A stretch of DNA of 64,000 nucleotides, taken from the IMG/VR virus record IMGVR_UViG_3300042934_001067, positions 92,277-156,276 of that record; one strand, 5' to 3'. Source of the DNA: a virus. The position numbers and the translations under genes were made by a program. This document shows positions 1 to 64,000 of this stretch, piece by piece (within the stretch, counting starts at the first letter, position 1; each line of letters begins with the position of its first letter). The notes under the pieces are model-generated. The model made no database searches. It had not been told where the DNA came from and saw only the letters and a program-made list of their open reading frames with translations.

Positions 1-2
1 GC

Positions 3-575
3 CTGGTCGAGGGACACCAGCAGGACGAGCGCCTGGTCGTCGCCACTGACGCTTCCGTCAACGACACTCACGTGGCGATCGCCTATGTCAGCAGCCAGGG
101 CCACTACGGCATGCGCGCTCACCCTTACTCCCTGCACCTTATGAGCGGCAAGCACCGCTCGACCGTCAACGAGTTGCGAGCGGTCATGGACGCTCTGGAG
201 AACCTCGTAGATGAGACCGACCGCAAGCCGATCCGCGTGCTGACCGACAGCGAAGACGCCCTGAGCTACCTGACCAGGTGGAAGGAGGGCGAGGAGGACA
301 TGCCGCCTGGATACTCGCTGCGCTCACGGTCCCAGGGAGGAGTTGCCACCCTGGTCGCTCTGCAGCGCAAGGTGCGCCGCCTCCAGGAACTCAGCTTCCG
401 CCTCGTCCTCGGTCACACCGGCCATCCGCTCAACGAGACCGCCGACTCGCTCGCCAAGCTCGGCCTGCGGTACAGCACGGGCAAGGTCAAGGGGGACGTC
501 GTCCGACGGCATGCTCCGCAGTGGGCCGCCCTCGCGGTCGGCGACTTCAGCCGCTACACAGCGGAGACCATGTGA
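3..575 (+). CDS. RNase HI-like protein (5' end outside window)
   Basis: RNase HI enzymes cut the RNA strand of RNA-DNA hybrids. The frame is open to the left edge, so the true start lies upstream. A GTG at 72 would remove the first catalytic strand and is not the start. The four acidic positions of the family are all present: D in VVATDASV (near position 50), E in VNELRAV, D in LTDSEDAL and D in the C-terminal NETADSLAKLG, with GHTGHP just before the last. The last codons overlap the start of the recombinase gene (ATGTGA), so the two are probably co-translated. Family assignment is strong. The role, perhaps primer removal, is inferred. Confidence 0.85.
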   Translation: MVEGHQQDERLVVATDASVNDTHVAIAYVSSQGHYGMRAHPYSLHLMSGKHRSTVNELRAVMDALENLVDETDRKPIRVLTDSEDALSYLTRWKEGEEDMPPGYSLRSRSQGGVATLVALQRKVRRLQELSFRLVLGHTGHPLNETADSLAKLGLRYSTGKVKGDVVRRHAPQWAALAVGDFSRYTAETM

Positions 576-1558
576 ACCCTCAGCCCGTCAGCACAGTGAC
601 CACCGACCTTGTCGTTGCTCCGTCTGCCCTGCCTCTCCTGCATGCGGACGCTGCCCGCGTCCGAGCCACTTGCGAGGAGATCAGGCGGCAGTGGCTGGTG
701 GAACTCAAGAACGCCCACACTCAGCGGGCCTACGGAAGGTGCGCCGGGAACTGGTTCGACTGGTGCTTCGACAACATGGTCAGCCCGCTGGCCGCCCGCC
801 GCTACCACTCCGCACGGTGGTCGGCCGACCTGCAGGAGGTCCTCGGTGCCTCGGCGGTGAACCAGGCCCTCTCGGCCATGAACTCCTGGTACGAGTTCGG
901 CCTGGACGAGTACCCGCAGGCGTTCGAGATCGAGCACACGCCGTGGCGCAGGAAGCACCGGGTCGACGTCTCCGACGAGTCGCAGACGCTCGGCCTGGAC
1001 AAGGAGGAGGCCCAGCGCCTGCGGGCGATGAGCTGGGAGTACGGGGCGGTCGACGCGGCCGTGGTCGAGGTGCTGCTGGGCATGGGCCTGCGGTCGGCCG
1101 AGCTGGAAGCGGCGAACGTGGCCAGCTACGGCGGCGCGCGCGGCCACCGGACTCTGAAGATCGTCCGCAAGCGCACGAAGAAGCAGACCCTCGTCGTGCC
1201 GCCGGACGCGGCCCGCGCGCTGGACGAGCACCTCGCGCGGCGGCCCGGCCGCCGCGACGACGACGCCCTGGTGCTGTGCGCCGATGGCAAGCGGCTGACC
1301 AACCGGCGCATCGCTGGCATCGTCCAGCGCTGCTGCAGGGCCGCCCGCATCGACAAGGCGCTCTCCCCGCACGGCCTGCGCCACACCTGCGCCACGCTGA
1401 TGCTCGACGCGAAGGTGCCCCTGCGGAAGGTGCAGCGGTTCCTCGGTCACGCCGACCCTCGGACGACGAACCGCTATGACCTGGCCCGGCACGACCTGGA
1501 CGGCTCACCGGTGTATGACCTCGCCGAGTTCCTCAGTGGAAAAGCATTGAACGCCTGA
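572..1558 (+). CDS. tyrosine recombinase / phage-type integrase
   Basis: This 328-residue site-specific recombinase could integrate the element or resolve its multimers. The N-terminal half has a SAM-like core-binding domain (NAHTQRAYGRCAGNWFDWC). The catalytic half shows the first Arg in LLGMGLRSAEL, the Lys-rich beta-hairpin region, the HGLRHTCATLML box (H-x-x-R), the GHADPRTTNRY box, and the nucleophile Tyr in NRYDLA. The frame is open further upstream, but the GTG at 572 overlaps the RNase H stop (ATGTGA) and gives a normal family length. No attachment site could be identified. Confidence 0.9.
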   Translation: MNPQPVSTVTTDLVVAPSALPLLHADAARVRATCEEIRRQWLVELKNAHTQRAYGRCAGNWFDWCFDNMVSPLAARRYHSARWSADLQEVLGASAVNQALSAMNSWYEFGLDEYPQAFEIEHTPWRRKHRVDVSDESQTLGLDKEEAQRLRAMSWEYGAVDAAVVEVLLGMGLRSAELEAANVASYGGARGHRTLKIVRKRTKKQTLVVPPDAARALDEHLARRPGRRDDDALVLCADGKRLTNRRIAGIVQRCCRAARIDKALSPHGLRHTCATLMLDAKVPLRKVQRFLGHADPRTTNRYDLARHDLDGSPVYDLAEFLSGKALNA

Positions 1559-1604
1559 AGCGGTAGAATGCTGATCTACCCACCACCGAGGAGACCGCCC
1601 GCCC

Positions 1605-2102
1605 ATGGCCAGCAGTGCAGCCCGTCGCGCCCGCCGTAACGCCGAGAAGGCAGCCCGGGAGAAGGAGCAGGCCCCGGCCGTCCCCAAGCCGCAGGCGCCT
1701 GCTCCGAAGCCCGTACAGCCCGTCCTGGCGGCCGTCCCCGAGCCGGAGCCTGAGCCGGAGGCCCAGGAGCTGAACTTCATGGTGCCGCCGGGCGACCTGC
1801 TCCTCCCGGAGGGCGTGTACCCGGCGGACAAGCAGAAGCCGCTCGTCGTCGACTACGCGCTCGACGCGCACTGGCAGCAGTTCAGGGGCCGCAACCCGGA
1901 CCTGCGGATCTTCCAGAAGACGATGCGGGCGATGATGCGGGTGCTGATGCGTGAGGAGCACGCGGCCGTGGAGGCGGCCCGCGCGGAGGTCCGGCGCACG
2001 GGAGTCCCGGTCCGGCCGCAGGTGCCGCCGCTGCTGAAGGCCATCCGCGAGGAGCTGCGGCAGATGAAGGCCGAGGAGTCCGGCGCGATCTTCGACGACT
2101 GA
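1605..2102 (+). CDS. hypothetical protein with Ala/Pro/Glu-rich linker
   Basis: Unrecognised 165-residue protein. Residues 1-20 are basic and Ala-rich, about 21-55 form a low-complexity Pro-Glu linker with several EPEPE-type steps, and the rest is a compact charged alpha-helical segment ending in acidic residues. A GAGGAGA ribosome site lies 12 bases before the ATG. A TAGAAT -10-like box at 1564-1569 would give a short leader. A strong terminator follows at once, so this looks like a single-gene unit. Confidence 0.65.
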   Translation: MASSAARRARRNAEKAAREKEQAPAVPKPQAPAPKPVQPVLAAVPEPEPEPEAQELNFMVPPGDLLLPEGVYPADKQKPLVVDYALDAHWQQFRGRNPDLRIFQKTMRAMMRVLMREEHAAVEAARAEVRRTGVPVRPQVPPLLKAIREELRQMKAEESGAIFDD

Positions 2103-2112
2103 CTGTACCCGG

Positions 2113-2160
2113 CAGCGAGGCCCCCTCTCCGTCCCGTGTCTGGGAGAGGGGGCCTCGCTG
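2113..2160. terminator. strong hairpin terminator after 1605-2102
   Basis: A stem of about 17 bp (CAGCGAGGCCCCCTCTCC paired with GAGAGGGGGCCTCGCTG) with a 13-base loop, starting 10 bases after the stop codon. There is no long T-run, which is usual for Streptomyces terminators. Confidence 0.8.
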
Positions 2161-2314
2161 TTACTCGATGATCGGCCTCAGCGCGCATGGCGGCAGAGTC
2201 TGCGGCACCGCACGCGCTGTGAGGGCCAGGCCGTCTCCGGCCGTGAAGCCGGAGTGGGACCAGTGTGCACGATCCGGGGCCGTGCGGGTGACAGTTTCTC
2301 AGTTCTGCCCGTGG

Positions 2315-2512
2315 CTACGGGCGTTCGGGCGACAGCTGCTGCAGCAGATGGACCGCGAGGTCGACGGCGTCGCCGTCGAACGTCGCCAGGGCCTTGGGCC
2401 GGTGCACGGCGAGGTGGTTGTGCAGGCGCTGCAGGGACGCCACGGCGTCGTCGTGGAGGGCGGCGGCCGGGTCCTGGGTCGGGGGCGCCGGGAAGGCGCC
2501 TGGGGCGGTCAC
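2315..2512 (-). CDS. small hypothetical protein
   Basis: 65 residues. The chosen start is a GTG overlapping the TGA of the upstream gene (GTGA), the coupling used repeatedly in this window. The product begins with a Pro-Ala segment and then a predicted helix (LQRLHNHLAVHRPKAL). No family recognised. A longer reading in the same frame to 2824 would run antisense through the neighbour's start and is not supported. The 2161-2314 spacer holds no gene I can support. Confidence 0.45.
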   Translation of the reverse strand: MTAPGAFPAPPTQDPAAALHDDAVASLQRLHNHLAVHRPKALATFDGDAVDLAVHLLQQLSPERP

Positions 2513-2757
2513 CAGCCGCTCACGAACGGGTCGGCGGCCACCGGCTCCAGCTTGTCCAGGTTGCGGTTCTCCCACGCGAGACGGGCCGTCATCGACGTCG
2601 CCACCGACTGCGAGGCGTGCGGGCCCTGGTGGCCCTCGACGACCTCGCAGGAGTGGATGGCGAACTCGCCGGACACCTGGTCGCGGCAGGCCCGCTCCGG
2701 GAAGACGGGGGTGCGGATCTCGGTGCGGGCGGGGGACTTCTTCGTACGCGGCGGCAT
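2509..2757 (-). CDS. small hypothetical protein with one Cys-containing core
   Basis: 82 residues. The ATG at 2757 follows GGAGAGGAG at ideal distance. An upstream in-frame ATG at 2787 has no ribosome site. The N-terminus is basic (MPPRTKKSPA). The core contains CRDQ, IHSCEV and EGHQGPHASQ, a style seen in small actinophage proteins of unknown role. It overlaps the downstream 65-residue gene by four bases, so the pair is probably one operon. Confidence 0.55.
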   Translation of the reverse strand: MPPRTKKSPARTEIRTPVFPERACRDQVSGEFAIHSCEVVEGHQGPHASQSVATSMTARLAWENRNLDKLEPVAADPFVSGW

Positions 2758-2982
2758 GGCGGACTCCTCTCCACCCACTGGGGCCACGCGAACCCCTGTG
2801 GACAGCGTCGCGGCAATTGGTCATATGCCATGTTCGCCAGGGGTCTTTTCTCGATCTGAGAATGTGTCATACCTTCGACGTGCGGACACACAGAGTGATC
2901 AAGTGAGTACGCGTCGGTCACACGCGTGCCCGCACCTGCCCCGCCACGGGACAGGTCCACCTCCACACCAGAGGAGCAGGAC

Positions 2983-3246
2983 ATGCCACAGAAGGACCCC
3001 GCCAGCACCGACCTGTACGCCCGCGACCTCCTCGGCCCGTACGACTACATGTGCAACACCGACGGCAGCAACACCGACATGGAAAGCTGCCTCGGCATCG
3101 CCGAGCTGGCAGGCGGCGGCTACTCCATCACCGGCAATAAGCCCGAGGACACCGGCCGCGAGCTGCGCGGCAGCGTCGGCGAGCTGCGCGACCTCTACAG
3201 GGTCCTCCGCAACAAGCCGGAGATCGCCGGGAACCCCACCCTCTGA
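2983..3246 (+). CDS. small DUF397-like protein
   Basis: 87 residues. The ATG at 2983 follows GAGGAG. A start at 2926 lacks a ribosome site. The C-terminal half (ESCLGIAELAGGGYSITGNKPEDTG then a helix with ELRDLYRVLR) resembles actinobacterial DUF397, usually written C-V-E-V-A-GG-V-A-V-R-D-S then a W/F-rich helix. It has two Cys and an acidic N-terminus. A stable hairpin separates it from the oxygenase gene 89 bases downstream on the same strand. It could be a partner or substrate of that enzyme, which is inference only. Confidence 0.6.
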   Translation: MPQKDPASTDLYARDLLGPYDYMCNTDGSNTDMESCLGIAELAGGGYSITGNKPEDTGRELRGSVGELRDLYRVLRNKPEIAGNPTL

Positions 3247-3267
3247 TCTCCACGCACCCCCGCTCCA

Positions 3268-3302
3268 CGGCGCCCAGGACCGGTCCATGATCCTGGGCGC
3301 CG
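3268..3302 (+). terminator. attenuator-like hairpin between the small gene and the oxygenase gene
   Basis: A 12-bp perfect stem (CGGCGCCCAGGA with TCCTGGGCGCCG) and an 11-base loop in the 89-base gap. It would reduce expression of the downstream gene relative to the small gene. Confidence 0.6.
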
Positions 3303-3335
3303 CTCCGCCCACGCTACCCGAACAGGAGCGCCACC

Positions 3336-4256
3336 ATGCCGTTGAAGGACCTGGTCCCAGACGCCGCCGAACTCCTCGGCTCCTGGCCCACCGAACCCCG
3401 CATCTACCATCACGGCGCCCACGCCTTCGACGGCCTCCTCACCATGGCCGAGACGGACGCCCTCATCGACCACGACTGCCTGCCCAACCGCAACGTGCGC
3501 CTCATCCGCGACGGCGAGACGGTCGACGACCGTGAGTACAGCGCCACCCCGGACATGCCCAACCCCGGCGCCGTCCGCCGCTACCTCAACGAGGGCTGCT
3601 CGCTGTCCATCAGGCGCCTGCAGACCATCAAGCCCTCGCTGAGCATCCTGCGCCGGGAGGTCGCCGCCGAGACCGGCTACGAGACCCACTTCAACGCCTA
3701 CCTCACCCCGCCGAAGCAACACGGTCTGCGGTACCACTTCGATCCCTACGTCACCCTCGTCATCCAGATCCACGGCTCCAAGGTCTGGCCCCTCCACAGG
3801 CCGTTCGTCGAGCATCCCGTGGAGGAGTACGAGAACTTCCGCCGCCGGGGCTTCACCGAGCAGGAGCGGGAGTACCTCGCCAATCAGGAGCCGGAGAAGG
3901 AGTACACCCTGCGGCCGGGGGACGTGTTTTGGCTGCCCCGGGGCTGGGTGCACTCTCCGCACAACCGTCGCAGCACCGAGCCCAGCCTGCACCTGACATT
4001 CGCCCTCAAGCAGCGCACCCTGCACTGGGCCGCCGAGGAAATCGCGGGTGTCATCAACCGGCACCTCCTGGACGACCCCGAGGCCCGAGACGGCATCCCG
4101 CCCGCCCGCCTCCTGGACGACACCGAAGCAGTCGTCGAAGACGTTCGTCAGATCCTGGTCGGCGCCCTGATGAGCATGGACGCCAAGGAGATGGCCGCCA
4201 CGGTGCGCCGTGCCGCGCTGGCCGAAGCGCCCTCCCCGGCGCCCAGCCTGCGCTAG
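3336..4256 (+). CDS. JmjC/cupin-type 2-oxoglutarate Fe(II) oxygenase
   Basis: 306 residues, of the JmjC-like cupin group (JmjC_2 type, which includes bacterial ribosomal oxygenases). The metal ligands are visible: H-x-D in LRYHFDPYVTLVIQIHGSKVW (about residues 131-133) and the distal His in GDVFWLPRGWVHSP (about residue 207). The family hydroxylates proteins or peptides. The ATG has CAGGAG 8 bases upstream. Its gene follows the DUF397-like small gene, and its stop codon forms part of a TAGGGT box for the next gene. Enzyme class is fairly sure; substrate unknown. Confidence 0.8.
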   Translation: MPLKDLVPDAAELLGSWPTEPRIYHHGAHAFDGLLTMAETDALIDHDCLPNRNVRLIRDGETVDDREYSATPDMPNPGAVRRYLNEGCSLSIRRLQTIKPSLSILRREVAAETGYETHFNAYLTPPKQHGLRYHFDPYVTLVIQIHGSKVWPLHRPFVEHPVEEYENFRRRGFTEQEREYLANQEPEKEYTLRPGDVFWLPRGWVHSPHNRRSTEPSLHLTFALKQRTLHWAAEEIAGVINRHLLDDPEARDGIPPARLLDDTEAVVEDVRQILVGALMSMDAKEMAATVRRAALAEAPSPAPSLR

Positions 4257-4259
4257 GGT
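4254..4259 (+). promoter_or_regulatory. TAGGGT -10 box for a leaderless gene
   Basis: TAGGGT ends 8 bases before the GTG at 4268, so transcription would start at or next to the start codon, as in many Streptomyces leaderless genes. The box includes the TAG stop of the oxygenase. No clear -35 box is visible. Confidence 0.5.
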
Positions 4260-4267
4260 CTGAGTCC

Positions 4268-4657
4268 GTGACCGTCACCACCGCCCCCGTTCACTGGCAC
4301 GCCTTCGCCTACACCGGCAAGTGCTACACCGACGGCGAGGTCGCCAAGGGCCTCGCGCCGCCTTCCTTCCCGCCTGTCGAGCTGGCCCGCTGGCTCGACA
4401 GGCGTCCCGGCCTGTACGTCTTCACCGAGGAGCAGGTCGACGAGGCCGTCGCCTGGCTGGACAAGGAGCTGAACGAGCACGTGCCGGTGGACGCAGCCTC
4501 GTTCCCCGTCTCGGTGCGGTTGGAGTACTCACGCGCCCGGCTGCAGGAGCGGGTCAACCGGGATGTCTGGTACGGGTACTGGACCGCGAGCATGCAGTTC
4601 GTCACCCGGGCACTCGTCGTCTGCACCAGCCGGGACTCCGCGAAGGGCTGCGTGTAG
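4268..4657 (+). CDS. hypothetical protein next to the JmjC oxygenase
   Basis: 129 residues, unrecognised. It starts with GTG, has no ribosome site, and lies directly after a TAGGGT box, so it is probably leaderless. The sequence is an alpha/beta mix with aromatic residues (HWHAFAYTGKCY, VWYGYWTASMQF) and two Cys near the C-terminus (VVCTSRDSAKGCV). The longer frame to 3929 lies inside the oxygenase gene and is rejected. It could be a third member of the oxygenase locus. Confidence 0.5.
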   Translation: MTVTTAPVHWHAFAYTGKCYTDGEVAKGLAPPSFPPVELARWLDRRPGLYVFTEEQVDEAVAWLDKELNEHVPVDAASFPVSVRLEYSRARLQERVNRDVWYGYWTASMQFVTRALVVCTSRDSAKGCV

Positions 4658-4807
4658 CCCGTCCCAGACGGCCCCGTCTGTGCGCTCCCCCCGTGGCGCA
4701 TGGGCGGGGCTTCCTGCTGTGTACGGCCGCGCACGGCGGGTACACGCCCTGCAGGCCCCGCCGACGCAGCGCACGCCCCCCCCCAGCGCTTCCGGCGGGG
4801 CCGTGGG

Positions 4808-5155
4808 CTACCGGCGGGGGACCTCGGCGCGCAGCAGCAGTTCGTGGCCGAGCCAGGGCACGTCCTTGACGCGCGCGTGCTTGGTGATGCTGGGGACGAC
4901 GTCGTAGTCGATGTCGTCCTCGTGGGTGAGGTGGCCGTCGAAGAAGGTGCACCACTGTTCGTAGTACGACAGGATCTTCTCGCGGCGCAGCCAGGAGTCC
5001 TCGATGACACCGATGAGTGCGACGTTCACTCCGGAGGAGACGCGCCATTCGATGGGCGGCAGGCCTGCTTTGGCGGCCCGGGTCAGCAGGCGGCCGAGGG
5101 CGAGGTAGGCCTGGCGCTGGCGGTCGTTCTCGTACTGGCGGAGGTAGTCGGTCAC
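4808..5155 (-). CDS. hypothetical protein
   Basis: 115 residues, unrecognised. The GTG start overlaps the TGA of the upstream gene (GTGA). It has a helical N-terminal half (DRQRQAYLALGRLL) and an aromatic acidic middle (SYYEQWCTFFDGHLTHEDDIDYD). The longer frame to 5746 crosses the 23-bp inverted repeat and the neighbour gene and is rejected. The convergent gap 4658-4807 holds a small hairpin (AGACGG...CCGTCT near 4667-4681) and nothing else I can support. Confidence 0.55.
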   Translation of the reverse strand: MTDYLRQYENDRQRQAYLALGRLLTRAAKAGLPPIEWRVSSGVNVALIGVIEDSWLRREKILSYYEQWCTFFDGHLTHEDDIDYDVVPSITKHARVKDVPWLGHELLLRAEVPRR

Positions 5156-5376
5156 GGTTGGTCGTTGCTCTGGGTGCCGCCCCGGACTTCGCCGACGTCG
5201 TCGATGCGCGGGGCGCCGTCGAGGGTGTGGGCGATGTGCACGGTGGCGCCGGTGATGTCGATGCCCTTGGCGGCGAGCTGAGCGGTCATGTTCTGCTTCC
5301 AGTCGTCGAGGGTCTGTGCTTTGGTGACGGCCTCGTCGATCTGGGACTGGATGTTGTCGTCGTTGAGGTCGCTCAT
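5152..5376 (-). CDS. small acidic hypothetical protein
   Basis: 74 residues. The ATG at 5376 follows GAGGAGCCGTC. A start at 5412 lacks a ribosome site. The sequence begins MSDLNDDNIQSQIDEAVTKAQ, is amphipathic and acidic, and is typical of small actinobacterial proteins of unknown role. It is coupled by a four-base overlap to the downstream 115-residue gene. Confidence 0.6.
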   Translation of the reverse strand: MSDLNDDNIQSQIDEAVTKAQTLDDWKQNMTAQLAAKGIDITGATVHIAHTLDGAPRIDDVGEVRGGTQSNDQP

Positions 5377-5547
5377 GACGGCTCCTCTGCGGGCGGGATG
5401 CGGTGGGTTCACAGCCTACCGGCGCGCGGGCGCCGTGGTGTTGGCCTTCGTGGTGGCGGCCGTGGCAGGATCGGGGTATCCGCCAGCGGCCCGCCAGCCG
5501 CAGTCCCGACTCGAACCGCCCCAGGGCACCCGCGTTTCCGTTTCCGC

Positions 5548-5680
5548 AGGTCAACCTTACAAAACCTCGCGCAGGCCCACATCCGGCCGGTGGCTGAGGT
5601 AGAAACGCGAAGTGCGGGGCGGTGCCGCGCGCGACTTCTCCGAGTGGTGGGTGGCCTGCGAGGTTTTGTAAGGTTGACCT
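5548..5680. repeat. perfect 23-bp inverted repeat with 87-bp spacer
   Basis: The arms are 5548-5570 (begins AGGTCAACCTTACAAAACC) and its exact reverse complement at 5658-5680. The arms are AT-richer than their surroundings. The repeat fills most of the 332-base gap between divergent genes and ends 28 bases before the GTG of the recombinase-like gene. It could be an operator pair, a recombination site pair or a stem-loop. No other copy was noticed in the window. Confidence 0.85.
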
Positions 5681-5708
5681 CCGTCGTGGACCCGGCAGGA
5701 TAAGGGGC

Positions 5709-6572
5709 GTGGAACCCCTGATGCTGCTCGACCACTGGCTGGCCAACGCCCCTCTGAAGCCCTCGTCCCAAGCCGAGTACCGGCGCGAGGTCGGCTACTG
5801 GCTCACCTGGTGCGACGCCCAGCGCAACCCCCGCGTGCACCCATACCACGTCGGCCCGGCCCACGTCGCCCGCTGGTGCGACGAGCAGTTCCTGCGCCCA
5901 CACCTCGGCGACATCCCCTTCACCGGGCCCGAGGCCCTCGCCGTCCTCGTCGCCGAACGCCCCGACGTCGCCAAGAGCCACGACCGGCGCATCACCGCCC
6001 TCTTCCTCTACTACGAAGCCGCCAAGGACCAGGGCCTGGTCCTCACTCCCCCGCACCTGCACGACCTGCGCTCCGGCGTCGACCGCGACAAGGGCGCACC
6101 CCGGCGCCTCGACCCCCGAGAGCGCGCCGCCTTCCTCAGGGCCGTCGGCGCCTGGGGTCCTGACCGCAGCCAGCACCACCAGCGCGACCAGCTCCTGGCC
6201 TACCTCCTGCTCGCAGGACTGCGTCCCGCCCAGGCCGTCCGCCTCGACAGACGCCTCATGAACGAACAGCCCGACGGCAGCTGGCACTGCCGCGTCCCCG
6301 ACGAACACGACGGCCCCGGCCGCCCGGTCGAACTCGACCCCCTCGTCGGCGACGCCATCCGCGAGTACCTCCCCCACCGCCCCACCCCCAGGCCCGGCGA
6401 ATGGGCCCTCCTCCTCTCCCGCACCGGCCGCCCCCTCTACAGCCGCTTCCCCAACGAACTCGTCCGCGCCATCGCCGACACCAGCCCACGCCTCGCCCAG
6501 CGCCACCCGCCCGTCACCGCCGACGCCGTCGCCCACACCGGCCTCTGGGACGAACCCGGAGAAAAGTCCTGA
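5709..6572 (+). CDS. tyrosine-recombinase-like protein lacking the C-terminal catalytic boxes
   Basis: 287 residues. The N-terminus has a core-binding domain (KPSSQAEYRREVGYWLTWC), and the middle has the first Arg box LLAYLLLAGLRPAQAVRLD. The family's H-x-x-R box and nucleophilic Tyr are absent: the protein ends shortly after the expected position with AHTGLWDEPGEKS. It is therefore either a decayed integrase or a protein that only binds DNA. The GTG at 5709 was chosen because the frame upstream runs through the inverted repeat. The 38-residue membrane protein follows. Confidence 0.6.
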   Translation: MEPLMLLDHWLANAPLKPSSQAEYRREVGYWLTWCDAQRNPRVHPYHVGPAHVARWCDEQFLRPHLGDIPFTGPEALAVLVAERPDVAKSHDRRITALFLYYEAAKDQGLVLTPPHLHDLRSGVDRDKGAPRRLDPRERAAFLRAVGAWGPDRSQHHQRDQLLAYLLLAGLRPAQAVRLDRRLMNEQPDGSWHCRVPDEHDGPGRPVELDPLVGDAIREYLPHRPTPRPGEWALLLSRTGRPLYSRFPNELVRAIADTSPRLAQRHPPVTADAVAHTGLWDEPGEKS

Positions 6573-6585
6573 CACACTGAGCACC

Positions 6586-6702
6586 GTGACCCGCCACACA
6601 CCGCTGCACCCCTACGCCCGCGCCGCCCTGCTCCTCGTCGGAGGCTTCTGGGGCACCGTCCTGCTCCTGGCCGCCACCGTGGCGATCCTCTGCTGGACAT
6701 GA
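6586..6702 (+). CDS. 38-residue single-span membrane protein
   Basis: Starts GTG at 6586, 13 bases after the recombinase-like gene. A short basic/His N-terminus is followed by one hydrophobic helix (ALLLVGGFWGTVLLLAATVAIL). A terminator begins two bases after the stop. No clear ribosome site; CACACT upstream could be a -10 box for leaderless expression. The function is unknown. Confidence 0.45.
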   Translation: MTRHTPLHPYARAALLLVGGFWGTVLLLAATVAILCWT

Positions 6703-6703
6703 C

Positions 6704-6734
6704 GAAGGGCCCCGCTCAACCTACGGGGCCCTTC
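6704..6734 (+). terminator. hairpin terminator
   Basis: An 11-bp perfect stem (GAAGGGCCCCG with CGGGGCCCTTC), 9-base loop, directly after the small membrane protein gene and directly before the CRISPR-like repeats. Confidence 0.8.
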
Positions 6735-7035
6735 ACCTCCGCAAGTGCGGAGCAATCTTGCTGACCACATGGCTTGCGCCGTTGCGATCCACCTCCGCCG
6801 GAGCGGAGCCACACCCCGCCAGTGCGGGGACTACTCGGAATACCAAGCCGAGCCACCCCCGCGTCGGCGGGGAAGAGTCTCAGAGCGCGTCATCACCGTG
6901 CTCTTCAACCGGTACACCCCCGCAGATGCGGGGAGCAACGCACCTCTGCCCTTAACGAGGGCCATCCCCGCAGGTGCGGAGAGCAGTTGTGCACGCCCCT
7001 GAGGCCGGGGCCATCCCCGCTGTCGCGGGGAGCAC
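6735..7035. CRISPR. degenerate type I-E-like CRISPR repeat cluster
   Basis: Seven copies of a palindromic core, CCCCGC-n3/5-GCGGGG with flanks ATCC/ACCC and AGCA(C), occur near 6735, 6791, 6813, 6855, 6914, 6964 and 7013. The last copies (GGCCATCCCCGC...GCGGGGAGCAC) match the actinobacterial type I-E repeat style. Core-to-core distances are 56, 21, 43, 61, 48 and 49; only one has the canonical 61. Spurious translations give HPRRCGEQ, a known by-product of I-E repeats. No cas gene lies in the window, so this is probably a decayed or minimal array. Independent REP-like hairpins are the alternative. Confidence 0.55.
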
Positions 7036-7053
7036 GTCTACGAAGTTAGCAGA

Positions 7054-7085
7054 ATCTCGCGCCGCCAGAAGGCGTTCCGCGAGAT
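7054..7085. repeat. 8-bp inverted repeat upstream of 7118-7459
   Basis: ATCTCGCG (7054-7061) pairs with CGCGAGAT (7078-7085). It sits between the repeat cluster and the gene start and may be an operator or leader hairpin. Confidence 0.4.
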
Positions 7086-7117
7086 GATGGAAACTCACAT
7101 CCCGCCAGGAGGAACCG

Positions 7118-7459
7118 ATGAGCGAGACCCAGACCGCCGCCGACGTCCGCACCGCCACGGTGCGAGCTGATGATGAAGGTCGGTGGTGGCTGACCGTCGA
7201 GGGCACCAGCATCGACGACGAGTACGCGATGGTCGTCGAGGACAACACCGGCCCGGACTACCTCCCCGGCGCCGGACTGGGACACCGGCTGATCGAGCGC
7301 GGATTCATGCCCGACCGCTCCGCCGTCGACCGGCACGACGGCACGGCTGCGGGGAAGCTGGCCGCGACGGCGGAGTCCGGCTGGACTCGGACCGGGCCGG
7401 ACACCTGGACGATCCCCTGCAGCCCGATCCCCGGCTTCCCTGGCGGCAAGTCGGCCTGA
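7118..7459 (+). CDS. hypothetical protein
   Basis: 113 residues, unrecognised. The ATG follows CAGGAGGAACCG, a very good ribosome site. The protein is acidic, with a beta-rich middle (RWWLTVEGTS, DEYAMVVEDN) and a Gly-Pro-rich C-terminus. It is bounded by the CRISPR-like cluster on one side and a strong terminator on the other, so it stands alone. Confidence 0.6.
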   Translation: MSETQTAADVRTATVRADDEGRWWLTVEGTSIDDEYAMVVEDNTGPDYLPGAGLGHRLIERGFMPDRSAVDRHDGTAAGKLAATAESGWTRTGPDTWTIPCSPIPGFPGGKSA

Positions 7460-7472
7460 TTCCGCAAGGTTT

Positions 7473-7517
7473 CCCAGAACGGCCACTTTCCCGTCCGAGG
7501 AAAGTGGCCGTTCTGGG
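7473..7517. terminator. bidirectional terminator
   Basis: A 19-bp perfect stem (CCCAGAACGGCCACTTTCC and its complement) with a 7-base loop between convergent genes 7118-7459 and 7522-8535. Confidence 0.9.
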
Positions 7518-7521
7518 CAGG

Positions 7522-8535
7522 TCAGGCGACGGGGAGCGGCCGTCCGCTGCCCGGCGTCGGGTCAGGGACCTCCTCGTGCTCGTCGCCGCCCCGGCCGGGG
7601 TGGCAGATCGGGCACCACGGCTGGTACGCGTTGTGGAAGCGTCCGAGCAGTGTCAACAGAAGGATTGCGGACCAGGTCAACGCATAGAACGCCGTGTCCC
7701 ACAGGCCGTCAACGAAGCTCTGTCCGGTCCACTGCCCGACCATAGCCGCCAGCGGCACCCAGCCGCAGCGGTGGAAGACGCTGAAGCGCCACTTGCGTGC
7801 GGCAGCGTGTTCAGGCGCATCGGTAGGGAACTGGGTGACGCACTGCTCGCACAGGGACAGCGTGTGCTGGTGATCGATGTACAGCAGGGTGAGCAAGGTG
7901 ATGGTGCCAAGTCCTTGCAGGGCGGCCCACACAGCCGTGTCCGGGGTGAGGTGGAGGGCGACGTTGACGATGACGGCGGCGATGATGAGCCAGAAGCCGC
8001 GATGGCGAAGGTTCTGTCCCGGTCCGGCCAGGTAGTTGCGGAAGGGCGTGTAGGGCTGGAGACCGGGCTGGTTGGCGTTGCGGAAGCGCGTAACCGAGAG
8101 GGTCAGCGTGATGAGCAGGGCTGCGCTGAAAAGTGGCAGGCTCGTCTGGAGATCGAAGGAGGTTTCCCTGCTTTCTTCGTCGTAAGGAATGACTCCTGTC
8201 GCCATGAGAATGCCCATCATGACGAGGATCGCCCCGCTGGTGACCAGCGAAAAGGCTCCGCACCAGCGGCTGAAGTGGAGCAAGGCTCGGTAGTGCGGGC
8301 GCTTCAGGCGGTCTTCGGGGTGATGTCGGCAGCTGGGGCAGTGGTCGGCGTGCCTGGTGTGGTAGTAGGCGATGACACCGAGTAGGACGGCGAGAGCGAC
8401 TGCGGCGTACCCGCCGAAGTTGAGGGCGGCGTTGCGGCCACGGATGTCAGTGAGGGCTACTCCGGCGGCGCTGGCGATGGGAAGGGCCTTCAGCGCGTGA
8501 TGCGCAAAGCGTCCGTGTGTGAGGTCGAGGATCAC
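7522..8535 (-). CDS. multi-pass membrane protein with paired cysteines
   Basis: 337 residues with several hydrophobic segments (for example YAAVALAVLLGVIAYY and GFWLIIAAVIVNVAL). Three Cys pairs lie in cytosolic-looking loops: HCPSCRHHPEDR, SLCEQCVTQFP and the near C-terminal WCPICHPGRGGD, a pattern able to bind metal. The ATG overlaps the stop of the XRE gene (ATGA), so both genes form one operon under the palindromic operator. The function is unknown; a repressor-linked membrane protein suggests an accessory or defence role, which is inference. Confidence 0.65.
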   Translation of the reverse strand: MILDLTHGRFAHHALKALPIASAAGVALTDIRGRNAALNFGGYAAVALAVLLGVIAYYHTRHADHCPSCRHHPEDRLKRPHYRALLHFSRWCGAFSLVTSGAILVMMGILMATGVIPYDEESRETSFDLQTSLPLFSAALLITLTLSVTRFRNANQPGLQPYTPFRNYLAGPGQNLRHRGFWLIIAAVIVNVALHLTPDTAVWAALQGLGTITLLTLLYIDHQHTLSLCEQCVTQFPTDAPEHAAARKWRFSVFHRCGWVPLAAMVGQWTGQSFVDGLWDTAFYALTWSAILLLTLLGRFHNAYQPWCPICHPGRGGDEHEEVPDPTPGSGRPLPVA

Positions 8536-8810
8536 TGGGTGTCTTCTCCTGGCTTTTCGAACCGGACGACGAGACGGACCCCGAGGGCCTTCGCGATACG
8601 CACGAGCAGGGGCAGGGTGGGGAGTTTGGCGGCGCTCTCCACGACTGAGATGCGGGGTTGCTTGGTGCCGACGCGGTCGGCAAGTTCCCCCTGTGACAGC
8701 CCCTGCTCAGTGCGCAGTTCGTAGACGGCCTGAGCGATGGTGTAGGCCAGCTCTCGCTCGGGGTCTTCGTCGGTGGCGGGTGGTGGTGTGGTCTTTCGCA
8801 GTGCTCTCAT
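8532..8810 (-). CDS. XRE-family repressor-like protein
   Basis: 92 residues with a Cro/CI-type helix-turn-helix at about 35-85 (GLSQGELADRVGTKQPRISVVESA). It probably controls its own operon and the divergent gene, because a palindrome covers its start codon. The ATG has no ribosome site and coincides with the edge of the operator, so the transcript may be leaderless. The next gene overlaps by four bases. Its size and layout recall HigA-type antitoxins, but no HigB-like toxin is adjacent. Confidence 0.85.
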   Translation of the reverse strand: MRALRKTTPPPATDEDPERELAYTIAQAVYELRTEQGLSQGELADRVGTKQPRISVVESAAKLPTLPLLVRIAKALGVRLVVRFEKPGEDTQ

Positions 8811-8843
8811 AACGACAACGGTATGTTATACCGAAGTCGTTAT
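8809..8843. promoter_or_regulatory. palindromic operator between divergent genes
   Basis: Two 16-base half-sites (ATAACGACAACGGTAT and ATACCGAAGTCGTTAT) match at 14 positions in inverted orientation around GTT. The site covers the XRE start codon and lies 22 bases before the start of the plus-strand gene, as expected for autoregulation of a divergent pair. Confidence 0.75.
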
Positions 8844-8865
8844 GAAGCAAGCCGGAGGAGGAGCT

Positions 8866-9291
8866 ATGCGCACGCGGCCTCGGGGAGGGGTCTACAGGTC
8901 CGCCAAGGGGTGGGAGCGGCATGCGGAGTTGGTGCAGTCACGCCGCTTGTGTGTGAGCGGGAAGATCACGTTCATCGCGAGGTCCGACGCGGAGGAGTTC
9001 GTCGCCTCGGACCGGGGTGAGCACGACGCGCAGCGGATCTACGACTGCTCTCTGTGCGGCTGGATGCACACGACGTCGGGCGGGGGCAGCCAGAGGTACT
9101 TCGACCCCCGGGCGAAGCGAGTGAACAAGAGCCGCTTGTACGCCTCGAAGCAGCTGCCTCGCCTCGGTCAGTGCCGGGTGGTCGCACAGAGCGTGAAGCA
9201 GGGGTGGATCGAGTTCGAGGACGGCAACGGCCGGATTCGACGGTGGTCCACGGTGGGCTGGAGACGGCTGATGCGGCCGTATGAGCCCTAG
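8866..9291 (+). CDS. hypothetical protein with CxxC motif
   Basis: 141 residues. The ATG at 8866 follows GGAGGAGG. An upstream ATG at 8842 lies in the operator and is not used. It is basic, with one CSLCGWMHT motif that could be half a zinc site, and a C-terminal segment of small beta strands (WIEFEDGNGRIRRWSTVGW). Divergent to the XRE gene and probably repressed by it. No family recognised. Confidence 0.6.
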   Translation: MRTRPRGGVYRSAKGWERHAELVQSRRLCVSGKITFIARSDAEEFVASDRGEHDAQRIYDCSLCGWMHTTSGGGSQRYFDPRAKRVNKSRLYASKQLPRLGQCRVVAQSVKQGWIEFEDGNGRIRRWSTVGWRRLMRPYEP

Positions 9292-9344
9292 ATGCTTCAA
9301 TGTCCTCGCGCGGGCCGGGGAGGCCTGGCAGAAGGGCGGGGACG

Positions 9345-9695
9345 ATGCGCAGGGCGGGGCTGGCCGTGGTGGCCGCCGTGGTGGTGCTGGTGTCGGGGTG
9401 CGGGGGCTCCGACGACGGCGGCGGGGAGAGCAGCTCGGTGCCGTACGGGGCGCGGACGTGTTCGGACTGGTCCGGTCGGATGGACGACACGGAGCGGTGG
9501 GACGCGGCCGAGGAGCTGCTGGTGAACGCGAAGGGCACGGACGGCGCCGAGGGGGACCGGGCGCCGTCGGCGAGCACGCTGAAGCAGTTCTCGTCCGACC
9601 TGGACACGCTGTGCGGGCGGAGGGCGGGGGACGAGATGCTGGCGCCGCTCGCGGACGAGCTGTACACGCTGAACCGGGCGTACTACAGCATCTGA
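9345..9695 (+). CDS. putative secreted lipoprotein
   Basis: 116 residues. The signal peptide has Arg-Arg, a hydrophobic core (AVVAAVVVLV) and lipobox VSGC, followed by a Gly-Ser-Asp linker. The mature part has two further Cys (RTCSDW, DTLCGRR) that could form a disulphide. The ATG at 9345 is at the signal peptide; a start at 9300 would add a non-signal extension. It probably sits on the outer face of the membrane. The function is unknown. Confidence 0.65.
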   Translation: MRRAGLAVVAAVVVLVSGCGGSDDGGGESSSVPYGARTCSDWSGRMDDTERWDAAEELLVNAKGTDGAEGDRAPSASTLKQFSSDLDTLCGRRAGDEMLAPLADELYTLNRAYYSI

Positions 9696-9700
9696 GACTG

Positions 9701-9745
9701 CAGAAGGGCCCCGGTGAGCCGTCACGCTCGGCCGGGGCCCTGCTG
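9701..9745. terminator. bidirectional terminator
   Basis: Stem GGGCCCCGG with CCGGGGCCC plus outer CAG/CTG pairs, between the convergent lipoprotein and DUF2637-like genes. Confidence 0.75.
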
Positions 9746-9763
9746 TGTTGAGCCTATCGGGCG

Positions 9764-10723
9764 TCAGGGGGCGACGGGGGCCTTCTTCAGGCGGGAGATG
9801 TAGCTGGGGTCGACGCCGAGGAGGGCGGCGAGGAAGACGTTGGTGACCTTGATGTCGCGGGCGTCGGCTTCCTGCTCGACGAGGGTGACGTAGTCGCGGG
9901 CCTGGTCGGAGGGGCGGCCCTCGGCGGGGGCAGGCGGCAGGGCGGCGAGGAGGTCCATCATCTCGTCCGAGGGGACCTTGTCGCGGGTGGACTGGCGGGT
10001 GAGGACGACGTCGAAGGCGGCCTGCTTCTGGGCGTCCTGCTGCCGGGCGGCGTCCTCGGGCTCGTCGGCCGGGGTGTCGAGGAGGACGCGCTGCCAGGCG
10101 AGGGGGACGTCCTTGCCCTTGTCCTGTCGCTTGGCGGCCTCGTGGCGGATGACGGTCTCCTGGGGGACCTCCCACAGCTTGGTGCGGCGCCAGACCTTGA
10201 AGGTGCTGAGGGGGGCGAGGAGCCACCAGGTCAGGCGGATGGCCGGGAGGGGTGCGGGGCGCAGGCCGTCGGCGATCTGCTGGTCGCGCTTGGCGGCCTT
10301 GGCGTCGCGGAGGCGGCCTCGGAGCATCATTTCGTGGCCGAGGATCCAGACGGCCGGGGGCAGGGCGTGGAAGGCGACCGCCAGGGGGTCGGGCCAGGCG
10401 GCGCGGAGCTGGAGGGCGAAGGTGGCCAGGGAGAAGACGGCGACGATGGTGCGGATGATGCGGGCGGATCGGCCTGCCTTGACCTCGCGGACGGCCTTGC
10501 GGGAGTAGAGGAGGATGGCGAGGTCGGCCAGTGCGGCGACGACGATGGCCTGGTCCTCGGGGAAGCCGACGCGCAGGGCCTGGGTGTAGAGGGTCTGGTA
10601 GCCGACGTAGAAGCCGCCGAGGGCGAGGAGGTAGATGCCACCGTCGGTGAGGGTCTTGTCCCAGTCGGTGGCGGCGATTCTGGCCTTGGTCGTGTCGGTC
10701 CAGGTACGCTTGTCAGCAGTCAT
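9764..10723 (-). CDS. DUF2637-like membrane protein
   Basis: 319 residues. The N-terminal 150 residues carry about four membrane helices (GGIYLLALGGFYVGYQTLY, AIVVAALADLAILLY, TIVAVFSLATFALQL, ALPPAVWILGHEM) in the order of actinobacterial DUF2637 proteins, common on Streptomyces plasmids and integrative elements. The C-terminal half is cytosolic and charged, ending in a short helix-turn-helix-like segment (LAALLGVDPSYISRLKK). This supports a plasmid-like or transfer-related phase of the element, but the function is not known. Confidence 0.65.
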   Translation of the reverse strand: MTADKRTWTDTTKARIAATDWDKTLTDGGIYLLALGGFYVGYQTLYTQALRVGFPEDQAIVVAALADLAILLYSRKAVREVKAGRSARIIRTIVAVFSLATFALQLRAAWPDPLAVAFHALPPAVWILGHEMMLRGRLRDAKAAKRDQQIADGLRPAPLPAIRLTWWLLAPLSTFKVWRRTKLWEVPQETVIRHEAAKRQDKGKDVPLAWQRVLLDTPADEPEDAARQQDAQKQAAFDVVLTRQSTRDKVPSDEMMDLLAALPPAPAEGRPSDQARDYVTLVEQEADARDIKVTNVFLAALLGVDPSYISRLKKAPVAP

Positions 10724-10826
10724 CGAATCTCGGTCTTCCTCGGCGGGATGATTGTGCGGAGATGGCGTTCAGCGTCCCTGGCTGGGATCCGGGCAAGGAG
10801 TTCCAGTCGGGGGCGCTTTTGTGTGC

Positions 10827-11285
10827 TCAGGCGCCCATGACCTCGCTGCAGGCGAGGGCGTGGAGGGCGGGGTACTGCTCCTCGCGCTGCTCCATCAGCT
10901 TGTTGATGGTCCAGGAGGTGGCGTGGAGGGAGGCGAGGATGGCCTGGAGGTTCTCGGGCGAGAGGTACTCGGGGAGTTCCTGGGGGACGACGCCGCCGAT
11001 GCTGCGCTTGCGCTTGCCCCTGGCTGCGACGGTGATGCCGCGCCGGTCCTTGAGGTACATGTAGAGGCTGGAGCGGTAGGTCATCGGCCTGCCCTGGGCG
11101 TGGAGGATGTCTCCGGTGGCCTGCCTTTCGGCGAGGGCGAGTTCGCTGCCGTCCAGGGTGAGTTCCGTGATCTGCTCGCCGAGGGCCTTGAGGGCGTTGT
11201 TGATCTCAGCGAGCTGCCCCAGTGCACCCATGGCGGGAGTGTTCTCCGGGACGGGTGACTGCAGGGCGGCGGTGTTCTCGGACAT
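10827..11285 (-). CDS. hypothetical DNA-binding-like protein
   Basis: 152 residues; the ATG at 11285 follows GAGGAGATCTC, and earlier in-frame codons cross the promoter. It is helical and charged, with a basic centre (AARGKRKRSIGG) between a possible helix-turn-helix (RPMTYRSSLYMYLKDR) and a C-terminal helical region. First gene of the unit behind the promoter-operator at 11320-11348, upstream of the DUF2637-like gene. No family recognised. Confidence 0.55.
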   Translation of the reverse strand: MSENTAALQSPVPENTPAMGALGQLAEINNALKALGEQITELTLDGSELALAERQATGDILHAQGRPMTYRSSLYMYLKDRRGITVAARGKRKRSIGGVVPQELPEYLSPENLQAILASLHATSWTINKLMEQREEQYPALHALACSEVMGA

Positions 11286-11319
11286 GAGATCTCCTCGGCG
11301 GCGGTAACGGGAGACCCCC

Positions 11320-11348
11320 ACCCTAATGCACATGGGTATGCATTGCAA
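11320..11348 (-). promoter_or_regulatory. promoter with palindromic operator in the spacer
   Basis: Read on the minus strand: -35 TTGCAA (11348-11343), a 17-base spacer and -10 TAGGGT (11325-11320). A palindrome AATGCA-N8-TGCATT (11325-11344) occupies the spacer, so a bound repressor would block polymerase. The predicted start near 11313 gives a leader carrying TTACCGCCGCC and the GAGGAG site of the gene at 10827-11285. Confidence 0.75.
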
Positions 11349-11400
11349 GGGATCAGGTAGGGCGCGCCAGTGGCGCGCCCTGTCCTGGGTCGTGGTGCTG

Positions 11401-12165
11401 TTACTGCTGGTCGGCGGCGCGGCAGAGTGCTTCGATGTTGGCGACGGTCTGGATGGGGGTCTGGTTGCCGTTGGTCGCTTCGGCGGTCACCTTGTCCTTG
11501 AAGGCACGCAGGCGTTCGTTCTCGGTGCGCAGTTCGGCGGTGGCCTGCCTGTCCTTGTGGACGGCCGAAATGAGCTGCGCGAGGGCGAGGCTGGTTGCCG
11601 AGGGGGTGCCGTCGACTGCCATGATCTGCGGGCGGGCGTCCGTCTCGGCGGCCGGGGCGGCGGGCTGGGCCGGGACCGGTGCGGCCGGGGTCTCCTGCTT
11701 CGGGGGCGTCTTCGGGGCGGCCGTCTTCTTGGCCGGGGTGGGCTTCTTGACTGCCCGCTTCTGGATGCTGCGGGTGTGGGTCCCCTCGACTCCGTGCGCC
11801 CTCCGGCGGTGCGAGCCCAGGCCCTGCGGGTGGGGCGTGGTGAAGGGGGGCTCCTTCTTCTCCTTGACGCAGTCCGGGCAGGTCAGAAGGTGCTCGTTGG
11901 CTTCTGCCTTCGCCGTCTCGCTCTTGCTCTCCGGGTCGTACTTCACCTGGGCGAGGAAGCCGTGCTTCGCGATGTTGGTGCGCAGCTGGGGTGCGGTGGG
12001 GTACGGGTTGCGGGGGATGCTGAAGGTCTGGTTCCTCTTGCCGCCCTTCACGCTGATCTTGATGCTGTTGGTGTTGCGGACCACCTCTAGTCCGGCGTCG
12101 GTGGCGGCCTTCATGACGTTCTCGACGTAGGCCGGGGTCTCCCGGGTCTTGGTCTCGGTGGCCAT
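11401..12165 (-). CDS. hypothetical protein with zinc-like site and basic linker
   Basis: 254 residues. The ATG at 12165 follows CAGGAG. The N-terminal 65 residues form a small alpha/beta domain (AATDAGLEVV...SIKISVKGG, SIPRNPYPTAPQLRTNIAKHGF) like a small nucleic-acid-binding fold. Then comes HLLTCPDCVKEKK with a downstream His-rich segment, a Lys/Pro/Ala linker (about 120-185) and a C-terminal coiled-coil-like helix (RQATAELRTENERLRAFKDKV). Last gene before the promoter region, downstream of the polyvalent genes. A role in DNA organisation is possible but unproven. Confidence 0.55.
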   Translation of the reverse strand: MATETKTRETPAYVENVMKAATDAGLEVVRNTNSIKISVKGGKRNQTFSIPRNPYPTAPQLRTNIAKHGFLAQVKYDPESKSETAKAEANEHLLTCPDCVKEKKEPPFTTPHPQGLGSHRRRAHGVEGTHTRSIQKRAVKKPTPAKKTAAPKTPPKQETPAAPVPAQPAAPAAETDARPQIMAVDGTPSATSLALAQLISAVHKDRQATAELRTENERLRAFKDKVTAEATNGNQTPIQTVANIEALCRAADQQ

Positions 12166-12197
12166 CTGGTGTTCTCCTGACTGCTGGTGCGTGGCGG

Positions 12198-14141
12198 TTA
12201 CAGCGTGGCGGGTGTGCTGGGGCGGCCGAAGAGTCTGGCCGGGTGGCGGGTGCCGCCGATGAAGGTGACGACTTCCTCGGCGTCCCAGTGGTGCTCGTCC
12301 AGGCGCGGCATGAAGCGGTGGTGCTGGCCGACGTAGGCGAGGGTGAGGTGCGGAGTCCAGCCGTGTTCGGAGGGCAGGCGGTAGCCGTGGCCTTCGAGGT
12401 AGGCGGCGAGGCTGGAGTGCATCTGGGCGCCGCTGGGGATGTCGGCCGCCGCCCACAGGACGTGCTCGCCCTTGAAGGCGTTGTTGAAGGTGCCGATGCC
12501 GCCGATGCGGACGTGGACGGGCTTGTGGCGGGCGGCCCAGGCGCCGACGACCTGCGGGAGCAGCTGGAGCTGCTCGCGGGTGTAGTCGGTGGTGTTGCCG
12601 AGGTAGGCGAGGGTGACGTGGAGCTGGTCGGCGGGCTGGCCGTCCTCGCGGGCCAGCTGTTCAGCGACCTCGCGCGGCGGCACGAGCGCCACCATCACGC
12701 CCTCGTCGTGGAGGACGGCTGCCGCCTGCCGCTGCAGGAACTGCTGCTCGGCCGCCGTGGCCTGGACAGCGGCGGTGTGGTGGGTCGGCTCGGTCCACCC
12801 GTCGTCCGGCCCGTGGACGGCGGGGTGCTCGATGTGGGGTCCGTTGTAGCCCCACTCGTTGATGTCGTTGCCGTCGGTGTGGACGTGCTTGGCTGGGACG
12901 GTGGCCTTCAGTACGGGCCAGTCCTTGGAGGGGTCGTCCGAGTGCATGCCGTGTTCTAGGGCGTACTGGGAGGAGGTGGAGACCCAGTCGCCGGTGCGGA
13001 TGCTGGTGGTGCCGTGGGGGACGGACCGGTAGATCGTGACCGGCGCCTCGGGATTGCCCTTGGCGCGGTGGACGGCCTTCAGCGACTCCTCGTGCGGCTC
13101 TCCGATCTCGCCCCAGTCGGGGTTGTCCAGCCCTTCCTGGTTGAACGCTCCGCCGTCGCCGTTGGGGCGGGTGGGGTCGTGCAGTGGAGCGTGTTCGGGT
13201 CCAGGCGCGCGGTGCTGCATCCGGTAGTCGTCGTCCATGGACGCAGTCTCCTGCAGGCCAGTCTCGCGGAAGTAGTCTGTCAGGCTGGAGAGTCGGTTGA
13301 TGGCCTTGTCGTAGTCGTGGAGGCCGACGTAGCCGATGTGGAGGGTGCCGTCGTCCAGGTCGCGGTGGATGACGCGATGGCCGCGCGAGGCCTTGGTGGA
13401 GTTCCAGCCCTTGAGCTTCAGGGTCAAGGCGTGAGTCTGCAGCCCCTCGTCGCCACGTTGCAGGGCATTGATGGTGCTGGCCACGCGCTTGCGGCTGTCG
13501 CCGTCGAGCTTGAGCAGCTCCTTCTTCGCGGACGGGTGGAAGGAGACCTGGCGCGGGCCTACAGGCCCAGCTCCTCCTTGATCGGCTCCCACGGCAGGTG
13601 CTGCTCCTGCGGGGTCTTCGCCCGCTCCTGCAGCTCCGTCTCCAGCTCCGGGCTGACGGCGTGGCCGTCCTCGTCCTGCGGTTCGGGTGCTGTCGGCTCC
13701 ATTTCGCTCCTTCCGGAAGTGCGCCGTGGCGGTGTGCGAGGGCTTCCAGCCCTCGTGGTCGTCCAGGCCCTGTTCGTCGCTCAGGTAGTCGGGCGACCAC
13801 CGAACTGGCACGTGTGAGAGGCCAGCCTTGGCGGCGGCCCAGTAGCGGTGCGTGCCGTCGTTGATGTAGGGGGTCCCGTCCTGCTTCCTCCACAGGTGGA
13901 TGGGGTGCTCGATGCCGCGCTGGCGGACGTCGTGCACGAGCGCGTGCAGGTGCTCGGGCTCGTAGCGGTCGTTCGCCATGTCGTCCGCGCTCCACTGCGC
14001 GACGTGCCCCATGGTGATCGGATTGCCGTGCTGGTCGCTGCCGTACTCGGAGTGCATGCGCGCTATGTCGTCCACGTGCATCATCTCGTCCGGCTGATGG
14101 GCTGCCGTACGGAAGAACGCGGTGGCGCTGTGCTCGGTCAT
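12198..14141 (-). CDS. polyvalent protein: ParB-like, RelE-like, ADP-ribosyltransferase-like and 2H phosphoesterase-like segments
   Basis: 647 residues in one open frame. Residues about 20-130 are ParB-like (INDGTHRYWAA). Residues about 196-280 are RelE/ParE-toxin-like (VSFHPSAKKELLKL, then GHRVIHRDLDDGTLHIGYVGLHDYDKA). Residues about 365-440 resemble phage ADP-ribosyltransferases (TIYRSVP, WVSTSS, NDINEWGY). Residues about 480-640 hold the two H-x-T boxes of 2H phosphoesterases (HVTLAYLG, HLTLAYVG). Residues 147-190 look unlike protein and are the shadow of a nested small gene. An internal GTG at 13592 could start the RelE part separately. Such multi-domain proteins are known near phage terminases and may enter the host with the DNA. 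Confidence 0.7.
   Translation of the reverse strand: MTEHSATAFFRTAAHQPDEMMHVDDIARMHSEYGSDQHGNPITMGHVAQWSADDMANDRYEPEHLHALVHDVRQRGIEHPIHLWRKQDGTPYINDGTHRYWAAAKAGLSHVPVRWSPDYLSDEQGLDDHEGWKPSHTATAHFRKERNGADSTRTAGRGRPRRQPGAGDGAAGAGEDPAGAAPAVGADQGGAGPVGPRQVSFHPSAKKELLKLDGDSRKRVASTINALQRGDEGLQTHALTLKLKGWNSTKASRGHRVIHRDLDDGTLHIGYVGLHDYDKAINRLSSLTDYFRETGLQETASMDDDYRMQHRAPGPEHAPLHDPTRPNGDGGAFNQEGLDNPDWGEIGEPHEESLKAVHRAKGNPEAPVTIYRSVPHGTTSIRTGDWVSTSSQYALEHGMHSDDPSKDWPVLKATVPAKHVHTDGNDINEWGYNGPHIEHPAVHGPDDGWTEPTHHTAAVQATAAEQQFLQRQAAAVLHDEGVMVALVPPREVAEQLAREDGQPADQLHVTLAYLGNTTDYTREQLQLLPQVVGAWAARHKPVHVRIGGIGTFNNAFKGEHVLWAAADIPSGAQMHSSLAAYLEGHGYRLPSEHGWTPHLTLAYVGQHHRFMPRLDEHHWDAEEVVTFIGGTRHPARLFGRPSTPATL
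13559..13702 (-). CDS. nested antitoxin-like small gene inside the polyvalent frame
   Basis: 47 residues in another frame of the same strand. The ATG follows GGAAGGAGCGAA, a strong ribosome site inside the larger frame. The product is acidic and ends with LPWEPIKEELGL, closely resembling the tail of small actinobacterial antitoxins (W-E-x-v-k-x-E-L-G-L). It ends just before the RelE-like segment, which has its own possible GTG start at 13592, the gene order of an antitoxin-toxin pair. Function is inferred. Confidence 0.5.
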   Translation of the reverse strand: MEPTAPEPQDEDGHAVSPELETELQERAKTPQEQHLPWEPIKEELGL

Positions 14142-16363
14142 GCGGCCTTCTCCTGGTCCGTGGCGGCGGCCACGCCCGCGTGGGCGTGCTTCCAGTCAAT
14201 CAGCTGCTGCAACGGCTGGTCAGGGGCCTTGTCGAGGGCTTTCCAGACTGCGTTGCTGGGGTCGTAGAGGCCCGTTCCTTCGGGGCCGAATGCGCTGTGG
14301 CGGTCAGCGTGGAGGTAATCGTACAACGCTGCACCTTCCCTTTCGCGCACTCCGTCAGGAAGTTCCCGGACGGCCCCGATCAGTTTCTGCAGCGCCTCGA
14401 ACACGTCCCAGGTGGACTCGGGGAGTTTTTCGGGGCTGAAGTCGTCTGGCACTTCAACAGGTTTCACGGCCCATTCGTCGCGGGTGATGTCGTACGCGGC
14501 GTAGGGCTTTATGTCCCGTATGTCATAGCTAGATGGGTTTACATACCAAGTATTCTCCCAGGGGCCGGTCTCCTTGCCGTCTGGGCCGGGGAGCATGCGG
14601 GCGTCGTCGTTGAGGCCGTGGCGCAGTTCGTCGGTGAGCTTCTCGTCCACGGCAGCCGGGGGCTCGCCGACGAAGGTGTCCACATGGTGGTTGAGGGCGT
14701 CGTGGTCGATGCCGATGAGGATGTCGAGGTCGCCGTTGCCGTAGAAGTGGCTGGCCTCGCTGCCTGCGAGGTAGACGCGGGCCCAGGACTGCCAGGAGTC
14801 ACCGTACTTGGGCGCCCAGAAGCTGTTGAGCAGGCTGAGCAGGTGCTGGCGGACGATCGGGTGCATGCGCTCGTTCTCGTCGAACAGGCGCGGGTCCAGG
14901 CCCTTCTCCCCCGGCGCGAAGAAGTGGTCGCGGGGCAGCCAGTCGTGCTCGTGCTGGTAGGGCTCGTGGTTGTCGGGGACGGGGGTGGTGAAGGCCGTCC
15001 GCTCGCCGATCCCCTTCAGCCACGCCTGCGCGTCGTCGGAGAGCCGGTCGGAGTGCTGGAGGTCTGGGCGCTGCTCGCGCGCTCGTCGCAGCAGCTCGGT
15101 TGCGATACCTCGGCGCTGGTGTTCGTCCCTCACGTTCATGTTGCCGATGACGCCGTCGTCGCCCCAGTTGACGTACCCGGCCATGCTGCCCTCGGGGGTG
15201 CGCATGGTGACGGCCTTGGGTTCGGTGACCGTGTGGTAGGTGTGGCCGGTTTTGGAGGTGAAGTCGCCGTCAGCCCATTCCGGCCTCCCGGCCGAGGCGG
15301 TCTTTCCGTGGCCGCCGTCGGGAAGGCGGCCGTCGCAGGTGGCATCGTCGGGGCTGTTGGCGGGGACGGTGAGGCTGCCGTCGCAGTGGTAGCACTCGAA
15401 GCCGGTGTCGTGCTCGCCGGTGCCGCCACAGCAGGGGCAGGGCTTCGTGGCTGTGGCCATGCGGGGGTGGCCGGTGAGGTGGTATTCGGTGCGGGCGCTG
15501 TCGAGGTCGGCCTTGGGGATGGTCGGCTTGTCGACGGCGGTGAGTCCGATGTGACTGGGGTGGATGTCGGCGGGGACGTGTTCGCCTGCGGCGAGGGCGG
15601 GGTGGTCTTGGGGGACCTTTACGCCGGGACCGGGCAGGCCGTAGGCGCTGCGGCTGACGCGGAGGGGGACGTGGTCCATACCGAGGGCGCGGGCGGCGCG
15701 CAGGCGGTGGTTGCCCTCGCCCAGGTAGGCCTCGCCGCTGGCGGGGTGGTAGTGGAGCATGAGGGGTTCCATCTCGCCGCTGGCGGCAAGGTGGTGGCCG
15801 ACTGCCTTGGCGTGCTCGGGGTCGGTTTCCTGGCTGGCATAGCGCTCGACTTCGTGGCGGGGGACCATTTCGACGTTGGTCCAGTTGCCGACGCGGGCGC
15901 GGATGTGGTGGCCGTGGGGGTTGAGGAGGCGGGAGGGGACGTCGTCGCCGTCCTGGACGGCCGCCGTGGCGGTGGCTGTGGCCATGGTGCGCCCCCGAGT
16001 GACCTTCTTGCCGTCGGTGTAGCCCGCCCACCACGCCTTGCCTGCGTCGGTGCGGTCGCCGTGGTCGATGGGGGTGGCGGGGTGGCGGCGCTGCATCTCG
16101 TCCATGAGGGCGGAGCCGACGCCCTTGCGCTGGTGGGCCTCTTCGGTGCCGAGGTGCTCGATGAGGATCTTGTCGGCTTTGCGGCGGGGGACGTGGTAGG
16201 TGAGGGTGCCCATGCGGTCGCCGGAGCTGGGCTCGACGGCGTGCAGGTGGATCTTGGTGGGGCGTTTGGTGCCACCGGTGTCGACCTCTTCGTGTTCGAA
16301 GTCGATCCCCTGGGGGTCGGCCGCCGCCTGGCGGAAGAAGCTGGTCGCGCTGATGTCCGTCAC
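14138..16363 (-). CDS. polyvalent protein: two GNAT-like, ParB-like, zinc ribbon and nucleotidyltransferase-like segments
   Basis: 741 residues; GTG at 16363 with GGAGG 8 bases upstream. In order: GNAT acetyltransferase-like (EEAHQRKGVGSALM, about 75), ParB-like (GEGNHRLRAARALG, about 225), a DnaJ-type zinc site with two CxxC pairs (CPCCGGTG and CYHCDG, about 305-335), a second GNAT-like segment (RDEHQRRGIATELL, about 415) and a nucleotidyltransferase-like segment (GSEASHFYGNGDLDI, about 530-545) with a helical C-terminus. It begins with the same SATSFFRQAA module as its downstream neighbour (SATAFFRTAA). The genes overlap by four bases, so they are co-translated. Enzyme activities are untested inferences. 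Confidence 0.7.
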   Translation of the reverse strand: MTDISATSFFRQAAADPQGIDFEHEEVDTGGTKRPTKIHLHAVEPSSGDRMGTLTYHVPRRKADKILIEHLGTEEAHQRKGVGSALMDEMQRRHPATPIDHGDRTDAGKAWWAGYTDGKKVTRGRTMATATATAAVQDGDDVPSRLLNPHGHHIRARVGNWTNVEMVPRHEVERYASQETDPEHAKAVGHHLAASGEMEPLMLHYHPASGEAYLGEGNHRLRAARALGMDHVPLRVSRSAYGLPGPGVKVPQDHPALAAGEHVPADIHPSHIGLTAVDKPTIPKADLDSARTEYHLTGHPRMATATKPCPCCGGTGEHDTGFECYHCDGSLTVPANSPDDATCDGRLPDGGHGKTASAGRPEWADGDFTSKTGHTYHTVTEPKAVTMRTPEGSMAGYVNWGDDGVIGNMNVRDEHQRRGIATELLRRAREQRPDLQHSDRLSDDAQAWLKGIGERTAFTTPVPDNHEPYQHEHDWLPRDHFFAPGEKGLDPRLFDENERMHPIVRQHLLSLLNSFWAPKYGDSWQSWARVYLAGSEASHFYGNGDLDILIGIDHDALNHHVDTFVGEPPAAVDEKLTDELRHGLNDDARMLPGPDGKETGPWENTWYVNPSSYDIRDIKPYAAYDITRDEWAVKPVEVPDDFSPEKLPESTWDVFEALQKLIGAVRELPDGVREREGAALYDYLHADRHSAFGPEGTGLYDPSNAVWKALDKAPDQPLQQLIDWKHAHAGVAAATDQEKAA

Positions 16364-16625
16364 CTGGCACCTCCAGTCCTTGGTGCTGAAGGTGGGGGTG
16401 CAGACACAGATGAGCGGACCTCCCGGTGGTACCTGGCCGGGAGGCCCGCTGGGTCATCGTGGGACGTTTTAAGTGGGGTGATCCCGCCAAGAACGACCCT
16501 CACGCCTGAGCCGACCTTGCGGTCTGTCGCTGCAGGTACGCCGCTGGCTGCATGCAGCAGCCCTATCCACGAGACAGGGCCATCGTGCCACGCGTTTTTG
16601 GGTTCGGCAAGAACGCCTTTCCTGG
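16364..16625. other. 262-base non-coding region after the terminase
   Basis: It holds a hairpin (next entry), the sequence CCGCCAAGAACG at 16484-16495 on the plus strand, and no gene with a credible start. It separates the terminase gene from the polyvalent gene on the same strand. Confidence 0.5.
16416..16447 (-). terminator. hairpin between terminase and polyvalent gene
   Basis: GGGCCTCCCGG pairs with CCGGGAGGTCC (one mismatch) around a 10-base loop, downstream of the terminase gene on the minus strand. Confidence 0.55.
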
Positions 16626-18824
16626 TCAGCGGCGATATCCGGTCCTTGTGCGGCCGAGTCCCTGTTCCCATCCGGGGCGGCCGGTGCGGGTGCGGGTGAA
16701 CTGGCGCAGGGCGTCGAGGCGGCCCTGGAGGTCGTGGTCTGCGGAGGTCATTTCGGGGCTGTGGGGGCTGGATCCGTGCAGGCCGCCCTGCATGGCGCCC
16801 TGGGCGCTGGCGGCGTTGAGCTGTTCCTTGTAGCCGCTGATCCAGTCGCCGATGAGGGAGTAGGTTGTGATCATGATCGCGTCGGCGATGTCTTTGGTCT
16901 GGACCGGTCCGACGGTGGGGTGGTCGACGCGGTTGACGTTCGGTGGTTTCTGGAGGAACTTCAGCTCCAGCTCGCCGTCCTCGTAGGCAGGGGCGTGGAC
17001 GAGGCCGAGGTTGATGGCGGCCTTGAAGGTCTCGGCGTACTTCCAGTTGATCGCGTTGGTTGCGGTGCGCTCGAAGATGGTGACGCGTTTGGCCATGCGG
17101 GCCCGGGCGACGCGCTTGGTGAGGGACTGGATGCTGGAGACCGAGTTGTACTGGTCGAAGGTGAATTCCTCGGGCTGGTAGACGCTGATGATCTCGTCCC
17201 AGATCCAGTTCTCGACTTCCTCGTAGTCGATGGTGTGATTGTCGAACGCGGCCGGGTCAAAGTGGTGGATCTTGTCGAAGACGGCGTGGGGGCGGCCGTC
17301 GTCGTCGGTCTCGGTGTGGCCGACGGCGATGCCGAAGCGGCAGTTCACGGAGCTGGGGTCGGCGTGGCCCTTGTAGACGTAGGCGAGGATGCCGCGCTCG
17401 GTGGGGACGATGAGGGGGCTGCCGTAGCGCTCGGGGCGGGCGTACCAGGGGGAGAAGACGGCTTCGACCTTGGCGGGATCGAGGTAGGCGTCGAGGACGG
17501 TGGCCCACTGGGCGCGGCGTTCGACCTTGAAGGTGTCAGGGTCGGCCTTCTCCAGTTTGCGCATTTCTTCGTCGTAGGTCTGGATGGCGCCCTTGAGGAC
17601 GCGGAAGCCGGGAAGGGGGGTGTTCTCGTACTCGGCGTTGTCTCCCTGGAAGCCTTCAGGGAAGAGGGGCAGTTCGTGGGCGATCTGCCAGTCGAGGTAG
17701 ATGTCCCAGCTGGGGAGCTGGATCATCATGACGGCGGGGTAGGTGGGGGTGCCGTCGTCCTCGTACTGGGTGGCGCGCAGCCAGTTCTCGTAGAACTTGC
17801 CGCTCATCTCCCAGGGGGAGCTGGGTTCGACGATGAAGCCGTCGCGGCCGAACTGGTCGAGGGAGGGTGTGGAGGCGTCGTAGACCTCGCCTGCGGAGCG
17901 GTTGGCGCCCGCGTTGACGACGTGGGCCATCTCGTCGAAGCCGATGATGAAGGAGGCGGGGCCTCGTCCGGCCATGACGGTGGACTCCTTCGGGAGGATC
18001 TCGAAGGTGGCCATGTCCATGGCGGTCTTGATGCCCTTCTTGCGCATCTCCTCCATGCGGACGAAGTCGTGGGGGGCGTAGACGGAGAGCTTCTCGCCGA
18101 GCGAGCTGGCGATGTAGGGGGCGAAGCAGGGGGCGCCGGTGACGACGTTGACGAAGTCGCGCCAGAGGTTCTGCTTGGCCTGGTCGCGCTTGCCCGCGAA
18201 GATCAGGGCGGCGAGCTTCTTGTCACGGTCGACGCCGTAATGCTCCTGGGGGTCGCCCTTGGCCATGTAGCACCACAGGACGTACGCCATGGCCAGGGCG
18301 CTGATGTGGCCCTTCCCAGCGCGGCGGCCCATGACCAGGAGGATCTCTTTGAACCAGCGGTAGCCGAGCGCCTTGCAGGCGCGCATGCGGCCGAGGATGT
18401 CCGGGGTGCCGGACAGGGGCATCTTGGGGGCGTCCTCGTTGCCTTCGAGCAGGACCTGCTGGGCCAGCTCGTCGAGGGCGTCGGTCATGATGTCGTCGAC
18501 CTCGGCCGCCAGGGCCGCTTCTGGGTCTTCGGTCTCGGCGAGGGCGGCGGCGCGGGCGGCACGCTGCTCGTTGGCGCTCTTGGCGGTGCGGTATGCCTCG
18601 TCCCACTCGGCGACGACACGGTAGTCGTACTCGGTGAACAGGTCCTCGCGGAGAAAAAAGCATTTCAGAAGGGTTGCCTGCCGGGGGTACAGGTTGGGCC
18701 TGCTCAGGTACCTCGGTGAGACGACGAAGGTGATCGGGTCGGGGACGTCGAGCCCCAGGTACAGGTGGTGAATCGCCAGGGGGTCGAATCCTGCCAGCGG
18801 CGATGTGTCTTCCGGCGTGCTCAT
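16626..18824 (-). CDS. phage terminase large subunit
   Basis: 732 residues. The packaging motor ATPase cuts and pumps phage DNA into the prohead. A Walker A variant GRRAGKGH sits at about 166-173, Walker B FIIGFDEMAH with the catalytic Glu at about 298, and the C-terminal region includes an acidic nuclease-like segment (FGIAVGHTETDDDGR, FDQYNSVSSIQSLTKR). It is somewhat longer than typical subunits. The ATG follows GAGGAGG, which lies inside a strong hairpin (18829-18862), so translation may be controlled. The neighbours are polyvalent proteins; no portal gene is adjacent. Confidence 0.9.
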   Translation of the reverse strand: MSTPEDTSPLAGFDPLAIHHLYLGLDVPDPITFVVSPRYLSRPNLYPRQATLLKCFFLREDLFTEYDYRVVAEWDEAYRTAKSANEQRAARAAALAETEDPEAALAAEVDDIMTDALDELAQQVLLEGNEDAPKMPLSGTPDILGRMRACKALGYRWFKEILLVMGRRAGKGHISALAMAYVLWCYMAKGDPQEHYGVDRDKKLAALIFAGKRDQAKQNLWRDFVNVVTGAPCFAPYIASSLGEKLSVYAPHDFVRMEEMRKKGIKTAMDMATFEILPKESTVMAGRGPASFIIGFDEMAHVVNAGANRSAGEVYDASTPSLDQFGRDGFIVEPSSPWEMSGKFYENWLRATQYEDDGTPTYPAVMMIQLPSWDIYLDWQIAHELPLFPEGFQGDNAEYENTPLPGFRVLKGAIQTYDEEMRKLEKADPDTFKVERRAQWATVLDAYLDPAKVEAVFSPWYARPERYGSPLIVPTERGILAYVYKGHADPSSVNCRFGIAVGHTETDDDGRPHAVFDKIHHFDPAAFDNHTIDYEEVENWIWDEIISVYQPEEFTFDQYNSVSSIQSLTKRVARARMAKRVTIFERTATNAINWKYAETFKAAINLGLVHAPAYEDGELELKFLQKPPNVNRVDHPTVGPVQTKDIADAIMITTYSLIGDWISGYKEQLNAASAQGAMQGGLHGSSPHSPEMTSADHDLQGRLDALRQFTRTRTGRPGWEQGLGRTRTGYRR

Positions 18825-18828
18825 GAAG

Positions 18829-18862
18829 GCGCCCTCCTCGCCTCTTGAGGCGGGGAGGGCGC
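18829..18862 (-). promoter_or_regulatory. hairpin burying the terminase ribosome site
   Basis: On the minus strand GCGCCCTCC pairs with GGAGGGCGC, extended by CGCC/GGCG, around TCAAGA. The 3' arm contains GAGGAGG and ends four bases before the start codon. It can act as a terminator for upstream genes or as a switch on terminase translation. Confidence 0.65.
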
Positions 18863-18883
18863 GTGGGGACAGCGGTCCGACCG

Positions 18884-19165
18884 CTACTCCCCCTTCAGGT
18901 TTTCGATGCTTTTCTGGTGTCTAGGGCAGTCCTTGAGGTGCTCCAGGAGGACGGCGGTCCGCACGGCCGGGTAGGCGGTGCGGTACTCGCCGCCGCAGCA
19001 CAGGGTCTTGCCGACCGTGCGGACGCCGACGAAGTCGCTGGTGCCGGGGACTACGGCCTCCAGGCTCAGGCGGACCTTGTCGTTGCGCTCGCCGCAGGAG
19101 CTGCAGGCCTGCGGGATGACGGTGACGGTGATGCTGTCGTCGTCCCAGTCGAGGAGCCGGTTCAT
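18884..19165 (-). CDS. small zinc-binding-like protein
   Basis: 93 residues with three Cys groups: ACSSCGERND, TLCCGGEY and KDCPRHQK, a pattern for a treble-clef or zinc-ribbon fold. The N-terminus is acidic, the C-terminus ends ENLKGE. The ATG overlaps the stop of the 44-residue gene (ATGA). It precedes the terminase and may belong to packaging or regulation; no family recognised. Confidence 0.6.
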   Translation of the reverse strand: MNRLLDWDDDSITVTVIPQACSSCGERNDKVRLSLEAVVPGTSDFVGVRTVGKTLCCGGEYRTAYPAVRTAVLLEHLKDCPRHQKSIENLKGE

Positions 19166-19296
19166 CGGCCGCTCCTGTCGGGGTCGAGTTGCTCGTACCA
19201 GCGCCAGAGCTGGGCGGTGGAGTACTCCCGGTGCCAGTCGGGATTTTCGAAGCCGATGGTGAGCTGGCGGACGAGGAAGGCGCGCAGGAAGCTCAT
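19162..19296 (-). CDS. 44-residue hypothetical protein
   Basis: A small gene in a run of ATGA overlaps: its start overlaps the stop of 19296-19772 and its stop overlaps the start of 18884-19165. The product starts MSFLRAFLVRQLTIGF, then an aromatic segment (QLWRWYEQL). Overlap on both sides supports it as real. Confidence 0.6.
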   Translation of the reverse strand: MSFLRAFLVRQLTIGFENPDWHREYSTAQLWRWYEQLDPDRSGR

Positions 19297-19772
19297 CAGT
19301 GCGGGTGTCCTCCGCGCGTGGCCTCCCCGGATGCGATGACGCCCTGGGTGCCGATGTCCGCGACGTCGTGGGTCACCTCGAAGACCTTCTGGTCGTGGTC
19401 GAAGGCCTTCTTCTCCACGCGTCCGGCGATTTCGATCTTCGGGCTGAGCTTGCCTTCGATGATCCTGCCGGTGGCCGTGTCCATGACCGGCTTCCAGCTG
19501 ACGGTGATGGCGAGTCCGAGCTGGTTGTGGACGCGCTCCTTCGCCTCGCGCTCGAAGACGTCGATGTCGAAGGCCTTGGCGCTGTACCGGTACAGCATGT
19601 CCTCGAAGATGGCCTCCAGCTGGAGGATCTCCGAGTCAAGGATGTCGCCCTGGGCGGTCTCCTGGCGCTTGTGGACTCCGCCGTACTCGCGGTCGAGGAA
19701 GTCGGGGCCCGGCGCGGCCGGGGACTGTACGCCCGGCGGCAGGATCAGGCCGGAGGGGTGTTCGGTGGTCAT
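19296..19772 (-). CDS. phage hypothetical protein
   Basis: 158 residues. The ATG at 19772 follows GAGGAGCC and the CCGCCAAGAGG leader motif. The N-terminal 30 residues are Pro-Gly rich. The rest is an alpha/beta domain with a charged helix (ILQLEAIFEDMLYRYSAKAFDIDVFEREAKERV) and beta strands at the end. It could be a structural or assembly protein, but no family was recognised. Confidence 0.6.
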   Translation of the reverse strand: MTTEHPSGLILPPGVQSPAAPGPDFLDREYGGVHKRQETAQGDILDSEILQLEAIFEDMLYRYSAKAFDIDVFEREAKERVHNQLGLAITVSWKPVMDTATGRIIEGKLSPKIEIAGRVEKKAFDHDQKVFEVTHDVADIGTQGVIASGEATRGGHPH

Positions 19773-19804
19773 GAGGCTCCTCTTGGCGGCAGGAGTGGGC
19801 GGGA

Positions 19805-20440
19805 TCAGGGGCGGGCGGAGGGGTGGTCGTCGTAGCCGCGCGGGCGCATGCGGACGGCGCCGGGCGCGAGCCGGTCGTCGTGGACGATCGGGTAGCCGAA
19901 CAGCGCGTCGATCGGGGAGGCCAGGCGCTCCTCGGCGCCGTGCAGCTTCAGCTGGCTCTTGAGGAGGTCCACGGAGTCGGGGTGGACCGCGATCTCTTCG
20001 ACCGGGTGCACGGTGGTGACGGTGATGTCCGGCTCGGTTGCGGGCGGAGTGATGCCGGTGAGGGTGCGCCGGGTGGAGCAGGGCGAGTAGCTCCTGCAGG
20101 TGACGCACACGTTGATCTCGTTGGCACGGTGGAGGTGGAGGACCTCGCGGATGCGGGCCTGGGTCGCCTTGGTCTCCATCTCGACCTGCATGAGGTAGGT
20201 GGCGAGGTCGAGGGCCTCTTCGAGGGCGTCCCGGACGGCGTTGCGGCCGTTGAAGGTCTGCAGCGGGCGGCCGTAGCGCTGGACGCCGAGGTCGCGGCGT
20301 TCCTTGATCAGGTCGATCAGGGCGTCCTGGACGTTCTGCTGGCCCTCGGTGGGCAGGGGCTGGTCGCCGGGGCGCTGGCGGCGCTGCTTCTGCTGGTGGC
20401 GGTACTCGCCCAGGCTGCGCGGGGCAGGTGTGTCGGTCAT
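19805..20440 (-). CDS. MazG-like NTP pyrophosphohydrolase domain protein
   Basis: 211 residues. The first 100 contain an all-alpha MazG-like domain: RYGRPLQTFNGRNAVRDALEEALDLATYLMQ, in which E-E-A-L-D is the usual metal-binding E-x-x-D helix. Residues 115-130 carry four Cys (NVCVTCRSYSPC), and the C-terminal 80 residues are unknown. Such domains in phages may lower or sort nucleotide pools; here this is inferred. The gene follows the 330-residue gene by 11 bases. Confidence 0.6.
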   Translation of the reverse strand: MTDTPAPRSLGEYRHQQKQRRQRPGDQPLPTEGQQNVQDALIDLIKERRDLGVQRYGRPLQTFNGRNAVRDALEEALDLATYLMQVEMETKATQARIREVLHLHRANEINVCVTCRSYSPCSTRRTLTGITPPATEPDITVTTVHPVEEIAVHPDSVDLLKSQLKLHGAEERLASPIDALFGYPIVHDDRLAPGAVRMRPRGYDDHPSARP

Positions 20441-20451
20441 GGCGGGCCCCT

Positions 20452-21444
20452 TCAGGCGGCGGCGACGAGGGCGTGGCAGGAGGAGCAGCGTTCGGCTTCG
20501 TCTACGACGAGGGCTCCGGCGATGGACTGGAGCTTGGTGCGGACGGCGCGCTTGGTGGAGTCGTGGGCGAGCTTGGGGTTGTTGGCGGCGTTGCCGATCG
20601 CGAGGGCGAGGTCGAGCATGGTCGGCTCGTCGGTGCGGGAGAGGTCGACGGTGATGTCGGCGAGCGGCCGGACGGGCAGGCCGTGCTCGGCGGCGACGCG
20701 GTGCAGGCGGGTGATGCGGTCACCGCCGATGGAGGTGTTGGCCAGTCGGACCAGGTGCTGGGCGTCGGCGTGAAGGCGGGCGGCGGCGCGCAGGGCTTCG
20801 GCCGCGAGGCGTTCGGCGATCTTGTCGACGGAGATGCCGCGTGCGTCGATCTTCAGGGTGGGGTCGGGGATCTCGATGACCGTGGTGGTGTCCTCGTGGA
20901 AGAGGATGGGGCTGACGGTCGGCGCCAGGTTCTGCTTGCGGTTCTGGCCGAAGCGCAGGCCGCCCCGGATGCCGTCTTCGACGTCGTGGCCGAGGATGTC
21001 CAGGCGGAGGTCGTCGGCGGTGACCCAGCACTCGGGGACGGTGGCGCTGGCGGGGAAGATCCGCTGGGCGATTCGGACGAACTCGTCGGCTTCGACGCGG
21101 GGCTTGGTGGGCTTGCGGACGTCGGTGATGCCGAGGTCGTTGTAGGTGATGGTGATCTCACCCTCGGCGTGGTCCATGCGGGCGTTCATCACGAAGTGCT
21201 GCTCGGCCGGGGTGATCCGGCGGAAGTACGCGGTGGGGATCTGGTAGAAGGCGCACAGCCGGGCGCTGGCCTGCTCGTCCAGGGTGATCTCGTGGTCGCC
21301 GAGGATCAGGACGGGCTCCTGCTGCGGGGCGCGGGCGTAGTCGGCGCTCGGGACGCAGGCGTCGGAGGTCCATTCGCGGTCGTGGTGCTTCCAGGCGACG
21401 GCGACGTCGGCGAGGGTGGTCCTGGGGAGTTCGCGCAGGTGCAT
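20452..21444 (-). CDS. phage conserved hypothetical, DUF932-like shape
   Basis: 330 residues. The ATG follows GGAGAAC and a leader motif TTACCGCCAG. The N-terminal part (residues 1-90) has FYQIPTAYFRRITPAEQHFVMNARM, like the start of plasmid/phage DUF932 proteins. The long middle is alpha/beta, and the C-terminus ends CSSCHALV, a Cys pair. Enzymatic role unknown. Family match is weak. Confidence 0.5.
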   Translation of the reverse strand: MHLRELPRTTLADVAVAWKHHDREWTSDACVPSADYARAPQQEPVLILGDHEITLDEQASARLCAFYQIPTAYFRRITPAEQHFVMNARMDHAEGEITITYNDLGITDVRKPTKPRVEADEFVRIAQRIFPASATVPECWVTADDLRLDILGHDVEDGIRGGLRFGQNRKQNLAPTVSPILFHEDTTTVIEIPDPTLKIDARGISVDKIAERLAAEALRAAARLHADAQHLVRLANTSIGGDRITRLHRVAAEHGLPVRPLADITVDLSRTDEPTMLDLALAIGNAANNPKLAHDSTKRAVRTKLQSIAGALVVDEAERCSSCHALVAAA

Positions 21445-21507
21445 GGCGGTGGTGTTCTCCTCTGGCGGTAAGGAGTGGTGGTGGTCCGGCTGGCGGTCCG
21501 GAGGAAT

Positions 21508-22155
21508 TTAAATGTTGTTCTGCTGTGCGTTCTTCGAGAGGGCGGCGAGAACGGGGCTGGCGTCGAGGGCTGCGGCGAAGTCTTTCCGTCGGTCGACGGG
21601 GATGAATCCGATGGCGATCCGCATGTATTCCATGAGGGCGTCGCGCCAGACGTTGGCGTCCACTCCCCCGTTGACGGTGGTGTCGATTTTATGCTTGAGG
21701 TCGATGGCCTTCATCAGGGTCGCGGCGTCGACCTTGATGGTGCCCTTCTGGATGCCGTCGAAGCCCTGCAGTACAACCATATCCAGGGCGGAGAGGTGGT
21801 CGGCGACACGGCCGCCGTATTTTTCGATCTCGTCGCCGAGTTGTTCGGCCCGGCGGTCGAGGATGGCGGTCTGGGCGCGGACTTCGAGGGGCAGGTGGCG
21901 GTCGGTGTGGCCGCGCAGTGCCTTCTCGGAGGGGTGGCCCATGGGGCCTTCCTCCATGTCGGCGAGCCATTCGAGGATGGTCGGCCGGGTGTAGCCCTCG
22001 ATGATCCAGGCGTCGATCTTGGCGCGGTGGGGGGACTGGCAGACGCGGCAGCGGGCGCCGGTCTTGGCGGGGACCGTGCGGTCTCCGATCTTGACCAGGA
22101 CCATGCTGGCGGGGCCTGCGTCCGGGTCGGCGAGGGCGGGGAGGTTGTCGCTCAC
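21508..22155 (-). CDS. putative DNA-binding phage protein (small-terminase-like?)
   Basis: 215 residues. Near the N-terminus is a CRVCQSPHRAKIDAWI zinc-like motif, then a helix-turn-helix-like stretch (YTRPTILEWLADMEEGPMGHPSEKALRGHTDRH), then a long helical region suited to oligomerisation. The arrangement recalls DNA-recognising small terminase subunits, and the large subunit lies 2.7 kb downstream in the same direction. The evidence is circumstantial. Confidence 0.4.
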   Translation of the reverse strand: MSDNLPALADPDAGPASMVLVKIGDRTVPAKTGARCRVCQSPHRAKIDAWIIEGYTRPTILEWLADMEEGPMGHPSEKALRGHTDRHLPLEVRAQTAILDRRAEQLGDEIEKYGGRVADHLSALDMVVLQGFDGIQKGTIKVDAATLMKAIDLKHKIDTTVNGGVDANVWRDALMEYMRIAIGFIPVDRRKDFAAALDASPVLAALSKNAQQNNI

Positions 22156-22445
22156 TCGTCGGCCTTCAGGGGGATGCGGTGCTGGGGCCGGGCGGCGCCC
22201 TCGGTGGCGTTGAGGTGCGGGTACCGGCGGTTGATGCTGCGGTGGAAGCTGCCCTTGCGGACGGCGCCGTCGGGGGTGCCGCCGGGGACGAAGACCTCGC
22301 GCTTGAGCCGGTTCTGCAGCTTGTACTGCGTGAGGATCAGCGACTTGGCCTCGGGGTCGGGCTGGTCCAGGAAGCTCTGGCGCAGGAGTGCGTCGGCCTG
22401 GGCCTCCAGCTCGGGGTCGACGCCGTGGCGTACGCGGTTGCTCAT
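22152..22445 (-). CDS. small phage protein
   Basis: 97 residues; the ATG at 22445 overlaps the stop of the sigma-4-like gene (ATGA). It is helical and basic in the middle (YKLQNRLKREVFVPGG), with Arg/His near the C-terminus. No family recognised; coupling suggests it acts with its upstream neighbour. Confidence 0.55.
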   Translation of the reverse strand: MSNRVRHGVDPELEAQADALLRQSFLDQPDPEAKSLILTQYKLQNRLKREVFVPGGTPDGAVRKGSFHRSINRRYPHLNATEGAARPQHRIPLKADE

Positions 22446-22828
22446 GCGGCCACCGCCTCGTCCTCGCGGTCGCCGATGCCGGGGATCACACCGGTCTCGA
22501 TGAGCTGGTTGAGGCGGACCAGGCCCTGGGTGGCGTAGGAGGCGACGGGGTTGTCCTCGGAGACGCCCATGATGCGGGCGACTTCCCGTTCGGGCTTGTT
22601 CTCGATGAGGAACAGCTGAATGGCTTCGCGCTGGCGCGGGGAAAGGAGGTGCTTTCCGTTGGCGCCGCGTCCGTTCACTGCGGTTTCGTAGAGGCGGACG
22701 ATGTCGTGGATGCAGTACTCGGACCGGTCCGGGCCAGTTATGGTGTCCTTGCCCTCGATTTCGTAGAGGGCGTTCCATGCCTGGAGGTTCCGGAACAGTT
22801 CCCGGAGCAGGCGTACGGGAATTGTCAC
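22442..22828 (-). CDS. sigma-70 region-4-like transcription factor
   Basis: 128 residues; GTG start with AAAGGA 9 bases upstream. The C-terminal half (about residues 58-115) fits sigma region 4: LLSPRQREAIQLFLIENKPEREVARIMGVS, then a recognition-helix-like region (VASYATQGLVRLNQLI). Region 2 is absent, so it may bind -35 DNA with the host enzyme or act as an activator. A possible promoter (TTGGAG...TATGCT) lies in the 145-base gap upstream. It is a candidate switch for late genes. Confidence 0.65.
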   Translation of the reverse strand: MTIPVRLLRELFRNLQAWNALYEIEGKDTITGPDRSEYCIHDIVRLYETAVNGRGANGKHLLSPRQREAIQLFLIENKPEREVARIMGVSEDNPVASYATQGLVRLNQLIETGVIPGIGDREDEAVAA

Positions 22829-22973
22829 AGGCGGGTTCCTTTGCTGACGCGTGGCGGTCGCGCCTTACCTGGTGCTCATGTGGCGGCAGTGCACCTGGAA
22901 TTTCTGTCAGCATAGGTGTGGTCCCGCCTGCAACTCCAACTTTTCGTCGCAGGAACTTCGGTGCGGGACAGGA

Positions 22974-23678
22974 TCAGGCGGTCAGCGAGTCCTTCAGGCG
23001 CTGCCCCAGCAGCTCCATGCCGGACACCAGGTGGTCGGCGGCGCGGGAGACCTCGGCGAGGTAGATGGCCCAGTAGCGGTCCTGTGCGGAGTACTGGCGG
23101 CCTCGCTGGGTGCGTTCCTCGACCGTCATGCGGCCGGTGGGGGTGACGAATCCGGTGGCCATGGCCTCCTCCCAGCGCCCCTTGGCCAGCATGGAGGGCA
23201 GGCGGTGCGCCAGGTCGGCCTGGCGGCGCCACTCCAGCAGCCCCATGGTGATGCGGAGCAGGAAGTCGTCCTTCTCACGGCCGGTCAGCTTGGAGTAGTC
23301 CTCGGCGTAGGCGCCGGACGGCAGTCGCTTCCACAGCGGCCAGCCGAAGGCGTCGGTCGCGATCTCGCCGGTTTTCAGGTTGACGATCGGCTCGCGGGCG
23401 ATGGCCCAGATGTCGTTGAGGATGAGGAAGATGCCGGGGAACTCGCGGTGGATGACGCCGTTGGCCTCGGCGACGATCCCGGCGATCTCGGCTTCGTCGC
23501 CTGGGCGCCACTCGCGGCGCATCCGGGAGAAGTTCGGGGTGTTGACGCGGGCCCGGTCCGGGGCGATGTCGGGGGCGAGTAGCTGGTCGGCCTCGCGGGA
23601 GACCTCGTCGATGACACGCTTGGCCTGCTCAGCCAGTCTGGTGTCGTCGATGAGGCCGCTGTCGTTGATGTCGCTCAT
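22974..23678 (-). CDS. phage hypothetical protein
   Basis: 234 residues, unrecognised. Helical N-terminus (TRLAEQAKRVIDEVSREADQLL), aromatic centre (GIFLILNDIWAIAREPIVNL, FGWPLWKRLP) and C-terminal helices. Its start overlaps the stop of the 46-residue Cys-rich gene (ATGA). Probably structural or assembly related because of its place before the terminase set; this is inference. Confidence 0.55.
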   Translation of the reverse strand: MSDINDSGLIDDTRLAEQAKRVIDEVSREADQLLAPDIAPDRARVNTPNFSRMRREWRPGDEAEIAGIVAEANGVIHREFPGIFLILNDIWAIAREPIVNLKTGEIATDAFGWPLWKRLPSGAYAEDYSKLTGREKDDFLLRITMGLLEWRRQADLAHRLPSMLAKGRWEEAMATGFVTPTGRMTVEERTQRGRQYSAQDRYWAIYLAEVSRAADHLVSGMELLGQRLKDSLTA

Positions 23679-23815
23679 GCCTGTTCCTCGTCCGGCGGTG
23701 GGCAGTTCTCGTCGCAGTGGGGGTCCGGCTCGCCGTCCTCGGTCTCGGGATGGCGGCGGCGGCCGGAGAAGCAGTCCCAGCAGCAGTCCATGCCGTGGGC
23801 GTGCCGAGGGGTCAC
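23675..23815 (-). CDS. 46-residue Cys-rich protein
   Basis: The GTG start overlaps the stop of the RuvC-like gene and the stop overlaps the next start. It contains MDCCWDCFSGRRRH and HCDENCPPPD, a pattern suited to one metal site. Overlaps on both sides support it as a real gene. Confidence 0.55.
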   Translation of the reverse strand: MTPRHAHGMDCCWDCFSGRRRHPETEDGEPDPHCDENCPPPDEEQA

Positions 23816-24570
23816 GCTGCGGCGGACAGCGGCATGACGGCGGCCTGGGCCTGTCGCTCCTTTTCGTCGAGGAGCCAGGCGAGGGCGAGCATGCAGGCGT
23901 CGCGGATGTGCTCGTTCCAGGGCATGTTCTTGCCCTGGTCCTTGGGCGGGGTCAGGTAGGCCTCGACCATCTCCTTGACGTGGGCCTTCTTGACCGGGTT
24001 CTGCTTGGTTCCGGCGCGGCCGATGAGGAGCTTCTTGGCGTGGCGGTTGTCGACCATGACGGCCCGGCCGCCGGTGGCCCGGTGGACCTCGCGTCCGGCG
24101 AGCAGGATGGACTCGACGCGCTGGCCGTGGACTGGCGGGCGCTCGTAGAGAACAGCGTCGGCCGAGGAGGCGTAGCCCCGGCGATGCTGCAGGACGCTGC
24201 CGTAGACGTACTCGGCGCGGGCGTAGTTGCCGTCGGTGGAGGGGATGTCCAGGACCTCGGCGGGCGGCCGGATCATCGCGGTGGACAGCAGGTGCAGGCC
24301 CAGCTCGTTGGACTTGAGCAGGACGACGCCGGTGTTGGCCAGGGACTGGTCGAATGCCTGGACGGTGGCGTGGGCGAACTGGTCGAGCGTCGGCGGCTGG
24401 AACGGCTTGTGGCGGATCGCGGTGTCCAGGCCGGGGATGGAGGGCTGGGCGGTCTTCATGAGGGCTCCGTTGGCGGTCGGAGGGGCGGGGTCGACGAGGC
24501 GGTCGCCGACGTAGATGTCCCGATTGGCGGTGTCGAGACCGACGTGTTCGAGCAGGCTGCGGATGGTCAT
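23812..24570 (-). CDS. RuvC-like Holliday junction resolvase-type protein
   Basis: 252 residues. RNase H-fold motifs: strand AFDQSLANTGVVLL with first Asp (about residue 73), YERPP with Glu (about 143), the basic stretch HAKKLLIGRAGTKQNPVKKAHVKEMV, and a helix with EHIRDACMLAL carrying the last acidic residue. This is the layout of RuvC-like enzymes that resolve branched DNA. The ATG at 24459 (GGAG upstream, leader motif ACCGCCAACGG) may be the true start; the longer one adds 37 residues. Confidence 0.75.
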   Translation of the reverse strand: MTIRSLLEHVGLDTANRDIYVGDRLVDPAPPTANGALMKTAQPSIPGLDTAIRHKPFQPPTLDQFAHATVQAFDQSLANTGVVLLKSNELGLHLLSTAMIRPPAEVLDIPSTDGNYARAEYVYGSVLQHRRGYASSADAVLYERPPVHGQRVESILLAGREVHRATGGRAVMVDNRHAKKLLIGRAGTKQNPVKKAHVKEMVEAYLTPPKDQGKNMPWNEHIRDACMLALAWLLDEKERQAQAAVMPLSAAA

Positions 24571-24583
24571 CTGTCGCGCTTGC

Positions 24584-25078
24584 TCATGCGCTGGGGTCCT
24601 CCAGGACGGGCTGGGGGCGGCCGACGAGGAAGACGCGGACGCCGTCGCAGTGGTAGGTGCGGGTGTCGTGGGTGAGGTCGTGCGGCATGTGCGGGCGGGG
24701 CATCGAACAGGTCATGTCGCCGTCGAGGGTCTCGGGGGTCGGCATGGCCTCGACCTCGGCCTCGTAGGCACGGCAGATGCCGTAGTTCCTGCCGCGCTGG
24801 CGGATGATCCACCAGCCCTTGGTGACGCTGAGGCTGATCGTGCCTGCGGTGAGCAGGTCTTCCAGCTCGGGCAGGAGCATGGGGTAGAGGGTGCCGGTCC
24901 TCTCGTCGCGCCAGATGACGCGGCAGGAGGAGACGCTGCGCTTGACGTCGTGGATGCGGAGGGTGGCGGCGAAGGGGTTGTTGGGGCGCCACTCTTCGGC
25001 GTCGTCCTGGTAGCGGACGAATCCGAGGAGGTTTCCGGCGGAGCTGAAGGGGGCTGATGCGGGGGTGATGGCAGTCAC
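24584..25078 (-). CDS. phage hypothetical protein
   Basis: 164 residues; the GTG at 25078 overlaps the stop of the nuclease gene (GTGA). It is beta-rich (LGFVRYQDD, SCRVIWRDERTGTLYPML, WWIIRQRGRNYGICRAYEAEVEAM). The C-terminus holds several His (MPHDLTHDTRTYHCDG). Overlap with the Cas4/RecB-like gene suggests a joint role in DNA processing, which is inference. Confidence 0.55.
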   Translation of the reverse strand: MTAITPASAPFSSAGNLLGFVRYQDDAEEWRPNNPFAATLRIHDVKRSVSSCRVIWRDERTGTLYPMLLPELEDLLTAGTISLSVTKGWWIIRQRGRNYGICRAYEAEVEAMPTPETLDGDMTCSMPRPHMPHDLTHDTRTYHCDGVRVFLVGRPQPVLEDPSA

Positions 25079-25923
25079 GCGGCGAAACCGATCTTGACGG
25101 AGCAGGTGCTGGCGGGGCACTTGCGGGCTGCTGCCTTGGCGGTGCAGCAGGCGACGGGTGGCGGAGTTCCCATCTCGACGTACTGTCTGACGGCGCGGTA
25201 CTTCGCTTCCAGGCGGGCGATGTAGAGGTCGTCGCGCGGGATGGTGAACTCGACCATCTTCCATCCGTCGCTCATGGCGAGGAAGAGAATCAGGGCCTTC
25301 GTTTTCCCGGTGAGGGCCATGTACTCCTGGGCCTGGCCGTAGTAGTAGGGCCACTTGAGCCTGAAGGCGTCCAGGTCGTTGCTTTCGATCCCGCGCAAGG
25401 CGGCGGGAGCGGAGGTCTTGAGGTCGAAGATCGCGGCGCCGGGCTCGCACCAGCCGGGGATGTCGAGGAGGCCGTCCATGTGACCGCGCCGTCCGAGGAG
25501 GTCGTCACGTACGCCCCACTCGTCGCACTTCCCCTTGCCCTTGCCGTGGGGCTTGCCACAGCAGACGCAGGTGCCCTTCGGCGGAACGAGGAGACCCATC
25601 TTGATCATGACGGTCTGGACGACCTCGTGCATGATCGTGCCGACCAGGACGGACATCCGGGGGCCGTAGTCCCACTCCGGCTCGATCCACTTCTCTGGGT
25701 GGGCGAGGTAGTAGTACAGCTTCCGCTCGTCCATCGTGGGATGGGTCGAGGGGTGGAACCAGCCGTCGGGCTCACGCTTGGCGGCGTAGGACTCCAGGCG
25801 GACCACGAAGTTCTTGGGGAACGCGCACTGCTGGACGGCGTTTTCAATCAGCGGTACGAGGACCAGCTTCTGGCTGTCGGCGACGACTCGCCGGAAGCTG
25901 GGGGTGAAGACGGGGGCGGCCAC
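25075..25923 (-). CDS. PD-(D/E)XK nuclease, Cas4/RecB-like
   Basis: 282 residues. The GTG at 25923 follows GGGAG; a longer start at 26019 would run inside the membrane gene. Motifs: GHMDGLLDIPGWCEPGAAIFDLKTSA (Asp, then D-x-K), and YYYGQAQEYMALTG (Q-x-x-x-Y helix). Cys groups are CVCCGK and, near the C-terminus, ACCTAKAAARKCPASTC, the places where Cas4/AddB-type enzymes hold an iron-sulphur cluster. It probably trims DNA ends in recombination or replication. Cas4 itself is less likely because no cas genes are near. Confidence 0.75.
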   Translation of the reverse strand: MAAPVFTPSFRRVVADSQKLVLVPLIENAVQQCAFPKNFVVRLESYAAKREPDGWFHPSTHPTMDERKLYYYLAHPEKWIEPEWDYGPRMSVLVGTIMHEVVQTVMIKMGLLVPPKGTCVCCGKPHGKGKGKCDEWGVRDDLLGRRGHMDGLLDIPGWCEPGAAIFDLKTSAPAALRGIESNDLDAFRLKWPYYYGQAQEYMALTGKTKALILFLAMSDGWKMVEFTIPRDDLYIARLEAKYRAVRQYVEMGTPPPVACCTAKAAARKCPASTCSVKIGFAA

Positions 25924-26347
25924 CGGGGGCTCCCTTCTCTTGCTGCAGGTCGTCCGCCTTCTCGGGGTAGAGGGCGGCGACGCGGCTGGCCCGGACGAGG
26001 AACGAGGCGGCGGCGACATGGTGGCCGCCGTGGGCGTCGGGCAGGACGAGCTTGGCCATCTCCAGGGCCAGGTCCTCGACGGTCTTCTCCTTCGCCTCGG
26101 CCTTGTCGCTGCTCGCCCACGACACCCAGTTCCAGGTGTAGAGGGCGAGCTTGATGACGGCGACGGCGAGGAAGCCCCACTGGAAGGTGGCGAGCGAGTA
26201 GACGATCCAGACGGCCTGGGTGAACATCGCCCAGAGCCAGCCGACAGCCTTCTTCTTGCCGACGGCGCGCAGGGCGACGAGGCCGACGAGGTCGATGCCG
26301 CCGAGGATGTAGTTCCAGGCGTCGTCGAGGTTCACGTGCAGGTTCAC
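25844..26347 (-). CDS. phage membrane protein (PnuC-like shape)
   Basis: 167 residues; GTG at 26347. It has about four hydrophobic stretches (ILGGIDLVGLVAL, VGWLWAMFTQAVWIVYSLATFQWGFLAVAVIKLAL), with W/Q placement like the nicotinamide-riboside transporter PnuC. The C-terminal 80 bases overlap the nuclease gene start, so the last residues may be partly constrained. No transport role can be proven. Confidence 0.5.
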   Translation of the reverse strand: MNLHVNLDDAWNYILGGIDLVGLVALRAVGKKKAVGWLWAMFTQAVWIVYSLATFQWGFLAVAVIKLALYTWNWVSWASSDKAEAKEKTVEDLALEMAKLVLPDAHGGHHVAAASFLVRASRVAALYPEKADDLQQEKGAPGGRPRLHPQLPASRRRQPEAGPRTAD

Positions 26348-26379
26348 AGGGGGCTCATTTCGCTGATGGGGTTGATGGG

Positions 26380-26838
26380 TTATGCGGCCTCGTGGAGCAG
26401 GCGTTGTGCGAGCTGCGCGATGACGGGGATGCAGCGCGGGTTGGCATCGACGAGGGCTTCGAGGATGGGCTTGGCCTTGTGCCAGCGTTCGGCGTCCTCG
26501 CGCATCTCGGCGAAGTCGAGGAGGTCGCAGACGGCGAGGTCGGCGTGGACTTCGAGAGAGGCGTTGTTGTAGAAGCGCAGGGCCAGCATGGGGCGTTCGC
26601 CGCTGGCCTGCTCTCCTGCCTTCTCCCACATGGCGCGGGTGACGCTGATGGACTTGGCCAGGGTGGACTTGCCGTCGACAGCGAAGGCGAAAGTGCAGGC
26701 CGTGTGGTCGTGCTTGGCGTCCATCTGATCGCGCCACTGGTTCCCGCTCCCCCGGGTACGACGCATGCCGAGTACCTCGGCCAGCCGCTCCTCATGGGTG
26801 TCACCCATGCGCTTGTTGAGGCCCTTGTCGGTGGTCAC
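26380..26838 (-). CDS. PD-(D/E)XK-type endonuclease / resolvase-like
   Basis: 152 residues. The N-terminal part has GDTHEERLAEVLGMRRTRGSGNQWRDQMDAKH (early Glu and Asp), then FAVDGKSTLAKSISV with D-x-K, the metal site of the nuclease fold; the later Arg/Tyr (LALRFYNN) closes the core. Phage enzymes of this type cut branched or foreign DNA. The GTG start overlaps the stop of the membrane gene (GTGA). Confidence 0.6.
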   Translation of the reverse strand: MTTDKGLNKRMGDTHEERLAEVLGMRRTRGSGNQWRDQMDAKHDHTACTFAFAVDGKSTLAKSISVTRAMWEKAGEQASGERPMLALRFYNNASLEVHADLAVCDLLDFAEMREDAERWHKAKPILEALVDANPRCIPVIAQLAQRLLHEAA

Positions 26839-27272
26839 TTGCCCGGGTACTCCTCTGCGCAGAGGAGCTTGGCGGGCTGGTGCCAGTACCAGATCTCCGC
26901 GCCGTCCTCAATCGGCCGATCGTGGCAGGCGCAGTGCTCGACGGGGACGTCCTCGCCGTGCATGTAGACCAGGCGGGTCGGCGGGAAGGTGGGGTCGATC
27001 GGCAGGGGTTCCCTCGGCTGAGGGTCTTGGGGGAGGAAGTGGGACACGATGCGCCAGACGATGCCTCCGGCCACAACGCCGAGTCCCAGGGCGGTCGCGA
27101 TGAGCAGGGTTCCGAGGCGGAATCCCTCCGTGTCGGCGGCGGCGCCGATGTCGAACTCGTCGTGCAGCTCGTACCAGGCGGTGGCGAGGACGAACAGGAT
27201 GACCCCTGCACTGGCGTAGAAGAAGGTCTCGGTGCCGGTGGCGGCCCAGGCACGCTTCAGGGTCTTCTTCAT
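26835..27272 (-). CDS. small membrane protein
   Basis: 145 residues. Two hydrophobic helices (FFYASAGVILFVLATAWYEL and LLIATALGLGVVAGGIVWRIV), then a cytosolic or exposed part with EHCACHDRP and a final LLCAEEYPGK. Its ATG overlaps the RecA stop (ATGA). The function is unknown. Confidence 0.55.
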   Translation of the reverse strand: MKKTLKRAWAATGTETFFYASAGVILFVLATAWYELHDEFDIGAAADTEGFRLGTLLIATALGLGVVAGGIVWRIVSHFLPQDPQPREPLPIDPTFPPTRLVYMHGEDVPVEHCACHDRPIEDGAEIWYWHQPAKLLCAEEYPGK

Positions 27273-28396
27273 GCTGCGGCCTCCGTGATCTCACCGGTGG
27301 TGGTGTTGACGCCGTCGGGGGCGTCGTCGTAGGTGACCTCGTGGTCGTCCTTGATGTCGCTGGAGATGGCCTCCAGGGCCTTGAGGCGGACCTGCTCGAC
27401 CAGCTCGGGCCGCTCGGCGATGGCGGCCTCGACGCCGGGGCGTCCGCCCTTGACGGTGGTGCCGTCGGGCATCTCGTAGGAGACGGTGGACAGGCGCTTG
27501 ATGGCGCCGGTGGCGATGCCGAGGGTGATGGCCTCGTCGGCGCGGTCGATGCCGACGGGGCCGTACTTGCTGCTGGCCTTGTTGAAGAACCAGTAGTCGG
27601 CGACGCGGCCCTGGGGGGCGAGCTTGTTCCGCTCGACCTTGGCGCGAATCTGGCGGCCGACCTCCAGCTCGGCGGGGGCCTTGGAGACGGCGTCCGAAAT
27701 GGAGACCTTCTTCGTGGGCTCGCCGGTGCGGCTCATCTTGATCTTGGTGGTGGTGTTGTACTTCAGGGCCGACGGCCCGGCGGACTTCTGGCCGCCGCGC
27801 GGGTTGCCGATGTCGGCCCGGTACTGGTTCACGAAGATCACGGCGGCGTTCTGCTCGCGGCACAGGCCCGCGACACGCTTGACCATGCGGGAGATGACCT
27901 GCGAGTTCTTGCCCATGGCGGAGTCCTCGGCGCGCTTCTCGAAGGCGGCCTTGGACTCCATGCCGCCGACGGAGTCGACGGTGACGAGGCAGATCAGACC
28001 GTCGCGCAGCAGCATGCTGATCTGGTCGGAGACGTCCTCGGAGTGGTCCGGGTAGACGTGGATGAAGCGGTCCTCGTCGAGGTCGAGGCCGAGGAGGGCG
28101 GCCCACTCGAAGTCGAAGGACTGCTCCATGTCGATGACCGCGACGCCCCGGTCGGGGAACTTCTTCTGGGCGTCGACCATGGCGAGGATCGTCTGGGTGG
28201 TCTTGCCCATGCCCTCGGGGCCGACGATCTCGTGGGTGCGCTTGAGGGCGAAGCCGCCGCCGAGGGCGTAGTCGAGGGTGAGGGATCCGCTGGAGATGAA
28301 GTCGGGGCGGGTCATGGTGTCGCGTCGGGTGACGCGGTCGCCGTAGACCTTGGTGAGGTCGGCGCGCAGCTTGGCGAGGCGGGACTTGGGCGGCAT
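27269..28396 (-). CDS. RecA-family recombinase
   Basis: 375 residues. RecA polymerises on single-stranded DNA and drives strand exchange. Walker A GPEGMGKTT at about 59-67, Walker B LICLVTVDSVGGM, loop 1/L2 region (NPRGGQKSAGPSALKYN), and the VIFVNQYR strand are visible. It is shorter than or equal to usual RecA and diverges in the C-terminal part, as expected for a phage version. The ATG follows GGGAG, with the leader motif TACCGCCAGGG. It is one of several phage-encoded recombination proteins in this window. Confidence 0.9.
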   Translation of the reverse strand: MPPKSRLAKLRADLTKVYGDRVTRRDTMTRPDFISSGSLTLDYALGGGFALKRTHEIVGPEGMGKTTQTILAMVDAQKKFPDRGVAVIDMEQSFDFEWAALLGLDLDEDRFIHVYPDHSEDVSDQISMLLRDGLICLVTVDSVGGMESKAAFEKRAEDSAMGKNSQVISRMVKRVAGLCREQNAAVIFVNQYRADIGNPRGGQKSAGPSALKYNTTTKIKMSRTGEPTKKVSISDAVSKAPAELEVGRQIRAKVERNKLAPQGRVADYWFFNKASSKYGPVGIDRADEAITLGIATGAIKRLSTVSYEMPDGTTVKGGRPGVEAAIAERPELVEQVRLKALEAISSDIKDDHEVTYDDAPDGVNTTTGEITEAAA

Positions 28397-28423
28397 GCAG
28401 GATCTCCCTGGCGGTAGAGCGGA

Positions 28424-28642
28424 TCAGGCTTGCGGCGTGTTGGCGATGGCCTGTGTGAAGGCTTCACCGAGGCTCCTGCGGGCCGTTCGGAGGTGGCCGA
28501 TATGTGCTCCCGCCTCGTCGAGCTTGTCGAGGAAGGCCATCGCCTTGCGGTAGCCGTCGACCAGCTGTGCGTCAGCGGCCTGGTGAAGTAGGGCCAGGTC
28601 GGCCGTAGCGGTCTCGGGGGTCGGCTTTTCGATGGAGGACAC
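28424..28642 (-). CDS. small helical protein
   Basis: 72 residues; GTG start with AAGGAGCC 5 bases upstream and CCCGCCAAGGAG motif. It is nearly all helix (LALLHQAADAQLVDGYRKAMAFL). It is the first gene of the RecA unit and may be a regulator or a cofactor. No family recognised. Confidence 0.5.
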   Translation of the reverse strand: MSSIEKPTPETATADLALLHQAADAQLVDGYRKAMAFLDKLDEAGAHIGHLRTARRSLGEAFTQAIANTPQA

Positions 28643-28715
28643 GTGGCTCCTTGGCGGGAGGAGTGGTCAGCTGTGGCGGTCAGCTGTTGGCCAATGGCGG
28701 TTGGCTGAATGCAGC

Positions 28716-29330
28716 TTACGCCGCGCGACTGACAGGGGCGCCGTCGAGGACGGTGCGGGCCTGCCCGGCGTCCCACTCCAGGGCCATCTCGATGAGGGCG
28801 AGGCGCTTGAGCATGTACTTCTCGCTGTTGTAGTCGCCGGGCGGGGCGGTGCGGGGGTCGCCGTAGACGCGGCCCTCCTCCAGGCGCATGACGGTCTTGC
28901 TGGTGGACTTGATGGCGTAGGCGAAGACGTTGCGGGTCATCTTCAGGGCGAGGCGGCTGGTCTGGATGGCCTTGCCGAGGCGGGTCCAGGCGGCCTGGCT
29001 GTACTCGGAGCGGTCCGGGGTGAACCCTTCGGTGGAGGGGCTCCAGGTGGGGGCCGACATGACCTTGATGGACTGGTCGACGGTCTCCCGGGCAGTGCCC
29101 TCGTCCCAGTCGAGGACGTAGTCGAGCTGCAGGAGTTCGAGGCGGCCGAGGGCTTCGGCGACGTCGGGCGGGATGAAGCCGGACTCCAGGGCGGCGTACT
29201 CGCGGACGGAGAGGCCGACCTGGAGAGCGACCTTGGCCTGAGAGAGGCCGAGCTGGGTGCGGCGCTCGTGGGCCTTGACGCCGAGGAAGCCCCAGTAGGG
29301 GTGGCGGATGGAGGGGATGAAGCTGGCCAT
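28716..29330 (-). CDS. double helix-turn-helix regulator
   Basis: 204 residues with two XRE-like HTH units: residues 18-55 (HERRTQLGLSQAKVALQVGLSVREYAALESG) and about 118-165 (TRLGKAIQTSRLALKMTRNVFAYAIKSTSKTVMRLEEG). Both are followed by a similar segment ending DWDEGTARETVD and EWDAGQARTVLD, so the protein is an internal duplication. It probably binds tandem or palindromic sites. The ATG follows GAAGGAG. Confidence 0.7.
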   Translation of the reverse strand: MASFIPSIRHPYWGFLGVKAHERRTQLGLSQAKVALQVGLSVREYAALESGFIPPDVAEALGRLELLQLDYVLDWDEGTARETVDQSIKVMSAPTWSPSTEGFTPDRSEYSQAAWTRLGKAIQTSRLALKMTRNVFAYAIKSTSKTVMRLEEGRVYGDPRTAPPGDYNSEKYMLKRLALIEMALEWDAGQARTVLDGAPVSRAA

Positions 29331-29346
29331 GACGGCTCCTTCGGGA

Positions 29347-29814
29347 CTACTCGCCGCTGGGGGCGTGGGGCAGGGAGGCGGCGTTGGCGACGGTGTCGAG
29401 AGCCTCGATGATGGCCTCGGCGTCCTGGTCGACGAAGATCTTCTCCGCGAGGCTGCGCTTGCGGTCGGGGTCCTCGGGGAGCGGCTCCAAGACCCGGCTC
29501 ATCCAGGTACCGCAGCGGGTGCAGAATCCGGCGCCGTTGCGGTACTTGCGGCGCTCGAAGGGGCCGTGGGGCTTGCCGGTGCCGTCGCAGGCTGTGAAGG
29601 TCTGGTACTGCTTCCAGCACTTCTCCTCGGCCTCGGCGAGGGACTTGCCCTCGCCGCGCAGGAAGGTGCCGCCGGGGAACGCTTCGAAGAAGGCGGTCTG
29701 GTAGGCGCCGCCCGGCCCGCCGACCACGACGCCGCGTTCGCCGCCCTGGATGAAGACGTCGTCGGGCCAGTCGTGCTGGGCTTCGGTGCGGGTGTTCTTG
29801 ATCAGTCGGGCCAT
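29347..29814 (-). CDS. phage hypothetical protein with CxxC
   Basis: 155 residues; ATG at 29814. Beta-rich N-terminus (FIQGGERGVVVGGPGG, FFEAFPGGTFLRGE), a CWKQYQTFTACDG segment, then GAGFCTRCGTWMSRV, which with nearby Cys may bind zinc. C-terminal helices are acidic. No family recognised. It lies just before the HTH regulator gene. Confidence 0.5.
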   Translation of the reverse strand: MARLIKNTRTEAQHDWPDDVFIQGGERGVVVGGPGGAYQTAFFEAFPGGTFLRGEGKSLAEAEEKCWKQYQTFTACDGTGKPHGPFERRKYRNGAGFCTRCGTWMSRVLEPLPEDPDRKRSLAEKIFVDQDAEAIIEALDTVANAASLPHAPSGE

Positions 29815-29836
29815 GGCGGCGCCTCCAGAGGGTGAG

Positions 29837-30415
29837 TCAGTTCTTGATCTTGGTCTTGCCGAGCGGGACGGCGTCCTTGAACTGCGGCAGGTCCATCGGC
29901 TCGGAGTAGAGGAAGTACGACTGGTTCGCGCCGACGCTCCACTCGACGTAGGCGCCGCTCTCGGCGTCCTCGCCGTAGTACGAGGTGCAGTTGGACTGGC
30001 TGGAGTAGGTGCCGTCCATGGAGGGGCCCTGGACGACCATGTCGCCGTCGTACTGGCCGAGGTCACCGCGCGTCTTGGTCTCCGGCGGGAGGAGGCTGAC
30101 GCAGTAGGTGACGGGCAGCCCCTTGAGGACGTAGTAGCCGTACTGGCCGTTGGCGTTCTGGATGTAGACGTAGGACAGCTTGTTGGCCTGCTTGCCCCAG
30201 GTCTTGATCCAGAAGTTCTTCGTCTCGCGGGTCGGCGAGTAGTCGAGCTTCGCGGCGGGCTGCTTGGCGACCAGCTCGTCGTAGTTGCTGTTGCGGGCCT
30301 TGTTCTCCTTCGACCGCGAGGAGGGCTTGGACTCCTCCTCGCAGGCGGTGAGGCCGACGGCGAGGAAGACGACCGCGAGGGCGGCGAGGATGCGGTGGGT
30401 CAGGCGGCTGCGCAC
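29837..30415 (-). CDS. phage-encoded lipoprotein
   Basis: 192 residues; GTG at 30415. A signal peptide (VRSRLTHRILAALAVVFLAVG) ends with lipobox LTAC, so it should be lipid-anchored to the outer face. The mature part is rich in Tyr/Gln/Ser with Cys (VTYCVSLL, SNCTSYYG). It overlaps the upstream membrane gene by 16 bases. Lipoproteins on temperate phages often alter the surface, for example by excluding other phages, which is inferred here. Confidence 0.65.
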   Translation of the reverse strand: MRSRLTHRILAALAVVFLAVGLTACEEESKPSSRSKENKARNSNYDELVAKQPAAKLDYSPTRETKNFWIKTWGKQANKLSYVYIQNANGQYGYYVLKGLPVTYCVSLLPPETKTRGDLGQYDGDMVVQGPSMDGTYSSQSNCTSYYGEDAESGAYVEWSVGANQSYFLYSEPMDLPQFKDAVPLGKTKIKN

Positions 30416-30837
30416 TGGGTCTCCTGGATGTTCAGGTCGAGGGTGTAGGGGAGGTCGGTGTCCTGGAAGGCCTGCCGGTGGTTCTGGGAGGCCTTGGAGT
30501 TGTAGGAGGTGATGGAGTCCGCCCGGGCGTTGCGCTGGGCGGTGATGACCTGCTGGAGCTTCTCCGCGCGGTCCTGGGAGGGCTTGGTGGCCAGCTCGGT
30601 CTCGGCGTTCTTGATGGCGGCCTCGGCGGTCTGGACGGAGGCGCAGAGGTCGAAGAACTCCTCGTAGCTGCCGATACGGAAGTCGCCGTTGGCGACGGTC
30701 TTCTCCCGGACGTCGGCCGCGCCGCGCAGGTCGGCGGTGGCCCACCTGATGCCGAAGGTCACGGTGGTGATGGCGGCGATGCCGAAGGACACCCAGGCGA
30801 TGATCTTGATCAGAAGGCGACGGTCGGATCTGTCCAC
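30400..30837 (-). CDS. single-span membrane-anchored helical protein
   Basis: 145 residues; GTG start after GAGGAG. One hydrophobic helix near the N-terminus (IKIIAWVSFGIAAITTVTFGI), then a mostly helical exposed part with two Cys (FDLCASV, ETQCAAA). It overlaps the lipoprotein gene, so the two likely work at the membrane together. It is close to the N-in/C-out anchor type used by exclusion proteins; function unknown. Confidence 0.6.
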   Translation of the reverse strand: MDRSDRRLLIKIIAWVSFGIAAITTVTFGIRWATADLRGAADVREKTVANGDFRIGSYEEFFDLCASVQTAEAAIKNAETELATKPSQDRAEKLQQVITAQRNARADSITSYNSKASQNHRQAFQDTDLPYTLDLNIQETQCAAA

Positions 30838-30847
30838 GGTGGGCTCC

Positions 30848-33800
30848 TCAGAGGGGCTGGTAGGTGACGAGGCTCAGGCCCCGGTCGTTCTTGCGGAGTT
30901 CGGCCAGGCAGAGAGCACCCTTGGTGAAGCGGCGCTGCTCGACGGCCCAGGCGTCGCGGAACACGGCGACGCGGAGGGTGGAGATCTCAGTCTCCAGGCT
31001 CAGGAAGCCCATCTCACCGTTCTTGTGCGGCCGGGCTCCGGCGACGATCGCGGCGACGTAGTAGGTGCCGTTCGGGCCGGTGGCCAGCCGCTCGGCCTGC
31101 GCGCGGAGGGTGGCGCGGTCCTGCTCGCCGAGGTCGTCGAACGGGGTGCTGGAGAGGTAGGTGCCGAGCATCTCGTGCTCGATGGTCCGTACGTCGACCG
31201 GCGTGTACGGCTCGATGGTGTGGATCTCCATCGGCGGCGGCGCGGTGTACTGGCGGCAGGCCTTGGTGCAGCGCTTCGGCAGCGGCTTCCGCTTGAGCAG
31301 CTTGCCGGTGCGCGGGTTGATCGGTGCGGGCTCGCTGGCCCAGTCGAAGGTGCACCACACGCTCTGGATCTGGGTGGCGCCGGGGGCCGTCTCGACGGTC
31401 TTGTGGACGCACTGGGCGTCGTCGCCGGTCTTGGCGGCGAGCAGCTTGGCTTCCAGGCCGCGCCGGTTGGTGACGAGGGTGTCGAAGGCGCCGACGCGGG
31501 CGAGGAGGGCGACGACTCCGGCGTTGGCCTTGGGGCCCTTGCGCTCGGTGAAGTCGTCCCAGGTTGTATACGGCTGGCCCGCTTGTAGGTCGGCGACGGC
31601 GGCCGACCCCACGCCCTTTACCGAATCGAGACCGTAGCGGACCGCGTAGGTGTCGGGGTCGGGGCGGAAGCCCGCGCCGGAGCGGTTGATGTCCGGCGGG
31701 AGGACGTCCACGTCGAGGCGGCGGGCCTCCTTGACGAACTCGGGGACGCGGTCCTTGTCGACGGTGGACATGGCGGCGACGAGGAACTCGCGCGGGTAGT
31801 TGACCTTGAGGAACGCGGTCCAGTAGGCGAGGAAGGCGTACGCGTAGGCGTGGGACTTGTTGAAGCCGTACTTGGAGAACTCGGCCATCTGGTTCCACAG
31901 CCGCTCGGCGGCCTCGTGGGGCATGTCGACGCGGTCCAGGAACTCGCGCCCGGCGTCGGCGATGGCGGAGACCTTCTTCTTGCCGAGGATCCGGCGGACG
32001 CCGTCGGCTTCGGACTCGTCGTACCCGGCCAGGAGTCGGGTGACGGCCATGACCTGCTCCTGGTAGATCATGGCGCCCCAGGTGGGCTCCAGGACGCGGC
32101 GCAGGCGTTCGTCGGGGAAGGAGACGTCCTGCTCGCCCGCGCGGCGGCGGAGGTAGAGGTCGGTCAGGCCGGAGTTGGCCGGGCCGGGGCGGACGATGGT
32201 GACCATGTCGGCCAGCTCGGCGACGTTGCCTGGGCGCATGCGTTCGCACAGGCGGGTGCCGGAGTGGGTTTCGACCTGGAAGACACCGAGGGTGTGGGCG
32301 GCGCGCAGTTCGTCCCAGACCAGCGGGTCCTCGAACTCGGCCTCGAAGGCCTCCAGGTCGATCTCGTAGCGGCGCTGGTCACGCACCAGGTCGAGGGTCT
32401 GCTGGATGGTGTCCAGCGTCCTCAGGGTCAGGATGTCGAACTTCACCAGGCCGATCGCCTCGACGTCGCCCATGGCCCACTGGGTCACCATCTGCTCTTC
32501 GCCGTCGATGGTGCGCATCGGCAGCCAGTCGGTGAGCGGGGCGCCGGTGGAGATGACGACCCCGGCGGCGTGGCGGCCGTAGGACTTCAGGCGGCCGACC
32601 AGGCGCTCGGCCATGGCGAACAGCTCGGGGTAGCGGTCGGCGAACGGCTGGAGCTGGTCGGCGTGCTGGGCCCAGAGGTCCTCCCAGGACATGCCGAGTC
32701 CGGCGGTGCCCGCTTCGGCCTCGTCGATGAGGGTGGAGACCTGGCGGAGGTCGGCCGCCGCGCCTTCGGGGAGCTGGGAGGCGAGCGCACGGACCAGCTC
32801 GTTGATGACGGCCTTGTTCTTCAGCCGCAGCTCGGAGCCGATGGAGACGACCTGCTTCTCGCCCCAGCGCTCGCGGAGGTAGCCGAGGATCTCGGCCTTC
32901 CTGCTGGCGGGGAAGTCGACGTCGAAGTCGGGCAGGCCTGCGCGGCCCCGGGTCAGGAACCGCTCGAAGAGCAGGTCGTGCCGGACCGGGTCGAGGCTGG
33001 TGATGCGGGCGAGGTAGGCGACCAGGGAGCCGCCGCCGCTCCCCCGGCCGGGGCCGACGAGGATGCCGTTGTCCTTGGCCCAGCCGACGTAGTCCGCGAC
33101 CATGAGGTAGTAGCCGCAGAAGCCCTTCTCGACCAGCAGGTCCATCTCCCGCATGTAGCGGTCGCGGTAGATGCGCTGCGAGCCGGAGGCGCCGACCTGG
33201 GCGCTGGCGGGCAGCCGGTCCCAGTTGGAGATGCACAGGGCGTTCAGCCGTCGCTCGTCCTCGGCGGGGTCGCCGGTGAAGGAGGGCGTGGTCGTGTCGC
33301 CTTCGATGCGGGCGTTGCAGCGGTCCGCCAGCGCCGTGGTGTTGGCGATGGCCTCCTCTACGACGCGGTCGCCGAGGTAGGCGAGTCCGGCGCGGACCTC
33401 GGCCTCGCCCATGACGTAGAGGTTCAGGTCCTCGGAGAAGAGGTCGCCTTCGTCCTGAACGTCCTTGTTGGTCTGGCAGGCGATCCAGACGTCGTGGGCG
33501 TGGGCGTCGTCGGCGGTCGGGAAGTGAGAGTCGACGGTGGCCAGCAGCGGCAGGCCGAACTCGGTGGCCAGGGAGACGAGGGCCTGGTTGAGGTTGACCT
33601 GGTCCGGCATGTCGTTGGGCTGCAGTTCGACGTACAGGCGGCCCGGGTAGAGGTCCATGAGCCGGGTCAGACGCTGGCGGGCCAGCTCCATGTCGCCCGC
33701 CTTGACGGCGACGGCGACGGGGCCGCGCAGGCAGCCGGTGGAGGCGATGACGCCCTCGCTGTACCGGCCGAGGGTGTCCCAGTCCATGCGGGGGCGGAAG

Positions 33801-34555
33801 TAGAAGCCGTCACGGAAGGACTCGGTGGAGGCGGCCCAGATGTTGCGCAGGCCGGTCTCGTTCTCAGCGAAGAGACAGACGTGCCAGTAGTCGTTGCGGA
33901 GCTTGTCCTGCAGCTCCTTGTCGCCCTTCTCGGCGCGGACGACGCGGTCGTCACACAGGTACGCCTCAATGCCGAAGATCGGCTTGACCCCGGCCTTGTC
34001 GGCCGCCCGCTGCAGCTCGGGGTGCCCGGCGCAGGTGCCGTGGTCGGTGATGGCGATGGCGGTCTGGCCGTGGCGGGTGACCTCGCGGAGGATCTCGTCC
34101 ATGCGGGACAGGCCGTCGAGCGGGCTGTACTCGCTGTGCGTGTGCAGGTGCACGAAGCCGGACGTCGCCTTGGGTGGGTCCTGGGCGGCTTCGAGTTGGT
34201 CGAGGACCTCGTGGTACGTGGGGATGCCGTCAGCGTCCGAGAAGAGCGCGCTGTGGCGGCAGGAGAGGCGCAGCCATCCGTCACCGAGGTCCTGAGCGCC
34301 TTCCTCTACGAGGTGGACAGGAACAGCGCCCACGCCGTCTTGGAGGGTGTGCATGACCCCGGCCGCGCCGTCGGCGACCGCGCGGGCCCACACGGTCTTG
34401 GAGACGTCGGTGGGGATGTAGCCCGGAACCAGCAGCCAGCGGGTGCCGTCGTCCTCGTGCTCGACGAGGGCGGGAAGGTGGAGGGTCAGGCCGCCGACGC
34501 GGTGTTCGGCTCCCGGGAAACGCTCATGGGCGTAGGAGGTGATGAGGCGCAGCAC
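30848..34555 (-). CDS. DNA polymerase III alpha subunit (DnaE-type)
   Basis: 1235 residues. It makes DNA in 5'-3' direction as the replicative polymerase. After an unusual N-terminal extension of about 130 residues comes the PHP domain (VHLHTHSEYSPLDG at 136-149; AITDHGTC). The palm includes GPGRGSGGGSLVAYLARIT (about 510) and LPDFDVDFP with the catalytic Asp residues (about 540). Later come the helix-hairpin-helix (YGLDSVKGVGSAAVADL) and a C-terminal OB-like region. The GTG at 34555 follows AAGGA; the frame is open further but the added part is unsupported. Phage-encoded DnaE is rare enough to note. Confidence 0.92.
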   Translation of the reverse strand: MLRLITSYAHERFPGAEHRVGGLTLHLPALVEHEDDGTRWLLVPGYIPTDVSKTVWARAVADGAAGVMHTLQDGVGAVPVHLVEEGAQDLGDGWLRLSCRHSALFSDADGIPTYHEVLDQLEAAQDPPKATSGFVHLHTHSEYSPLDGLSRMDEILREVTRHGQTAIAITDHGTCAGHPELQRAADKAGVKPIFGIEAYLCDDRVVRAEKGDKELQDKLRNDYWHVCLFAENETGLRNIWAASTESFRDGFYFRPRMDWDTLGRYSEGVIASTGCLRGPVAVAVKAGDMELARQRLTRLMDLYPGRLYVELQPNDMPDQVNLNQALVSLATEFGLPLLATVDSHFPTADDAHAHDVWIACQTNKDVQDEGDLFSEDLNLYVMGEAEVRAGLAYLGDRVVEEAIANTTALADRCNARIEGDTTTPSFTGDPAEDERRLNALCISNWDRLPASAQVGASGSQRIYRDRYMREMDLLVEKGFCGYYLMVADYVGWAKDNGILVGPGRGSGGGSLVAYLARITSLDPVRHDLLFERFLTRGRAGLPDFDVDFPASRKAEILGYLRERWGEKQVVSIGSELRLKNKAVINELVRALASQLPEGAAADLRQVSTLIDEAEAGTAGLGMSWEDLWAQHADQLQPFADRYPELFAMAERLVGRLKSYGRHAAGVVISTGAPLTDWLPMRTIDGEEQMVTQWAMGDVEAIGLVKFDILTLRTLDTIQQTLDLVRDQRRYEIDLEAFEAEFEDPLVWDELRAAHTLGVFQVETHSGTRLCERMRPGNVAELADMVTIVRPGPANSGLTDLYLRRRAGEQDVSFPDERLRRVLEPTWGAMIYQEQVMAVTRLLAGYDESEADGVRRILGKKKVSAIADAGREFLDRVDMPHEAAERLWNQMAEFSKYGFNKSHAYAYAFLAYWTAFLKVNYPREFLVAAMSTVDKDRVPEFVKEARRLDVDVLPPDINRSGAGFRPDPDTYAVRYGLDSVKGVGSAAVADLQAGQPYTTWDDFTERKGPKANAGVVALLARVGAFDTLVTNRRGLEAKLLAAKTGDDAQCVHKTVETAPGATQIQSVWCTFDWASEPAPINPRTGKLLKRKPLPKRCTKACRQYTAPPPMEIHTIEPYTPVDVRTIEHEMLGTYLSSTPFDDLGEQDRATLRAQAERLATGPNGTYYVAAIVAGARPHKNGEMGFLSLETEISTLRVAVFRDAWAVEQRRFTKGALCLAELRKNDRGLSLVTYQPL

Positions 34556-34695
34556 GGTGGTGGTCCTTGCGCGTGAAGGGTGGCGAAAGGTGGTCCGGGC
34601 CGCCCCGGGCGAACAATCCAGCCCGTTCCGGGCGAAGGAGGGGCTGGGGCCGTATCTGACGGCGCCCGGGGCGGACCGGCGTGTGTGCGCCTGGA

Positions 34696-35673
34696 TCAGG
34701 CGGTGGGTGCGCCGAGGTTGGCGATCTTCGCACGCAGGTCGTCGGAGATGTCGGCCGGGCCGTCGGTGCTCTGGACGTTGATCATGCCCACGGCGCCACC
34801 GGCGACGGCGACGACGTTGCCTTCCTTGTCGACCGTCTTGGACGGGTCGAAGAAGCGGGCGTAGTACTCGTCGCTGGCCTTGTCGGCGACGACGGCGTCC
34901 AGACTGATCTCGCGCTCGCTGATGGCCTGGAGGTACTTGTCCCAGGCGGGGGTGCCGGGGGCGATGAGGTTCTGCTGGGTGGACGGGTCGCGGATCGGGT
35001 CGATCGCGGCGAACTTGTACTCGGTGTCGGTGCCCTTGCCGTCGCGGGTGATCTGGAAGTCCCGGTCGACGACGGTGCCGTTGAGGCCGTGGATGGCCTT
35101 GAGGTGGCTGAAGAAGCCCTTCATCGGCTGGTTGATGACCAGGATGCGGGGGTAGTTCAGCTTGACGCCGGTGGGCTTGCCGTCGGCGTCCAGTTCGTCG
35201 ACCTCGTCGATCTTGTCGCGGACACCGATGACGACGCCCTGCTTGGCGGGGCCGCCGAGGGCCTCGGTGCCGTCGCCGCGCACCAGCTCGCGCTCGATGG
35301 CCAGGGCCCAGACGCGGACGCGAGCGGAGGCGAGCTTGCCGAAGGAGTTCTTGATCTTGGCGTCGTCGATGTAGCAGTCCTTGTAGTGACCGCCGAACGC
35401 CTCGTCGTAGCGGCAGACGCTGGTCATGGCCTTGGGCCACTTCTCGGCGTCCTTGGGGCCGGGCTTGGTCGGCACGAAGGAGTGCTGCTTGACCCAGATC
35501 CAGTCGTCGTGGTCGGTGACCAGGCGGACGACGAGCGACTCGCCGTCCTCCTTGATGCCGAAGTAGTCCGGGCCACGGCGGCCAGAGGAGGAGACGTTGT
35601 CTTCCTTCTCGGCCTGGGCTGCGGCGGATCCGCCTCGGCGGAAGTTGATGGCGGGGCTCGTGTTGGCGGTCAC
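34696..35673 (-). CDS. candidate single-stranded DNA-binding protein
   Basis: 325 residues; GTG start after CAGGAG. The first 30 residues are low-complexity, then an OB-like mixed beta region with aromatic/basic residues (LVTDHDDWIWVKQHSFVPTKPGPK, SVCRYDEAFGGHYKDCYIDD) that resembles T4 gp32-like phage SSBs. The C-terminus is acidic-Ala rich (DISDDLRAKIANL), which may recruit partners. It lies between the polymerase and the J-like gene, in the replication block. The match is by shape and place, not by a signature motif. Confidence 0.55.
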   Translation of the reverse strand: MTANTSPAINFRRGGSAAAQAEKEDNVSSSGRRGPDYFGIKEDGESLVVRLVTDHDDWIWVKQHSFVPTKPGPKDAEKWPKAMTSVCRYDEAFGGHYKDCYIDDAKIKNSFGKLASARVRVWALAIERELVRGDGTEALGGPAKQGVVIGVRDKIDEVDELDADGKPTGVKLNYPRILVINQPMKGFFSHLKAIHGLNGTVVDRDFQITRDGKGTDTEYKFAAIDPIRDPSTQQNLIAPGTPAWDKYLQAISEREISLDAVVADKASDEYYARFFDPSKTVDKEGNVVAVAGGAVGMINVQSTDGPADISDDLRAKIANLGAPTA

Positions 35674-35709
35674 GATGGCTCCTGATGATCTTGACGATGC
35701 TGATGGGTG

Positions 35710-36456
35710 TCAGCCAGCGGCAGTGGCGGCTGCCGCGATCAGCTCCTCGGTCACCGGCTGGTCTTCGTGTAGAAAGAAAACGGGGGTTCCGAGGTCTTTC
35801 GCCACGAGGAACGGCACGTCCCCGGCGGCGTGGAATCCAACGGTGAATCCGGTGAGTTCCCGTCCGCGCAGGGCCTGGGCGAGTCCTTCCTGCCACTGGG
35901 CGAGCCTGGCGACGTCGTCGCAGGTGGAGCCCAGGAGAAGGTAGGAGTACCCCCAGGTGTTCGAGGGGCTGGATGAGGGTTGGCGGTCCCTCGTCTCGTC
36001 ATCATGAAAGCCGTCCGCCGGGTCGGAGGCAAGAAATTCGAGGAGCGGTTTTCCGGAGGCGTCCGTGAGAGTTGAAAGAATGTCTCTGGCCGTGATCTCG
36101 GTGCCGTATTCAGCGTTCTGACGGGCGGCCTGCAGCGCGGCGGAGCGCATGATCGTCTCGACGGCGGAGGCGTCGAAGTGCGTCGTGCCGGGCTGCTTAG
36201 CGTCGTACGCGGCCCGCCGATCGGCGTTGATGAGCGTCTTGAAGATCTGGGTCAGCTCGGCGCTGCTTTGGCCGCCCAGGGCCTGGTACGCCTCGCGGAT
36301 CTCCCGCTTGGTCGCGGTCGGCGGTACGCCAAGCCGGGCGTAGTAGCCGTTGACGTCATGGACGACGGGCGCCGGGCGGGGCGGGGCCGGAACGAGGGCG
36401 GTGCTGGTGGAGAGGATCGCGTGATCGGGACGGCCGACGAGCTGCAGTCCCGGCAT
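35710..36456 (-). CDS. J-domain-like protein without HPD motif
   Basis: 248 residues. Residues 35-75 fit a J-domain (VNGYYARLGVPPTATKREIREAYQAL) with AYD at the end of the fourth helix (NADRRAAYD), but the HPD triad that stimulates DnaK is replaced: helix 2 ends in QALGGQSS. It may therefore bind a partner without activating Hsp70. The C-terminal 150 residues are unknown, with an alpha/beta region (SYLLLGSTCDDV, FTVGFHAAGDVPFLVAKDLGTPVFFLHED) that resembles a SLOG/nucleotide-binding fold. The ATG follows GAGG. Confidence 0.6.
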   Translation of the reverse strand: MPGLQLVGRPDHAILSTSTALVPAPPRPAPVVHDVNGYYARLGVPPTATKREIREAYQALGGQSSAELTQIFKTLINADRRAAYDAKQPGTTHFDASAVETIMRSAALQAARQNAEYGTEITARDILSTLTDASGKPLLEFLASDPADGFHDDETRDRQPSSSPSNTWGYSYLLLGSTCDDVARLAQWQEGLAQALRGRELTGFTVGFHAAGDVPFLVAKDLGTPVFFLHEDQPVTEELIAAAATAAG

Positions 36457-36459
36457 CCT

Positions 36460-36609
36460 CTACTCCCCCTCGCTCTCCTGCTCCTCGCCCTCGGTGACGA
36501 CCGATGCCCACTCCTCTGGGGTGAGCGCGCTCCCGATGCGATGGGACAGTCCCTCTCCGGCGTTGTTCGTGGCTTCGGTGATCGTCCCGGTGCCGAACTT
36601 CTTGAGCAT
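36460..36609 (-). CDS. 49-residue hypothetical protein
   Basis: ATG at 36609 after GGAGG. The first part has MLKKFGTGTITEATNNAG, the end is very acidic (EGEEQESEGE). Ends four bases before the J-like gene, so co-expressed. Its start faces the divergent 84-residue gene across 73 bases. Confidence 0.5.
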   Translation of the reverse strand: MLKKFGTGTITEATNNAGEGLSHRIGSALTPEEWASVVTEGEEQESEGE

Positions 36610-36670
36610 ACGTGCCTCCTGGAGTCACGCCTTAGCGGCCGGAACCGCCTCCTCGACAGGGTTGGAGCCC

Positions 36671-36676
36671 TAGGCT
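36671..36676 (+). promoter_or_regulatory. TAGGCT -10-like box, leaderless gene
   Basis: TAGGCT ends 6 bases before the ATG at 36683. No ribosome site is present, so the transcript would be leaderless. No clear -35 box. Confidence 0.4.
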
Positions 36677-36682
36677 CTGACC

Positions 36683-36937
36683 ATGGAATCTGTCGAGGTG
36701 GTGTACACGGAGGGTGCGGCCCGGGTGCTGCGCGAGATGGGATCTGAGATGGAGAAGGGATTCCAGGAGCACGTAGAGAAGTTCGCCACCGCCACCGTCT
36801 GGCGTCAGGAAGACATAGCGCAGCACCTCGGCAAGACCCTCCGGGGGCAGTGGGGCGGAGGGTGCTCGTTCAGTGCCATCGCCGCGCTTGACCGAGAAGT
36901 GAAGTTGCTGATCATCACCGCCCTTCAGAGGCGCTGA
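36683..36937 (+). CDS. small plus-strand protein, ParE/RelE-like shape
   Basis: 84 residues, the only plus-strand gene inside the minus-strand replication block. It begins MESVEVVYTEGAARVLREMG and ends DREVKLLIITALQRR, with the helix pair and final strands typical of ParE/RelE-type proteins but without clear catalytic residues. No antitoxin-like partner is on the same strand. It may be a morphogenetic 'moron' gene. The end lies two bases from the end of the convergent primase gene. Confidence 0.45.
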   Translation: MESVEVVYTEGAARVLREMGSEMEKGFQEHVEKFATATVWRQEDIAQHLGKTLRGQWGGGCSFSAIAALDREVKLLIITALQRR

Positions 36938-36938
36938 C

Positions 36939-38033
36939 TCAGACAGGGCACCGGCCCTTGTGGGCGGGGGTGAGGCAGCGGTGGCACCAGAGCGTCTTGG
37001 GACGTTGCCAGACCTGCCAGGGCACCGCGCGGTCCTGGACAAGGATGTCGACCATCTCGTCCGGCATGTCGGCGGGGTCGGCGTCGAAGGGGTTCTCGAC
37101 GACCCAGTTGTCGCAGTAGGCCGAGGCGCGCTGCGGGGCGCCGGGGAAGAACCGGCCGTTGTGGGTGCGGCCCTCGACGGCCTGCCATCCGGCTTTGTCG
37201 TTGTCCATGAACCAGATGAGCTTGCGGCGGCCCTTGACGAGGTGCTGGATCTGCAGGTCGGTGACGACGAAGCCGAAGGTGCCCGCCATGGGCTGGTGGT
37301 GGAGGTGGCGCAGGACGCTCATCGGCGACTCGACGACGACGAGGGTGTCGCCGGAGGGGTCGTCCGTGTAGATGGTCTCGTCGCGGGGGAACGCGGGCGT
37401 CGAGAGGTACTTCGGGGCGCTGGGGTCGGCGCAGGGCAGGCGGCGGGACTGCCAGCCGACGAGCTTGCCGTCCCACCAGTGCGGGATGACGGCGCGGGGG
37501 CCGGTGCGCAGCCGGTCGACGTACCCGTCGGGGTCGGTGCACAGGCGCATGCGGACGGCCGTGGTGATGGGGATCTGACGGTCGTCGAGGATGTAGTTGT
37601 CGATGCCTTCCCAGCGCTCCAGCATGCGGTCGCTGTAGACCGGCATGGGCGGGCGGGCGTCCGTCTTCGCGTACAGGCTGTCGAAGAGCTGGAGGAGGGC
37701 CGGGAGTTCCATGGCCCGGGTAAGTCCGGCTTCGCCGTGGAGCCAGTCTCGGGCCTGTTCGACGGTGGTGTCGCCGCGCACCGTGGCGATGAGCCAGAGG
37801 ATGGTGCCGGAGGCGTCGCAGCCCAGGCAGTGGAAGAGGAGCTTGCTGCAGTTCAGGGCGGCGGTGGGGTTGCGATCCTGGTCGTTGTGGTAGGCGCTGA
37901 CCGGGCAGGGGATGATCAGCTCGTCGCGGATCTGGCGCTTGACGGTGATGCCCAGCTCGTCGAGGACGTCCTTGGCGAGCTGGGTCTTGTGGTCGTCGGG
38001 CAGCGCGGTCAGTTCGTCGAGGTCAGTCGTCAT
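36939..38033 (-). CDS. DnaG-type primase
   Basis: 364 residues. It lays RNA primers for replication. Zinc-binding region: IIPCPVSAYHNDQDR and LFHCLGCDASG (about residues 40-75). The TOPRIM domain has VVVESPMSVL (catalytic Glu, about 240), then IWFMDNDKAGW (D-x-D). The C-terminus has a second Cys pair (LWCHRCLTP) and no DnaB-binding domain, so it is shorter than bacterial DnaG. The ATG overlaps the upstream gene's end. Confidence 0.85.
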   Translation of the reverse strand: MTTDLDELTALPDDHKTQLAKDVLDELGITVKRQIRDELIIPCPVSAYHNDQDRNPTAALNCSKLLFHCLGCDASGTILWLIATVRGDTTVEQARDWLHGEAGLTRAMELPALLQLFDSLYAKTDARPPMPVYSDRMLERWEGIDNYILDDRQIPITTAVRMRLCTDPDGYVDRLRTGPRAVIPHWWDGKLVGWQSRRLPCADPSAPKYLSTPAFPRDETIYTDDPSGDTLVVVESPMSVLRHLHHQPMAGTFGFVVTDLQIQHLVKGRRKLIWFMDNDKAGWQAVEGRTHNGRFFPGAPQRASAYCDNWVVENPFDADPADMPDEMVDILVQDRAVPWQVWQRPKTLWCHRCLTPAHKGRCPV

Positions 38034-38322
38034 CGTCGCCGGACTCCATCACGCGGGCCATGTCCGCCGGGCCCGCCACCCGCTCGCTCCAGGTGTATCC
38101 GCAGACGAAACAGCCTCGGCACAGGTGCTCGGTCGTCTCGTCGGGGACGTCCCACGGCGTCTCGGTCATGGCAACAATCGCGTCCCGACGCTCCTTGCAC
38201 ATGCCGACGACGGCGGTGTCGTGGTGCTCGGTCTGGACCGTCTTGGCCAGGCACTTCGGGCAGCGGGGCTTGGGCCTGCCGTTGAAGGCGATCAGCCAGG
38301 GGCCGCGCGCGGTCTCGGTCAT
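38023..38322 (-). CDS. small zinc-ribbon-like protein
   Basis: 99 residues; ATG at 38322 overlaps the WhiB stop. Cys groups: RCPKCLAKT, VGMCKERRD and LCRGCFVCGYTW, followed by an acidic end. It overlaps the primase start by 11 bases. It may bind zinc and nucleic acid. No family recognised. Confidence 0.55.
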   Translation of the reverse strand: MTETARGPWLIAFNGRPKPRCPKCLAKTVQTEHHDTAVVGMCKERRDAIVAMTETPWDVPDETTEHLCRGCFVCGYTWSERVAGPADMARVMESGDDDD

Positions 38323-38879
38323 GCGGCGACCTTCGCTTCCTGGCGCTGTGCTGCGCGGAGGGCCTTGCGAGCGTCTCGGCAGGTGCAGTCGGGGTGGGGC
38401 TGGAGCTGGAGTTCTGCTCGCTTCAGGTGGGCGCGGTAGCCGCTCTCGGTGCCGCAGATCGGCCGGAGAGGCGCGTGGAAGGCGTTGACGCGGCTGCCGG
38501 GGATCTCCTCGAACTTGGTCCGGTCCTGCCGGTTCGCCTCCTTCTTGGCCTTCTCCGCTTCGTCCCGCTCCTGCTGCGCTTCGTTGCACTGCTCGCAGGT
38601 CTCGCCGAGTGACTTGTGTCGGCTGAGGGCGGCTTCGGTGCCGCAGGTCTGCGGGAGGGCGTCGTCCTCGGTGATGTCGAGGGCCGCCCAGCGCTCGGGC
38701 TCAGTCTCTCCGCCCCAGATGCCGAACTCGCGGCCGTCGCGGCCTGCGCGGCGGCAGGCGGGCTGGACGGGGCAGGTGGCGCAGATCCGCAGGGCTTCGC
38801 GGACGGCCTTGACGCTGCGCCCCTTGCCGGAGCCGAACAGCTGGGGCTTGGCTGCGCAGGGGAAGGCGTAGGCGGTCAT
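38319..38879 (-). CDS. WhiB-family regulator with C-terminal Cys repeats
   Basis: 186 residues. The WhiB domain (residues 1-65) shows the iron-sulphur cluster Cys: FPCAAKP, ICATCPVQPACRRAG, and the GIWGG turn that contacts sigma region 4. Family members control development and redox genes in actinobacteria, and some phages carry them. After residue 80 there are two more C-x-x-E repeats (CGTEAALSRHKSLGETCEQC; CGTESGYRAHLKRAE then CTCRDARK) that are not in normal WhiB proteins and could bind metal or DNA. Confidence 0.85.
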   Translation of the reverse strand: MTAYAFPCAAKPQLFGSGKGRSVKAVREALRICATCPVQPACRRAGRDGREFGIWGGETEPERWAALDITEDDALPQTCGTEAALSRHKSLGETCEQCNEAQQERDEAEKAKKEANRQDRTKFEEIPGSRVNAFHAPLRPICGTESGYRAHLKRAELQLQPHPDCTCRDARKALRAAQRQEAKVAA

Positions 38880-39166
38880 GGGCGGGCCTTCGGTGTAGCG
38901 GGGCAGGTTCCGGGGGTGCCGCAGGGGGACGTCGCAGTGCCGATGACGCTGAGGCGGCTGAAGACGTCCTTCTCCTGCCGCATGGTGACGGTGGCTTCCA
39001 GGCCGTCGGTCTGGGTGATGCAGGGGTACATCCGGGCGAGGGCCTGCAAGGCCTGCAGTTGCACTGCGGTCCGGGAGAAGGTCATGACGAAGTCGTTGTC
39101 CTCGTCCCCCTCGATGAGGCGCTGCGGCAGCTCGACCGTGTGGGTGTAGGTGACGTGGGTGGTCAC
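38876..39166 (-). CDS. small phage protein
   Basis: 96 residues; GTG at 39166 overlaps the DnaB stop (GTGA). It is beta-rich (THVTYTHTVELPQRLIEG, FVMTFSRTAVQLQAL) and ends SPCGTPGTCPAT with two Cys. The stop overlaps the WhiB start. No family recognised. Confidence 0.5.
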   Translation of the reverse strand: MTTHVTYTHTVELPQRLIEGDEDNDFVMTFSRTAVQLQALQALARMYPCITQTDGLEATVTMRQEKDVFSRLSVIGTATSPCGTPGTCPATPKARP

Positions 39167-40455
39167 AGGGTCACCTCGCTGAGGACCTGCTGGGTGCCGT
39201 ACCAGGGCTCCCAGGCCGCGCGCCAGTTCTTGAGGTCCATGCGGCGGCTGGCGAGCATCTGGAGGGTGGCCATTCCGGCGGCGATCTCGGTCTCGGAGCG
39301 GATCAGGCCGAAGACCCAGCTCGACCAGCGTTCGATCGCCGAGGAGTCGGCGAGGTGCTGGAGTTCGAGCTTCCCGGCCTTCTGCGCGGCCGCCACGCCC
39401 TCGCGGTTGATCTGAACGTTCAGGAAGAGCGGCGGGTTGCGGCGGCCGGTGGTGATCAGTTCGGACAGTTCGGTCATGATCTCGGCGATCGTCTCGTGCT
39501 TGGGCCTGCGGCCGTTGGGGGCCGGGTGGTGGATGTGGGAGAGCTGGTCGATGATCACGCTGTCGGCGCCGTAGGACTGGGCCTGGCGGATCAGGGCGGC
39601 CGGGGTGCGCACCTCCGGGGAGAGGATGTGCAGGCCGTCCTTCAGCTCGGTCTCGTTCTGGGCGAGCCAGGTGCGGACGCGCTCGATCTCCTCGGGGCTG
39701 CAGGTGCCCTTCTGGTACTCGCGGTAGTCGACGCAGCAGATCTGGCAGGCGAGCCGGTCGTAGGACATCTTCACGCTGTTCTCCAGCGTGTAGAGGACGG
39801 TGACCCGACCGCGCTTCCACTCGGTGTGGCCGACGTGGGTGGCCGACCAAGACTTGGCGCCCTTGGGCGGGGCGGCCCAGACGGCGATCTCGCCGTCGTG
39901 AATGCCTTGGGTGTGCTCGTCGACCTCCTTCATGCCCACCGACATGCCCCGGACGGTCTGCGGCGCGGCGGCGCGCTGCTCGTAGCGGGCCAGAGAGTCC
40001 TTGAGGCCCTGGATGCCCTCGACTTCCTGGGAGCGGTCGCGGACCGTCATGGACAGCTGGTGGAAGGCGGCGGCGGCCTCGTGGACGGCCTCGACGCGCT
40101 CGCCGGGCTCGGCCTGGGCCATGGCGACGGCGATCTCGCGCTGGAGGCGCTGGGACTCGGCGAGGACGTACTGGGAGCGGAGGTAGGCGATCGACGCCCA
40201 GACGTCGTCGATCTCCAGGTCCTCGTCGGGCAGCTCGATGTTGCACTGCTCCAGCCGGTGGCCCCACTGCTCCTGGAGCAGCTCGCGCGAGGGCGCCTTG
40301 GTCCGGCCGGAGCGGTAGAAGTAGTCGACGGCCCAGGTGACGACGTCGCGCATGCCGGTGGTGGGTATGCACGCCGGGTCGAGGCCGGTGTCGGCCAGCT
40401 CCTCCAGCGCATCGACCTCGGTGAGGGAGGCGTAGAGGACGGTCTCAGCGTGCAT
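39163..40455 (-). CDS. DnaB-type replicative helicase
   Basis: 430 residues. It unwinds DNA at the fork. The N-terminal helical domain (1-150) is followed by a RecA-like core: Walker A variant PPKGAKS at about 196-202, Walker B SVIIDQLSHI, and the arginine region near the C-terminus (ASRRMDLKN). It shares the operon with the primase, loader and other replication genes. The ATG at 40455 was preferred; a start at 40527 would lie in the upstream gene. Confidence 0.85.
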   Translation of the reverse strand: MHAETVLYASLTEVDALEELADTGLDPACIPTTGMRDVVTWAVDYFYRSGRTKAPSRELLQEQWGHRLEQCNIELPDEDLEIDDVWASIAYLRSQYVLAESQRLQREIAVAMAQAEPGERVEAVHEAAAAFHQLSMTVRDRSQEVEGIQGLKDSLARYEQRAAAPQTVRGMSVGMKEVDEHTQGIHDGEIAVWAAPPKGAKSWSATHVGHTEWKRGRVTVLYTLENSVKMSYDRLACQICCVDYREYQKGTCSPEEIERVRTWLAQNETELKDGLHILSPEVRTPAALIRQAQSYGADSVIIDQLSHIHHPAPNGRRPKHETIAEIMTELSELITTGRRNPPLFLNVQINREGVAAAQKAGKLELQHLADSSAIERWSSWVFGLIRSETEIAAGMATLQMLASRRMDLKNWRAAWEPWYGTQQVLSEVTL

Positions 40456-41077
40456 CGTCGCTCTGCGAGAGGCTGTCGACGTCGGCGGCGGCTGTGCGCA
40501 GGGCGGCGACGATTCCAACGAGGTCATGGTTGTCGCCTGCGTACTTCATGACCTCGCCCGCCAGGTGACGGATCGTGTCGCCGGGGGTGCCCTTGCGGGG
40601 GTAGAGAGGCACGTCGCGCATGGTGTCGGCCCGCAGGTCGTCCAGGGCCTGCTCGGCTTCCTTGGCACGGGCAGCCTGCCGTTGAGCTTCCTTGACGGTG
40701 GCCTCGTAGCGGGCGCGCTCCCTGGTCGTGGCGCGCTGAGCAACACCGAACTGGCGGCGGAGGGTCTTGTACTCGCTGGACTGCTTGATGGTGCGGTTGA
40801 TGTCGAGGGTGACCTGCATGACGTCGAGGCGAAGCTGGTTGAGGCTCTTGCGGGCAGCCGCCACGCTGGAAAATTCGCCTGCGTTGTTCTTCGAGGCCGT
40901 TTCGAGGTCACCAGCGACCTCATGAACCATTCTGACGAGGGACTTCCCGAGGGGGTAGTCGGTGTACACGGACGGGAGCCTGGCGGCGATGTAGCGCAAC
41001 TTGTTGGCGTTGCTGGCGTTGTCTCGCTTCGCGGGAGGCAGGTCGATGTCGAAGCCGTCCCAGTAGGTGTCGTTCAT
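40445..41077 (-). CDS. coiled-coil protein upstream of the helicase
   Basis: 210 residues. Long helices (RKSLNQLRLDVMQVTLDINRTI; ARYEATVKEAQRQAARAKEAEQALDDLRAD) give coiled-coil potential. The stop overlaps the helicase start by 11 bases, so they are co-translated. It could act as a helicase partner, but no family was recognised. Start ATG, one base after the loader gene. Confidence 0.55.
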   Translation of the reverse strand: MNDTYWDGFDIDLPPAKRDNASNANKLRYIAARLPSVYTDYPLGKSLVRMVHEVAGDLETASKNNAGEFSSVAAARKSLNQLRLDVMQVTLDINRTIKQSSEYKTLRRQFGVAQRATTRERARYEATVKEAQRQAARAKEAEQALDDLRADTMRDVPLYPRKGTPGDTIRHLAGEVMKYAGDNHDLVGIVAALRTAAADVDSLSQSDDAR

Positions 41078-41078
41078 G

Positions 41079-41942
41079 TCATACCGCCGTGATGGGTCGG
41101 GCCAGGCCGAGGTCGGCTTCCTGGCGTGAGAGTTCGCGTCGTGCGGGCCGGAAGTCGGCGCCGGTCACCTCGATGAAGTCGGCAGCCTCGGTGAGCAGGC
41201 TCATCGCGTAGACGCCGTACCCCTGCTGGATCTCGTCGGGGGTGAGGTTGGTGGTGAAGATGGTGGGGGCAGCGTCGGCAACGCGGGAGCGGACGATCTG
41301 GTCGACCATGGACTCGACCATCTCGATGCGGCCCTTGTTCTCCTTGCCCCAGTCGTCGATGGCGAGGACGTCCACGTTGCGCACCCGGCGGGTCCACTGC
41401 TCGCGCTCGTCCTTGTCGCGCCAGCTGGAGGTGAAGAGGTCGATCACCTCGTTGAACTGGGAGAAGTGGACCTGGAAGCCGTTGAGCATGAGGAACTTCG
41501 ACAGCAGGGCGAGCAGCAGCGTCTTGCCAGTGCCGGGACTCCTGGACCACAGGACGAGGTTGCGTCCGGCCGCGATGTTGCGGGCGGCCTGGAGGGCGTA
41601 GCCCATGACCTGGTCTGCGACTGCCTTCGGGACGGTGTGGACGTCGTCCCAGCCGAGGCGCTGGTAGTTCAGCGGGATGCCCGCGTTGAGGAACCAGAGG
41701 TGCATGAGCCACTGGTCCCGGCAGTTGCACTCGTAGGTGACGATCTCGTCGGTACGGCGTCCGGTGTCGGGGTGGTCGGCGTACCAGCGGTAGGTCTGGG
41801 AGTCCTGCAGCCCTTCTCGCTTCAGGCAGGTGAGGCAGGACGTCTTGGGGTCGGTCCACAGGCGCGGCCGGGCGGCCTTGAGCCGTCGGAAGTCGGCGTC
41901 GGCCAGCGGCGCGCAGGAGGGGGGCGGGGGTGGTCGCTTCAA
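41079..41942 (-). CDS. DnaC/IstB-type helicase loader
   Basis: 287 residues. AAA+ ATPase that loads DnaB. Walker A SPGTGKT at about 140, Walker B VDVLAIDDWG, sensor-like IFTTNLTPDE. The N-terminal region has Cys pairs (SCLTCLKRE, YECNCRD) like the zinc-containing loaders of phages. TTG start with AAGGA 8 bases upstream and the ACCGCCACC motif just before. Confidence 0.8.
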   Translation of the reverse strand: MKRPPPPPSCAPLADADFRRLKAARPRLWTDPKTSCLTCLKREGLQDSQTYRWYADHPDTGRRTDEIVTYECNCRDQWLMHLWFLNAGIPLNYQRLGWDDVHTVPKAVADQVMGYALQAARNIAAGRNLVLWSRSPGTGKTLLLALLSKFLMLNGFQVHFSQFNEVIDLFTSSWRDKDEREQWTRRVRNVDVLAIDDWGKENKGRIEMVESMVDQIVRSRVADAAPTIFTTNLTPDEIQQGYGVYAMSLLTEAADFIEVTGADFRPARRELSRQEADLGLARPITAV

Positions 41943-41986
41943 GGTGGCGGTCCTTGATGAGGGCCCGGTGGCGGCCGGGCGATGGA

Positions 41987-42241
41987 TCAGGTGGCGGCGA
42001 GGTGCTGACGGATGTGCTGGTCAAGCAGGCCTTGCTCCCAGCGGGCCATCTGCTGGTGCCAGGTGGGCCGTTTCTGGCCCACGTGTTCTCCGGGCCGGTC
42101 GCAGCAGACGGAGAAGCCGCCGTGGCGGGGACACTCCAGTTCCGGCCGGGGGCCGCTGAAGCAGAGGTAGACGTCGGGGCAGCAGGTCGGCTCGCTGCTG
42201 TGGAGCACGATCTGACCGTTCTCGATGGCCACGTCAGCCAT
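41987..42241 (-). CDS. small Cys-rich protein
   Basis: 84 residues; the ATG overlaps the end of the upstream gene. Cys groups EPTCCPDVYLCFSG, ELECPRHGG and SVCCDRPGEH suggest one or two zinc sites. Located in front of the loader gene. No family recognised. Confidence 0.5.
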   Translation of the reverse strand: MADVAIENGQIVLHSSEPTCCPDVYLCFSGPRPELECPRHGGFSVCCDRPGEHVGQKRPTWHQQMARWEQGLLDQHIRQHLAAT

Positions 42242-42632
42242 CGGTGAGCCGCTCCGCGATGGGGCGGGCGAAGTAGTCGTCGTTGCCCTTGGTGAAGCGG
42301 CGGATGTCGACCGGGGCGGAGCGCCAGAAGCCGTCCTGCTGCTCGAAGGCGAAGCGGGCGATGGGCCCGGCCTGGCTCCCCCAGCGGTTGGCGAAGCTCT
42401 TGAAGATCGAGTTGACCTTGGCACTCTCGTGGCGGGGCTGGGGGCCGTGGCGTTCGGCGACGGCGCGCATGACGTAGTCGCGGAGCTGCTCCCAGGACCA
42501 GTCGGCGGGGGCGTCGAGGAGGTCGGTGGCGGCCATGGACACGGGGCCGGGCGCGGCGGCCGGGCGGATGGTGGCCGGGGGCGCCGTGGGGGTGGCTGCC
42601 TTGCCGTAGGCGGCAGCGGAGAAGTCGAGCAC
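42234..42632 (-). CDS. phage hypothetical protein in the replication block
   Basis: 132 residues. The GTG at 42632 with GGAG 6 bases before is preferred over a TTG at 42644. N-terminal 30 residues are Ala/Pro-rich. Then a helical domain with aromatic/basic residues (WSWEQLRDYVMRAV, VNSIFKSFANRWGSQAGPIARFAFEQQDGFW) that may bind DNA or the helicase. Promoter 42717-42746 and leader motif lie upstream. No family recognised. Confidence 0.5.
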   Translation of the reverse strand: MLDFSAAAYGKAATPTAPPATIRPAAAPGPVSMAATDLLDAPADWSWEQLRDYVMRAVAERHGPQPRHESAKVNSIFKSFANRWGSQAGPIARFAFEQQDGFWRSAPVDIRRFTKGNDDYFARPIAERLTDG

Positions 42633-42716
42633 AGGGGTCTCCAACCTGGCGGTGGCTGGGTACGGCGAGATGGCGGTCTGCCGTGGTGAGGGGCCTCTTG
42701 GCGGTGAGGCGCTTTG

Positions 42717-42746
42717 AAGCTAACCGCCAGTGCCAGGTCAGAGCAA
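42717..42746 (-). promoter_or_regulatory. promoter upstream of 42234-42632
   Basis: Minus strand: -35 TTGCTC (42746-42741), 18-base spacer, -10 TAGCTT (42722-42717). The predicted start is near 42711, and the motif CACCGCCAAGAG (42695-42708) follows almost at once. Confidence 0.7.
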
Positions 42747-42755
42747 GGAATCGCT

Positions 42756-43640
42756 CTACCAGAGTTCTCCGGCCAGCAGCTGGCGCTGGAACTGGCGGAG
42801 CTGGAGGTCGTCGAGGAACGACCAGAAGGAGCGCCAGGCGTTGTCGGGGCCGGGCTGGGTGGGCATGAACAGGGGGATGCGCGGCAGGTCGGTGGTGCTG
42901 TTCTCCCACGGGTTCCGGAGGTTGACCAGCTGGTGGTAGAGGTGCGCCTGTTCGAGGTGGGCCTTGATGCCCGGGTGCTCGACCTCATTGACGTTCCACC
43001 CGGCTGCCGCCATGTGCTTGACGGCGAACTTCTTGCCGATCTTCGGGACGCCGGGGATGTTGTCGGCCTGGTCGCCTGCAAGCGCGAGGACCCAGGGGAG
43101 CTGTTCGGGGGTGCAGCCGAAACTGTCCTGTACCTGGGTGGTCGTCCAGACGTCGGTGGGGGTGTCGGCGCTGGAGACGCGGACCTGGCAGCAGGTTCCG
43201 CCGAGGGGGGTGTCTCCGACGAGCTGACTGAGGTCCTTGTCGTTGGAGAGGATGACGACCTCGCCAGGCTCGCGACGCCAGTAGGCGCCGATCAGGTCGT
43301 CGGCTTCCATGCCGGGTATCGCGTGCCCGTGGATCCCGGCTCGGTCCAGGAACTCCCGGACGAGGAGGCGGGAGCCCCGGCGGTAGGCGTCCGGCGCTGT
43401 GGGCCGGTTGGCCTTGTACGCGGGGTACAGCGTCTTGCGCCAGTCGTCCTTGCCCGTGGCGTCCCACAGGACCGTCACGCGGTAGGGCTGGTACTGGCGT
43501 ATGTAGCGGGAGAGCGTCTTGACGAAGACAACGAGGGCGCTGGTGTCGGTGCCGTCGTCGCTGTGCATGGCGGCGCGGCGGGTGGCCTCGACGGCGCGGA
43601 TCAGGATGTTGTTGCCGTCGATGAGCAGCGTGGGTCGCAT
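42756..43640 (-). CDS. 5'-3' exonuclease (FEN/polymerase-I-type)
   Basis: 294 residues. Flap-type nuclease for primer removal. Acidic motifs: LIDGNNILIRA, DATGKDDWRK, GMEADDLIG, SNDKDLSQL and LAGDQADNIPGVPKIGKK (helix-2-turn-helix). The ATG overlaps the stop of the upstream gene (ATGA). No polymerase domain is attached. With the polymerase III alpha subunit, the phage would replace Pol I's nuclease function. Confidence 0.85.
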   Translation of the reverse strand: MRPTLLIDGNNILIRAVEATRRAAMHSDDGTDTSALVVFVKTLSRYIRQYQPYRVTVLWDATGKDDWRKTLYPAYKANRPTAPDAYRRGSRLLVREFLDRAGIHGHAIPGMEADDLIGAYWRREPGEVVILSNDKDLSQLVGDTPLGGTCCQVRVSSADTPTDVWTTTQVQDSFGCTPEQLPWVLALAGDQADNIPGVPKIGKKFAVKHMAAAGWNVNEVEHPGIKAHLEQAHLYHQLVNLRNPWENSTTDLPRIPLFMPTQPGPDNAWRSFWSFLDDLQLRQFQRQLLAGELW

Positions 43641-44134
43641 CACTGGCCTGCCTTGCGGTGGGCCTTGTACTGGTCGGCGACGGCGATGAGGATGCGGCAG
43701 ATCCGCTGGAGGTCGTAGCCGTCGATGTCGTCGCGTTCGTACAGGGCCCAGGCGAGGCGTTCGATGTCCGGCAGGGTGAAGCGGCGCTCGCCACCGCGCC
43801 CCCCGATGATCTGCCGGAACTCCAGAGGCTTCCCCTTCAGCAACAGGGGTGTGGAGCGCGTGACACCCTTGACGGTCTTCCACGGCTTCCCTTTGAGCTG
43901 GTGTCGGAGCCAGGACACTCTTCCTGCGAAGACCCAGCAGGCCACGTCCTGTACGGAGAAGTGGGGGATTCGCAAGGGGTTGGTCGAGTCGGCTACGGCG
44001 TACTTGCGTGACCCCTCAACAGGAAACTGGTCATCGTAGAGCTGATAGTCGGACCGAGTGGGTGGTCGCTCAGATCCTTGCGCATCCATGATGATCGGCT
44101 CCACGGCATGAGGGGACACAGGACGTCCTTCCAT
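43640..44134 (-). CDS. putative helix-turn-helix DNA-binding protein
   Basis: 164 residues. Centre resembles phage MerR-like HTH proteins: IPHFSVQDVACWVFAGRVSWLRHQLKGKPW, then ERRFTLPDIERLAWALYERDDI. The C-terminal part is a helix pair. A 24-bp palindrome lies 11 bases before the start, so it may regulate itself. A GTG 15 bases inside (VSPHAVEP) is an alternative start. Confidence 0.6.
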   Translation of the reverse strand: MEGRPVSPHAVEPIIMDAQGSERPPTRSDYQLYDDQFPVEGSRKYAVADSTNPLRIPHFSVQDVACWVFAGRVSWLRHQLKGKPWKTVKGVTRSTPLLLKGKPLEFRQIIGGRGGERRFTLPDIERLAWALYERDDIDGYDLQRICRILIAVADQYKAHRKAGQ

Positions 44135-44144
44135 ATGCCACTAG

Positions 44145-44168
44145 CTCCGCCCGGTATACCGGGCGGAG
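44145..44168. repeat. perfect 24-bp palindrome
   Basis: Twelve-base half-site CTCCGCCCGGTA with its exact inverse. It lies between genes 44211-44948 and 43640-44134 on the minus strand. It may be an operator or a terminator stem. Confidence 0.7.
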
Positions 44169-44210
44169 GCTGTGACGTTCGTATTGTCGGTGATGTTCTG
44201 GCCGTCTGGC

Positions 44211-44948
44211 CTAGCGGATGTGGATGCTGAGAACGCCCGGCTTGACGACGGTGATCATCTTGATGATCTCCTGCGCCCGCTCACGCTTGGTCGGCGAAAT
44301 CATCGCGCTGCGGATCTTCTTCTCGTCGAGGTCGCGGACCTGCGTCGTGAAGGCGAGGTACTCGGCCCGGCTGATCTTCCCTTCCTCGTAGACCGCGAGG
44401 AGCAGTTCGTGGCTCATGTCGGCCTTGTCGTTGGCCTTCTCGCGGGTGAGGATCTTGTCGGACCCCTCGATGGCCTGCTCCAGCCGGTTTCCGGACGCGC
44501 CGATCAGGTAGTGGCCGTTGCCGTCCTTGGGCGTCTTCTCCGGGTCGACCAGGTTCAGGTCCTCGGCGTAGACGTCGAAGTGGGTGGAGAGCCACTCGTT
44601 CACCGCCTTCTCCCGCTTGGCGATGGCCGTCTTCGCGGCGGCGAGGCTCTCCTTCTCGTTCAGAACCTGCGTCAGCTCCGTCTTGTTGAGCAGGCGGCGG
44701 CTGGCGGGCTCCTTGACGGTACCGAAGGAGTTGGGCAGGACCTCGACGGCTGCCTTGGCCTCCTCGGCCGCGCGCGCGGCGGCCTCCTTGCTGACCTTCT
44801 TCCGGGAGGCGGGCGGCGCGGTGACCGGAATCGTGGCCAGCTGGGCCAGCACGTCGGCGAGGTTGAGGTCCTCGTTCTTCTGGAGCTGGACGACGGCCTT
44901 GTCGAAGTCGAAGGTCGGAACGATCTCGGTGGTCTTGGCGGTAGACAC
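44211..44948 (-). CDS. phage hypothetical protein, helical
   Basis: 245 residues; GTG start. An Ala/Lys-rich helix (KKVSKEAAARAAEEAKAAVEV) and a second helical block follow a short N-terminus. The C-terminus is alpha/beta with a Lys-rich patch (SPTKRERAQEIIKMI). The first gene behind the palindrome-containing promoter 45001-45030. It could be a recombination mediator or nucleoid-type protein, but there is no family match. Confidence 0.55.
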   Translation of the reverse strand: MSTAKTTEIVPTFDFDKAVVQLQKNEDLNLADVLAQLATIPVTAPPASRKKVSKEAAARAAEEAKAAVEVLPNSFGTVKEPASRRLLNKTELTQVLNEKESLAAAKTAIAKREKAVNEWLSTHFDVYAEDLNLVDPEKTPKDGNGHYLIGASGNRLEQAIEGSDKILTREKANDKADMSHELLLAVYEEGKISRAEYLAFTTQVRDLDEKKIRSAMISPTKRERAQEIIKMITVVKPGVLSIHIR

Positions 44949-44977
44949 GATGGTGCTCCTGTGTTCTGAGGTTGTCG

Positions 44978-44992
44978 TTCTTGGCGGTGAAC
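44978..44992 (-). promoter_or_regulatory. leader motif GTTCACCGCCAAGAA
   Basis: The clearest copy of a recurrent motif in 5' leaders of this element. It starts about two bases after the predicted transcription start and lies 30 bases before the GTG at 44948. Confidence 0.55.
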
Positions 44993-45000
44993 GTGGTTAC

Positions 45001-45030
45001 AACCTACCCCAACTTTGGGGTAGGTGACAA
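45001..45030 (-). promoter_or_regulatory. promoter whose spacer is a 22-bp palindrome
   Basis: Minus strand: -35 TTGTCA (45030-45025), 18-base spacer, -10 TAGGTT (45006-45001). A near-perfect palindrome CCTACCCCAA-n2-TTGGGGTAGG (45003-45024) covers the spacer and part of the -10 box. It can also serve as terminator for the helicase gene ending at 45039. Confidence 0.75.
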
Positions 45031-45038
45031 CAGGGTCG

Positions 45039-47144
45039 TCACGCTGCCGGGAGCAGCCCTCGTCCGTCGGGCTGCCAGAAGAAGTCGCGGACGTCGGCGA
45101 TCGACGTGGTGACGCGCGCGGGCGGCAGGGCCTTGACGATGCCCCGGCCGTAGCCCTTGCTGGCGAGGCGGGAGTCCATGATGGCGACGGCGCCCCAGTC
45201 GTCCGTGCTGCGGATGAGGCGCCCGAAGGCCTGCTGGAGCGTCAGGGTCATGGAGGGGACGACGAGGTCGCTGAAGGCGCTGCCGCCCTGGCGCTCGATG
45301 GCCTCGGAGCGGGCCTTGTGGATCGGGTCGGTGGGGACGGCGAAGGGCAGCTTGTCGACGACGACGAGCCGGTTCGTGTTCCCCGGGAAGTCCATGCCGG
45401 TCATGAAGCTCCGCAGGCCGAACAGGACGCTGTTCTCGTCCTCGCGGAAGCGGTCGGAGATCTCCTTGACGCTCATCTGGCCGCCCTGGACGAACGAGTT
45501 GATGCCGTCGGCCCGGAGCTGGCTGGCGAGGGTGTCGTGGGCGGCGTTCATGGCCTTGCGGGAGGTGTAGAGGAGCATGGCCCCTCCCCCGGCGGCCCGG
45601 ACGAGTTCGAGGGTGGCGGAGTGGAGCCAGGTCTCCCACTCGCTGCGGGTCTTCCCGGCCGGGGCGGGCACCGAGGAGTCGGGGTGGAAGAACAGGGCCT
45701 GCTTCGGGTAGTCGAAGGGGCTGCCGACGTCGAGGGTGGCGGCGGTGTCCTTCAGGCCGAGGCGGCGCGAGAGGTAGTCGAAGCGGCCCGGGCCGGTGCC
45801 CGCGCTGAGGGTGGCGGACATCAGCACGGCCGGGTAGCGACTCCACAGCTCCTCGCGGAGGTAGGGGCCGACGTCGATGGGCGCGGCCCTGATCAGCCAG
45901 CGCTTGCCGATGCGCATGCGCTCGTGGCCGTACATCTCGGCCCAGCGGACCATCTCGTTCGGGTCGGCGAGGAGGACGGCCTTGACGCCCTTGAGGAAGT
46001 TCGTCCCCACGGTGAGGACGCGGTCCTTGATCGCCTGCTCCTTCTCCACGTGGGAGCCGTCGGCGATCTTCCTCTTGCTCACGCGGGTGCGGAGGGTCTC
46101 CAGCGTGTCGTAGAGGGTGATGAACAGGTCGGCGTAGCGGGTGACGAAGTCGGCGTCGATGGCGCCGGTGTCGTCGTGCTCCAGGTGGTCGGCGATCGGC
46201 CGGGAGAGGGCCTCGACGGCGGCGGTGACGCGCTCGTGCAGGGCAAAGGACTCGCCCGCCCGCTGCTCGTCGACATCCTCGTGGACGGCGAGGAAGGAGG
46301 CGGCCTGGTCGGCCCACTTGAGCAGGCCGCCCTGCTTGATGTCGAAGCCGAGGTGGCTGGTGGCCTGCTCCTCCAGCTCGTGGGCCTCGTCCACGATCAG
46401 TCCGTCGTACGGGCCGAGGAAGGGGTGGCGGCGCTCGGCCTCGGAGTTTCCCCCGGCGGTCTCGCGGGCGATCTTCGTGTCGGTCAGGAGGATGGCCATG
46501 TTGGTCGCGACGATGTCGGCCTCCATGGCGGCGTCCTTGTGCTTCATCGCGAAGCACTGCTCGCCGAAGGAGCACTTCGAGCGGCCCGGGCACTCGTCGC
46601 TGGTCGAGGAGACCAGGTGCCACTCGGTGCGCTGCTCGACAGGCGTCTGGATGTCGTCGCGGTCACCGGTGTGGCGGTAGGTGCCGTCCTGGTCGGGGGC
46701 CAGCTCGTCCAGGAGCTGCTGCACGTTGGCGACGGCCGGGCGCTCGGCCAGCTTGGCCAGGCAGGCGAAGTTCGAGACGCCCTTGAGTGGGGCCCAGGTG
46801 AAGTCGATGCCCGCCTGCCCCAGGACGCCCTCCAGCCATGGGAGATCCTTTTTTGTGTACTGGGCCAGGAGGGCGTTCGTCGCCGTGGCGACCACGTAGC
46901 GCTTCGGCTCCTCGCCCGCCCGGGCCGCGAGGATCGCGGCGATCAGGGCGGCGTAGGACTTGCCGGTGCCGGTGCCCGCCTCGGCGAGCAGGTGCAGGGG
47001 CTCGTTCTCGTCGAGGTCCTGGCTGAACGTCAGCTCGATCGCCTGGGCCAGCTGTTCCTGTTGCGGGCGGCGGCGGTAACCCGGGAGGTTCTGCGCGAAC
47101 AACTCCTGGAGGGACAGAAAGGTCGCAGGCGGCGCGGACGTCAT
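45039..47144 (-). CDS. DinG/XPD-type helicase
   Basis: 701 residues. The superfamily 2 helicase acts on R-loops, D-loops or other branched DNA. Walker A AEAGTGTGKS at 54-63; four Cys for the iron-sulphur cluster within FACLAKL and DECPGRSKCSFGEQCF; DEAH box LIVDEAHELE; then MSATLSAGTGPG and the C-terminal FGRLIRSTDDWG motif VI. The ATG at 47144 follows CAAGGGGCCC; a longer frame to 47438 runs in the regulatory region. Two leader motifs precede it. Confidence 0.9.
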   Translation of the reverse strand: MTSAPPATFLSLQELFAQNLPGYRRRPQQEQLAQAIELTFSQDLDENEPLHLLAEAGTGTGKSYAALIAAILAARAGEEPKRYVVATATNALLAQYTKKDLPWLEGVLGQAGIDFTWAPLKGVSNFACLAKLAERPAVANVQQLLDELAPDQDGTYRHTGDRDDIQTPVEQRTEWHLVSSTSDECPGRSKCSFGEQCFAMKHKDAAMEADIVATNMAILLTDTKIARETAGGNSEAERRHPFLGPYDGLIVDEAHELEEQATSHLGFDIKQGGLLKWADQAASFLAVHEDVDEQRAGESFALHERVTAAVEALSRPIADHLEHDDTGAIDADFVTRYADLFITLYDTLETLRTRVSKRKIADGSHVEKEQAIKDRVLTVGTNFLKGVKAVLLADPNEMVRWAEMYGHERMRIGKRWLIRAAPIDVGPYLREELWSRYPAVLMSATLSAGTGPGRFDYLSRRLGLKDTAATLDVGSPFDYPKQALFFHPDSSVPAPAGKTRSEWETWLHSATLELVRAAGGGAMLLYTSRKAMNAAHDTLASQLRADGINSFVQGGQMSVKEISDRFREDENSVLFGLRSFMTGMDFPGNTNRLVVVDKLPFAVPTDPIHKARSEAIERQGGSAFSDLVVPSMTLTLQQAFGRLIRSTDDWGAVAIMDSRLASKGYGRGIVKALPPARVTTSIADVRDFFWQPDGRGLLPAA

Positions 47145-47172
47145 GAAGGGCCCCTTGAGGGTGGTGATGCTG

Positions 47173-47207
47173 CTCTTGGCGGTGAGCAGTGAAGTTCTTG
47201 GCGGTGG
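47173..47207 (-). promoter_or_regulatory. two leader motifs before the DinG-type gene
   Basis: CTCACCGCCAAGAG and CCACCGCCAAGAA in tandem, 9 bases apart, within the 5' leader of 45039-47144. The upstream copy starts at the transcription start predicted from the TAGCGT box. Confidence 0.55.
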
Positions 47208-47981
47208 TCGCGACGCTACACAGGGCCAGGAGCGGTGTCGCGTTTTTGCTCCGGCGGATTTCCGGCCGGGGTGGGCTGGGCAGGAGAAAGGCCCGGGATC
47301 CGGTCTTCGAGAGGCACCACCCCCTCCCGGACCCCGGGCGACCCACATTCCGGCACTGCCAATCGTCGTAGCAGAAGGTGCCTTGCAGAGCAGTCTGTCC
47401 CACCGAGGACAGGACGAACAAGGGCAATCCCCATCCATAGGGATTTCACACCTGCCGGGGCGTCAGGTGCTCCCGTGCGCGTGTCTCCTGCGCCGGTTCC
47501 GTGCGTTTGGTCCACCAGACGTACTAGGGTGGCCTACGCGACCTTCGTAGGACTCCCGCCCCCGGGTCGCGTCTGCTTCATCTGGCTCCAGAAACACCAA
47601 CGGCCGCCTGGTCGGACTGGGATCCCCATCCCGGTCCTTGGCGGCCGTCCGACAGGAAACTTTGGCCGGTCTCTGTCGGTGGGGCCAACAACCTCATATC
47701 CAAGTCCGAAGTTCAGCTCCTCCGGAGGTCGCTGGCATGACCCAGCCTACCCAAAAACTGCTCCCGGTGTACACGACCCGGTCGAGCGACACGCCGCTGC
47801 AGGCCAGCGCCCACAGGCCGTTCGGGTGCCGACTCCCCGTTCCGGCCTCTCATGATGTTGAATGTCCTTCGGACCGAGACCGCCACTCCTGGTCCACCAC
47901 CACGATCTCCCCTCGGGCCCACGTGCGCCCGAACCCGCCGAAGGGGGCAGTCTGCTGTGAAGAACACCCTGGAAACGCCGG

Positions 47982-48018
47982 AGGGGCGCCTGGAGTCCTT
48001 CAACTCCGTGGCGCCCCT
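47982..48018. terminator. hairpin terminator in the 1-kb gap
   Basis: Perfect 9-bp stem AGGGGCGCC/GGCGCCCCT with a further TGGAGT...ACTCCG pairing inside. Confidence 0.65.
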
Positions 48019-48179
48019 CACCGCGTAGTGCGGTAGCAAGGATCCTCTCCGCCAAGAAACGGATCCTCACGGGGAACTGCCAGGTTCCCCTCCAGGCAAC
48101 GCGACCTATTCGGTCTGACCATCGCCTTCACGGTGGCTGGGCCCCAACCTCAGAACGGTATAGAAAGGCCTCGCCAGCC

Positions 48180-49538
48180 GTGCCAGAGCAGTCTACGGGC
48201 CCCGCCCCCGTGCCGCACGCCAACCGTGGTGAACATCTCAGCCACATTTCTTCATCTGCAGGACTGACTGTCGCCTCGCGCGACGCCCTGCACCCCCAGC
48301 ACTGGATTCGCCAGTTCCCCGCTCTCTCGCCCTCCATGGAAAGGCTGCTGATCGAGGGCGACGTGGACGGCGTCTACGGCATCACGGCACGCAAGCGGCG
48401 CGACAAGTCCCTCGCCGACGTCCACGGCCACGCCATCACCCGGGCACTGGCCGCTGCGGCGTCCCGGTACGGCTGGACGGGCTCGCAGTTCGAGAAGGCT
48501 CTGCTGGAGACCCCCGCCAAGGGCGGCAACCACGTTCGGAACAAGGAGTTCCGCAAGGGCTACGACAAGGGCGCCAAGCCCTACCTGGACCGGGTCTGGG
48601 AGGGTGCGCAGCAGTTCATCTCGACGCACCCCGTGGCAGACCGTCAGGGGGCCGTCGAGGACCTCGTACGGCTGCGCTACCGGATCGGGTCGCTGTCCTG
48701 GCGCGGGGTGTCCCGCAACACGGCCCTGCGGCTGCTGATGGCCCACTGGGAGGCCGCGCGCAAGGCCGGGGGGCGTACGTACACCCTGTCGTTCCGGGAG
48801 GCCGCCGAGGTCGCCGGGTGCACGCTCGGTACGGCGTACGAGGCCGTCACGAAGCGGCTGGGCGGCTGGATCCGGCAGGTGAAGACCGGGACGGACGAGC
48901 ACGGGACAACCTGGAGGCTGCTGGACGGGCCGAAGGACGCGGTGGAGGCCGGAGGGATCGACACGGCCGTCGTCGTCCGGCTGATGGGCCTGGACGCGTT
49001 TGCGCACCGGGGTCTCGGGTCCTCCTCCCTCAAGATCGTCGCGGCTCTGAGTCTGGAGGACGGGCAGGACTTGCTCGATCTGGCCGACGCCACGTGCATG
49101 AGCCGGGCGACCGCGTACCGCCACGTGAAGCTCCTGGAGGGGTTCGGGTTCCTGGAGTGCCTGGGAGGCGCCTGGTACCTGTCTCAGCGGGCCCGTACGG
49201 CTCTTGCGGGCCAGGTGGCGGAGTTCGATGAGGCGGCCGAGCAGATGGGCACGCAGGGGACCGCTCAGCGCCGTGTGGACATGCACAAGGTGCAGAGGGC
49301 CACCTGGCTGACGAAGGTCCTCCCCCGGCTGCGCGAGCGCCGGATGCCCGACGTCCAGCCGGTCCGGGGTGACGAGGTTCCTCCGGAGCTGGTGAGGGAC
49401 GGCATGGTCGTCGACCCAGTCACCGGTGAGGTCCTGGAGGACTTCGCGGTCGCCTCGGACGGTCGGCTGATCATCATCGAACCTGAGCTGGACTACGACG
49501 AGTTGGTCCACAGGACTGCCCTGGCCTGCGCGTCCTGA
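48180..49538 (+). CDS. winged-helix protein, replication- or plasmid-type regulator
   Basis: 452 residues, plus strand, facing away from the replication block. Residues about 1-35 are low-complexity. The middle contains two HTH-like regions: FREAAEVAGCTLGTAYEAVTKRLGGWI (about 200-235) and LEDGQDLLDLADATCMSRATAYRHVKLLEGFGFL (about 295-325), the second being a MarR/IclR-like wing pattern. Arg/Lys patches could bind DNA. It is a candidate initiator or repressor. GTG start; AAAGG 12 bases upstream. Confidence 0.6.
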   Translation: MPEQSTGPAPVPHANRGEHLSHISSSAGLTVASRDALHPQHWIRQFPALSPSMERLLIEGDVDGVYGITARKRRDKSLADVHGHAITRALAAAASRYGWTGSQFEKALLETPAKGGNHVRNKEFRKGYDKGAKPYLDRVWEGAQQFISTHPVADRQGAVEDLVRLRYRIGSLSWRGVSRNTALRLLMAHWEAARKAGGRTYTLSFREAAEVAGCTLGTAYEAVTKRLGGWIRQVKTGTDEHGTTWRLLDGPKDAVEAGGIDTAVVVRLMGLDAFAHRGLGSSSLKIVAALSLEDGQDLLDLADATCMSRATAYRHVKLLEGFGFLECLGGAWYLSQRARTALAGQVAEFDEAAEQMGTQGTAQRRVDMHKVQRATWLTKVLPRLRERRMPDVQPVRGDEVPPELVRDGMVVDPVTGEVLEDFAVASDGRLIIIEPELDYDELVHRTALACAS

Positions 49539-49617
49539 CTTTCCAGTAAGCCTTCATGTAGGGCCGTTTTCCCAGCTCAGACGGCACTTCCCTGTTTTCA
49601 TCAGCCCCTCCAGTACC

Positions 49618-49623
49618 TAGGGT
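49618..49623 (+). promoter_or_regulatory. TAGGGT -10 box, leaderless gene
   Basis: TAGGGT ends 7 bases before ATG 49631; the transcript would begin near the start codon. No clear -35 box. Confidence 0.5.
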
Positions 49624-49630
49624 AGGGGCC

Positions 49631-49813
49631 ATGCGTGATGCCCGCCGACAGACCGATGCCCTGTCCAAGGAGGAAGCTGTGCGCCAGTGCACGCAGCTCG
49701 CCCGTGAATTCACCTCTCTGGGGCTCACCAAGGCTCCCAATCGGCAGTCGGTGACCTACAAGCGGTACGGAGACGGATGGGCGGTGTACACCGGCTACCA
49801 GGACTCTGACTGA
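49631..49813 (+). CDS. 60-residue hypothetical protein
   Basis: Probably leaderless. Charged helix (ALSKEEAVRQCTQLAREFTSLG) followed by short strands (SVTYKRYGDGWAVYTGYQD). Could be a small regulator. The 191-base gap to the convergent helicase gene shows no further gene. Confidence 0.5.
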   Translation: MRDARRQTDALSKEEAVRQCTQLAREFTSLGLTKAPNRQSVTYKRYGDGWAVYTGYQDSD

Positions 49814-50004
49814 TCACAGGATCTCTGACCTGCGGAGTCTCACCTTCGGAACATTCGAGGGGCGGGGGGAGGCTACGCCTGCCTGGGGGTGTTCGGTTGC
49901 TGAGACGGGCTATGCTCGGGCCGGTCCCTTTGGGGCTGTGAGGAACGCGCCTCCAGCGGCTGGAGCCCCTTGCCCGGGTGATGAGAGTCGCTGGAGGTCG
50001 CGTG

Positions 50005-51576
50005 TTACCCGACGAGGTAGCTCCGGCGCCGCTGCATGGCCGCCACGTAGCCGTCCGAGCCGACGTCGCCCAGGAACCGCTCGGTCATCTCGTTCCGCTT
50101 CAGCATGGTGTCGACGATGCCCTCCTCCACGGTGTCCTGCAGGACGAGCGTTGTGCAGGTGATGGAGGGCGCGGTCGAGGTGATGCGGTCGATGCGGCCT
50201 AGGCGCTGGGTACGTGTCTCGTAGGTCAGCGCGGACTCGTACTCGACCAGGTAGGTGGCCTCGGGCAGGTTGATGCCGTCCTTGCCCGCGTCCGAGGTGA
50301 GGAAGACGCAGGCCTCGGGGGCGGCGCGGAACTCGCGGCGGGCCCGCTCTCGTTCGGGGCCGTCCATGGCGCCGGTGTAGAGGTAGGAGCGGATGCCGTC
50401 CTTGCGCAGGGCCTCGGCGAGCAGGGGGAGGACGGAGGGGCCGAAGGCGGAGAAGACGACGGCCTTGTCGCCCTGCCCGTGCACGATGGATGACAGGTAC
50501 TCGACAAGCTCATCGGTCTTGGCCGAGGGCAGCGAGCGCAGGTGGTCCTCCCCGAAGGCGCCGAGCAGCTCGCGGGCGAGCCGGGAGTCTCCGTGGACCG
50601 CCGAGTGGACCAGGGCGGCCGGGTGCGCGGCGATCTGCCGCAGGGCCGCATGGAGGCCGGGGACGGGCTCTGGAGAGCCGTTCTGGAGCGAGGCGACCTG
50701 GTCGTAGAAGTTGGCCTGGGCGGGCGCCATGCGCAGCGTGCGGAACTCCTCGATGCGCTTGGGGAACAGGGCGCGGACGTCGGGGTCGCTCTTGCGCTTG
50801 CGCCACATGTGCGGCCGGGCCAGGCCGATGAACCAGTCGACGCCGGTGTCCCGGTAGCGCGGGCGGCCGTAGTCGTCGCGGCTCTTGACCACGGTGTCGT
50901 TGAACTGCTTCACCGTGGGCATGGCGTCCGGGACCACGAGGCGCAGCAGGTTGAAACCGTCCTCGTAGTCCTTGCTGATCGGGGTGGCCGTGAGGCCGAT
51001 GACGCGCAGGTTCTTCTGGGCGCGGCGCAGCTGGCCGAGGGCGTAGTGGTGGGCCTTGTAGAGCTGGCTGGAGCGGTTGCGGAGCTTGTCGGAGATCTCG
51101 TCGTAGACGACCAGGAGGCGGCGGCCCCGGGCCTGGGCGTCAAGGAGGGCGGTCAGGAGGGGGCCGGGGGCGGGGACCTTGGTGCGCTTGCCGGGCGGGA
51201 TGGCGAAGCGGGTGAGGTCGGCGCGCAGTGTCTCGTAGGTGGAGATCAGGACGTGGGGCAGGCCGTCGCGCTCGCGGGCCTTCATGCGGGAGGGGCCGTG
51301 GTGGACGGCGGCCGGGAGCGTGGTGAGGGCGCCGAAGTCCTCGTGCCACTCGGTGAGCTTGTTGGTCTTGCAGACGAGGAGGACCAGGTCCTCGGCGCCG
51401 TCCTCGGCGAGCAGGGCGGCGAGCGCCATGGCGATGACGCTCTTGCCGATGCCGGTGTCGGCCACCAGCAGGCCGGAGCGCTGCACGTAGGCGAACGCGG
51501 TGCCTTCCTGCTGGCAGGGGTAGAGCCCGCGAGAGCTGCGGAAGGCCGGTGTGCTGATGGCGGACACGCAGGTCAC
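50005..51576 (-). CDS. SNF2/DEAD-like helicase
   Basis: 523 residues; GTG start. Walker A ADTGIGKS at about 39-46, DExx box VVYDEISDKL, motif III GLTATPIS, and motif VI region with TRTQRLGRIDRIT (Arg fingers). It resembles SNF2-type DNA translocases used by phages for replication, recombination or anti-restriction. The first residues carry Cys and Ser. The region before the start (51577-51669) is AT-rich with AAGAGA-N12-TCTCTT at 51607-51630. Confidence 0.8.
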   Translation of the reverse strand: MTCVSAISTPAFRSSRGLYPCQQEGTAFAYVQRSGLLVADTGIGKSVIAMALAALLAEDGAEDLVLLVCKTNKLTEWHEDFGALTTLPAAVHHGPSRMKARERDGLPHVLISTYETLRADLTRFAIPPGKRTKVPAPGPLLTALLDAQARGRRLLVVYDEISDKLRNRSSQLYKAHHYALGQLRRAQKNLRVIGLTATPISKDYEDGFNLLRLVVPDAMPTVKQFNDTVVKSRDDYGRPRYRDTGVDWFIGLARPHMWRKRKSDPDVRALFPKRIEEFRTLRMAPAQANFYDQVASLQNGSPEPVPGLHAALRQIAAHPAALVHSAVHGDSRLARELLGAFGEDHLRSLPSAKTDELVEYLSSIVHGQGDKAVVFSAFGPSVLPLLAEALRKDGIRSYLYTGAMDGPERERARREFRAAPEACVFLTSDAGKDGINLPEATYLVEYESALTYETRTQRLGRIDRITSTAPSITCTTLVLQDTVEEGIVDTMLKRNEMTERFLGDVGSDGYVAAMQRRRSYLVG

Positions 51577-51606
51577 GATAGGTTCCGGGTCTCTGAATTG
51601 AGGACA

Positions 51607-51630
51607 AAGAGATTCATCTATGTCTCTCTT
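51607..51630. repeat. inverted repeat upstream of SNF2-type gene
   Basis: AAGAGA and TCTCTT with 12 AT-rich bases between. It may be an operator or the end of the tail operon. Confidence 0.4.
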
Positions 51631-51669
51631 GATCGAGAAAACCAGAAAAGAATTGAACTGCTGACATGG

Positions 51670-53217
51670 TCAGCCGTCGGACGGGACGGGCCGGACGACG
51701 ACACGGCCTATCTGGGGTGTCCACGCCTGGCTGTTCAGGTCGAGGGTGATCCGCAGGTACTGCATGCCGGGCGGGATGGGGCGGGCGTTGCGTGCCCAGG
51801 TCTGGTTCCAGTCGGCTGTCGTGGGGGCCAGCGGCTCCCAGGCCAGGAGGAGCGGCGTCCAGGTGACGTTGTCGGCAGAGACGTGGGCGGTGATCTCGTT
51901 GTCGTGGTTGTCCGGGTTCCAGTCCTGCCACCAGGTGAAGGCATGCAGGGTGAAGTCCCGGATCCCTGCCGCCTGGCGGTAGGTGATGGTGCCGGGGCCG
52001 ATGTCGTTGCGCTTGGCCCGGCTGAGGTCCCCTGCCTTCGAGCCGTCGGTGTCGCCCACGTCCAGGCCCGTGTTCGCATCGTGCGCGAAGACCTTGGTCC
52101 AGTCGTCGAGTCTGTCGTCGATCGCGCCGTCGAGGAGATAGATCAGCCCGAGCTTGTCCAGCGCTGACACGAGCGACAGCAGTGCGGTCCGGCCGGGCGC
52201 ATTCGCAGCGAGGCCGCTGGTGCTCACCAACGGGCGTGTTGTCCCGGCCGCGCCGAACGCGCCGAACTTGCTGGACGGTCCGGCGAGCACTGCGTCCCTG
52301 CGCGGGGTGAGGAAGTTCGGGACGACTGTCGTGCCGAGGACTGCAACGTAGGGGTCCGAGGTGAGCCAGCTCAGGTCCGGCGGGGTCCCCTGACCGAGGA
52401 CGACACTGCCGTCCTCGGAGATCTGGACTCCGGGAGGCAGAGCGACGGTGCTGTCCGTGGGCGCGGTGACTCCGGAGCCGACCACCACGGCACCCTGACG
52501 TGCTGCCGCTGCGCTGGCGTTCCGGCCGAGAACCACCTGCTCCAGCTGCTGGGCATTCCCGCCCGAGCCGAGGACTACCGTGGACGCCGAGCCGGTCGCC
52601 CCAGCGCCCGCGACGACGGCACGTGCGCCAGCTGTCGCGTCTCCGAGAACGACCGCCTCGGGGCCGTCGGGCGAGGCATCCGGGCCGAGGACCGAAGAGC
52701 CCTCTCCCTGGGCGCCGTTCGGATCCCGGCCGACCCATGTCTGGCGGGGGTAGATGTCCCGCAGGCTGGTCTGTCCGAGCATCGTGGATCCGGGTGCGTT
52801 GCCCTCGTGCTTGTGGAACCGGAGAACATCCAGGACCTGCCAGGTTGCCGATCCGTCCGGAGAGACGGCCAGCATGGCGCTTCCGTCCAGGCCCTCGGCC
52901 GAGCCGATGCGGACCGGCTGCTCGCTGCGCACTGTGCTGGCCGGGGCAGGGCCGATGTCGACTCCCGACCGGGTGAACGTCGCGCTGCCGGGCAGCAGGG
53001 CCTGGACGGTGACCCGCAGCGGGGTGTCCGTCCAGAGGTTGATGACGCCCGGGGTGATCAGAATGGGCCACTGCTGAGGAGCGCCGCCGTACGGCTCCAG
53101 GTACACCGGTTCCGCGATGGGCACGCCCGTGTCCAGGCTCAGCAGCGTCACCTCCGCGTACGGGTAGGTCACGCCGGACGAGTCGACGAGAGGGAGGTAC
53201 AGGTGGCAGCGTTCCAC
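51670..53217 (-). CDS. tail fibre with YadA-head-like repeats
   Basis: 515 residues. N-terminal 75 residues match a domain shared with the two other fibres here (attachment part). The middle (about 175-290) carries left-handed beta-roll repeats of A-x-V-V-L-G type (AVVLGDATAGARAVVAGAGATG, STVVLGSGG), like heads of trimeric autotransporter adhesins. The C-terminal 130 residues are beta-rich, discoidin-like (FTLHAFTWWQDW, HVSADNVTWTPLLL). It should form a trimer at the tail tip. Last gene of the tail operon. Confidence 0.7.
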   Translation of the reverse strand: MERCHLYLPLVDSSGVTYPYAEVTLLSLDTGVPIAEPVYLEPYGGAPQQWPILITPGVINLWTDTPLRVTVQALLPGSATFTRSGVDIGPAPASTVRSEQPVRIGSAEGLDGSAMLAVSPDGSATWQVLDVLRFHKHEGNAPGSTMLGQTSLRDIYPRQTWVGRDPNGAQGEGSSVLGPDASPDGPEAVVLGDATAGARAVVAGAGATGSASTVVLGSGGNAQQLEQVVLGRNASAAAARQGAVVVGSGVTAPTDSTVALPPGVQISEDGSVVLGQGTPPDLSWLTSDPYVAVLGTTVVPNFLTPRRDAVLAGPSSKFGAFGAAGTTRPLVSTSGLAANAPGRTALLSLVSALDKLGLIYLLDGAIDDRLDDWTKVFAHDANTGLDVGDTDGSKAGDLSRAKRNDIGPGTITYRQAAGIRDFTLHAFTWWQDWNPDNHDNEITAHVSADNVTWTPLLLAWEPLAPTTADWNQTWARNARPIPPGMQYLRITLDLNSQAWTPQIGRVVVRPVPSDG

Positions 53218-53226
53218 GGTGGCCTC

Positions 53227-55473
53227 TCAGGCGGTGGGCAGGGTGATGCTGGAGGGCAGCGGCTGGAAGACGATGTAGGACCACTGGGTAGCGCCTTCGG
53301 GGCCGCTGTGGAAGCCGATCCCCCTGCCGCTCTGGTAGTAGCTGGCGGTGTAGTAGGCGGACTGAACGCCGTTGATGAACACCTTGAACCGGTCGGCCCA
53401 GTTGCGGATGGCGATGTGGTCGCCCACCTTCAGCTGCGTGGCCCAGGTATGGATCTTCGTCAGGTTGCCGTTGATGGAGACGTACATGCCGTTGGTGGTG
53501 ACCTGGTAGTAGTTGTTCGTGTCCACGGCCCGGAAGACGAGGCCCCCCGAAGGGCTGATCCAGCGGGTGCCCAGCACGCCGTACGGCCAGGCCACGTTGA
53601 AGGTCGCCCACCCGTTGACGGGGATCGCCAGGCCGTTCTTGCTGGCGGTGACCGCACCCGTCAGAGACCAGGTCTCCCCGGACGGTGTCTTGGTCGGCGT
53701 GTACGTCCCTGACGGGGGTGTCTGGACCTCCAGGGCGCCCATGTCGTAGTAGAAAAAATCTCCGCTGGGTTGCTGCAGCGCCGTCCAGCCGTACATGAAG
53801 TTCTCGGTGCCCCGGGTGTCGAAGCCCACGAAGTTGCCGGTGGTGGGCAGGTTCGAGAAGACCCCCGGATTGGGCAGGCCGAGGGCGTTGCGCTGGTAGG
53901 AGCGCGGGGCTCGGAAGGGGACGGCGAGAGCCTCGTCGATGATGACGAAGGCGTTCTGTCCGAACGTGCCCACCGTGAAGTTGTGGGAGTTGCCGTCCCA
54001 GACGTTGATCAGGCCGTTGAGACTGACCGCAGCGGAGTCGGCGGTCTCGGCGTCCCAGGGGCCGAGAGCGGCCGGTGTCGTCAGGCGCATGCCGACGGTG
54101 TTGTTGTTCTGGCAGAAGGCGACGTAGGCCCGCGTGCTGGCAGCCGTCCAGGGGGCGGTGCCGGGGTGCCGGAGGGCGAAGGCGAAGTCCTTGGGCGCCC
54201 ACGTGTAGTCCGCGTCGCGGCTGCCGTCAGGGCTGTTCGTCGGGACGCCGGTGGACATCGGCAGGACGTCGATGGAGGCCGCACCGCGCGTGCCGCCCAC
54301 GGACCGCAGAGCCCCGTAGCCGTCGCTGCTGCCCTTGAGTGCGCCGTAGGCGCCGTTGCGCCACTGGTCGAGCGCCCACTGGGGAGAGCTGTCCTTCGGG
54401 CCGAGCAGCGGCGCGTAGGCGTACGGGACGCGGGAGTAGTCGGGCAGGCCGAGCGTGCCGTCGTCGGGGTTGGCGCGGAACAGTCCGTCGATGAGACCGG
54501 CGGACACCTGGCCGGGGACGGCGGAGGGGGAGAACTGGTTGTCCCAGGAGTACACCGCCATGGGGTGCGGCGTCGGGATCTTCGTCCCGAAGGCGAGCAC
54601 CAGCTGTGGCCCCTGGGCGGTGTAGCGGACCGTGAGGCCCTCGGGCTCTCGGTACTCCAACGCGGATCCTGCGGTGACGAGGACTACGTCCGCACGTGAA
54701 CTGTCCTCGATGCGTATGGCCGTGATGTACGTGTTGCCCGGCGCGGGGTTGCTGGTTCCGTAGGCGGAGCCGGTGAGGACGTAGTGGTACGGGCCGAAGA
54801 GGGCGTGGCTCTGGAAGGCGCCGCCCGGCAGGCCTCCGGTCTCCGAGGTGGACTGGCGGGTCTGGGAGAGCAGGGTGTAGTCACCCTCCCGCATGGCGTC
54901 CATGTCGAAGGTGCCGAACGACGGGTGGTTCCCGTCGGCGGGGTCCGTCCAGCGGGCGCCGATCCGGCGGGTGGAGCAGTCCACGACCGGCATGATGTGA
55001 GCCGTGTTCGGCAACGGATCGAACATTTCCATGCTCTCGTCACCGGAGTCGACGACGGCCTGGTCGACGAACTTGAAGCGGGCGATCTTGCAGCCGTAGC
55101 CGGTGGTACCGTCCGACACCGAGTCGGCCTCGGCCCAGATGTACGTGTCGGACCCCACGGGCTCCACACCGAAACTGCCGTGGCCCATGCCCCGGCAGAT
55201 CATCCAGCCTGTCAGCGCCCCGGTAGCCGGGTTCAGCCGGTTGATGACCATGTCGCCCTGCAGGCGCCTGACAGAGCTGGACAGGGGCCCCGGCTCGTCC
55301 GCCAGCTGCACTCCGGAGTGCATCATCTGTGAGACGAACATGGGCCCGTTGACGTCGTCGTAGGCGATCTGCTGATGCACCGTGGTGTGGTACAGCACCG
55401 TCTCAGGCAGGACTTGACGGGGGGTCTCCGTGACAACGAAGCGGTCCGGCACCGTCGTGGGGGGTGTCGTCAC
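53227..55473 (-). CDS. receptor-binding protein with beta-propeller and lectin-like domains
   Basis: 748 residues. The first 400 form blades with GHGSFGVEPVGSDTYIWAEAD and similar motifs, the signature of phage P68/TagC-like propeller domains that recognise wall polymers. The C-terminal 250 residues have a LamG/glucanase-like beta-sandwich (NNTVGMRLTTPA, TFNVAWPYGVLG, VFRAVDTNNYYQVTTNG). GTG after GGAG. It probably contacts the host surface. Cutting activity is not indicated. Confidence 0.7.
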   Translation of the reverse strand: MTTPPTTVPDRFVVTETPRQVLPETVLYHTTVHQQIAYDDVNGPMFVSQMMHSGVQLADEPGPLSSSVRRLQGDMVINRLNPATGALTGWMICRGMGHGSFGVEPVGSDTYIWAEADSVSDGTTGYGCKIARFKFVDQAVVDSGDESMEMFDPLPNTAHIMPVVDCSTRRIGARWTDPADGNHPSFGTFDMDAMREGDYTLLSQTRQSTSETGGLPGGAFQSHALFGPYHYVLTGSAYGTSNPAPGNTYITAIRIEDSSRADVVLVTAGSALEYREPEGLTVRYTAQGPQLVLAFGTKIPTPHPMAVYSWDNQFSPSAVPGQVSAGLIDGLFRANPDDGTLGLPDYSRVPYAYAPLLGPKDSSPQWALDQWRNGAYGALKGSSDGYGALRSVGGTRGAASIDVLPMSTGVPTNSPDGSRDADYTWAPKDFAFALRHPGTAPWTAASTRAYVAFCQNNNTVGMRLTTPAALGPWDAETADSAAVSLNGLINVWDGNSHNFTVGTFGQNAFVIIDEALAVPFRAPRSYQRNALGLPNPGVFSNLPTTGNFVGFDTRGTENFMYGWTALQQPSGDFFYYDMGALEVQTPPSGTYTPTKTPSGETWSLTGAVTASKNGLAIPVNGWATFNVAWPYGVLGTRWISPSGGLVFRAVDTNNYYQVTTNGMYVSINGNLTKIHTWATQLKVGDHIAIRNWADRFKVFINGVQSAYYTASYYQSGRGIGFHSGPEGATQWSYIVFQPLPSSITLPTA

Positions 55474-55483
55474 AATACGCTCC

Positions 55484-57097
55484 TCACGAAGTGGTGGAGT
55501 TGGTGATCAGCCCGAGCCCGGTCAGCGCCGAGATGAGATTGCGCAGCACGAGGTTGCCGCCGTCGGAACCGGTGACGGTCGGTCGGACCGTTCCCTCGGC
55601 GCCGAAGAACCCGAGCCGTGAGGAGGCGTCCGTGCCGAGGTTCACTCCGGCCAGGGCGTAGAGCCTGTTGGCGACAGCGGTGATCCCGTACGGGAAGTCT
55701 GGGTTGCCGAGCAGTGTCTGCATGGCAGCGGATGTCTTCGCCCCGTTGCCGATGGCGGTCGAGTTGTTGTGGGTGGCGGCAACAACCGCGTTGGCGCCCA
55801 CGGCAAGACTTCCGCTGGCCAGTGCCTGGGCGTTCTGCCCCAGCGCCACGGCGCCCTGGGCGCCCGAGCCGACGTAGGCGTTGTACCCGACGGCGGTCCC
55901 GCCCTCGCCGTACACCTCCGCGCTGCGGCCGACAGCGATACCGTCGGCCGAGTCGACATAGGCGTCCGTTCCCACCGCCGTCCAGCCCGTGCTCGCCAGA
56001 GATCCGCTCGCGCGCGGCCCGATGGCGACCGAGCTGACCGAGGGGGCCTTGGCCTCCGCGCCGACCGCGACCGTGTCAGCGGCGGTTGCCTGCGCCTGCG
56101 ATCCGAACGCGGTGGCCTTGTCCGCCGTGGCCTGGGCAGAGCTTCCGACAGCGATCGAGGCGACTCCGGAAGCGACGGCCGAGGCGCCGAGCAGTACGGA
56201 GTTGGCGCCCGATCCTGCGTGGGTGTGCGCAGGGACCTGGCCGCCGTACATGACCCTCAGGCCGGTCATCCACATCTCATGACCCATACCGGCCACGAAC
56301 ATGGCGGCACCCTGGAACTCCACGGACGCCGACGCGTAGGTCCCGGCAGCGAGGGGGAACCGGTAGAACCCCCACGTGCGGGTCTCGGTCAGCGTCTGCA
56401 GGACCGTCTTGGCCCCGCCCAGCGGTGTGACCGAGATGGTGATGCTCTCGTTGGCGGCCAGGGACGGCATCAGCCACATCGACACGAAGCCCGGCTCCGT
56501 CATGGTGAACCCGGGCGTGGTGACCACCAGACTGCCCGCGTCCCCAGTGTGCTTGCCGTGCAGCGACCGGGAGAAGCCCCAGTCCGTCGGAGCGTCCGCT
56601 GGATAGTCCCGGCTGCTGGTCGCGGCCTGCGTGAACGACCAGCCCGCCGGATCCCGGGCGAGAGCAAAATCCTCACTGACGACGGTGACCTGCGGGGTGA
56701 CACCCGAATTCGTCGGAACCTGCCCCCACACGGCCTGCCCTGGTGTGGCTCCCGCCATGAGCACGTTGCCCGGCACCTGTTCGCCGACGATGAGCAGGGG
56801 GCTGTCCGTACGGGCGGTCTCCTCGGGCGGAGGCGCGGCGTCCAGGTACACGACGATGTCGGAGTGAACATCGTGCTGGACCAGAACGGACACGCGCTGC
56901 GGCTTGTCCACCCAGAAGTCGATCGTGCCGTTCGCCGTGACGTAGGGGTTGGTCAGCCGCTCGTTACCGGTGGGCCCCTTGTACAGCGGCTGGGCGAGCT
57001 TCACGGACATGCCTGCCTCGCGCACCGTGACCTGCGCGCCGTACAGCAGGTCTCCGTTCTCGCCGATGATCGGCCGCATTACGTGTGCTCGCGCCAC
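55484..57097 (-). CDS. tail fibre with long YadA-head-like repeat array
   Basis: 537 residues. N-terminal attachment domain (1-85), a beta-sandwich (about 130-280), then roughly 12 repeats of about 14 residues with A-x-G/A-V-G (ASIAVGSSAQA, TAFGSQAQA, DTVAVGAEAKA, SSVAIGPRASG, GIAVGRSAEV). These build the beta-roll of trimeric adhesins. GTG start with GGGAGG. It is paralogous to the fibres on both sides. Confidence 0.7.
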   Translation of the reverse strand: MARAHVMRPIIGENGDLLYGAQVTVREAGMSVKLAQPLYKGPTGNERLTNPYVTANGTIDFWVDKPQRVSVLVQHDVHSDIVVYLDAAPPPEETARTDSPLLIVGEQVPGNVLMAGATPGQAVWGQVPTNSGVTPQVTVVSEDFALARDPAGWSFTQAATSSRDYPADAPTDWGFSRSLHGKHTGDAGSLVVTTPGFTMTEPGFVSMWLMPSLAANESITISVTPLGGAKTVLQTLTETRTWGFYRFPLAAGTYASASVEFQGAAMFVAGMGHEMWMTGLRVMYGGQVPAHTHAGSGANSVLLGASAVASGVASIAVGSSAQATADKATAFGSQAQATAADTVAVGAEAKAPSVSSVAIGPRASGSLASTGWTAVGTDAYVDSADGIAVGRSAEVYGEGGTAVGYNAYVGSGAQGAVALGQNAQALASGSLAVGANAVVAATHNNSTAIGNGAKTSAAMQTLLGNPDFPYGITAVANRLYALAGVNLGTDASSRLGFFGAEGTVRPTVTGSDGGNLVLRNLISALTGLGLITNSTTS

Positions 57098-57156
57098 GAC
57101 GCCTCCCTCTGCTCACCCCTTGGAGGTCGAACGGAAGGAGGCGCACAGCAACCCGC

Positions 57157-57930
57157 TTACGCTCCGCTGCCCTCGTCCGGCGGGACCGGCGGCACGTACG
57201 GAGGCAGCTCCTGCGTGAACAGCAGACCGGTGTCCGTGACACCGAGGAGGAACGGGATGCCGCCCGGGCTGCGCAGGGTGACCGTGCCGGGGAGGTCGAC
57301 CTGGTCCTGGTCCGTGCCGAGCCGGACCTGGTTGGGGCGGTCGGTCACAGCACCCGCGCCGACGGCCGTGGAATGGTCGTAGACGGCCTGGGCGGCGTCA
57401 CCCAGCGCGGTGGCCTGCGTGCCCTGGGCCAGCGCCGACTGCCCTACGGCAATGGCACCGGACTGCGAGGCGGCCGACTGGGAGCCTACGGCGACGCTCC
57501 CGGCCTCGCTGGTCGCCGCCTGGTATCCGAGGGCCGTAGAGAGGTCGGCAGTGGCCTGCGCGCCGCTGCCCAGCGACGTCGACCCCTGGCCGGAGGACAC
57601 CGAGTCGGCCCCGACCTGGGTGGAGTTCGCGCCTGCCCCGGGGTGGGAGGAGTCTGAGCCGACAGCGAGGACATCGACGTCGTCCCAGAACTGCTCAGGG
57701 TCGGTGCCGACCGTGACGCCGATCTGCAGCCGGGTCGGCGAGTCGAGGTAGAAGTCGATCTCGCCGTTGACGGCCTCCCACGGGTTCGGGTAGGTGGTGC
57801 CGCCGGTGGCCTCGGTGTAGACCGTGTCGGTGAGCAGGTCGGTGCCCCCGGCGGCCAGGAGCCGGACCGTGGCCGTGTCGACCTGGTTGCCCTCCCTGTC
57901 CAGGAGGGCACGGTTGAAGTGGGCGCGCAC
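57157..57930 (-). CDS. short tail fibre with YadA-head-like repeats
   Basis: 257 residues. Same N-terminal domain (1-90) and about 8 beta-roll repeats (STSLGSGAQATADLSTALGYQAA, SVAVGSQSAASQS). C-terminus is Pro-rich (ELPPYVPPVPPDEGSGA). GTG start after AAGGAG. It may form the base of the fibre or a shorter alternative fibre. Confidence 0.7.
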   Translation of the reverse strand: MRAHFNRALLDREGNQVDTATVRLLAAGGTDLLTDTVYTEATGGTTYPNPWEAVNGEIDFYLDSPTRLQIGVTVGTDPEQFWDDVDVLAVGSDSSHPGAGANSTQVGADSVSSGQGSTSLGSGAQATADLSTALGYQAATSEAGSVAVGSQSAASQSGAIAVGQSALAQGTQATALGDAAQAVYDHSTAVGAGAVTDRPNQVRLGTDQDQVDLPGTVTLRSPGGIPFLLGVTDTGLLFTQELPPYVPPVPPDEGSGA

Positions 57931-57939
57931 GAGGGCTCC

Positions 57940-60900
57940 TTAGCGGTTGAGGACGAATGCGTCGGTGAGCGAGTGGCGCGCCGGGGACGGCGGGTTACCC
58001 TCGTCGGTTCCCTCGGCGACAGCCTCAGGCAGGGTGATTGCGGGCAGCGGGTCGGTCTTCGGGGCGTTCTGGCGCAGCCACTGGCGGGAGGCCAGCCACC
58101 AGTCCTGCGGGATGGGGTGCTGCCAGCCCTGGAACAGCGGGTCGGCCTCGACCGGCGGGTAGTAGTCGGCCAGCGACGAGGGCGAGCCTGCCGCCTGCAG
58201 CGTGTCCAGGTAGGGAACGGCGCCGGACAGGGTGGCGTACCAGGGCCGCAGGACGACCGACGACACCGACAGGTCGGGGGCGTAGCCGGTGGCCCGCCAC
58301 CTGAGCTGGGTGCCGCCGGAGCGGTCGACAGCGGGCAGGTCGGGGAACTGGAAGACGCCGCGCGGGTTGTTGCGGATGTTCAGCATCTCGTGCCAGGTGA
58401 TGCCGCCGTCGCGGGAGATCTCCCAGATGATGGGGTCGTTGAACACGGACAGGCTGTCGGTGTGCCAGGCGTCCGTGCCCGCCTCGCCCTGCTGGATGAT
58501 CCGGACCCGGACGTCGTGGACGTTGTCGACGTCCCAGTCCTGGGTGACGTCGCCCCACATGCCGAGGGCCTCGACGTCGCCCCAGGAGCGGGTGTCACCA
58601 GCGGAGACCATGTCCCAGGTGGCCGCTCCGGCCGGGGCGCTCGTCCGTACGGTCGTGCCGACGTACCACTCCGCGATCTGGGCCGCGTTGACGGTCTGCG
58701 AGGCCTCCGCGAGGATCCGGCCGTCCCCGTTGACCAGCTGCAGCACGAGGGGCCGCTGCAGCGGCCCGGTGGTGTAGACGCGGGCAGCCGCGTACAGACG
58801 CCCGCCCGGCGCGGGCTGGACCGGGCGCAGCGACTCGATCCCTCCGAAGTCCGCCTCGCTGGTGGAGTTCTCCACCTCCCACCACAGGGGCCGGTTCGGC
58901 AGCGGGTTGGAGTCCTCGAAATCACCCCACGTCGGGAACCGCGACTCCAGCGCACCCCAGGAGGACACAGAGTGGCCGCGCGCGACCTCGGCCATCCGGC
59001 CGATGGTGGACGCGTACCGGTCCGACGACGTGATGGTGGAGTCGCCGACCGGGCGCCAGAACCGCAGACTCGGATCGTCGAAGTCCGGGTCGGCGACCAG
59101 CTGCTTGGCCTCGGAGGTCTGGGCCGCGAACTGCACACCGAGCACCCGGCGCTTGGAGATGAACGCCTTGGACGTCATCCGGGTGCCCGTCCACGGCGGC
59201 TGGCCGACCGTGACCATCGCCGCACCGGTGTGCTTCCAGCCGCCCTGCTCGTCGTCCGTGTACCCGGTCAGGTAGGCCGTGTCGTGGAACAGCTCCACGT
59301 ACTGCTCGGTGTCCCGCTGCGCGACCGGATCAGCCAGGTAGGCCAGCACCTGGCTGATCGCCACGGTGTACCCGACCTTCGTGTCCATCGCCAGCTGCAT
59401 CGTCTGGTACCGGTGGCGGCCCGTACTGGTGAAGCGCGGCGCCCGCGTGCCCGGCAGCGGCATGTACGGGAACCGCTGCCCGGACCGGCGCAGCTGCTGC
59501 GCGGCCAGCGGGTCCGGCGCGTACAGCGCCTCCGTGGCCTTGTACGGCACATCGCTGGCGGTGCTGCCGATGATGCGGTTGGCGTCGATGTACTGGTAGA
59601 CCGTACCCTGCTCCGTCGCTACCCGCGCACCGGCCGGAGCAGCTCCCGACGCCGAGGTACCCGTCGCCATCACCCCGGACGGCTGCCCGCTGTCGGGCGG
59701 GAAGAGCCTGGTGTCCACCAGCGGCGCGGCCTGGCTCGGGGTGAGCACCATCGGCTGCAGGTTGGTGAACTCCAGCTTCAGGTGGCGTGCCTTGACCGGA
59801 CGGAACTTCAGTAGTCCCTTGCGCAGGGTGAAGTCGCCCGGCACCGGGGTCCACACCAGGTCGTCGATGGCGACCGGCGGCCCGCCGATGAGGCCCCACG
59901 GGCACACCGAGTCCGCGCCCGGCGTGACCAGAGACGGATCCATCCGCAACAGCGCGCTGCCACTGGTGTGCGCCGCCTGGTCGACGCCGTAGCCCGGGGG
60001 CAGCGCGTAGGCGGCCGGGTCCTGCCAGTAGTCCTCGATCGTGGCGATGTCAGCCGCACGCCCGCGCGCCAGGAACAGGTGCGCCAGCCGCAGGGAGCCC
60101 CCCTCGCCCTGGAGCGGGCCGCCGAGCCGGATGACGTTCGGCGGGGCCATGTCCTGGACGTGGGTGTGCTCCTGGATCCGCGTGTCCCACGGCGTGCGGA
60201 CGGTCAGGGTCGACCCGTCGTACGCGACCGCCAGCGGGATGCGCGAGTTGAACCCGAACGCAGCAGCGTCCAGTTCCACCGAGCGCTCGGCCAGCCGCAC
60301 CACCAGGGCCCCGTCCACGATCGCGATCGTCAGCGCGGGCGTGTCCAGGACCGTCCACTGACCGGTGTCCTCCGAGGTGAACTGGGGCTGGACCGTCATC
60401 GCCAGCAGGAACGGCTCGCCCGGGTCCCACTGGCAGGCCCGGTTGTCGATGTCCAGGTACGAGCGCGCGGTCGCGAACAGCAGCCCCTCGGAGTCCACCG
60501 TGGGCACCTCCGACGCCGCCCGGACCAGAGGCAGCGTCAGCGGGGTGTCGCTCGGCACGAACCGGTCCGGGACCACCGTCTCGTCCGTGTAGTACAGATT
60601 CACCGATGGACCGGACGTGACCGGGTCAAGGTACAGCCGGTCGACGACTTGACCCTTGCCCTCGGCCGTCCTCAGGTCCAGGTGCAGACTCACCACCGCG
60701 TTCGGCACCGGCTGGGGCGCGCACCGCCAGATGCCGTTCGCGGGAGGCACCAGGTTGTCCGCCCGGTTGCGCCGCAGGACGTAGTCAACCTGCGAGCCGA
60801 GCATGTCAGTCGACCCGGCGATCGGAGTTGTGTGCTCGGCATCGACCTGCGGCAGCCACGGCAGGTCGGTCAAGGACGCAGCCCGGTAGGACACCAGGGC

Positions 60901-62121
60901 GTCCTTGACCCCCAGCGAGTAGGGCACGCCCTGCCCGTCCAGCGCGCGCGGCGCCGACGACGACGGCAGCCGGGTCATGACGATCCGGAACCGGCTCGCC
61001 GTCACCGGCTCCACGTCGACCAGCTGCGGCATCCAGTGCCCGGCCCCGTAGTGCTGGGGGTGCAGCTTCACATCACCGGGTACACCGGTCGGGATGACCG
61101 CCGGAATGGAGTCCATGATGCTGATCTGGACCGGCCCGCCCCGCGCCTGGAGCAGCGGATGCCACACACCGTCCCGGTCCCGGTACTGCACCCACGCCCG
61201 CTGGGGGAAGCGCGCCAGAGAGAACGACAGCCGGTTGACCGGCCGGTCGGAGGCCAGAGCGAACTCGAAGACCTCCCGCACCGGGTCTCCGTTCGGGCGC
61301 GGCTCACTGGACCAGAACCGCTCGGTGCCCTCGCTGACCTGCCGCTGGCTGGCCAGCCTGACCGCGTCCTTGAGCGAGTCAAGGGGCATGCCGTCCACGG
61401 TCAAGGGCGCCAGAGCGGGAATCCCGTAGTCACCTGATACGGACCCGGTCGCACTGACCGGCCGCGCCGACCGCCTGCCGGACGACATCCCGACCGCCCG
61501 GCCCGGAACGTCCAGCCCGTTGAGCGCCGTCTGGACCGCCGTGATGTAGGAGTAGAACAGCGGGGTCCGCGCCCCCCGGTCCCTGCCGTCCCGGCTGAAG
61601 TCGTCGAAGAACGCCTCCCGCAGCGCGCTCGTCAGCTCGATCTGCACGCCCATCGCGCGCGCGCCCTTGTTGACGATGTTCGCCGCGTCCGAGCTGTTCA
61701 GCTCAGTGTCGCCTGCCAAGACCGTGAACCCGGCCTGCTCCAGCTCCTCCATGACCCGGGCCACGATGTCCGCGTCCAGGCCACCGACGTAGGTCACCTG
61801 CTCGTCCCCGGCGGTCCCGTGCCAGGAGACGACATAGTCGCTGGCCGCGACGAGGTCCAGGGCCTGCGGCTCGTCGTAGTTCGTCGAGGTCAGGTACAGG
61901 TCGGAGTTCCCCGGCGGCAGCATGCTGTCGAACGCGTAGAAGCGGCTGGCCGACCCGGCCAGGTAGTCCGCGATCTCCACCGTGCCCGGCTCGATGTCGC
62001 CGCCGTGGACGGCGATGTGAGCCAGCCGGGAGCCTGGAGGGACACGCACCAGCAGCCGGTAGTCCACGCCGATCTGGCGCGCGGCGGCCAGCGCGGCGTA
62101 GTTCGGGTACAGGTCGGCCAT
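57940..62121 (-). CDS. large tail protein with N-terminal poly-gamma-glutamate hydrolase-like domain
   Basis: 1393 residues. Residues 1-200 match phage poly-gamma-glutamate hydrolases (Zn peptidase fold): HIAVHGGDIEPGTVEIAD, FYAFDSMLPPGNSDLYLTSTNYDEPQAL, and VVSWHGTAGDEQVTYVGGLD, with His/Glu/His ligands. The rest is a large multi-domain beta structure with carbohydrate-binding or LamG-like segments (GSLRLAHLFLARGRAADIATIEDY). It likely sits at the baseplate and degrades polymer or peptide-linked glutamate at the surface; substrate unproven. Confidence 0.7.
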   Translation of the reverse strand: MADLYPNYAALAAARQIGVDYRLLVRVPPGSRLAHIAVHGGDIEPGTVEIADYLAGSASRFYAFDSMLPPGNSDLYLTSTNYDEPQALDLVAASDYVVSWHGTAGDEQVTYVGGLDADIVARVMEELEQAGFTVLAGDTELNSSDAANIVNKGARAMGVQIELTSALREAFFDDFSRDGRDRGARTPLFYSYITAVQTALNGLDVPGRAVGMSSGRRSARPVSATGSVSGDYGIPALAPLTVDGMPLDSLKDAVRLASQRQVSEGTERFWSSEPRPNGDPVREVFEFALASDRPVNRLSFSLARFPQRAWVQYRDRDGVWHPLLQARGGPVQISIMDSIPAVIPTGVPGDVKLHPQHYGAGHWMPQLVDVEPVTASRFRIVMTRLPSSSAPRALDGQGVPYSLGVKDALVSYRAASLTDLPWLPQVDAEHTTPIAGSTDMLGSQVDYVLRRNRADNLVPPANGIWRCAPQPVPNAVVSLHLDLRTAEGKGQVVDRLYLDPVTSGPSVNLYYTDETVVPDRFVPSDTPLTLPLVRAASEVPTVDSEGLLFATARSYLDIDNRACQWDPGEPFLLAMTVQPQFTSEDTGQWTVLDTPALTIAIVDGALVVRLAERSVELDAAAFGFNSRIPLAVAYDGSTLTVRTPWDTRIQEHTHVQDMAPPNVIRLGGPLQGEGGSLRLAHLFLARGRAADIATIEDYWQDPAAYALPPGYGVDQAAHTSGSALLRMDPSLVTPGADSVCPWGLIGGPPVAIDDLVWTPVPGDFTLRKGLLKFRPVKARHLKLEFTNLQPMVLTPSQAAPLVDTRLFPPDSGQPSGVMATGTSASGAAPAGARVATEQGTVYQYIDANRIIGSTASDVPYKATEALYAPDPLAAQQLRRSGQRFPYMPLPGTRAPRFTSTGRHRYQTMQLAMDTKVGYTVAISQVLAYLADPVAQRDTEQYVELFHDTAYLTGYTDDEQGGWKHTGAAMVTVGQPPWTGTRMTSKAFISKRRVLGVQFAAQTSEAKQLVADPDFDDPSLRFWRPVGDSTITSSDRYASTIGRMAEVARGHSVSSWGALESRFPTWGDFEDSNPLPNRPLWWEVENSTSEADFGGIESLRPVQPAPGGRLYAAARVYTTGPLQRPLVLQLVNGDGRILAEASQTVNAAQIAEWYVGTTVRTSAPAGAATWDMVSAGDTRSWGDVEALGMWGDVTQDWDVDNVHDVRVRIIQQGEAGTDAWHTDSLSVFNDPIIWEISRDGGITWHEMLNIRNNPRGVFQFPDLPAVDRSGGTQLRWRATGYAPDLSVSSVVLRPWYATLSGAVPYLDTLQAAGSPSSLADYYPPVEADPLFQGWQHPIPQDWWLASRQWLRQNAPKTDPLPAITLPEAVAEGTDEGNPPSPARHSLTDAFVLNR

Positions 62122-62136
62122 GAGATCCCCTACGGC

Positions 62137-63477
62137 TTACTCGGTGGGCAGGACGGTGCGGCGGTCACCGCTGTAGGCGTTGGCGACGAGCACGCCGTCG
62201 GCAGCCGCCCGCGCGGCCTGGCTCAGGAGCGGGTCAAGGGCGCCCAGAGACGCCCGGTAGACGGTCGAGGTCCCGTCACGCCAGACCACTGTCTGGTCAA
62301 GCGAGTCAAGGTCCAGGTCCGGGACCGCTCCAGGCTGGGTGAAGTCGGCCGGGTCCTCCGGGTTGACCGCGTAGGACCGGCAGGTCGGCATCTGCGAGCC
62401 GTAGGACCATTCGTCGCCCAGGCGCGTCGTCAGCGGCGGACGCGGCAGCACTCGCGCCGAGGACGGGTCAACCCCCTCCTGCTCCTGCACGGCCGACAAC
62501 GGGTACGGAGCGATGCCGGTCGGGATCTGCCCTGGAGTGACCTGAGTGACGATCTCCCAGTTCTCACTGTCGGCCCGCACCCCCGAGATCCCCCGCGCCG
62601 ACAGCGCAGAGGTGCCCTCCGTGTCGACCGTGAGCAGGACGTGAGCGGGCTTGATCCGCTCAAGGACCCGCACCAGGGCCGACTCGTCGCTGGCCCGCTG
62701 GGCACGCCCGGCCGGGGTCGCCGGGTAGTCACGGTTGACCCGGACCAGGACCTCGGACCGGGTCAGGACACCGGAGCGGCCGTAGAACGGAGTGCCCTCC
62801 AGCGCCCCCCAGATCTGCCCCTCGTACTCGCCCCACGTACCGCCCTCCATCCACTCCCAGGTGTGCCCGGCCTCCTCCGGGTCCCCGGCCGCGTCGAGCA
62901 GCGCCCAGGACTCGTAGACGTCCGCCTCGACACCGGTGATGGCCTCGGCCGCCGCCTGCAGGCCCGGCACCGTGCCGCCCATGGCGATCGAGTGCGCGAG
63001 CGCCGTCATCCGGTCCCGGAACGAGGCGTCGGCGGCCTCGATCGAGTCCCACTCCGACGCCGTGGCGGTCGCCGTCTCCATCGGGTTGATGGCCAGCAGC
63101 TCGCCCTCGGCCCGGGTAGCTCCGAACAGGGCGCCGTAGAACCTGTCGAGATCGAAGAATCTGGCCCCGGACGACGACAGGCTCTGCAACTGCGCGATCA
63201 GCAGCCGCTTGCGGAGCTGACCCACGCCCGAGTCGCCGAGCAGGGCCTGCATCAGCCGGACCAGGTGCGAGGTGGGCCGGAGGTCGTAGACCTCCTCCGG
63301 GAAGTGCCGCAGCTGCTCGGACACGGCCAGGTCCGCAACCAGCATGCCCGTTCCGCTGGCCAGCGCCGTGGACTGGGGCACGGTGATGTCCGCCTGCAGC
63401 GGGATCAGACCGCCCGGGATGACGGCCGTGCCGTAGTTGCCCTGCCCCTGGTGCAGCTGGTCGTCGCTCGCCATCAC
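62137..63477 (-). CDS. baseplate/tail protein
   Basis: 446 residues. It starts at GTG 63477 (or ATG 63474) and overlaps the stop of the baseplate J gene. Long helical middle (RLMQALLGDSGVGQLRKRLLIAQLQSL), then mixed beta regions. Position directly after J resembles gpI-like baseplate genes of contractile phages. No catalytic motif seen. Confidence 0.55.
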   Translation of the reverse strand: MMASDDQLHQGQGNYGTAVIPGGLIPLQADITVPQSTALASGTGMLVADLAVSEQLRHFPEEVYDLRPTSHLVRLMQALLGDSGVGQLRKRLLIAQLQSLSSSGARFFDLDRFYGALFGATRAEGELLAINPMETATATASEWDSIEAADASFRDRMTALAHSIAMGGTVPGLQAAAEAITGVEADVYESWALLDAAGDPEEAGHTWEWMEGGTWGEYEGQIWGALEGTPFYGRSGVLTRSEVLVRVNRDYPATPAGRAQRASDESALVRVLERIKPAHVLLTVDTEGTSALSARGISGVRADSENWEIVTQVTPGQIPTGIAPYPLSAVQEQEGVDPSSARVLPRPPLTTRLGDEWSYGSQMPTCRSYAVNPEDPADFTQPGAVPDLDLDSLDQTVVWRDGTSTVYRASLGALDPLLSQAARAAADGVLVANAYSGDRRTVLPTE

Positions 63478-64000
63478 AGCACCCCGAAGCTGTTGCGGGC
63501 GAGGGTCTTGAAGACGACCCCGCCCAGGACGGGCAGCTCGTCGTCACGGAAGTAGATGTCCGTCGCCCGGCCGGTGGCCGCCTCGACGTGCGACCTGAGC
63601 GCGGCCGACGCCGGGGAGGAGTTCGGCACGATCTCCTGGACCCCCACCACCGAGGCGTTCGGGTTGGCCGGGTTGTACCCGGTCACGTCGGCGCCGTGGA
63701 GCAGCCGGACGTTGTCCACCCCGGGCACCTGGTGGATGACCGCGAGCACGTCGGAGATCTGGATGCTGGAGTTGAAGTCCATCCGGTTCAGGAAGTCACT
63801 CAGGGCGGTCCGGATCGAGTCCTGGACCGAGTCAACCGCCCCGGTCGAGGACGCCGCGTACATCACCCCGAGCGAGAACCGGAGCCAGCGCTGCTTCGCC
63901 TGGTGGACCTTCGCATCGATCCCGACCAGCCGCCACCGGTTGACCGCGTCCTGGACCGAGGCAGGGACCTCGTTGTACGTGTAGTCGCCCGCGTTGCCCA
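63474..64000 (-). CDS. baseplate J-like protein (partial)
   Basis: The frame is open to the right edge, so this is the C-terminal 175 residues. It reads DYTYNEVPASVQDAVNRWRL and then FSLGVMYAASSTGAVDSVQDSIRTALSDFLNRMDF, NSSIQISDVLAVIHQVPGVDNVRLL, the typical C-terminal part of baseplate J wedge proteins (DUF276/gpJ). It implies a contractile tail or an extended baseplate. Confidence 0.65.
   Translation of the reverse strand, partial: GNAGDYTYNEVPASVQDAVNRWRLVGIDAKVHQAKQRWLRFSLGVMYAASSTGAVDSVQDSIRTALSDFLNRMDFNSSIQISDVLAVIHQVPGVDNVRLLHGADVTGYNPANPNASVVGVQEIVPNSSPASAALRSHVEAATGRATDIYFRDDELPVLGGVVFKTLARNSFGVL

What the first reader, a model, noticed from the sequence alone, without database searches (positions are those of the whole stretch)
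11297..48058. Recurrent ACCGCCA(A)GA leader motif upstream of many genes
Copies lie before starts on the coding strand: 11297-11308, 12193-12200, 19781-19790, 21461-21470, 22851-22860, 24470-24480, 28404-28415, 28651-28657, 42695-42708, 44978-44992, 47173-47186, 47195-47207, and on the plus strand at 48049-48058 before a plus-strand gene. At three or more of them it falls right after the predicted transcription start. It resembles the idea of start-associated sequences known in some mycobacteriophages, with a different sequence. It may bind a phage regulator or help translation. A copy at 16484-16495 is in the wrong orientation for the nearest gene.
Basis: partly seen in the sequence, partly recalled or inferred. 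Interest (0 to 1): 0.7.

Follow-up and report, generated by a model that had tools for sequence, protein, structure and literature searches.

The report
Phage-wide RNA hairpins at gene starts
A group of large Streptomyces phage-plasmids carries about 40 small RNA hairpins per genome, all showing the same loop (CCGCCA) on different stems and mostly placed over or just before ribosome-binding sites of replication genes, which looks like a shared translation-control signal read by a still unknown factor.

Summary
On the gene strand, 5-8 bp stems of unrelated sequence present one loop, (N)CCGCCA(N). Among all 4096 hexamers as loop cores, CCGCCA ranks first in this 156-kb genome (41 hairpins; none on the other strand) and in six relatives. 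Leader CCGCCA sites form stems of 5 bp or more 27 times in 72; shuffling the flanks gives 2.3 (maximum 10 in 1000). With RefSeq starts in the relative pRLB1-9.1 (Streptomyces), 21 of 34 hairpins lie at -80..+20 of a start (10.7% expected, p=1e-12). The stem often contains the Shine-Dalgarno or start codon. Genes include RecA, SSB, helicase loader, RuvC-like, sigma and helicase. One relative (G010) has switched its leaders to CTGCCA, at orthologous hairpins too, which argues for a trans-acting reader of the loop. More distant phages keep one CCGCCA hairpin, at the helicase-loader gene, so the set probably grew from it. Best explanation: RNA operators for translation, like the T4 gp43 operator or CsrA sites, used across the phage genome. 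The factor, and repression versus activation, are unknown. No match in Rfam or the papers searched.

The parts
47170..47189 (-). hairpin ctgctc-ACCGCCAA-gagcag, 25 nt before helicase gene 45039-47144; in relatives G002/G005 the start is assigned inside this hairpin
44976..44993 (-). hairpin cgttc-ACCGCCAA-gaacg, 27 nt before gene 44211-44948; relatives cgttc-TCCGCCAA-gagcg
42693..42710 (-). hairpin gcctc-ACCGCCAA-gaggc, first of three before gene 42234-42632 (-60)
42662..42684 (-). second hairpin acggc-AGACCGCCATCTC-gccgt (relatives cacggcag-ACCGCCATC-ttgccgtg)
42641..42659 (-). third hairpin ccagcc-ACCGCCA-ggttgg (-8); stem with its G.U pair kept in all 9 distinct leaders; in G010 the stem is kept with loop CTTTGCCAC
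41963..41980 (-). hairpin gcccg-GCCGCCAC-cgggc 20 nt before dnaC-like loader gene; the probable ancestral site, found at the same place in L223, L224, L226, L244, L017
41939..41957 (-). hairpin tcaagg-ACCGCCA-ccttga containing the TTG start codon of the dnaC-like gene 41079-41942
35717..35736 (-). hairpin gcggca-GCCGCCAC-tgccgc (-43) before SSB gene 34696-35673; compensatory acggca/tgccgt in relatives
35658..35675 (-). hairpin tcgtg-ACCGCCAA-cacga containing the GTG start of the SSB gene; G010 has gcgtg-ACTGCCAA-cacgc
28668..28686 (-). hairpin cagctg-ACCGCCA-cagctg (-25) before gene 28424-28642
28647..28663 (-). hairpin ctcct-CCCGCCA-aggag (-4), Shine-Dalgarno in the 3' arm, gene 28424-28642
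28404..28419 (-). hairpin ctct-ACCGCCAG-ggag (-7), Shine-Dalgarno in the stem of the recA leader; 5-bp ctcct/aggag in G001, G004, G008
25128..25150 (-). hairpin ctgctgc-ACCGCCAAG-gcagcag (-49) before gene 24584-25078
24465..24482 (-). hairpin ctccg-ACCGCCAA-cggag with CGGAG in the 3' arm, 5 nt before ATG at 24459 of the RuvC-like gene
22846..22864 (-). hairpin ggcgcg-ACCGCCA-cgcgtc (-17) before sigma70 region-4 gene 22442-22828; gacgtg/cacgtc in G007
21485..21502 (-). upstream hairpin tccgg-ACCGCCAG-ccgga (-40) of gene 20452-21444
21457..21475 (-). hairpin ctcctt-ACCGCCA-gaggag (-12), Shine-Dalgarno in the 3' arm, gene 20452-21444
19777..19795 (-). hairpin ctcct-GCCGCCAAG-aggag (-4), Shine-Dalgarno in the 3' arm, gene 19296-19772
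48039..48068 (+). plus-strand site before the divergent gene: AGGATCC-TCTCCGCCAAGAAAC-GGATCCT, 7-bp stem with larger loop; ends approximate
   Evidence: sequence read directly
11297..11308 (-). degenerate copy (CCGCCG) before gene 10827-11285; intact hairpin in the G002 ortholog

Best explanation
A family of about 40 short RNA stem-loops on the transcripts of a Streptomyces phage-plasmid acts as a set of translational operators. Each hairpin displays the loop (N)CCGCCA(N) on a stem of arbitrary sequence. A trans-acting factor, most likely a phage-encoded RNA-binding protein, reads the loop. At many genes the nearest hairpin contains the Shine-Dalgarno or start codon, so binding would stabilise the stem and hold back the 30S subunit; hairpins further upstream (20-65 nt) would add affinity or cooperativity. 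The set co-ordinates replication and recombination genes with several small early or middle genes. Shown by computation: the hairpin family, strand, position at starts, stem compensation, loop conservation, and the loop switch in a relative. Inferred: the trans factor, its being a protein and phage-encoded, and repression rather than activation.
For: Unbiased loop ranking: CCGCCA first of 4096 hexamers in G000 (41 genome / 22 window on the gene strand, 0 on the other; 29 permuted hexamers 0-9), and first in G001, G005, G007, G002, G008, G004. Re-paired flanks: 27/72 leader sites observed against 2.3, similar in 6 relatives. RefSeq starts of pRLB1-9.1: 21/34 within -80..+20, p=1e-12. SD or start codon in the stem, up to three hairpins per leader. 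Stem changes with compensation in orthologs. G010: CCTGCCA is the top leader 7-mer (19 in leaders, 12 in all CDS); CTGCCA 36/77 intergenic while CCGCCA is at background 20/202; CTGCCA leader hairpins 7/38 against 0.8; orthologous SSB and 3'-UTR hairpins carry the changed loop. Control: 100 kb of a Streptomyces plasmid and 50 kb of mycobacteriophage Dandelion show no CCGCCA hairpin excess. Probable ancestral dnaC site in distant phages: 5 of 13 dnaC leaders against 3 of 411 other genes, p=6e-7.
Against: No factor identified; no small gene's presence tracks the hairpins. Some hairpins lie upstream of, not over, the Shine-Dalgarno (including the ancestral dnaC site), so occlusion cannot be the only mode. 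About a dozen hairpins lie outside leaders. A number of leader CCGCCA copies have no stem. Single-leader folding z-scores are modest (-0.2 to -2.5). True double compensations among close relatives are few (5-9 cells), because many stems are conserved.
Confidence: 0.7

Rival explanations
1. The hairpins are intrinsic translation modulators (RBS-tuning structures or standby sites) with no dedicated factor; the loop is fixed because it folds well or helps the ribosome.
For: Hairpins sit in the ribosome-binding region. No factor found.
Against: Stability alone would not fix a 6-nt loop: CCGCCG loops stay at 3/44 in leaders while CCGCCA reaches 25/66. Streptomyces plasmid DNA shows no such hairpins. 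The genome-wide switch to CTGCCA in G010 is hard to explain without a reader.
Confidence: 0.12
2. The loop pairs with a trans-acting RNA (phage small RNA or rRNA segment with UGGCGG) that opens or masks the start site.
For: A 6-nt single-stranded loop is suited to kissing; CUGCCA could still pair with UGGCGG through one G.U (inference).
Against: No hairpin with a complementary loop exists on the gene strand (plus-strand CCGCCA hairpins 0), and intergenic TGGCGG copies are not at common places among relatives (partial list inspected).
Confidence: 0.1
3. The element is a processing site: a phage or host endoribonuclease recognises the loop, cuts, and thereby frees the Shine-Dalgarno or destabilises the mRNA.
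For: Placement over Shine-Dalgarno sequences resembles T4 RegB targets (PMC3014915); two hairpins also lie directly before a terminator.
Against: Start codons inside some hairpins would be damaged by cleavage in the loop; no nuclease candidate was tested.
Confidence: 0.12
4. DNA-level operators (double-stranded palindromes).
For: The stems are palindromic in DNA too.
Against: Only the centre is conserved and it is asymmetric; arms are unrelated between sites; all on the gene strand; conserved G.U pairs (ccagcc/ggttgg in 9 of 9 leaders); G.U outnumber A.C changes in stems that keep the loop (13 to 7).
Confidence: 0.04

Closest known systems
T4/RB69 gene 43 translational operator (autoregulation by DNA polymerase gp43)
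   Same: Short leader hairpin (16-18 nt) with a specific loop near the ribosome-binding site; loop sequence drifts between related phages (UAAC, UAAA) (PMC3014915). Here a 5-bp stem plus 8-nt loop is also 18 nt, and the loop also changes in a relative.
   Different: One gene in T4; about 25 leaders and 40 hairpins here; different loop; reader unknown.
CsrA/RsmA regulon
   Same: Many targets, several sites per leader, one at the Shine-Dalgarno, motif shown in hairpin loops, also sponge-type RNAs (PMC4066749).
   Different: Motif is A(N)GGA there, CCGCCA/CTGCCA here; a CsrA homologue was not searched for across the whole phage proteome.
T4 RegA
   Same: One phage regulator for about 30 early and replication mRNAs at their starts (PMC3014915).
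   Different: RegA sites are A+U-rich and unstructured.
SAS/ESAS of Cluster K mycobacteriophages
   Same: Repeated, one-directional, start-associated element in the non-structural half of an actinophage; function unknown (PMC3203893).
   Different: SAS is a conserved linear 13-mer including the Shine-Dalgarno; ESAS repeats do not support RNA pairing according to its authors.

Membership tests
SAS (Cluster K) | consensus GGGATAGGAGCCC with at most 2 deviations, 3-7 nt before the start | tested here: not met
   no such 7-mers among the top leader-enriched set; conserved element is CCGCCA in a loop
CsrA/RsmA sites | A(N)GGA in the loop | tested here: not met
   loops are NCCGCCAN; GGA occurs only in the stem as Shine-Dalgarno
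CsrA/RsmA sites | CsrA homologue present | not tested
   only about 45 of the roughly 200 phage proteins were scanned
RegA sites | A+U-rich, unstructured, overlapping AUG | tested here: not met
   G+C-rich hairpins
gp43-type operator | leader hairpin of about 18 nt with conserved loop, variable between phages | tested here: met
   loop switch
gp43-type operator | bound by the product of the controlled gene | not testable with these tools
   no binding data
Any Rfam family | match at the gathering score | tested here: not met
   0 matches in the window

The most novel reading that the evidence does not exclude
A phage-encoded RNA-binding protein of an undescribed family runs a post-transcriptional regulon of about 25 genes through one loop code; the code began as a single operator at the helicase-loader gene, spread over the genome in Streptomyces phage-plasmids, and was rewritten from CCGCCA to CTGCCA in one lineage.
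Probability: 0.5. Interest if true: 0.82.

Novelty: new variant of a known kind. Interest (0 to 1): 0.72.

Why it matters
Known phage translational operators usually serve one gene (MS2 coat, T4 gp32, gp43) or lack structure (RegA). Here one hairpin code is repeated at some 25 leaders, its likely single-copy ancestor is visible in distant relatives, and a related lineage has changed the code at many sites. That makes both the spread of an RNA regulon and the co-evolution of RNA-recognition specificity open to direct test. Variable stems with a fixed loop also suggest a useful tethering module for Streptomyces.

Tried and rejected
Linear motif explanation: raw strand bias is shared by permuted hexamers. 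Rfam: nothing. Host origin: 100 kb of a Streptomyces plasmid shows no enrichment. Other phages: exact SD-type hairpin patterns in 2.9 million viral contigs give several copies only in this phage group, singletons elsewhere. Outgroup G009 and the distant contigs have no hairpin family. Cultured Mycobacterium and Gordonia phages with a DnaC-like gene have no leader there and no hairpin. Identification of the factor by gene content failed; the small basic protein at 22152-22445 (DUF7236) is conserved in every relative but also where hairpins are absent. A sequence alignment of dnaC hairpins was misregistered by loop length and not used. The genome-contig scan gave only distant DnaE genes.

Full report
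WHAT THE WINDOW IS. The window is bases 92277-156276 of a 156,276-bp virus record, G+C 68.6%. It encodes a DnaE-type polymerase, RecA, SSB, DnaB/DnaC-like proteins, primase, helicases and tail genes. Relatives of the same size exist: G001 (92% in DnaE), G005, G007, G002, G008, G004, and G010 (65%). G005 is plasmid pRLB1-9.1 of Streptomyces sp. RLB1-9 (NZ_CP041653.1), with ParA, ParB, an HK97-type capsid protein and a baseplate protein, so the group most likely consists of Streptomyces phage-plasmids.

THE OBSERVATION. All listed strings exist. Their over-representation is real, but strand bias alone is not telling, because the gene strand is C-rich and permuted hexamers are biased too. Looking at both sides of the motif shows inverted repeats with a different sequence each time: GTTC-ACCGCCAA-GAAC, GCTC-ACCGCCAA-GAGC, CTCCT-TACCGCCAG-AGGAG. 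I therefore ranked every hexamer as the core of a hairpin loop with a stem of 5 bp or more. CCGCCA on the gene strand came first of 4096 (22 in the window, 41 in the genome), with none on the opposite strand and 0-9 for the 29 permutations. The same blind scan put CCGCCA first in six relatives.

STATISTICS. Re-pairing the 5' flanks of leader CCGCCA sites with 3' flanks of other sites keeps composition and destroys true stems: 27 observed against 2.3 in G000, 26 in G001, 21 in G005, 17 in G007, 15 in G002, 16 in G008, 15 in G004, no shuffle of 1000 reaching any of them. With the RefSeq gene starts of pRLB1-9.1, which do not depend on my gene prediction, 21 of 34 hairpins lie at -80..+20 of a start, a zone of 10.7% of the sequence, p=1e-12.

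ANATOMY. Stems are 5-8 bp, loops mostly 7 or 8 nt, with A most common before and A or C after the core. Three placements recur. (a) Shine-Dalgarno in the 3' arm, 4-12 nt before the start: 19777, 21457, 24465, 28404, 28647. (b) Start codon inside: SSB (35658), DnaC-like loader (41939), thymidylate synthase (L041:17630), and a helicase in relatives. (c) Further upstream, -17 to -65, often together with a or b, up to three in a row (42641-42710; folding shows all three). Controlled genes are mainly replication and recombination genes, a sigma region-4 protein and small genes of unknown function at 50-61 kb of the genome; late structural genes have few.

EVOLUTION. In orthologous leaders the loop stays and the stem varies with compensation: gcggca/tgccgc to acggca/tgccgt, ggcgcg/cgcgtc to gacgtg/cacgtc, tcctg/cagga to acccg/cgggt. 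When the loop is kept, 20 of 35 changed stem cells still pair; when it is lost, 22 of 89 do. In G010 the CCGCCA family is missing; there CCTGCCA is the most enriched leader 7-mer, CTGCCA is 36/77 intergenic (CCGCCA 20/202, background), CTGCCA leader sites form stems 7/38 against 0.8, and a blind scan of its DnaE region puts CTGCCA/TGGCAG first. At orthologous hairpins the loop has changed: SSB start tcgtg-ACCGCCAA-cacga against gcgtg-ACTGCCAA-cacgc, and the 3'-UTR hairpin CTGTAG-ACCGCCAA-CTGCAG against GGGTAG-ACCTGCCA-CTACCC. More distant phages (41-52% DnaE) have no family, but several keep one CCGCCA hairpin 21-25 nt before the DnaC-like gene (L223, L224, L226, L244, L017; a bulged one in the 44% G+C phage L230/L246): 5 of 13 dnaC leaders against 3 of 411 other genes, p=6e-7. 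CCGCCA is therefore probably the ancestral loop, the dnaC site the founder, and CTGCCA derived.

MECHANISM. A concerted change of one loop base at many unlinked sites implies a reader. Position over Shine-Dalgarno sequences and start codons implies action on translation initiation. The simplest model is a protein that binds the loop and holds the stem closed. The deep dnaC site hints that the founder may have been autoregulation within the replication operon, as for T4 gp32 and gp43 (PMC3014915), but nothing here tests that. Upstream-only sites leave activation possible.

KNOWN OR NEW. Geometry equals the T4 gp43 operator (18 nt); use at many genes equals CsrA or RegA; start association equals SAS. 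None has this loop, and each other family fails a tested defining feature (membership table). No paper found in eight searches of the open PMC library describes it; that is not proof of absence.

LIMITS. All evidence is computational. Gene starts outside pRLB1-9.1 are my predictions. Leaders were defined by those predictions, but repeats the position test with RefSeq starts. Relatives among metagenome loci are partly redundant.

Noticed in passing
L044 (genome 63-80 kb) and window 11307-11345: About nine middle genes share a palindromic promoter-like element AATGCAyATcsATrTGCATTAG; relatives have their own version (G005 GCAAC..GTTGC..TAGAGTG, G008 AACGCATCT..AGATGCGCTA, G010 TTGCGCATACTC..TGCACTAG), suggesting a lineage-specific transcription regulator.
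   Followed up: partly
L042:9808-9869 (genome 29808-29869): Two CCGCCA hairpins directly before a very strong terminator after a small conserved gene; kept in G001, G005, G007 and, with CTGCC-type loops, G010. Possibly a 3'-UTR small RNA that titrates the factor.
   Followed up: partly
L041-L043, e.g. leader of L041:14733-15368: Late genes share CAAGGGGTGA (GAAGGGGTGA in G010) 12-45 nt before the start, enriched 11- to 25-fold in leaders; function unknown, could extend anti-Shine-Dalgarno pairing.
   Followed up: no
window 5545-5570 and 5658-5683: 26-nt inverted repeat, 96% complementary, between divergent genes 5152-5376 (-) and 5709-6572 (+); looks like a regulatory operator pair.
   Followed up: no
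window 22152-22828: Sigma70 region-4 protein followed by a 97-aa basic DUF7236 protein, both conserved in every relative down to 41% DnaE identity; possibly a phage transcription pair.
   Followed up: no
L223, L224, L226, L244, L017 dnaC leaders: Single CCGCCA hairpin conserved 21-25 nt before the DnaC-like helicase loader in distant phages that lack the rest of the family.
   Followed up: yes

What the first reader, a model, noticed from the sequence alone, without database searches (positions are those of the whole stretch)
12198..14141. Antitoxin-like gene nested out of frame inside a polyvalent protein
The 647-residue frame is open from a ParB-like part through a RelE-like part, yet residues about 147-190 read as the shadow of a 47-residue antitoxin-like gene with its own strong ribosome site. 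The RelE-like part has its own possible GTG start. So the fused protein may contain a toxin domain, and a separate antitoxin may be made from the same DNA.
Basis: partly seen in the sequence, partly recalled or inferred. Interest (0 to 1): 0.7.

Follow-up and report, generated by a model that had tools for sequence, protein, structure and literature searches.

The report
Antitoxin-like gene hidden inside toxin gene
A Streptomyces virus-plasmid carries a large multi-domain protein gene containing a RelE/YoeB-type toxin domain, and the same DNA, read one base out of step just before that domain, encodes a conserved small protein that is probably the toxin's antidote, an arrangement kept in nine related viruses.

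Summary
The 647-aa frame (14141..12198, -) is open throughout, and a 47-aa frame (13702..13559, -) with a strong ribosome site lies inside it, one base out of step. Counting the window, nine distinct loci keep the same nested small frame just before a RelE/YoeB-type domain. None has a stop or frameshift in the large frame, although the upstream domains differ (ParB, Arr-type ART, GNAT, metallopeptidase-like, or none).

Substitution patterns switch at the small stop codon. Before it, only the small frame is protected (z 3.3); after it, only the fused frame is (z 5.9). AlphaFold and Foldseek place the toxin-like domain in the YoeB/YafQ/RelE fold. In seven of nine loci the domain has no start codon of its own after the small gene begins. 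All nine small frames end in TAG, so the fused frame reads GTA rather than a GTG start.

Best reading: a phage polyvalent effector whose toxin domain is made only as part of the fusion, with a better-initiated, overprinted antitoxin. Antitoxin activity, toxicity and packaging are inferred. The proposed separate GTG start of RelE is not general. It is a new variant of intragenic antitoxins and polyvalent proteins.

The parts
12198..14141 (-). 647-aa polyvalent fusion gene: ParB-like / RelE-YoeB-like / ART-like / 2H phosphoesterase
   Evidence: open frame; Pfam and PHROG matches; relatives keep the single frame
13559..13702 (-). nested 47-aa antitoxin-like ORF, +1 relative to the fused frame, stop TAG
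   Evidence: homologues nested at the same place in eight other loci; purifying selection on this frame only within the overlap; AF2 helix 18-29 and helix 38-45
13707..13712 (-). Shine-Dalgarno AAGGAG of the nested ORF
   Evidence: conserved, mostly AAGGAGG, in relatives
13559..13562 (-). overlap of the small ORF's TAG stop with fused-frame codon GTA (not GTG) just before the RelE fold; TAG/GTA in 9 of 9 loci
   Evidence: stop usage in 37 CDS of pRLB1-9.1 is TGA 28, TAG 5, TAA 4
13248..13553 (-). RelE/YoeB-type (BECR fold) toxin-like domain
   Evidence: AF2 pLDDT 82.6; Foldseek YafQ/YoeB/RelK, E 2e-5, TM up to 0.80; phrog_1213 RelE-like toxin E 5e-4
13590..13592 (-).
13713..13736 (-). linker motif HTATAHFR before the nested module (same kind as N-terminal SATAFFRTAA)
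   Evidence: N-terminal motif
13803..13967 (-). ParB_N-like domain (residues 59-113)
   Evidence: Pfam PF02195 E 4e-4, below cut-off; KorB/Spo0J weak matches in PDB
12828..13253 (-). ADP-ribosyltransferase-like segment (residues 297-438), phrog_2579
   Evidence: E 7e-37 (PHROG name 'ParB C-terminal domain'); ART assignment by motif is inference
12327..12647 (-). 2H phosphoesterase (2'-5' RNA ligase family) domain
   Evidence: PF13563 E 1.6e-13
14138..16363 (-). upstream 741-aa polyvalent-type gene (GNAT domains), start/stop overlap ATGA with the fused gene

Best explanation
A RelE/YoeB-type toxin domain has been built into a phage polyvalent effector protein, and its antitoxin is encoded out of frame within the linker directly before it. 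Ribosomes starting at 14141 read one continuous frame and make the whole ParB-RelE-ART-2H protein. The out-of-frame stretch is read through as a meaningless but stop-free Ala/Gly/Arg-rich linker. Ribosomes starting at 13702 on the same mRNA, from a stronger Shine-Dalgarno site, make a 47-aa helical protein that binds and silences the RelE-type domain in the producing (lysogenic or lytic) cell. The toxin domain lacks its own start, because the codon at the antitoxin stop is GTA rather than GTG, so it exists only within the fusion and always together with antitoxin. The fusion is probably packaged and injected, and the antitoxin is left behind or degraded, so that the RNase domain acts in the new host. 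Shown by sequence or computation: both frames, conservation, frame-specific selection, RelE fold, lack of a separate start in most relatives. Inferred: translation of both proteins, antitoxin activity, toxicity, packaging and delivery.
For: Nine loci (window, L006, L009, L011, L012, L013, L017, L018, L019) share the nested layout, with small proteins 41-56 aa long and as little as 14% identical. Zero stops occur in any fused frame. The frame under selection switches at the TAG: 28 codons before, small z 3.3 and fused z -0.6; 28 codons after, fused z 5.9 and small z -1.9. Strong SD at 8 of 9 small starts against 4.5% of other out-of-frame ATGs. The RelE domain has no in-frame start between the small start and its first ~15 codons in 7 of 9 loci. 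The spacers before and after the small ORF differ in length (10-23 codons; 3, 8 or 9 codons) yet always keep the fused frame in phase. RelE/YoeB fold. L005, which kept only the C-terminal remnant of RelE, has no such small ORF. Domain company (ART-PolyVal PF18760, Arr, GNAT, 2H, ParB) fits phage polyvalent proteins (PMC5512222).
Against: No database family identifies the small protein as an antitoxin, and a profile comparison with PF09720 gave nothing (probability 0.8%). Openness of the fused frame over the overlap is not improbable by itself. In five relatives the adjacent RelE-like domain has Gln where the others have Arg in the GH(R/Q)V motif and lacks part of the first strand, so it may be catalytically weak there. 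Net charges of small protein and RelE are complementary in some loci but not all. No expression or toxicity data. The nine loci fall into about three sequence groups, so they are not nine independent events. In the window itself a GTG start for RelE (13592) cannot be excluded.
Confidence: 0.62

Rival explanations
1. The nested small protein is real and co-selected with the RelE-like domain but is not an antitoxin; it could be a folding or packaging partner of the fusion, or its translation could serve only to regulate the fusion.
For: No antitoxin family match; in some relatives the adjacent RelE domain may be inactive, yet the small frame is still conserved.
Against: Position directly before a RelE/YoeB domain, antitoxin-toxin order as in relBE and yefM-yoeB, two-helix prediction, absence where RelE is reduced to a remnant (L005).
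Confidence: 0.2
2. The large frame is an accident of high GC content: really three separate genes (ParB-like, antitoxin, RelE-ART-2H), with RelE started separately, for example at the GTG at 13592.
For: Openness of the overlap alone is likely by chance; GTG 13592 exists here and in L006.
Against: No RelE start codon in seven loci; variable spacers always in phase; no stop after any of the different upstream domains; the linker motif directly upstream is read in the fused frame. NCBI annotates the pRLB1-9.1 copy as one 828-aa CDS.
Confidence: 0.08
3. The small frame is a dead relic of a former antitoxin gene and the region now serves only as a linker.
For: No small ORF annotated in pRLB1-9.1; the fused reading there is low-complexity.
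Against: Selection on the small frame between present-day pairs and a kept strong SD plus ATG in nearly all loci.
Confidence: 0.07

Closest known systems
Phage polyvalent proteins (Iyer et al. 2017, PMC5512222), including PBECR/MuF-C RNase domains
   Same: Large phage proteins combining ParB, ART, GNAT, BECR-fold RNase and 2H domains with heavy domain shuffling; PF18760 ART-PolyVal in two relatives
   Different: The passages read describe no antitoxin inside the gene; the RelE domain here is a RelE/YoeB-type toxin with an overprinted partner
Rpn intragenic antitoxins (Zhong et al. 2023, PMC10327210)
   Same: A gene within a gene: a small protein made from an internal start is the antitoxin of the full-length toxin
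   Different: RpnS is in frame and is the C-terminal part of the toxin itself; here the small protein is out of frame, unrelated in sequence to the fusion, and lies before the toxin domain
Type II relBE / yefM-yoeB modules and fused or multidomain RelE/ParE toxins (PMC11980606)
   Same: Antitoxin encoded directly before a BECR-fold toxin; multidomain and fused forms are known
   Different: Those are bicistronic or in-frame antitoxin-toxin fusions; here the toxin is fused to other domains while the antitoxin stays separate by being in another frame
PF09720 Unstab_antitox (antitoxins lacking a DNA-binding domain)
   Same: By eye, a similar C-terminal pattern E..xR......PWEEV..EL
   Different: No significant match; the N-terminal helix of the family is absent

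Membership tests
RelE/YoeB (BECR-fold) toxins | BECR fold: strand, two helices, four-stranded sheet, C-terminal helix | tested here: met
   AF2 pLDDT 82.6, order E-H-H-E-E-E-E-H; Foldseek 9lew, 6l8e, 3oei, E about 2e-5, TM up to 0.80
RelE/YoeB (BECR-fold) toxins | sequence family match | tested here: inconclusive
   phrog_1213 RelE-like toxin E 5e-4; Pfam ParE_toxin 0.037 for one member only; PDB sequence profile none
RelE/YoeB (BECR-fold) toxins | catalytic residues and RNase/toxic activity | tested here: inconclusive
   His59, Val61, His63, Arg64 and His79 of the domain invariant in 14 sequences; Arg60 is Gln in five; activity not testable here
Type II antitoxins | small protein encoded next to, and binding, the cognate toxin | tested here: inconclusive
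   position and co-conservation met; binding not testable
Type II antitoxins | match to a known antitoxin family | tested here: not met
   Pfam, NCBIfam, PHROGs, PDB profile and PF09720 profile comparison all negative
Phage polyvalent proteins | several shuffled effector domains of the polyvalent repertoire in one phage protein | tested here: met
   ParB-like, RelE-like, phrog_2579, 2H here; Arr-ms, ART-PolyVal, GNAT, 2H in relatives
Phage polyvalent proteins | packaged in the virion and injected | not testable with these tools
   2H domain shared with capsid protease/MuF-type phage proteins; gene close to the terminase gene; no proteomics
Intragenic antitoxin (Rpn type) | antitoxin is an in-frame C-terminal part of the toxin | tested here: not met
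   small ORF is +1 to the fused frame and upstream of the toxin domain

The most novel reading that the evidence does not exclude
An overprinted type II antitoxin: the first out-of-frame antitoxin nested inside a virion-delivered multi-effector protein, which lets a phage-plasmid carry a RelE-type toxin as an injected weapon with immunity hard-wired into the same DNA, while mutations have removed any separate start for the toxin.
Probability: 0.45. Interest if true: 0.82.

Novelty: new variant of a known kind. Interest (0 to 1): 0.7.

Why it matters
Phage polyvalent proteins carry domains that should harm the cell that makes them, and how producers are protected is open. This arrangement gives a concrete, testable answer for one family. 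It also extends intragenic antitoxins from in-frame to out-of-frame overlap. Standard annotation misses the small gene: NCBI's record of pRLB1-9.1 has one CDS there. The frame-switch signature could be used to look for similar hidden immunity genes.

Tried and rejected
Chance openness as evidence: rejected as uninformative. Codon-position counts in the overlap: no clear asymmetry, so permutation tests were used instead, with a stop-anchored ungapped control and a RelE positive control. Charge complementarity of the pair: inconsistent. PF09720 kinship: resemblance by eye, not supported by profile comparison. Stand-alone relatives in bacteria: none from genome contigs with the RelE profile and none in 295 Streptomyces genomes except the phage-plasmid remnant. 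RelE part against INPHARED phages: no match. A further RelE-profile scan of viral contigs returned only loci already held. The TATAFFR linker as a genome-wide packaging signal: found at the N-termini of only these two genes by a simple pattern. Papers: no report of an out-of-frame antitoxin inside a polyvalent gene found in the held library, which is not proof of absence.

Full report
What is there. The window is the last 64 kb of a 156-kb virus record. Its kin are Streptomyces elements of about 155 kb, including plasmid pRLB1-9.1 and a contig of Streptomyces sp. MH60, with a terminase resembling those of large actinobacterial phages such as Rhodococcus phage E3 and Mycobacterium phage Myrna. 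The gene in question follows the terminase, a small ORF and a 741-aa GNAT-containing gene on the minus strand. The 647-aa frame contains a weak ParB_N match, a RelE-like part, a phrog_2579 segment that looks like an ADP-ribosyltransferase (my reading of its motifs), and a clear 2H phosphoesterase. The 47-aa ORF at 13702..13559 is nested one base out of step, with AAGGAG 4 nt before its ATG.

Relatives. Scans of IMG/VR gave eight further distinct loci with the same layout. Every locus has a continuous fused frame of 588 to about 1270 aa (cut short at the contig end in L012), and a +1 small ORF of 41-56 codons with SD and ATG that ends in TAG directly before the RelE-like fold. The domain before the module differs: ParB in the window, an Arr-type ADP-ribosyltransferase in L006, GNAT in L009 and L017, a HExxH metallopeptidase-like segment (by motif) in L012, L018 and L019, and nothing but the N-terminal motif in L011 and L013. 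In each case the linker before the small ORF is read in the fused frame. The spacers differ in length but always keep phase. A tenth locus, L005 (also L007, L010, L020 and L036), has lost all but the end of the RelE domain and has no small ORF.

Is each frame coding? Openness proves nothing at this GC content. I therefore compared present-day pairs and asked whether substitutions are milder in a given frame than the same substitutions placed at random. Over the whole overlap the small frame gives z 4.8 (0 of 1000), the fused frame 0.4 and the third frame -1.2. To exclude alignment bias I anchored ungapped blocks at the shared stop: the small frame gave p 0.025 and 0.001 for two sets of pairs, and the fused frame was not significant. 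As a control, the 28 codons after the stop give fused z 5.9 and small phase z -1.9, while the 28 codons before it give small z 3.3 and fused z -0.6. Constraint therefore changes frame at the TAG. The fused frame in the overlap behaves as a linker that only has to stay open.

Why the RelE part must be a fusion. In seven of nine loci there is no ATG, GTG or TTG in the fused frame between the small start and the first codons of RelE. All nine small ORFs stop with TAG, giving fused codon GTA; TGA, the usual stop in this group (28 of 37 CDS in pRLB1-9.1), would give a GTG start right there. My inference is that a separate toxin start has been selected away, but shared ancestry could also explain the uniform TAG.

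What the domain is. AlphaFold2 with 14 sequences gives pLDDT 82.6. Foldseek ranks DinJ-YafQ, YoeB-YefM and M. tuberculosis RelJK toxins first, with E about 2e-5 and TM up to 0.80. Sequence evidence is weaker (phrog_1213 E 5e-4). The GH(R/Q)V.HR and HDY-like motifs fit the YoeB style (inference). In five relatives the Arg of that motif is Gln. The small protein is predicted as two helices (modest confidence), with no family match.

How it most likely works. Co-production of fusion and antidote from one mRNA, with the antidote from the stronger ribosome site, would protect the producing cell. Phage polyvalent proteins are thought to be packaged and injected (PMC5512222). The 2H domain here is shared with capsid protease/MuF-type proteins. 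An injected fusion without its antidote could then attack RNA in the new host. Translation, inhibition, toxicity and packaging are all untested.

Known or new. Intragenic antitoxins are known from Rpn (PMC10327210), but in frame and part of the toxin. RelE/ParE multidomain and fused forms are known (PMC11980606). Polyvalent proteins with BECR RNases are known (PMC5512222). I found no report of an out-of-frame antitoxin nested in such a gene in the papers I could search.

Noticed in passing
window 14141..12198(-) and 16363..14138(-); relatives L006, L009, L012, L017, L019: A short motif of the type (S/T)AT(A/S)FFRxAA opens both adjacent polyvalent genes and recurs between domains in the fused proteins of relatives; it may be a capsid-targeting or processing signal and a recombination joint for domain shuffling.
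   Followed up: partly
L013:4001-4339, L011:4001-4336, L012:4001-4339, L018:4001-4339, L017:4277-4612, L019:4001-4336: These relatives have a second RelE-like domain in tandem that keeps the HRV motif; no small ORF was seen for it, so one small protein may serve two domains or the second may be unguarded.
   Followed up: partly
L005:3053-4993 (Streptomyces sp. MH60 contig NZ_MULI01000008, L036): The same gene with its front half swapped for GNAT and other segments; only the last ~35 residues of RelE remain and the nested ORF is gone, which suggests the module is exchanged as a unit.
   Followed up: yes
L006:2248-4014: An Arr-type (rifampin ADP-ribosyltransferase, PF12120, E 2e-13) domain is fused at the front of the phage polyvalent protein.
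   Followed up: no
L030:27387-28557 (pRLB1-9.1): A tgmA-type ATP-grasp RiPP precursor and its MvdC/D-like ATP-grasp enzyme are annotated on the phage-like plasmid.
   Followed up: no
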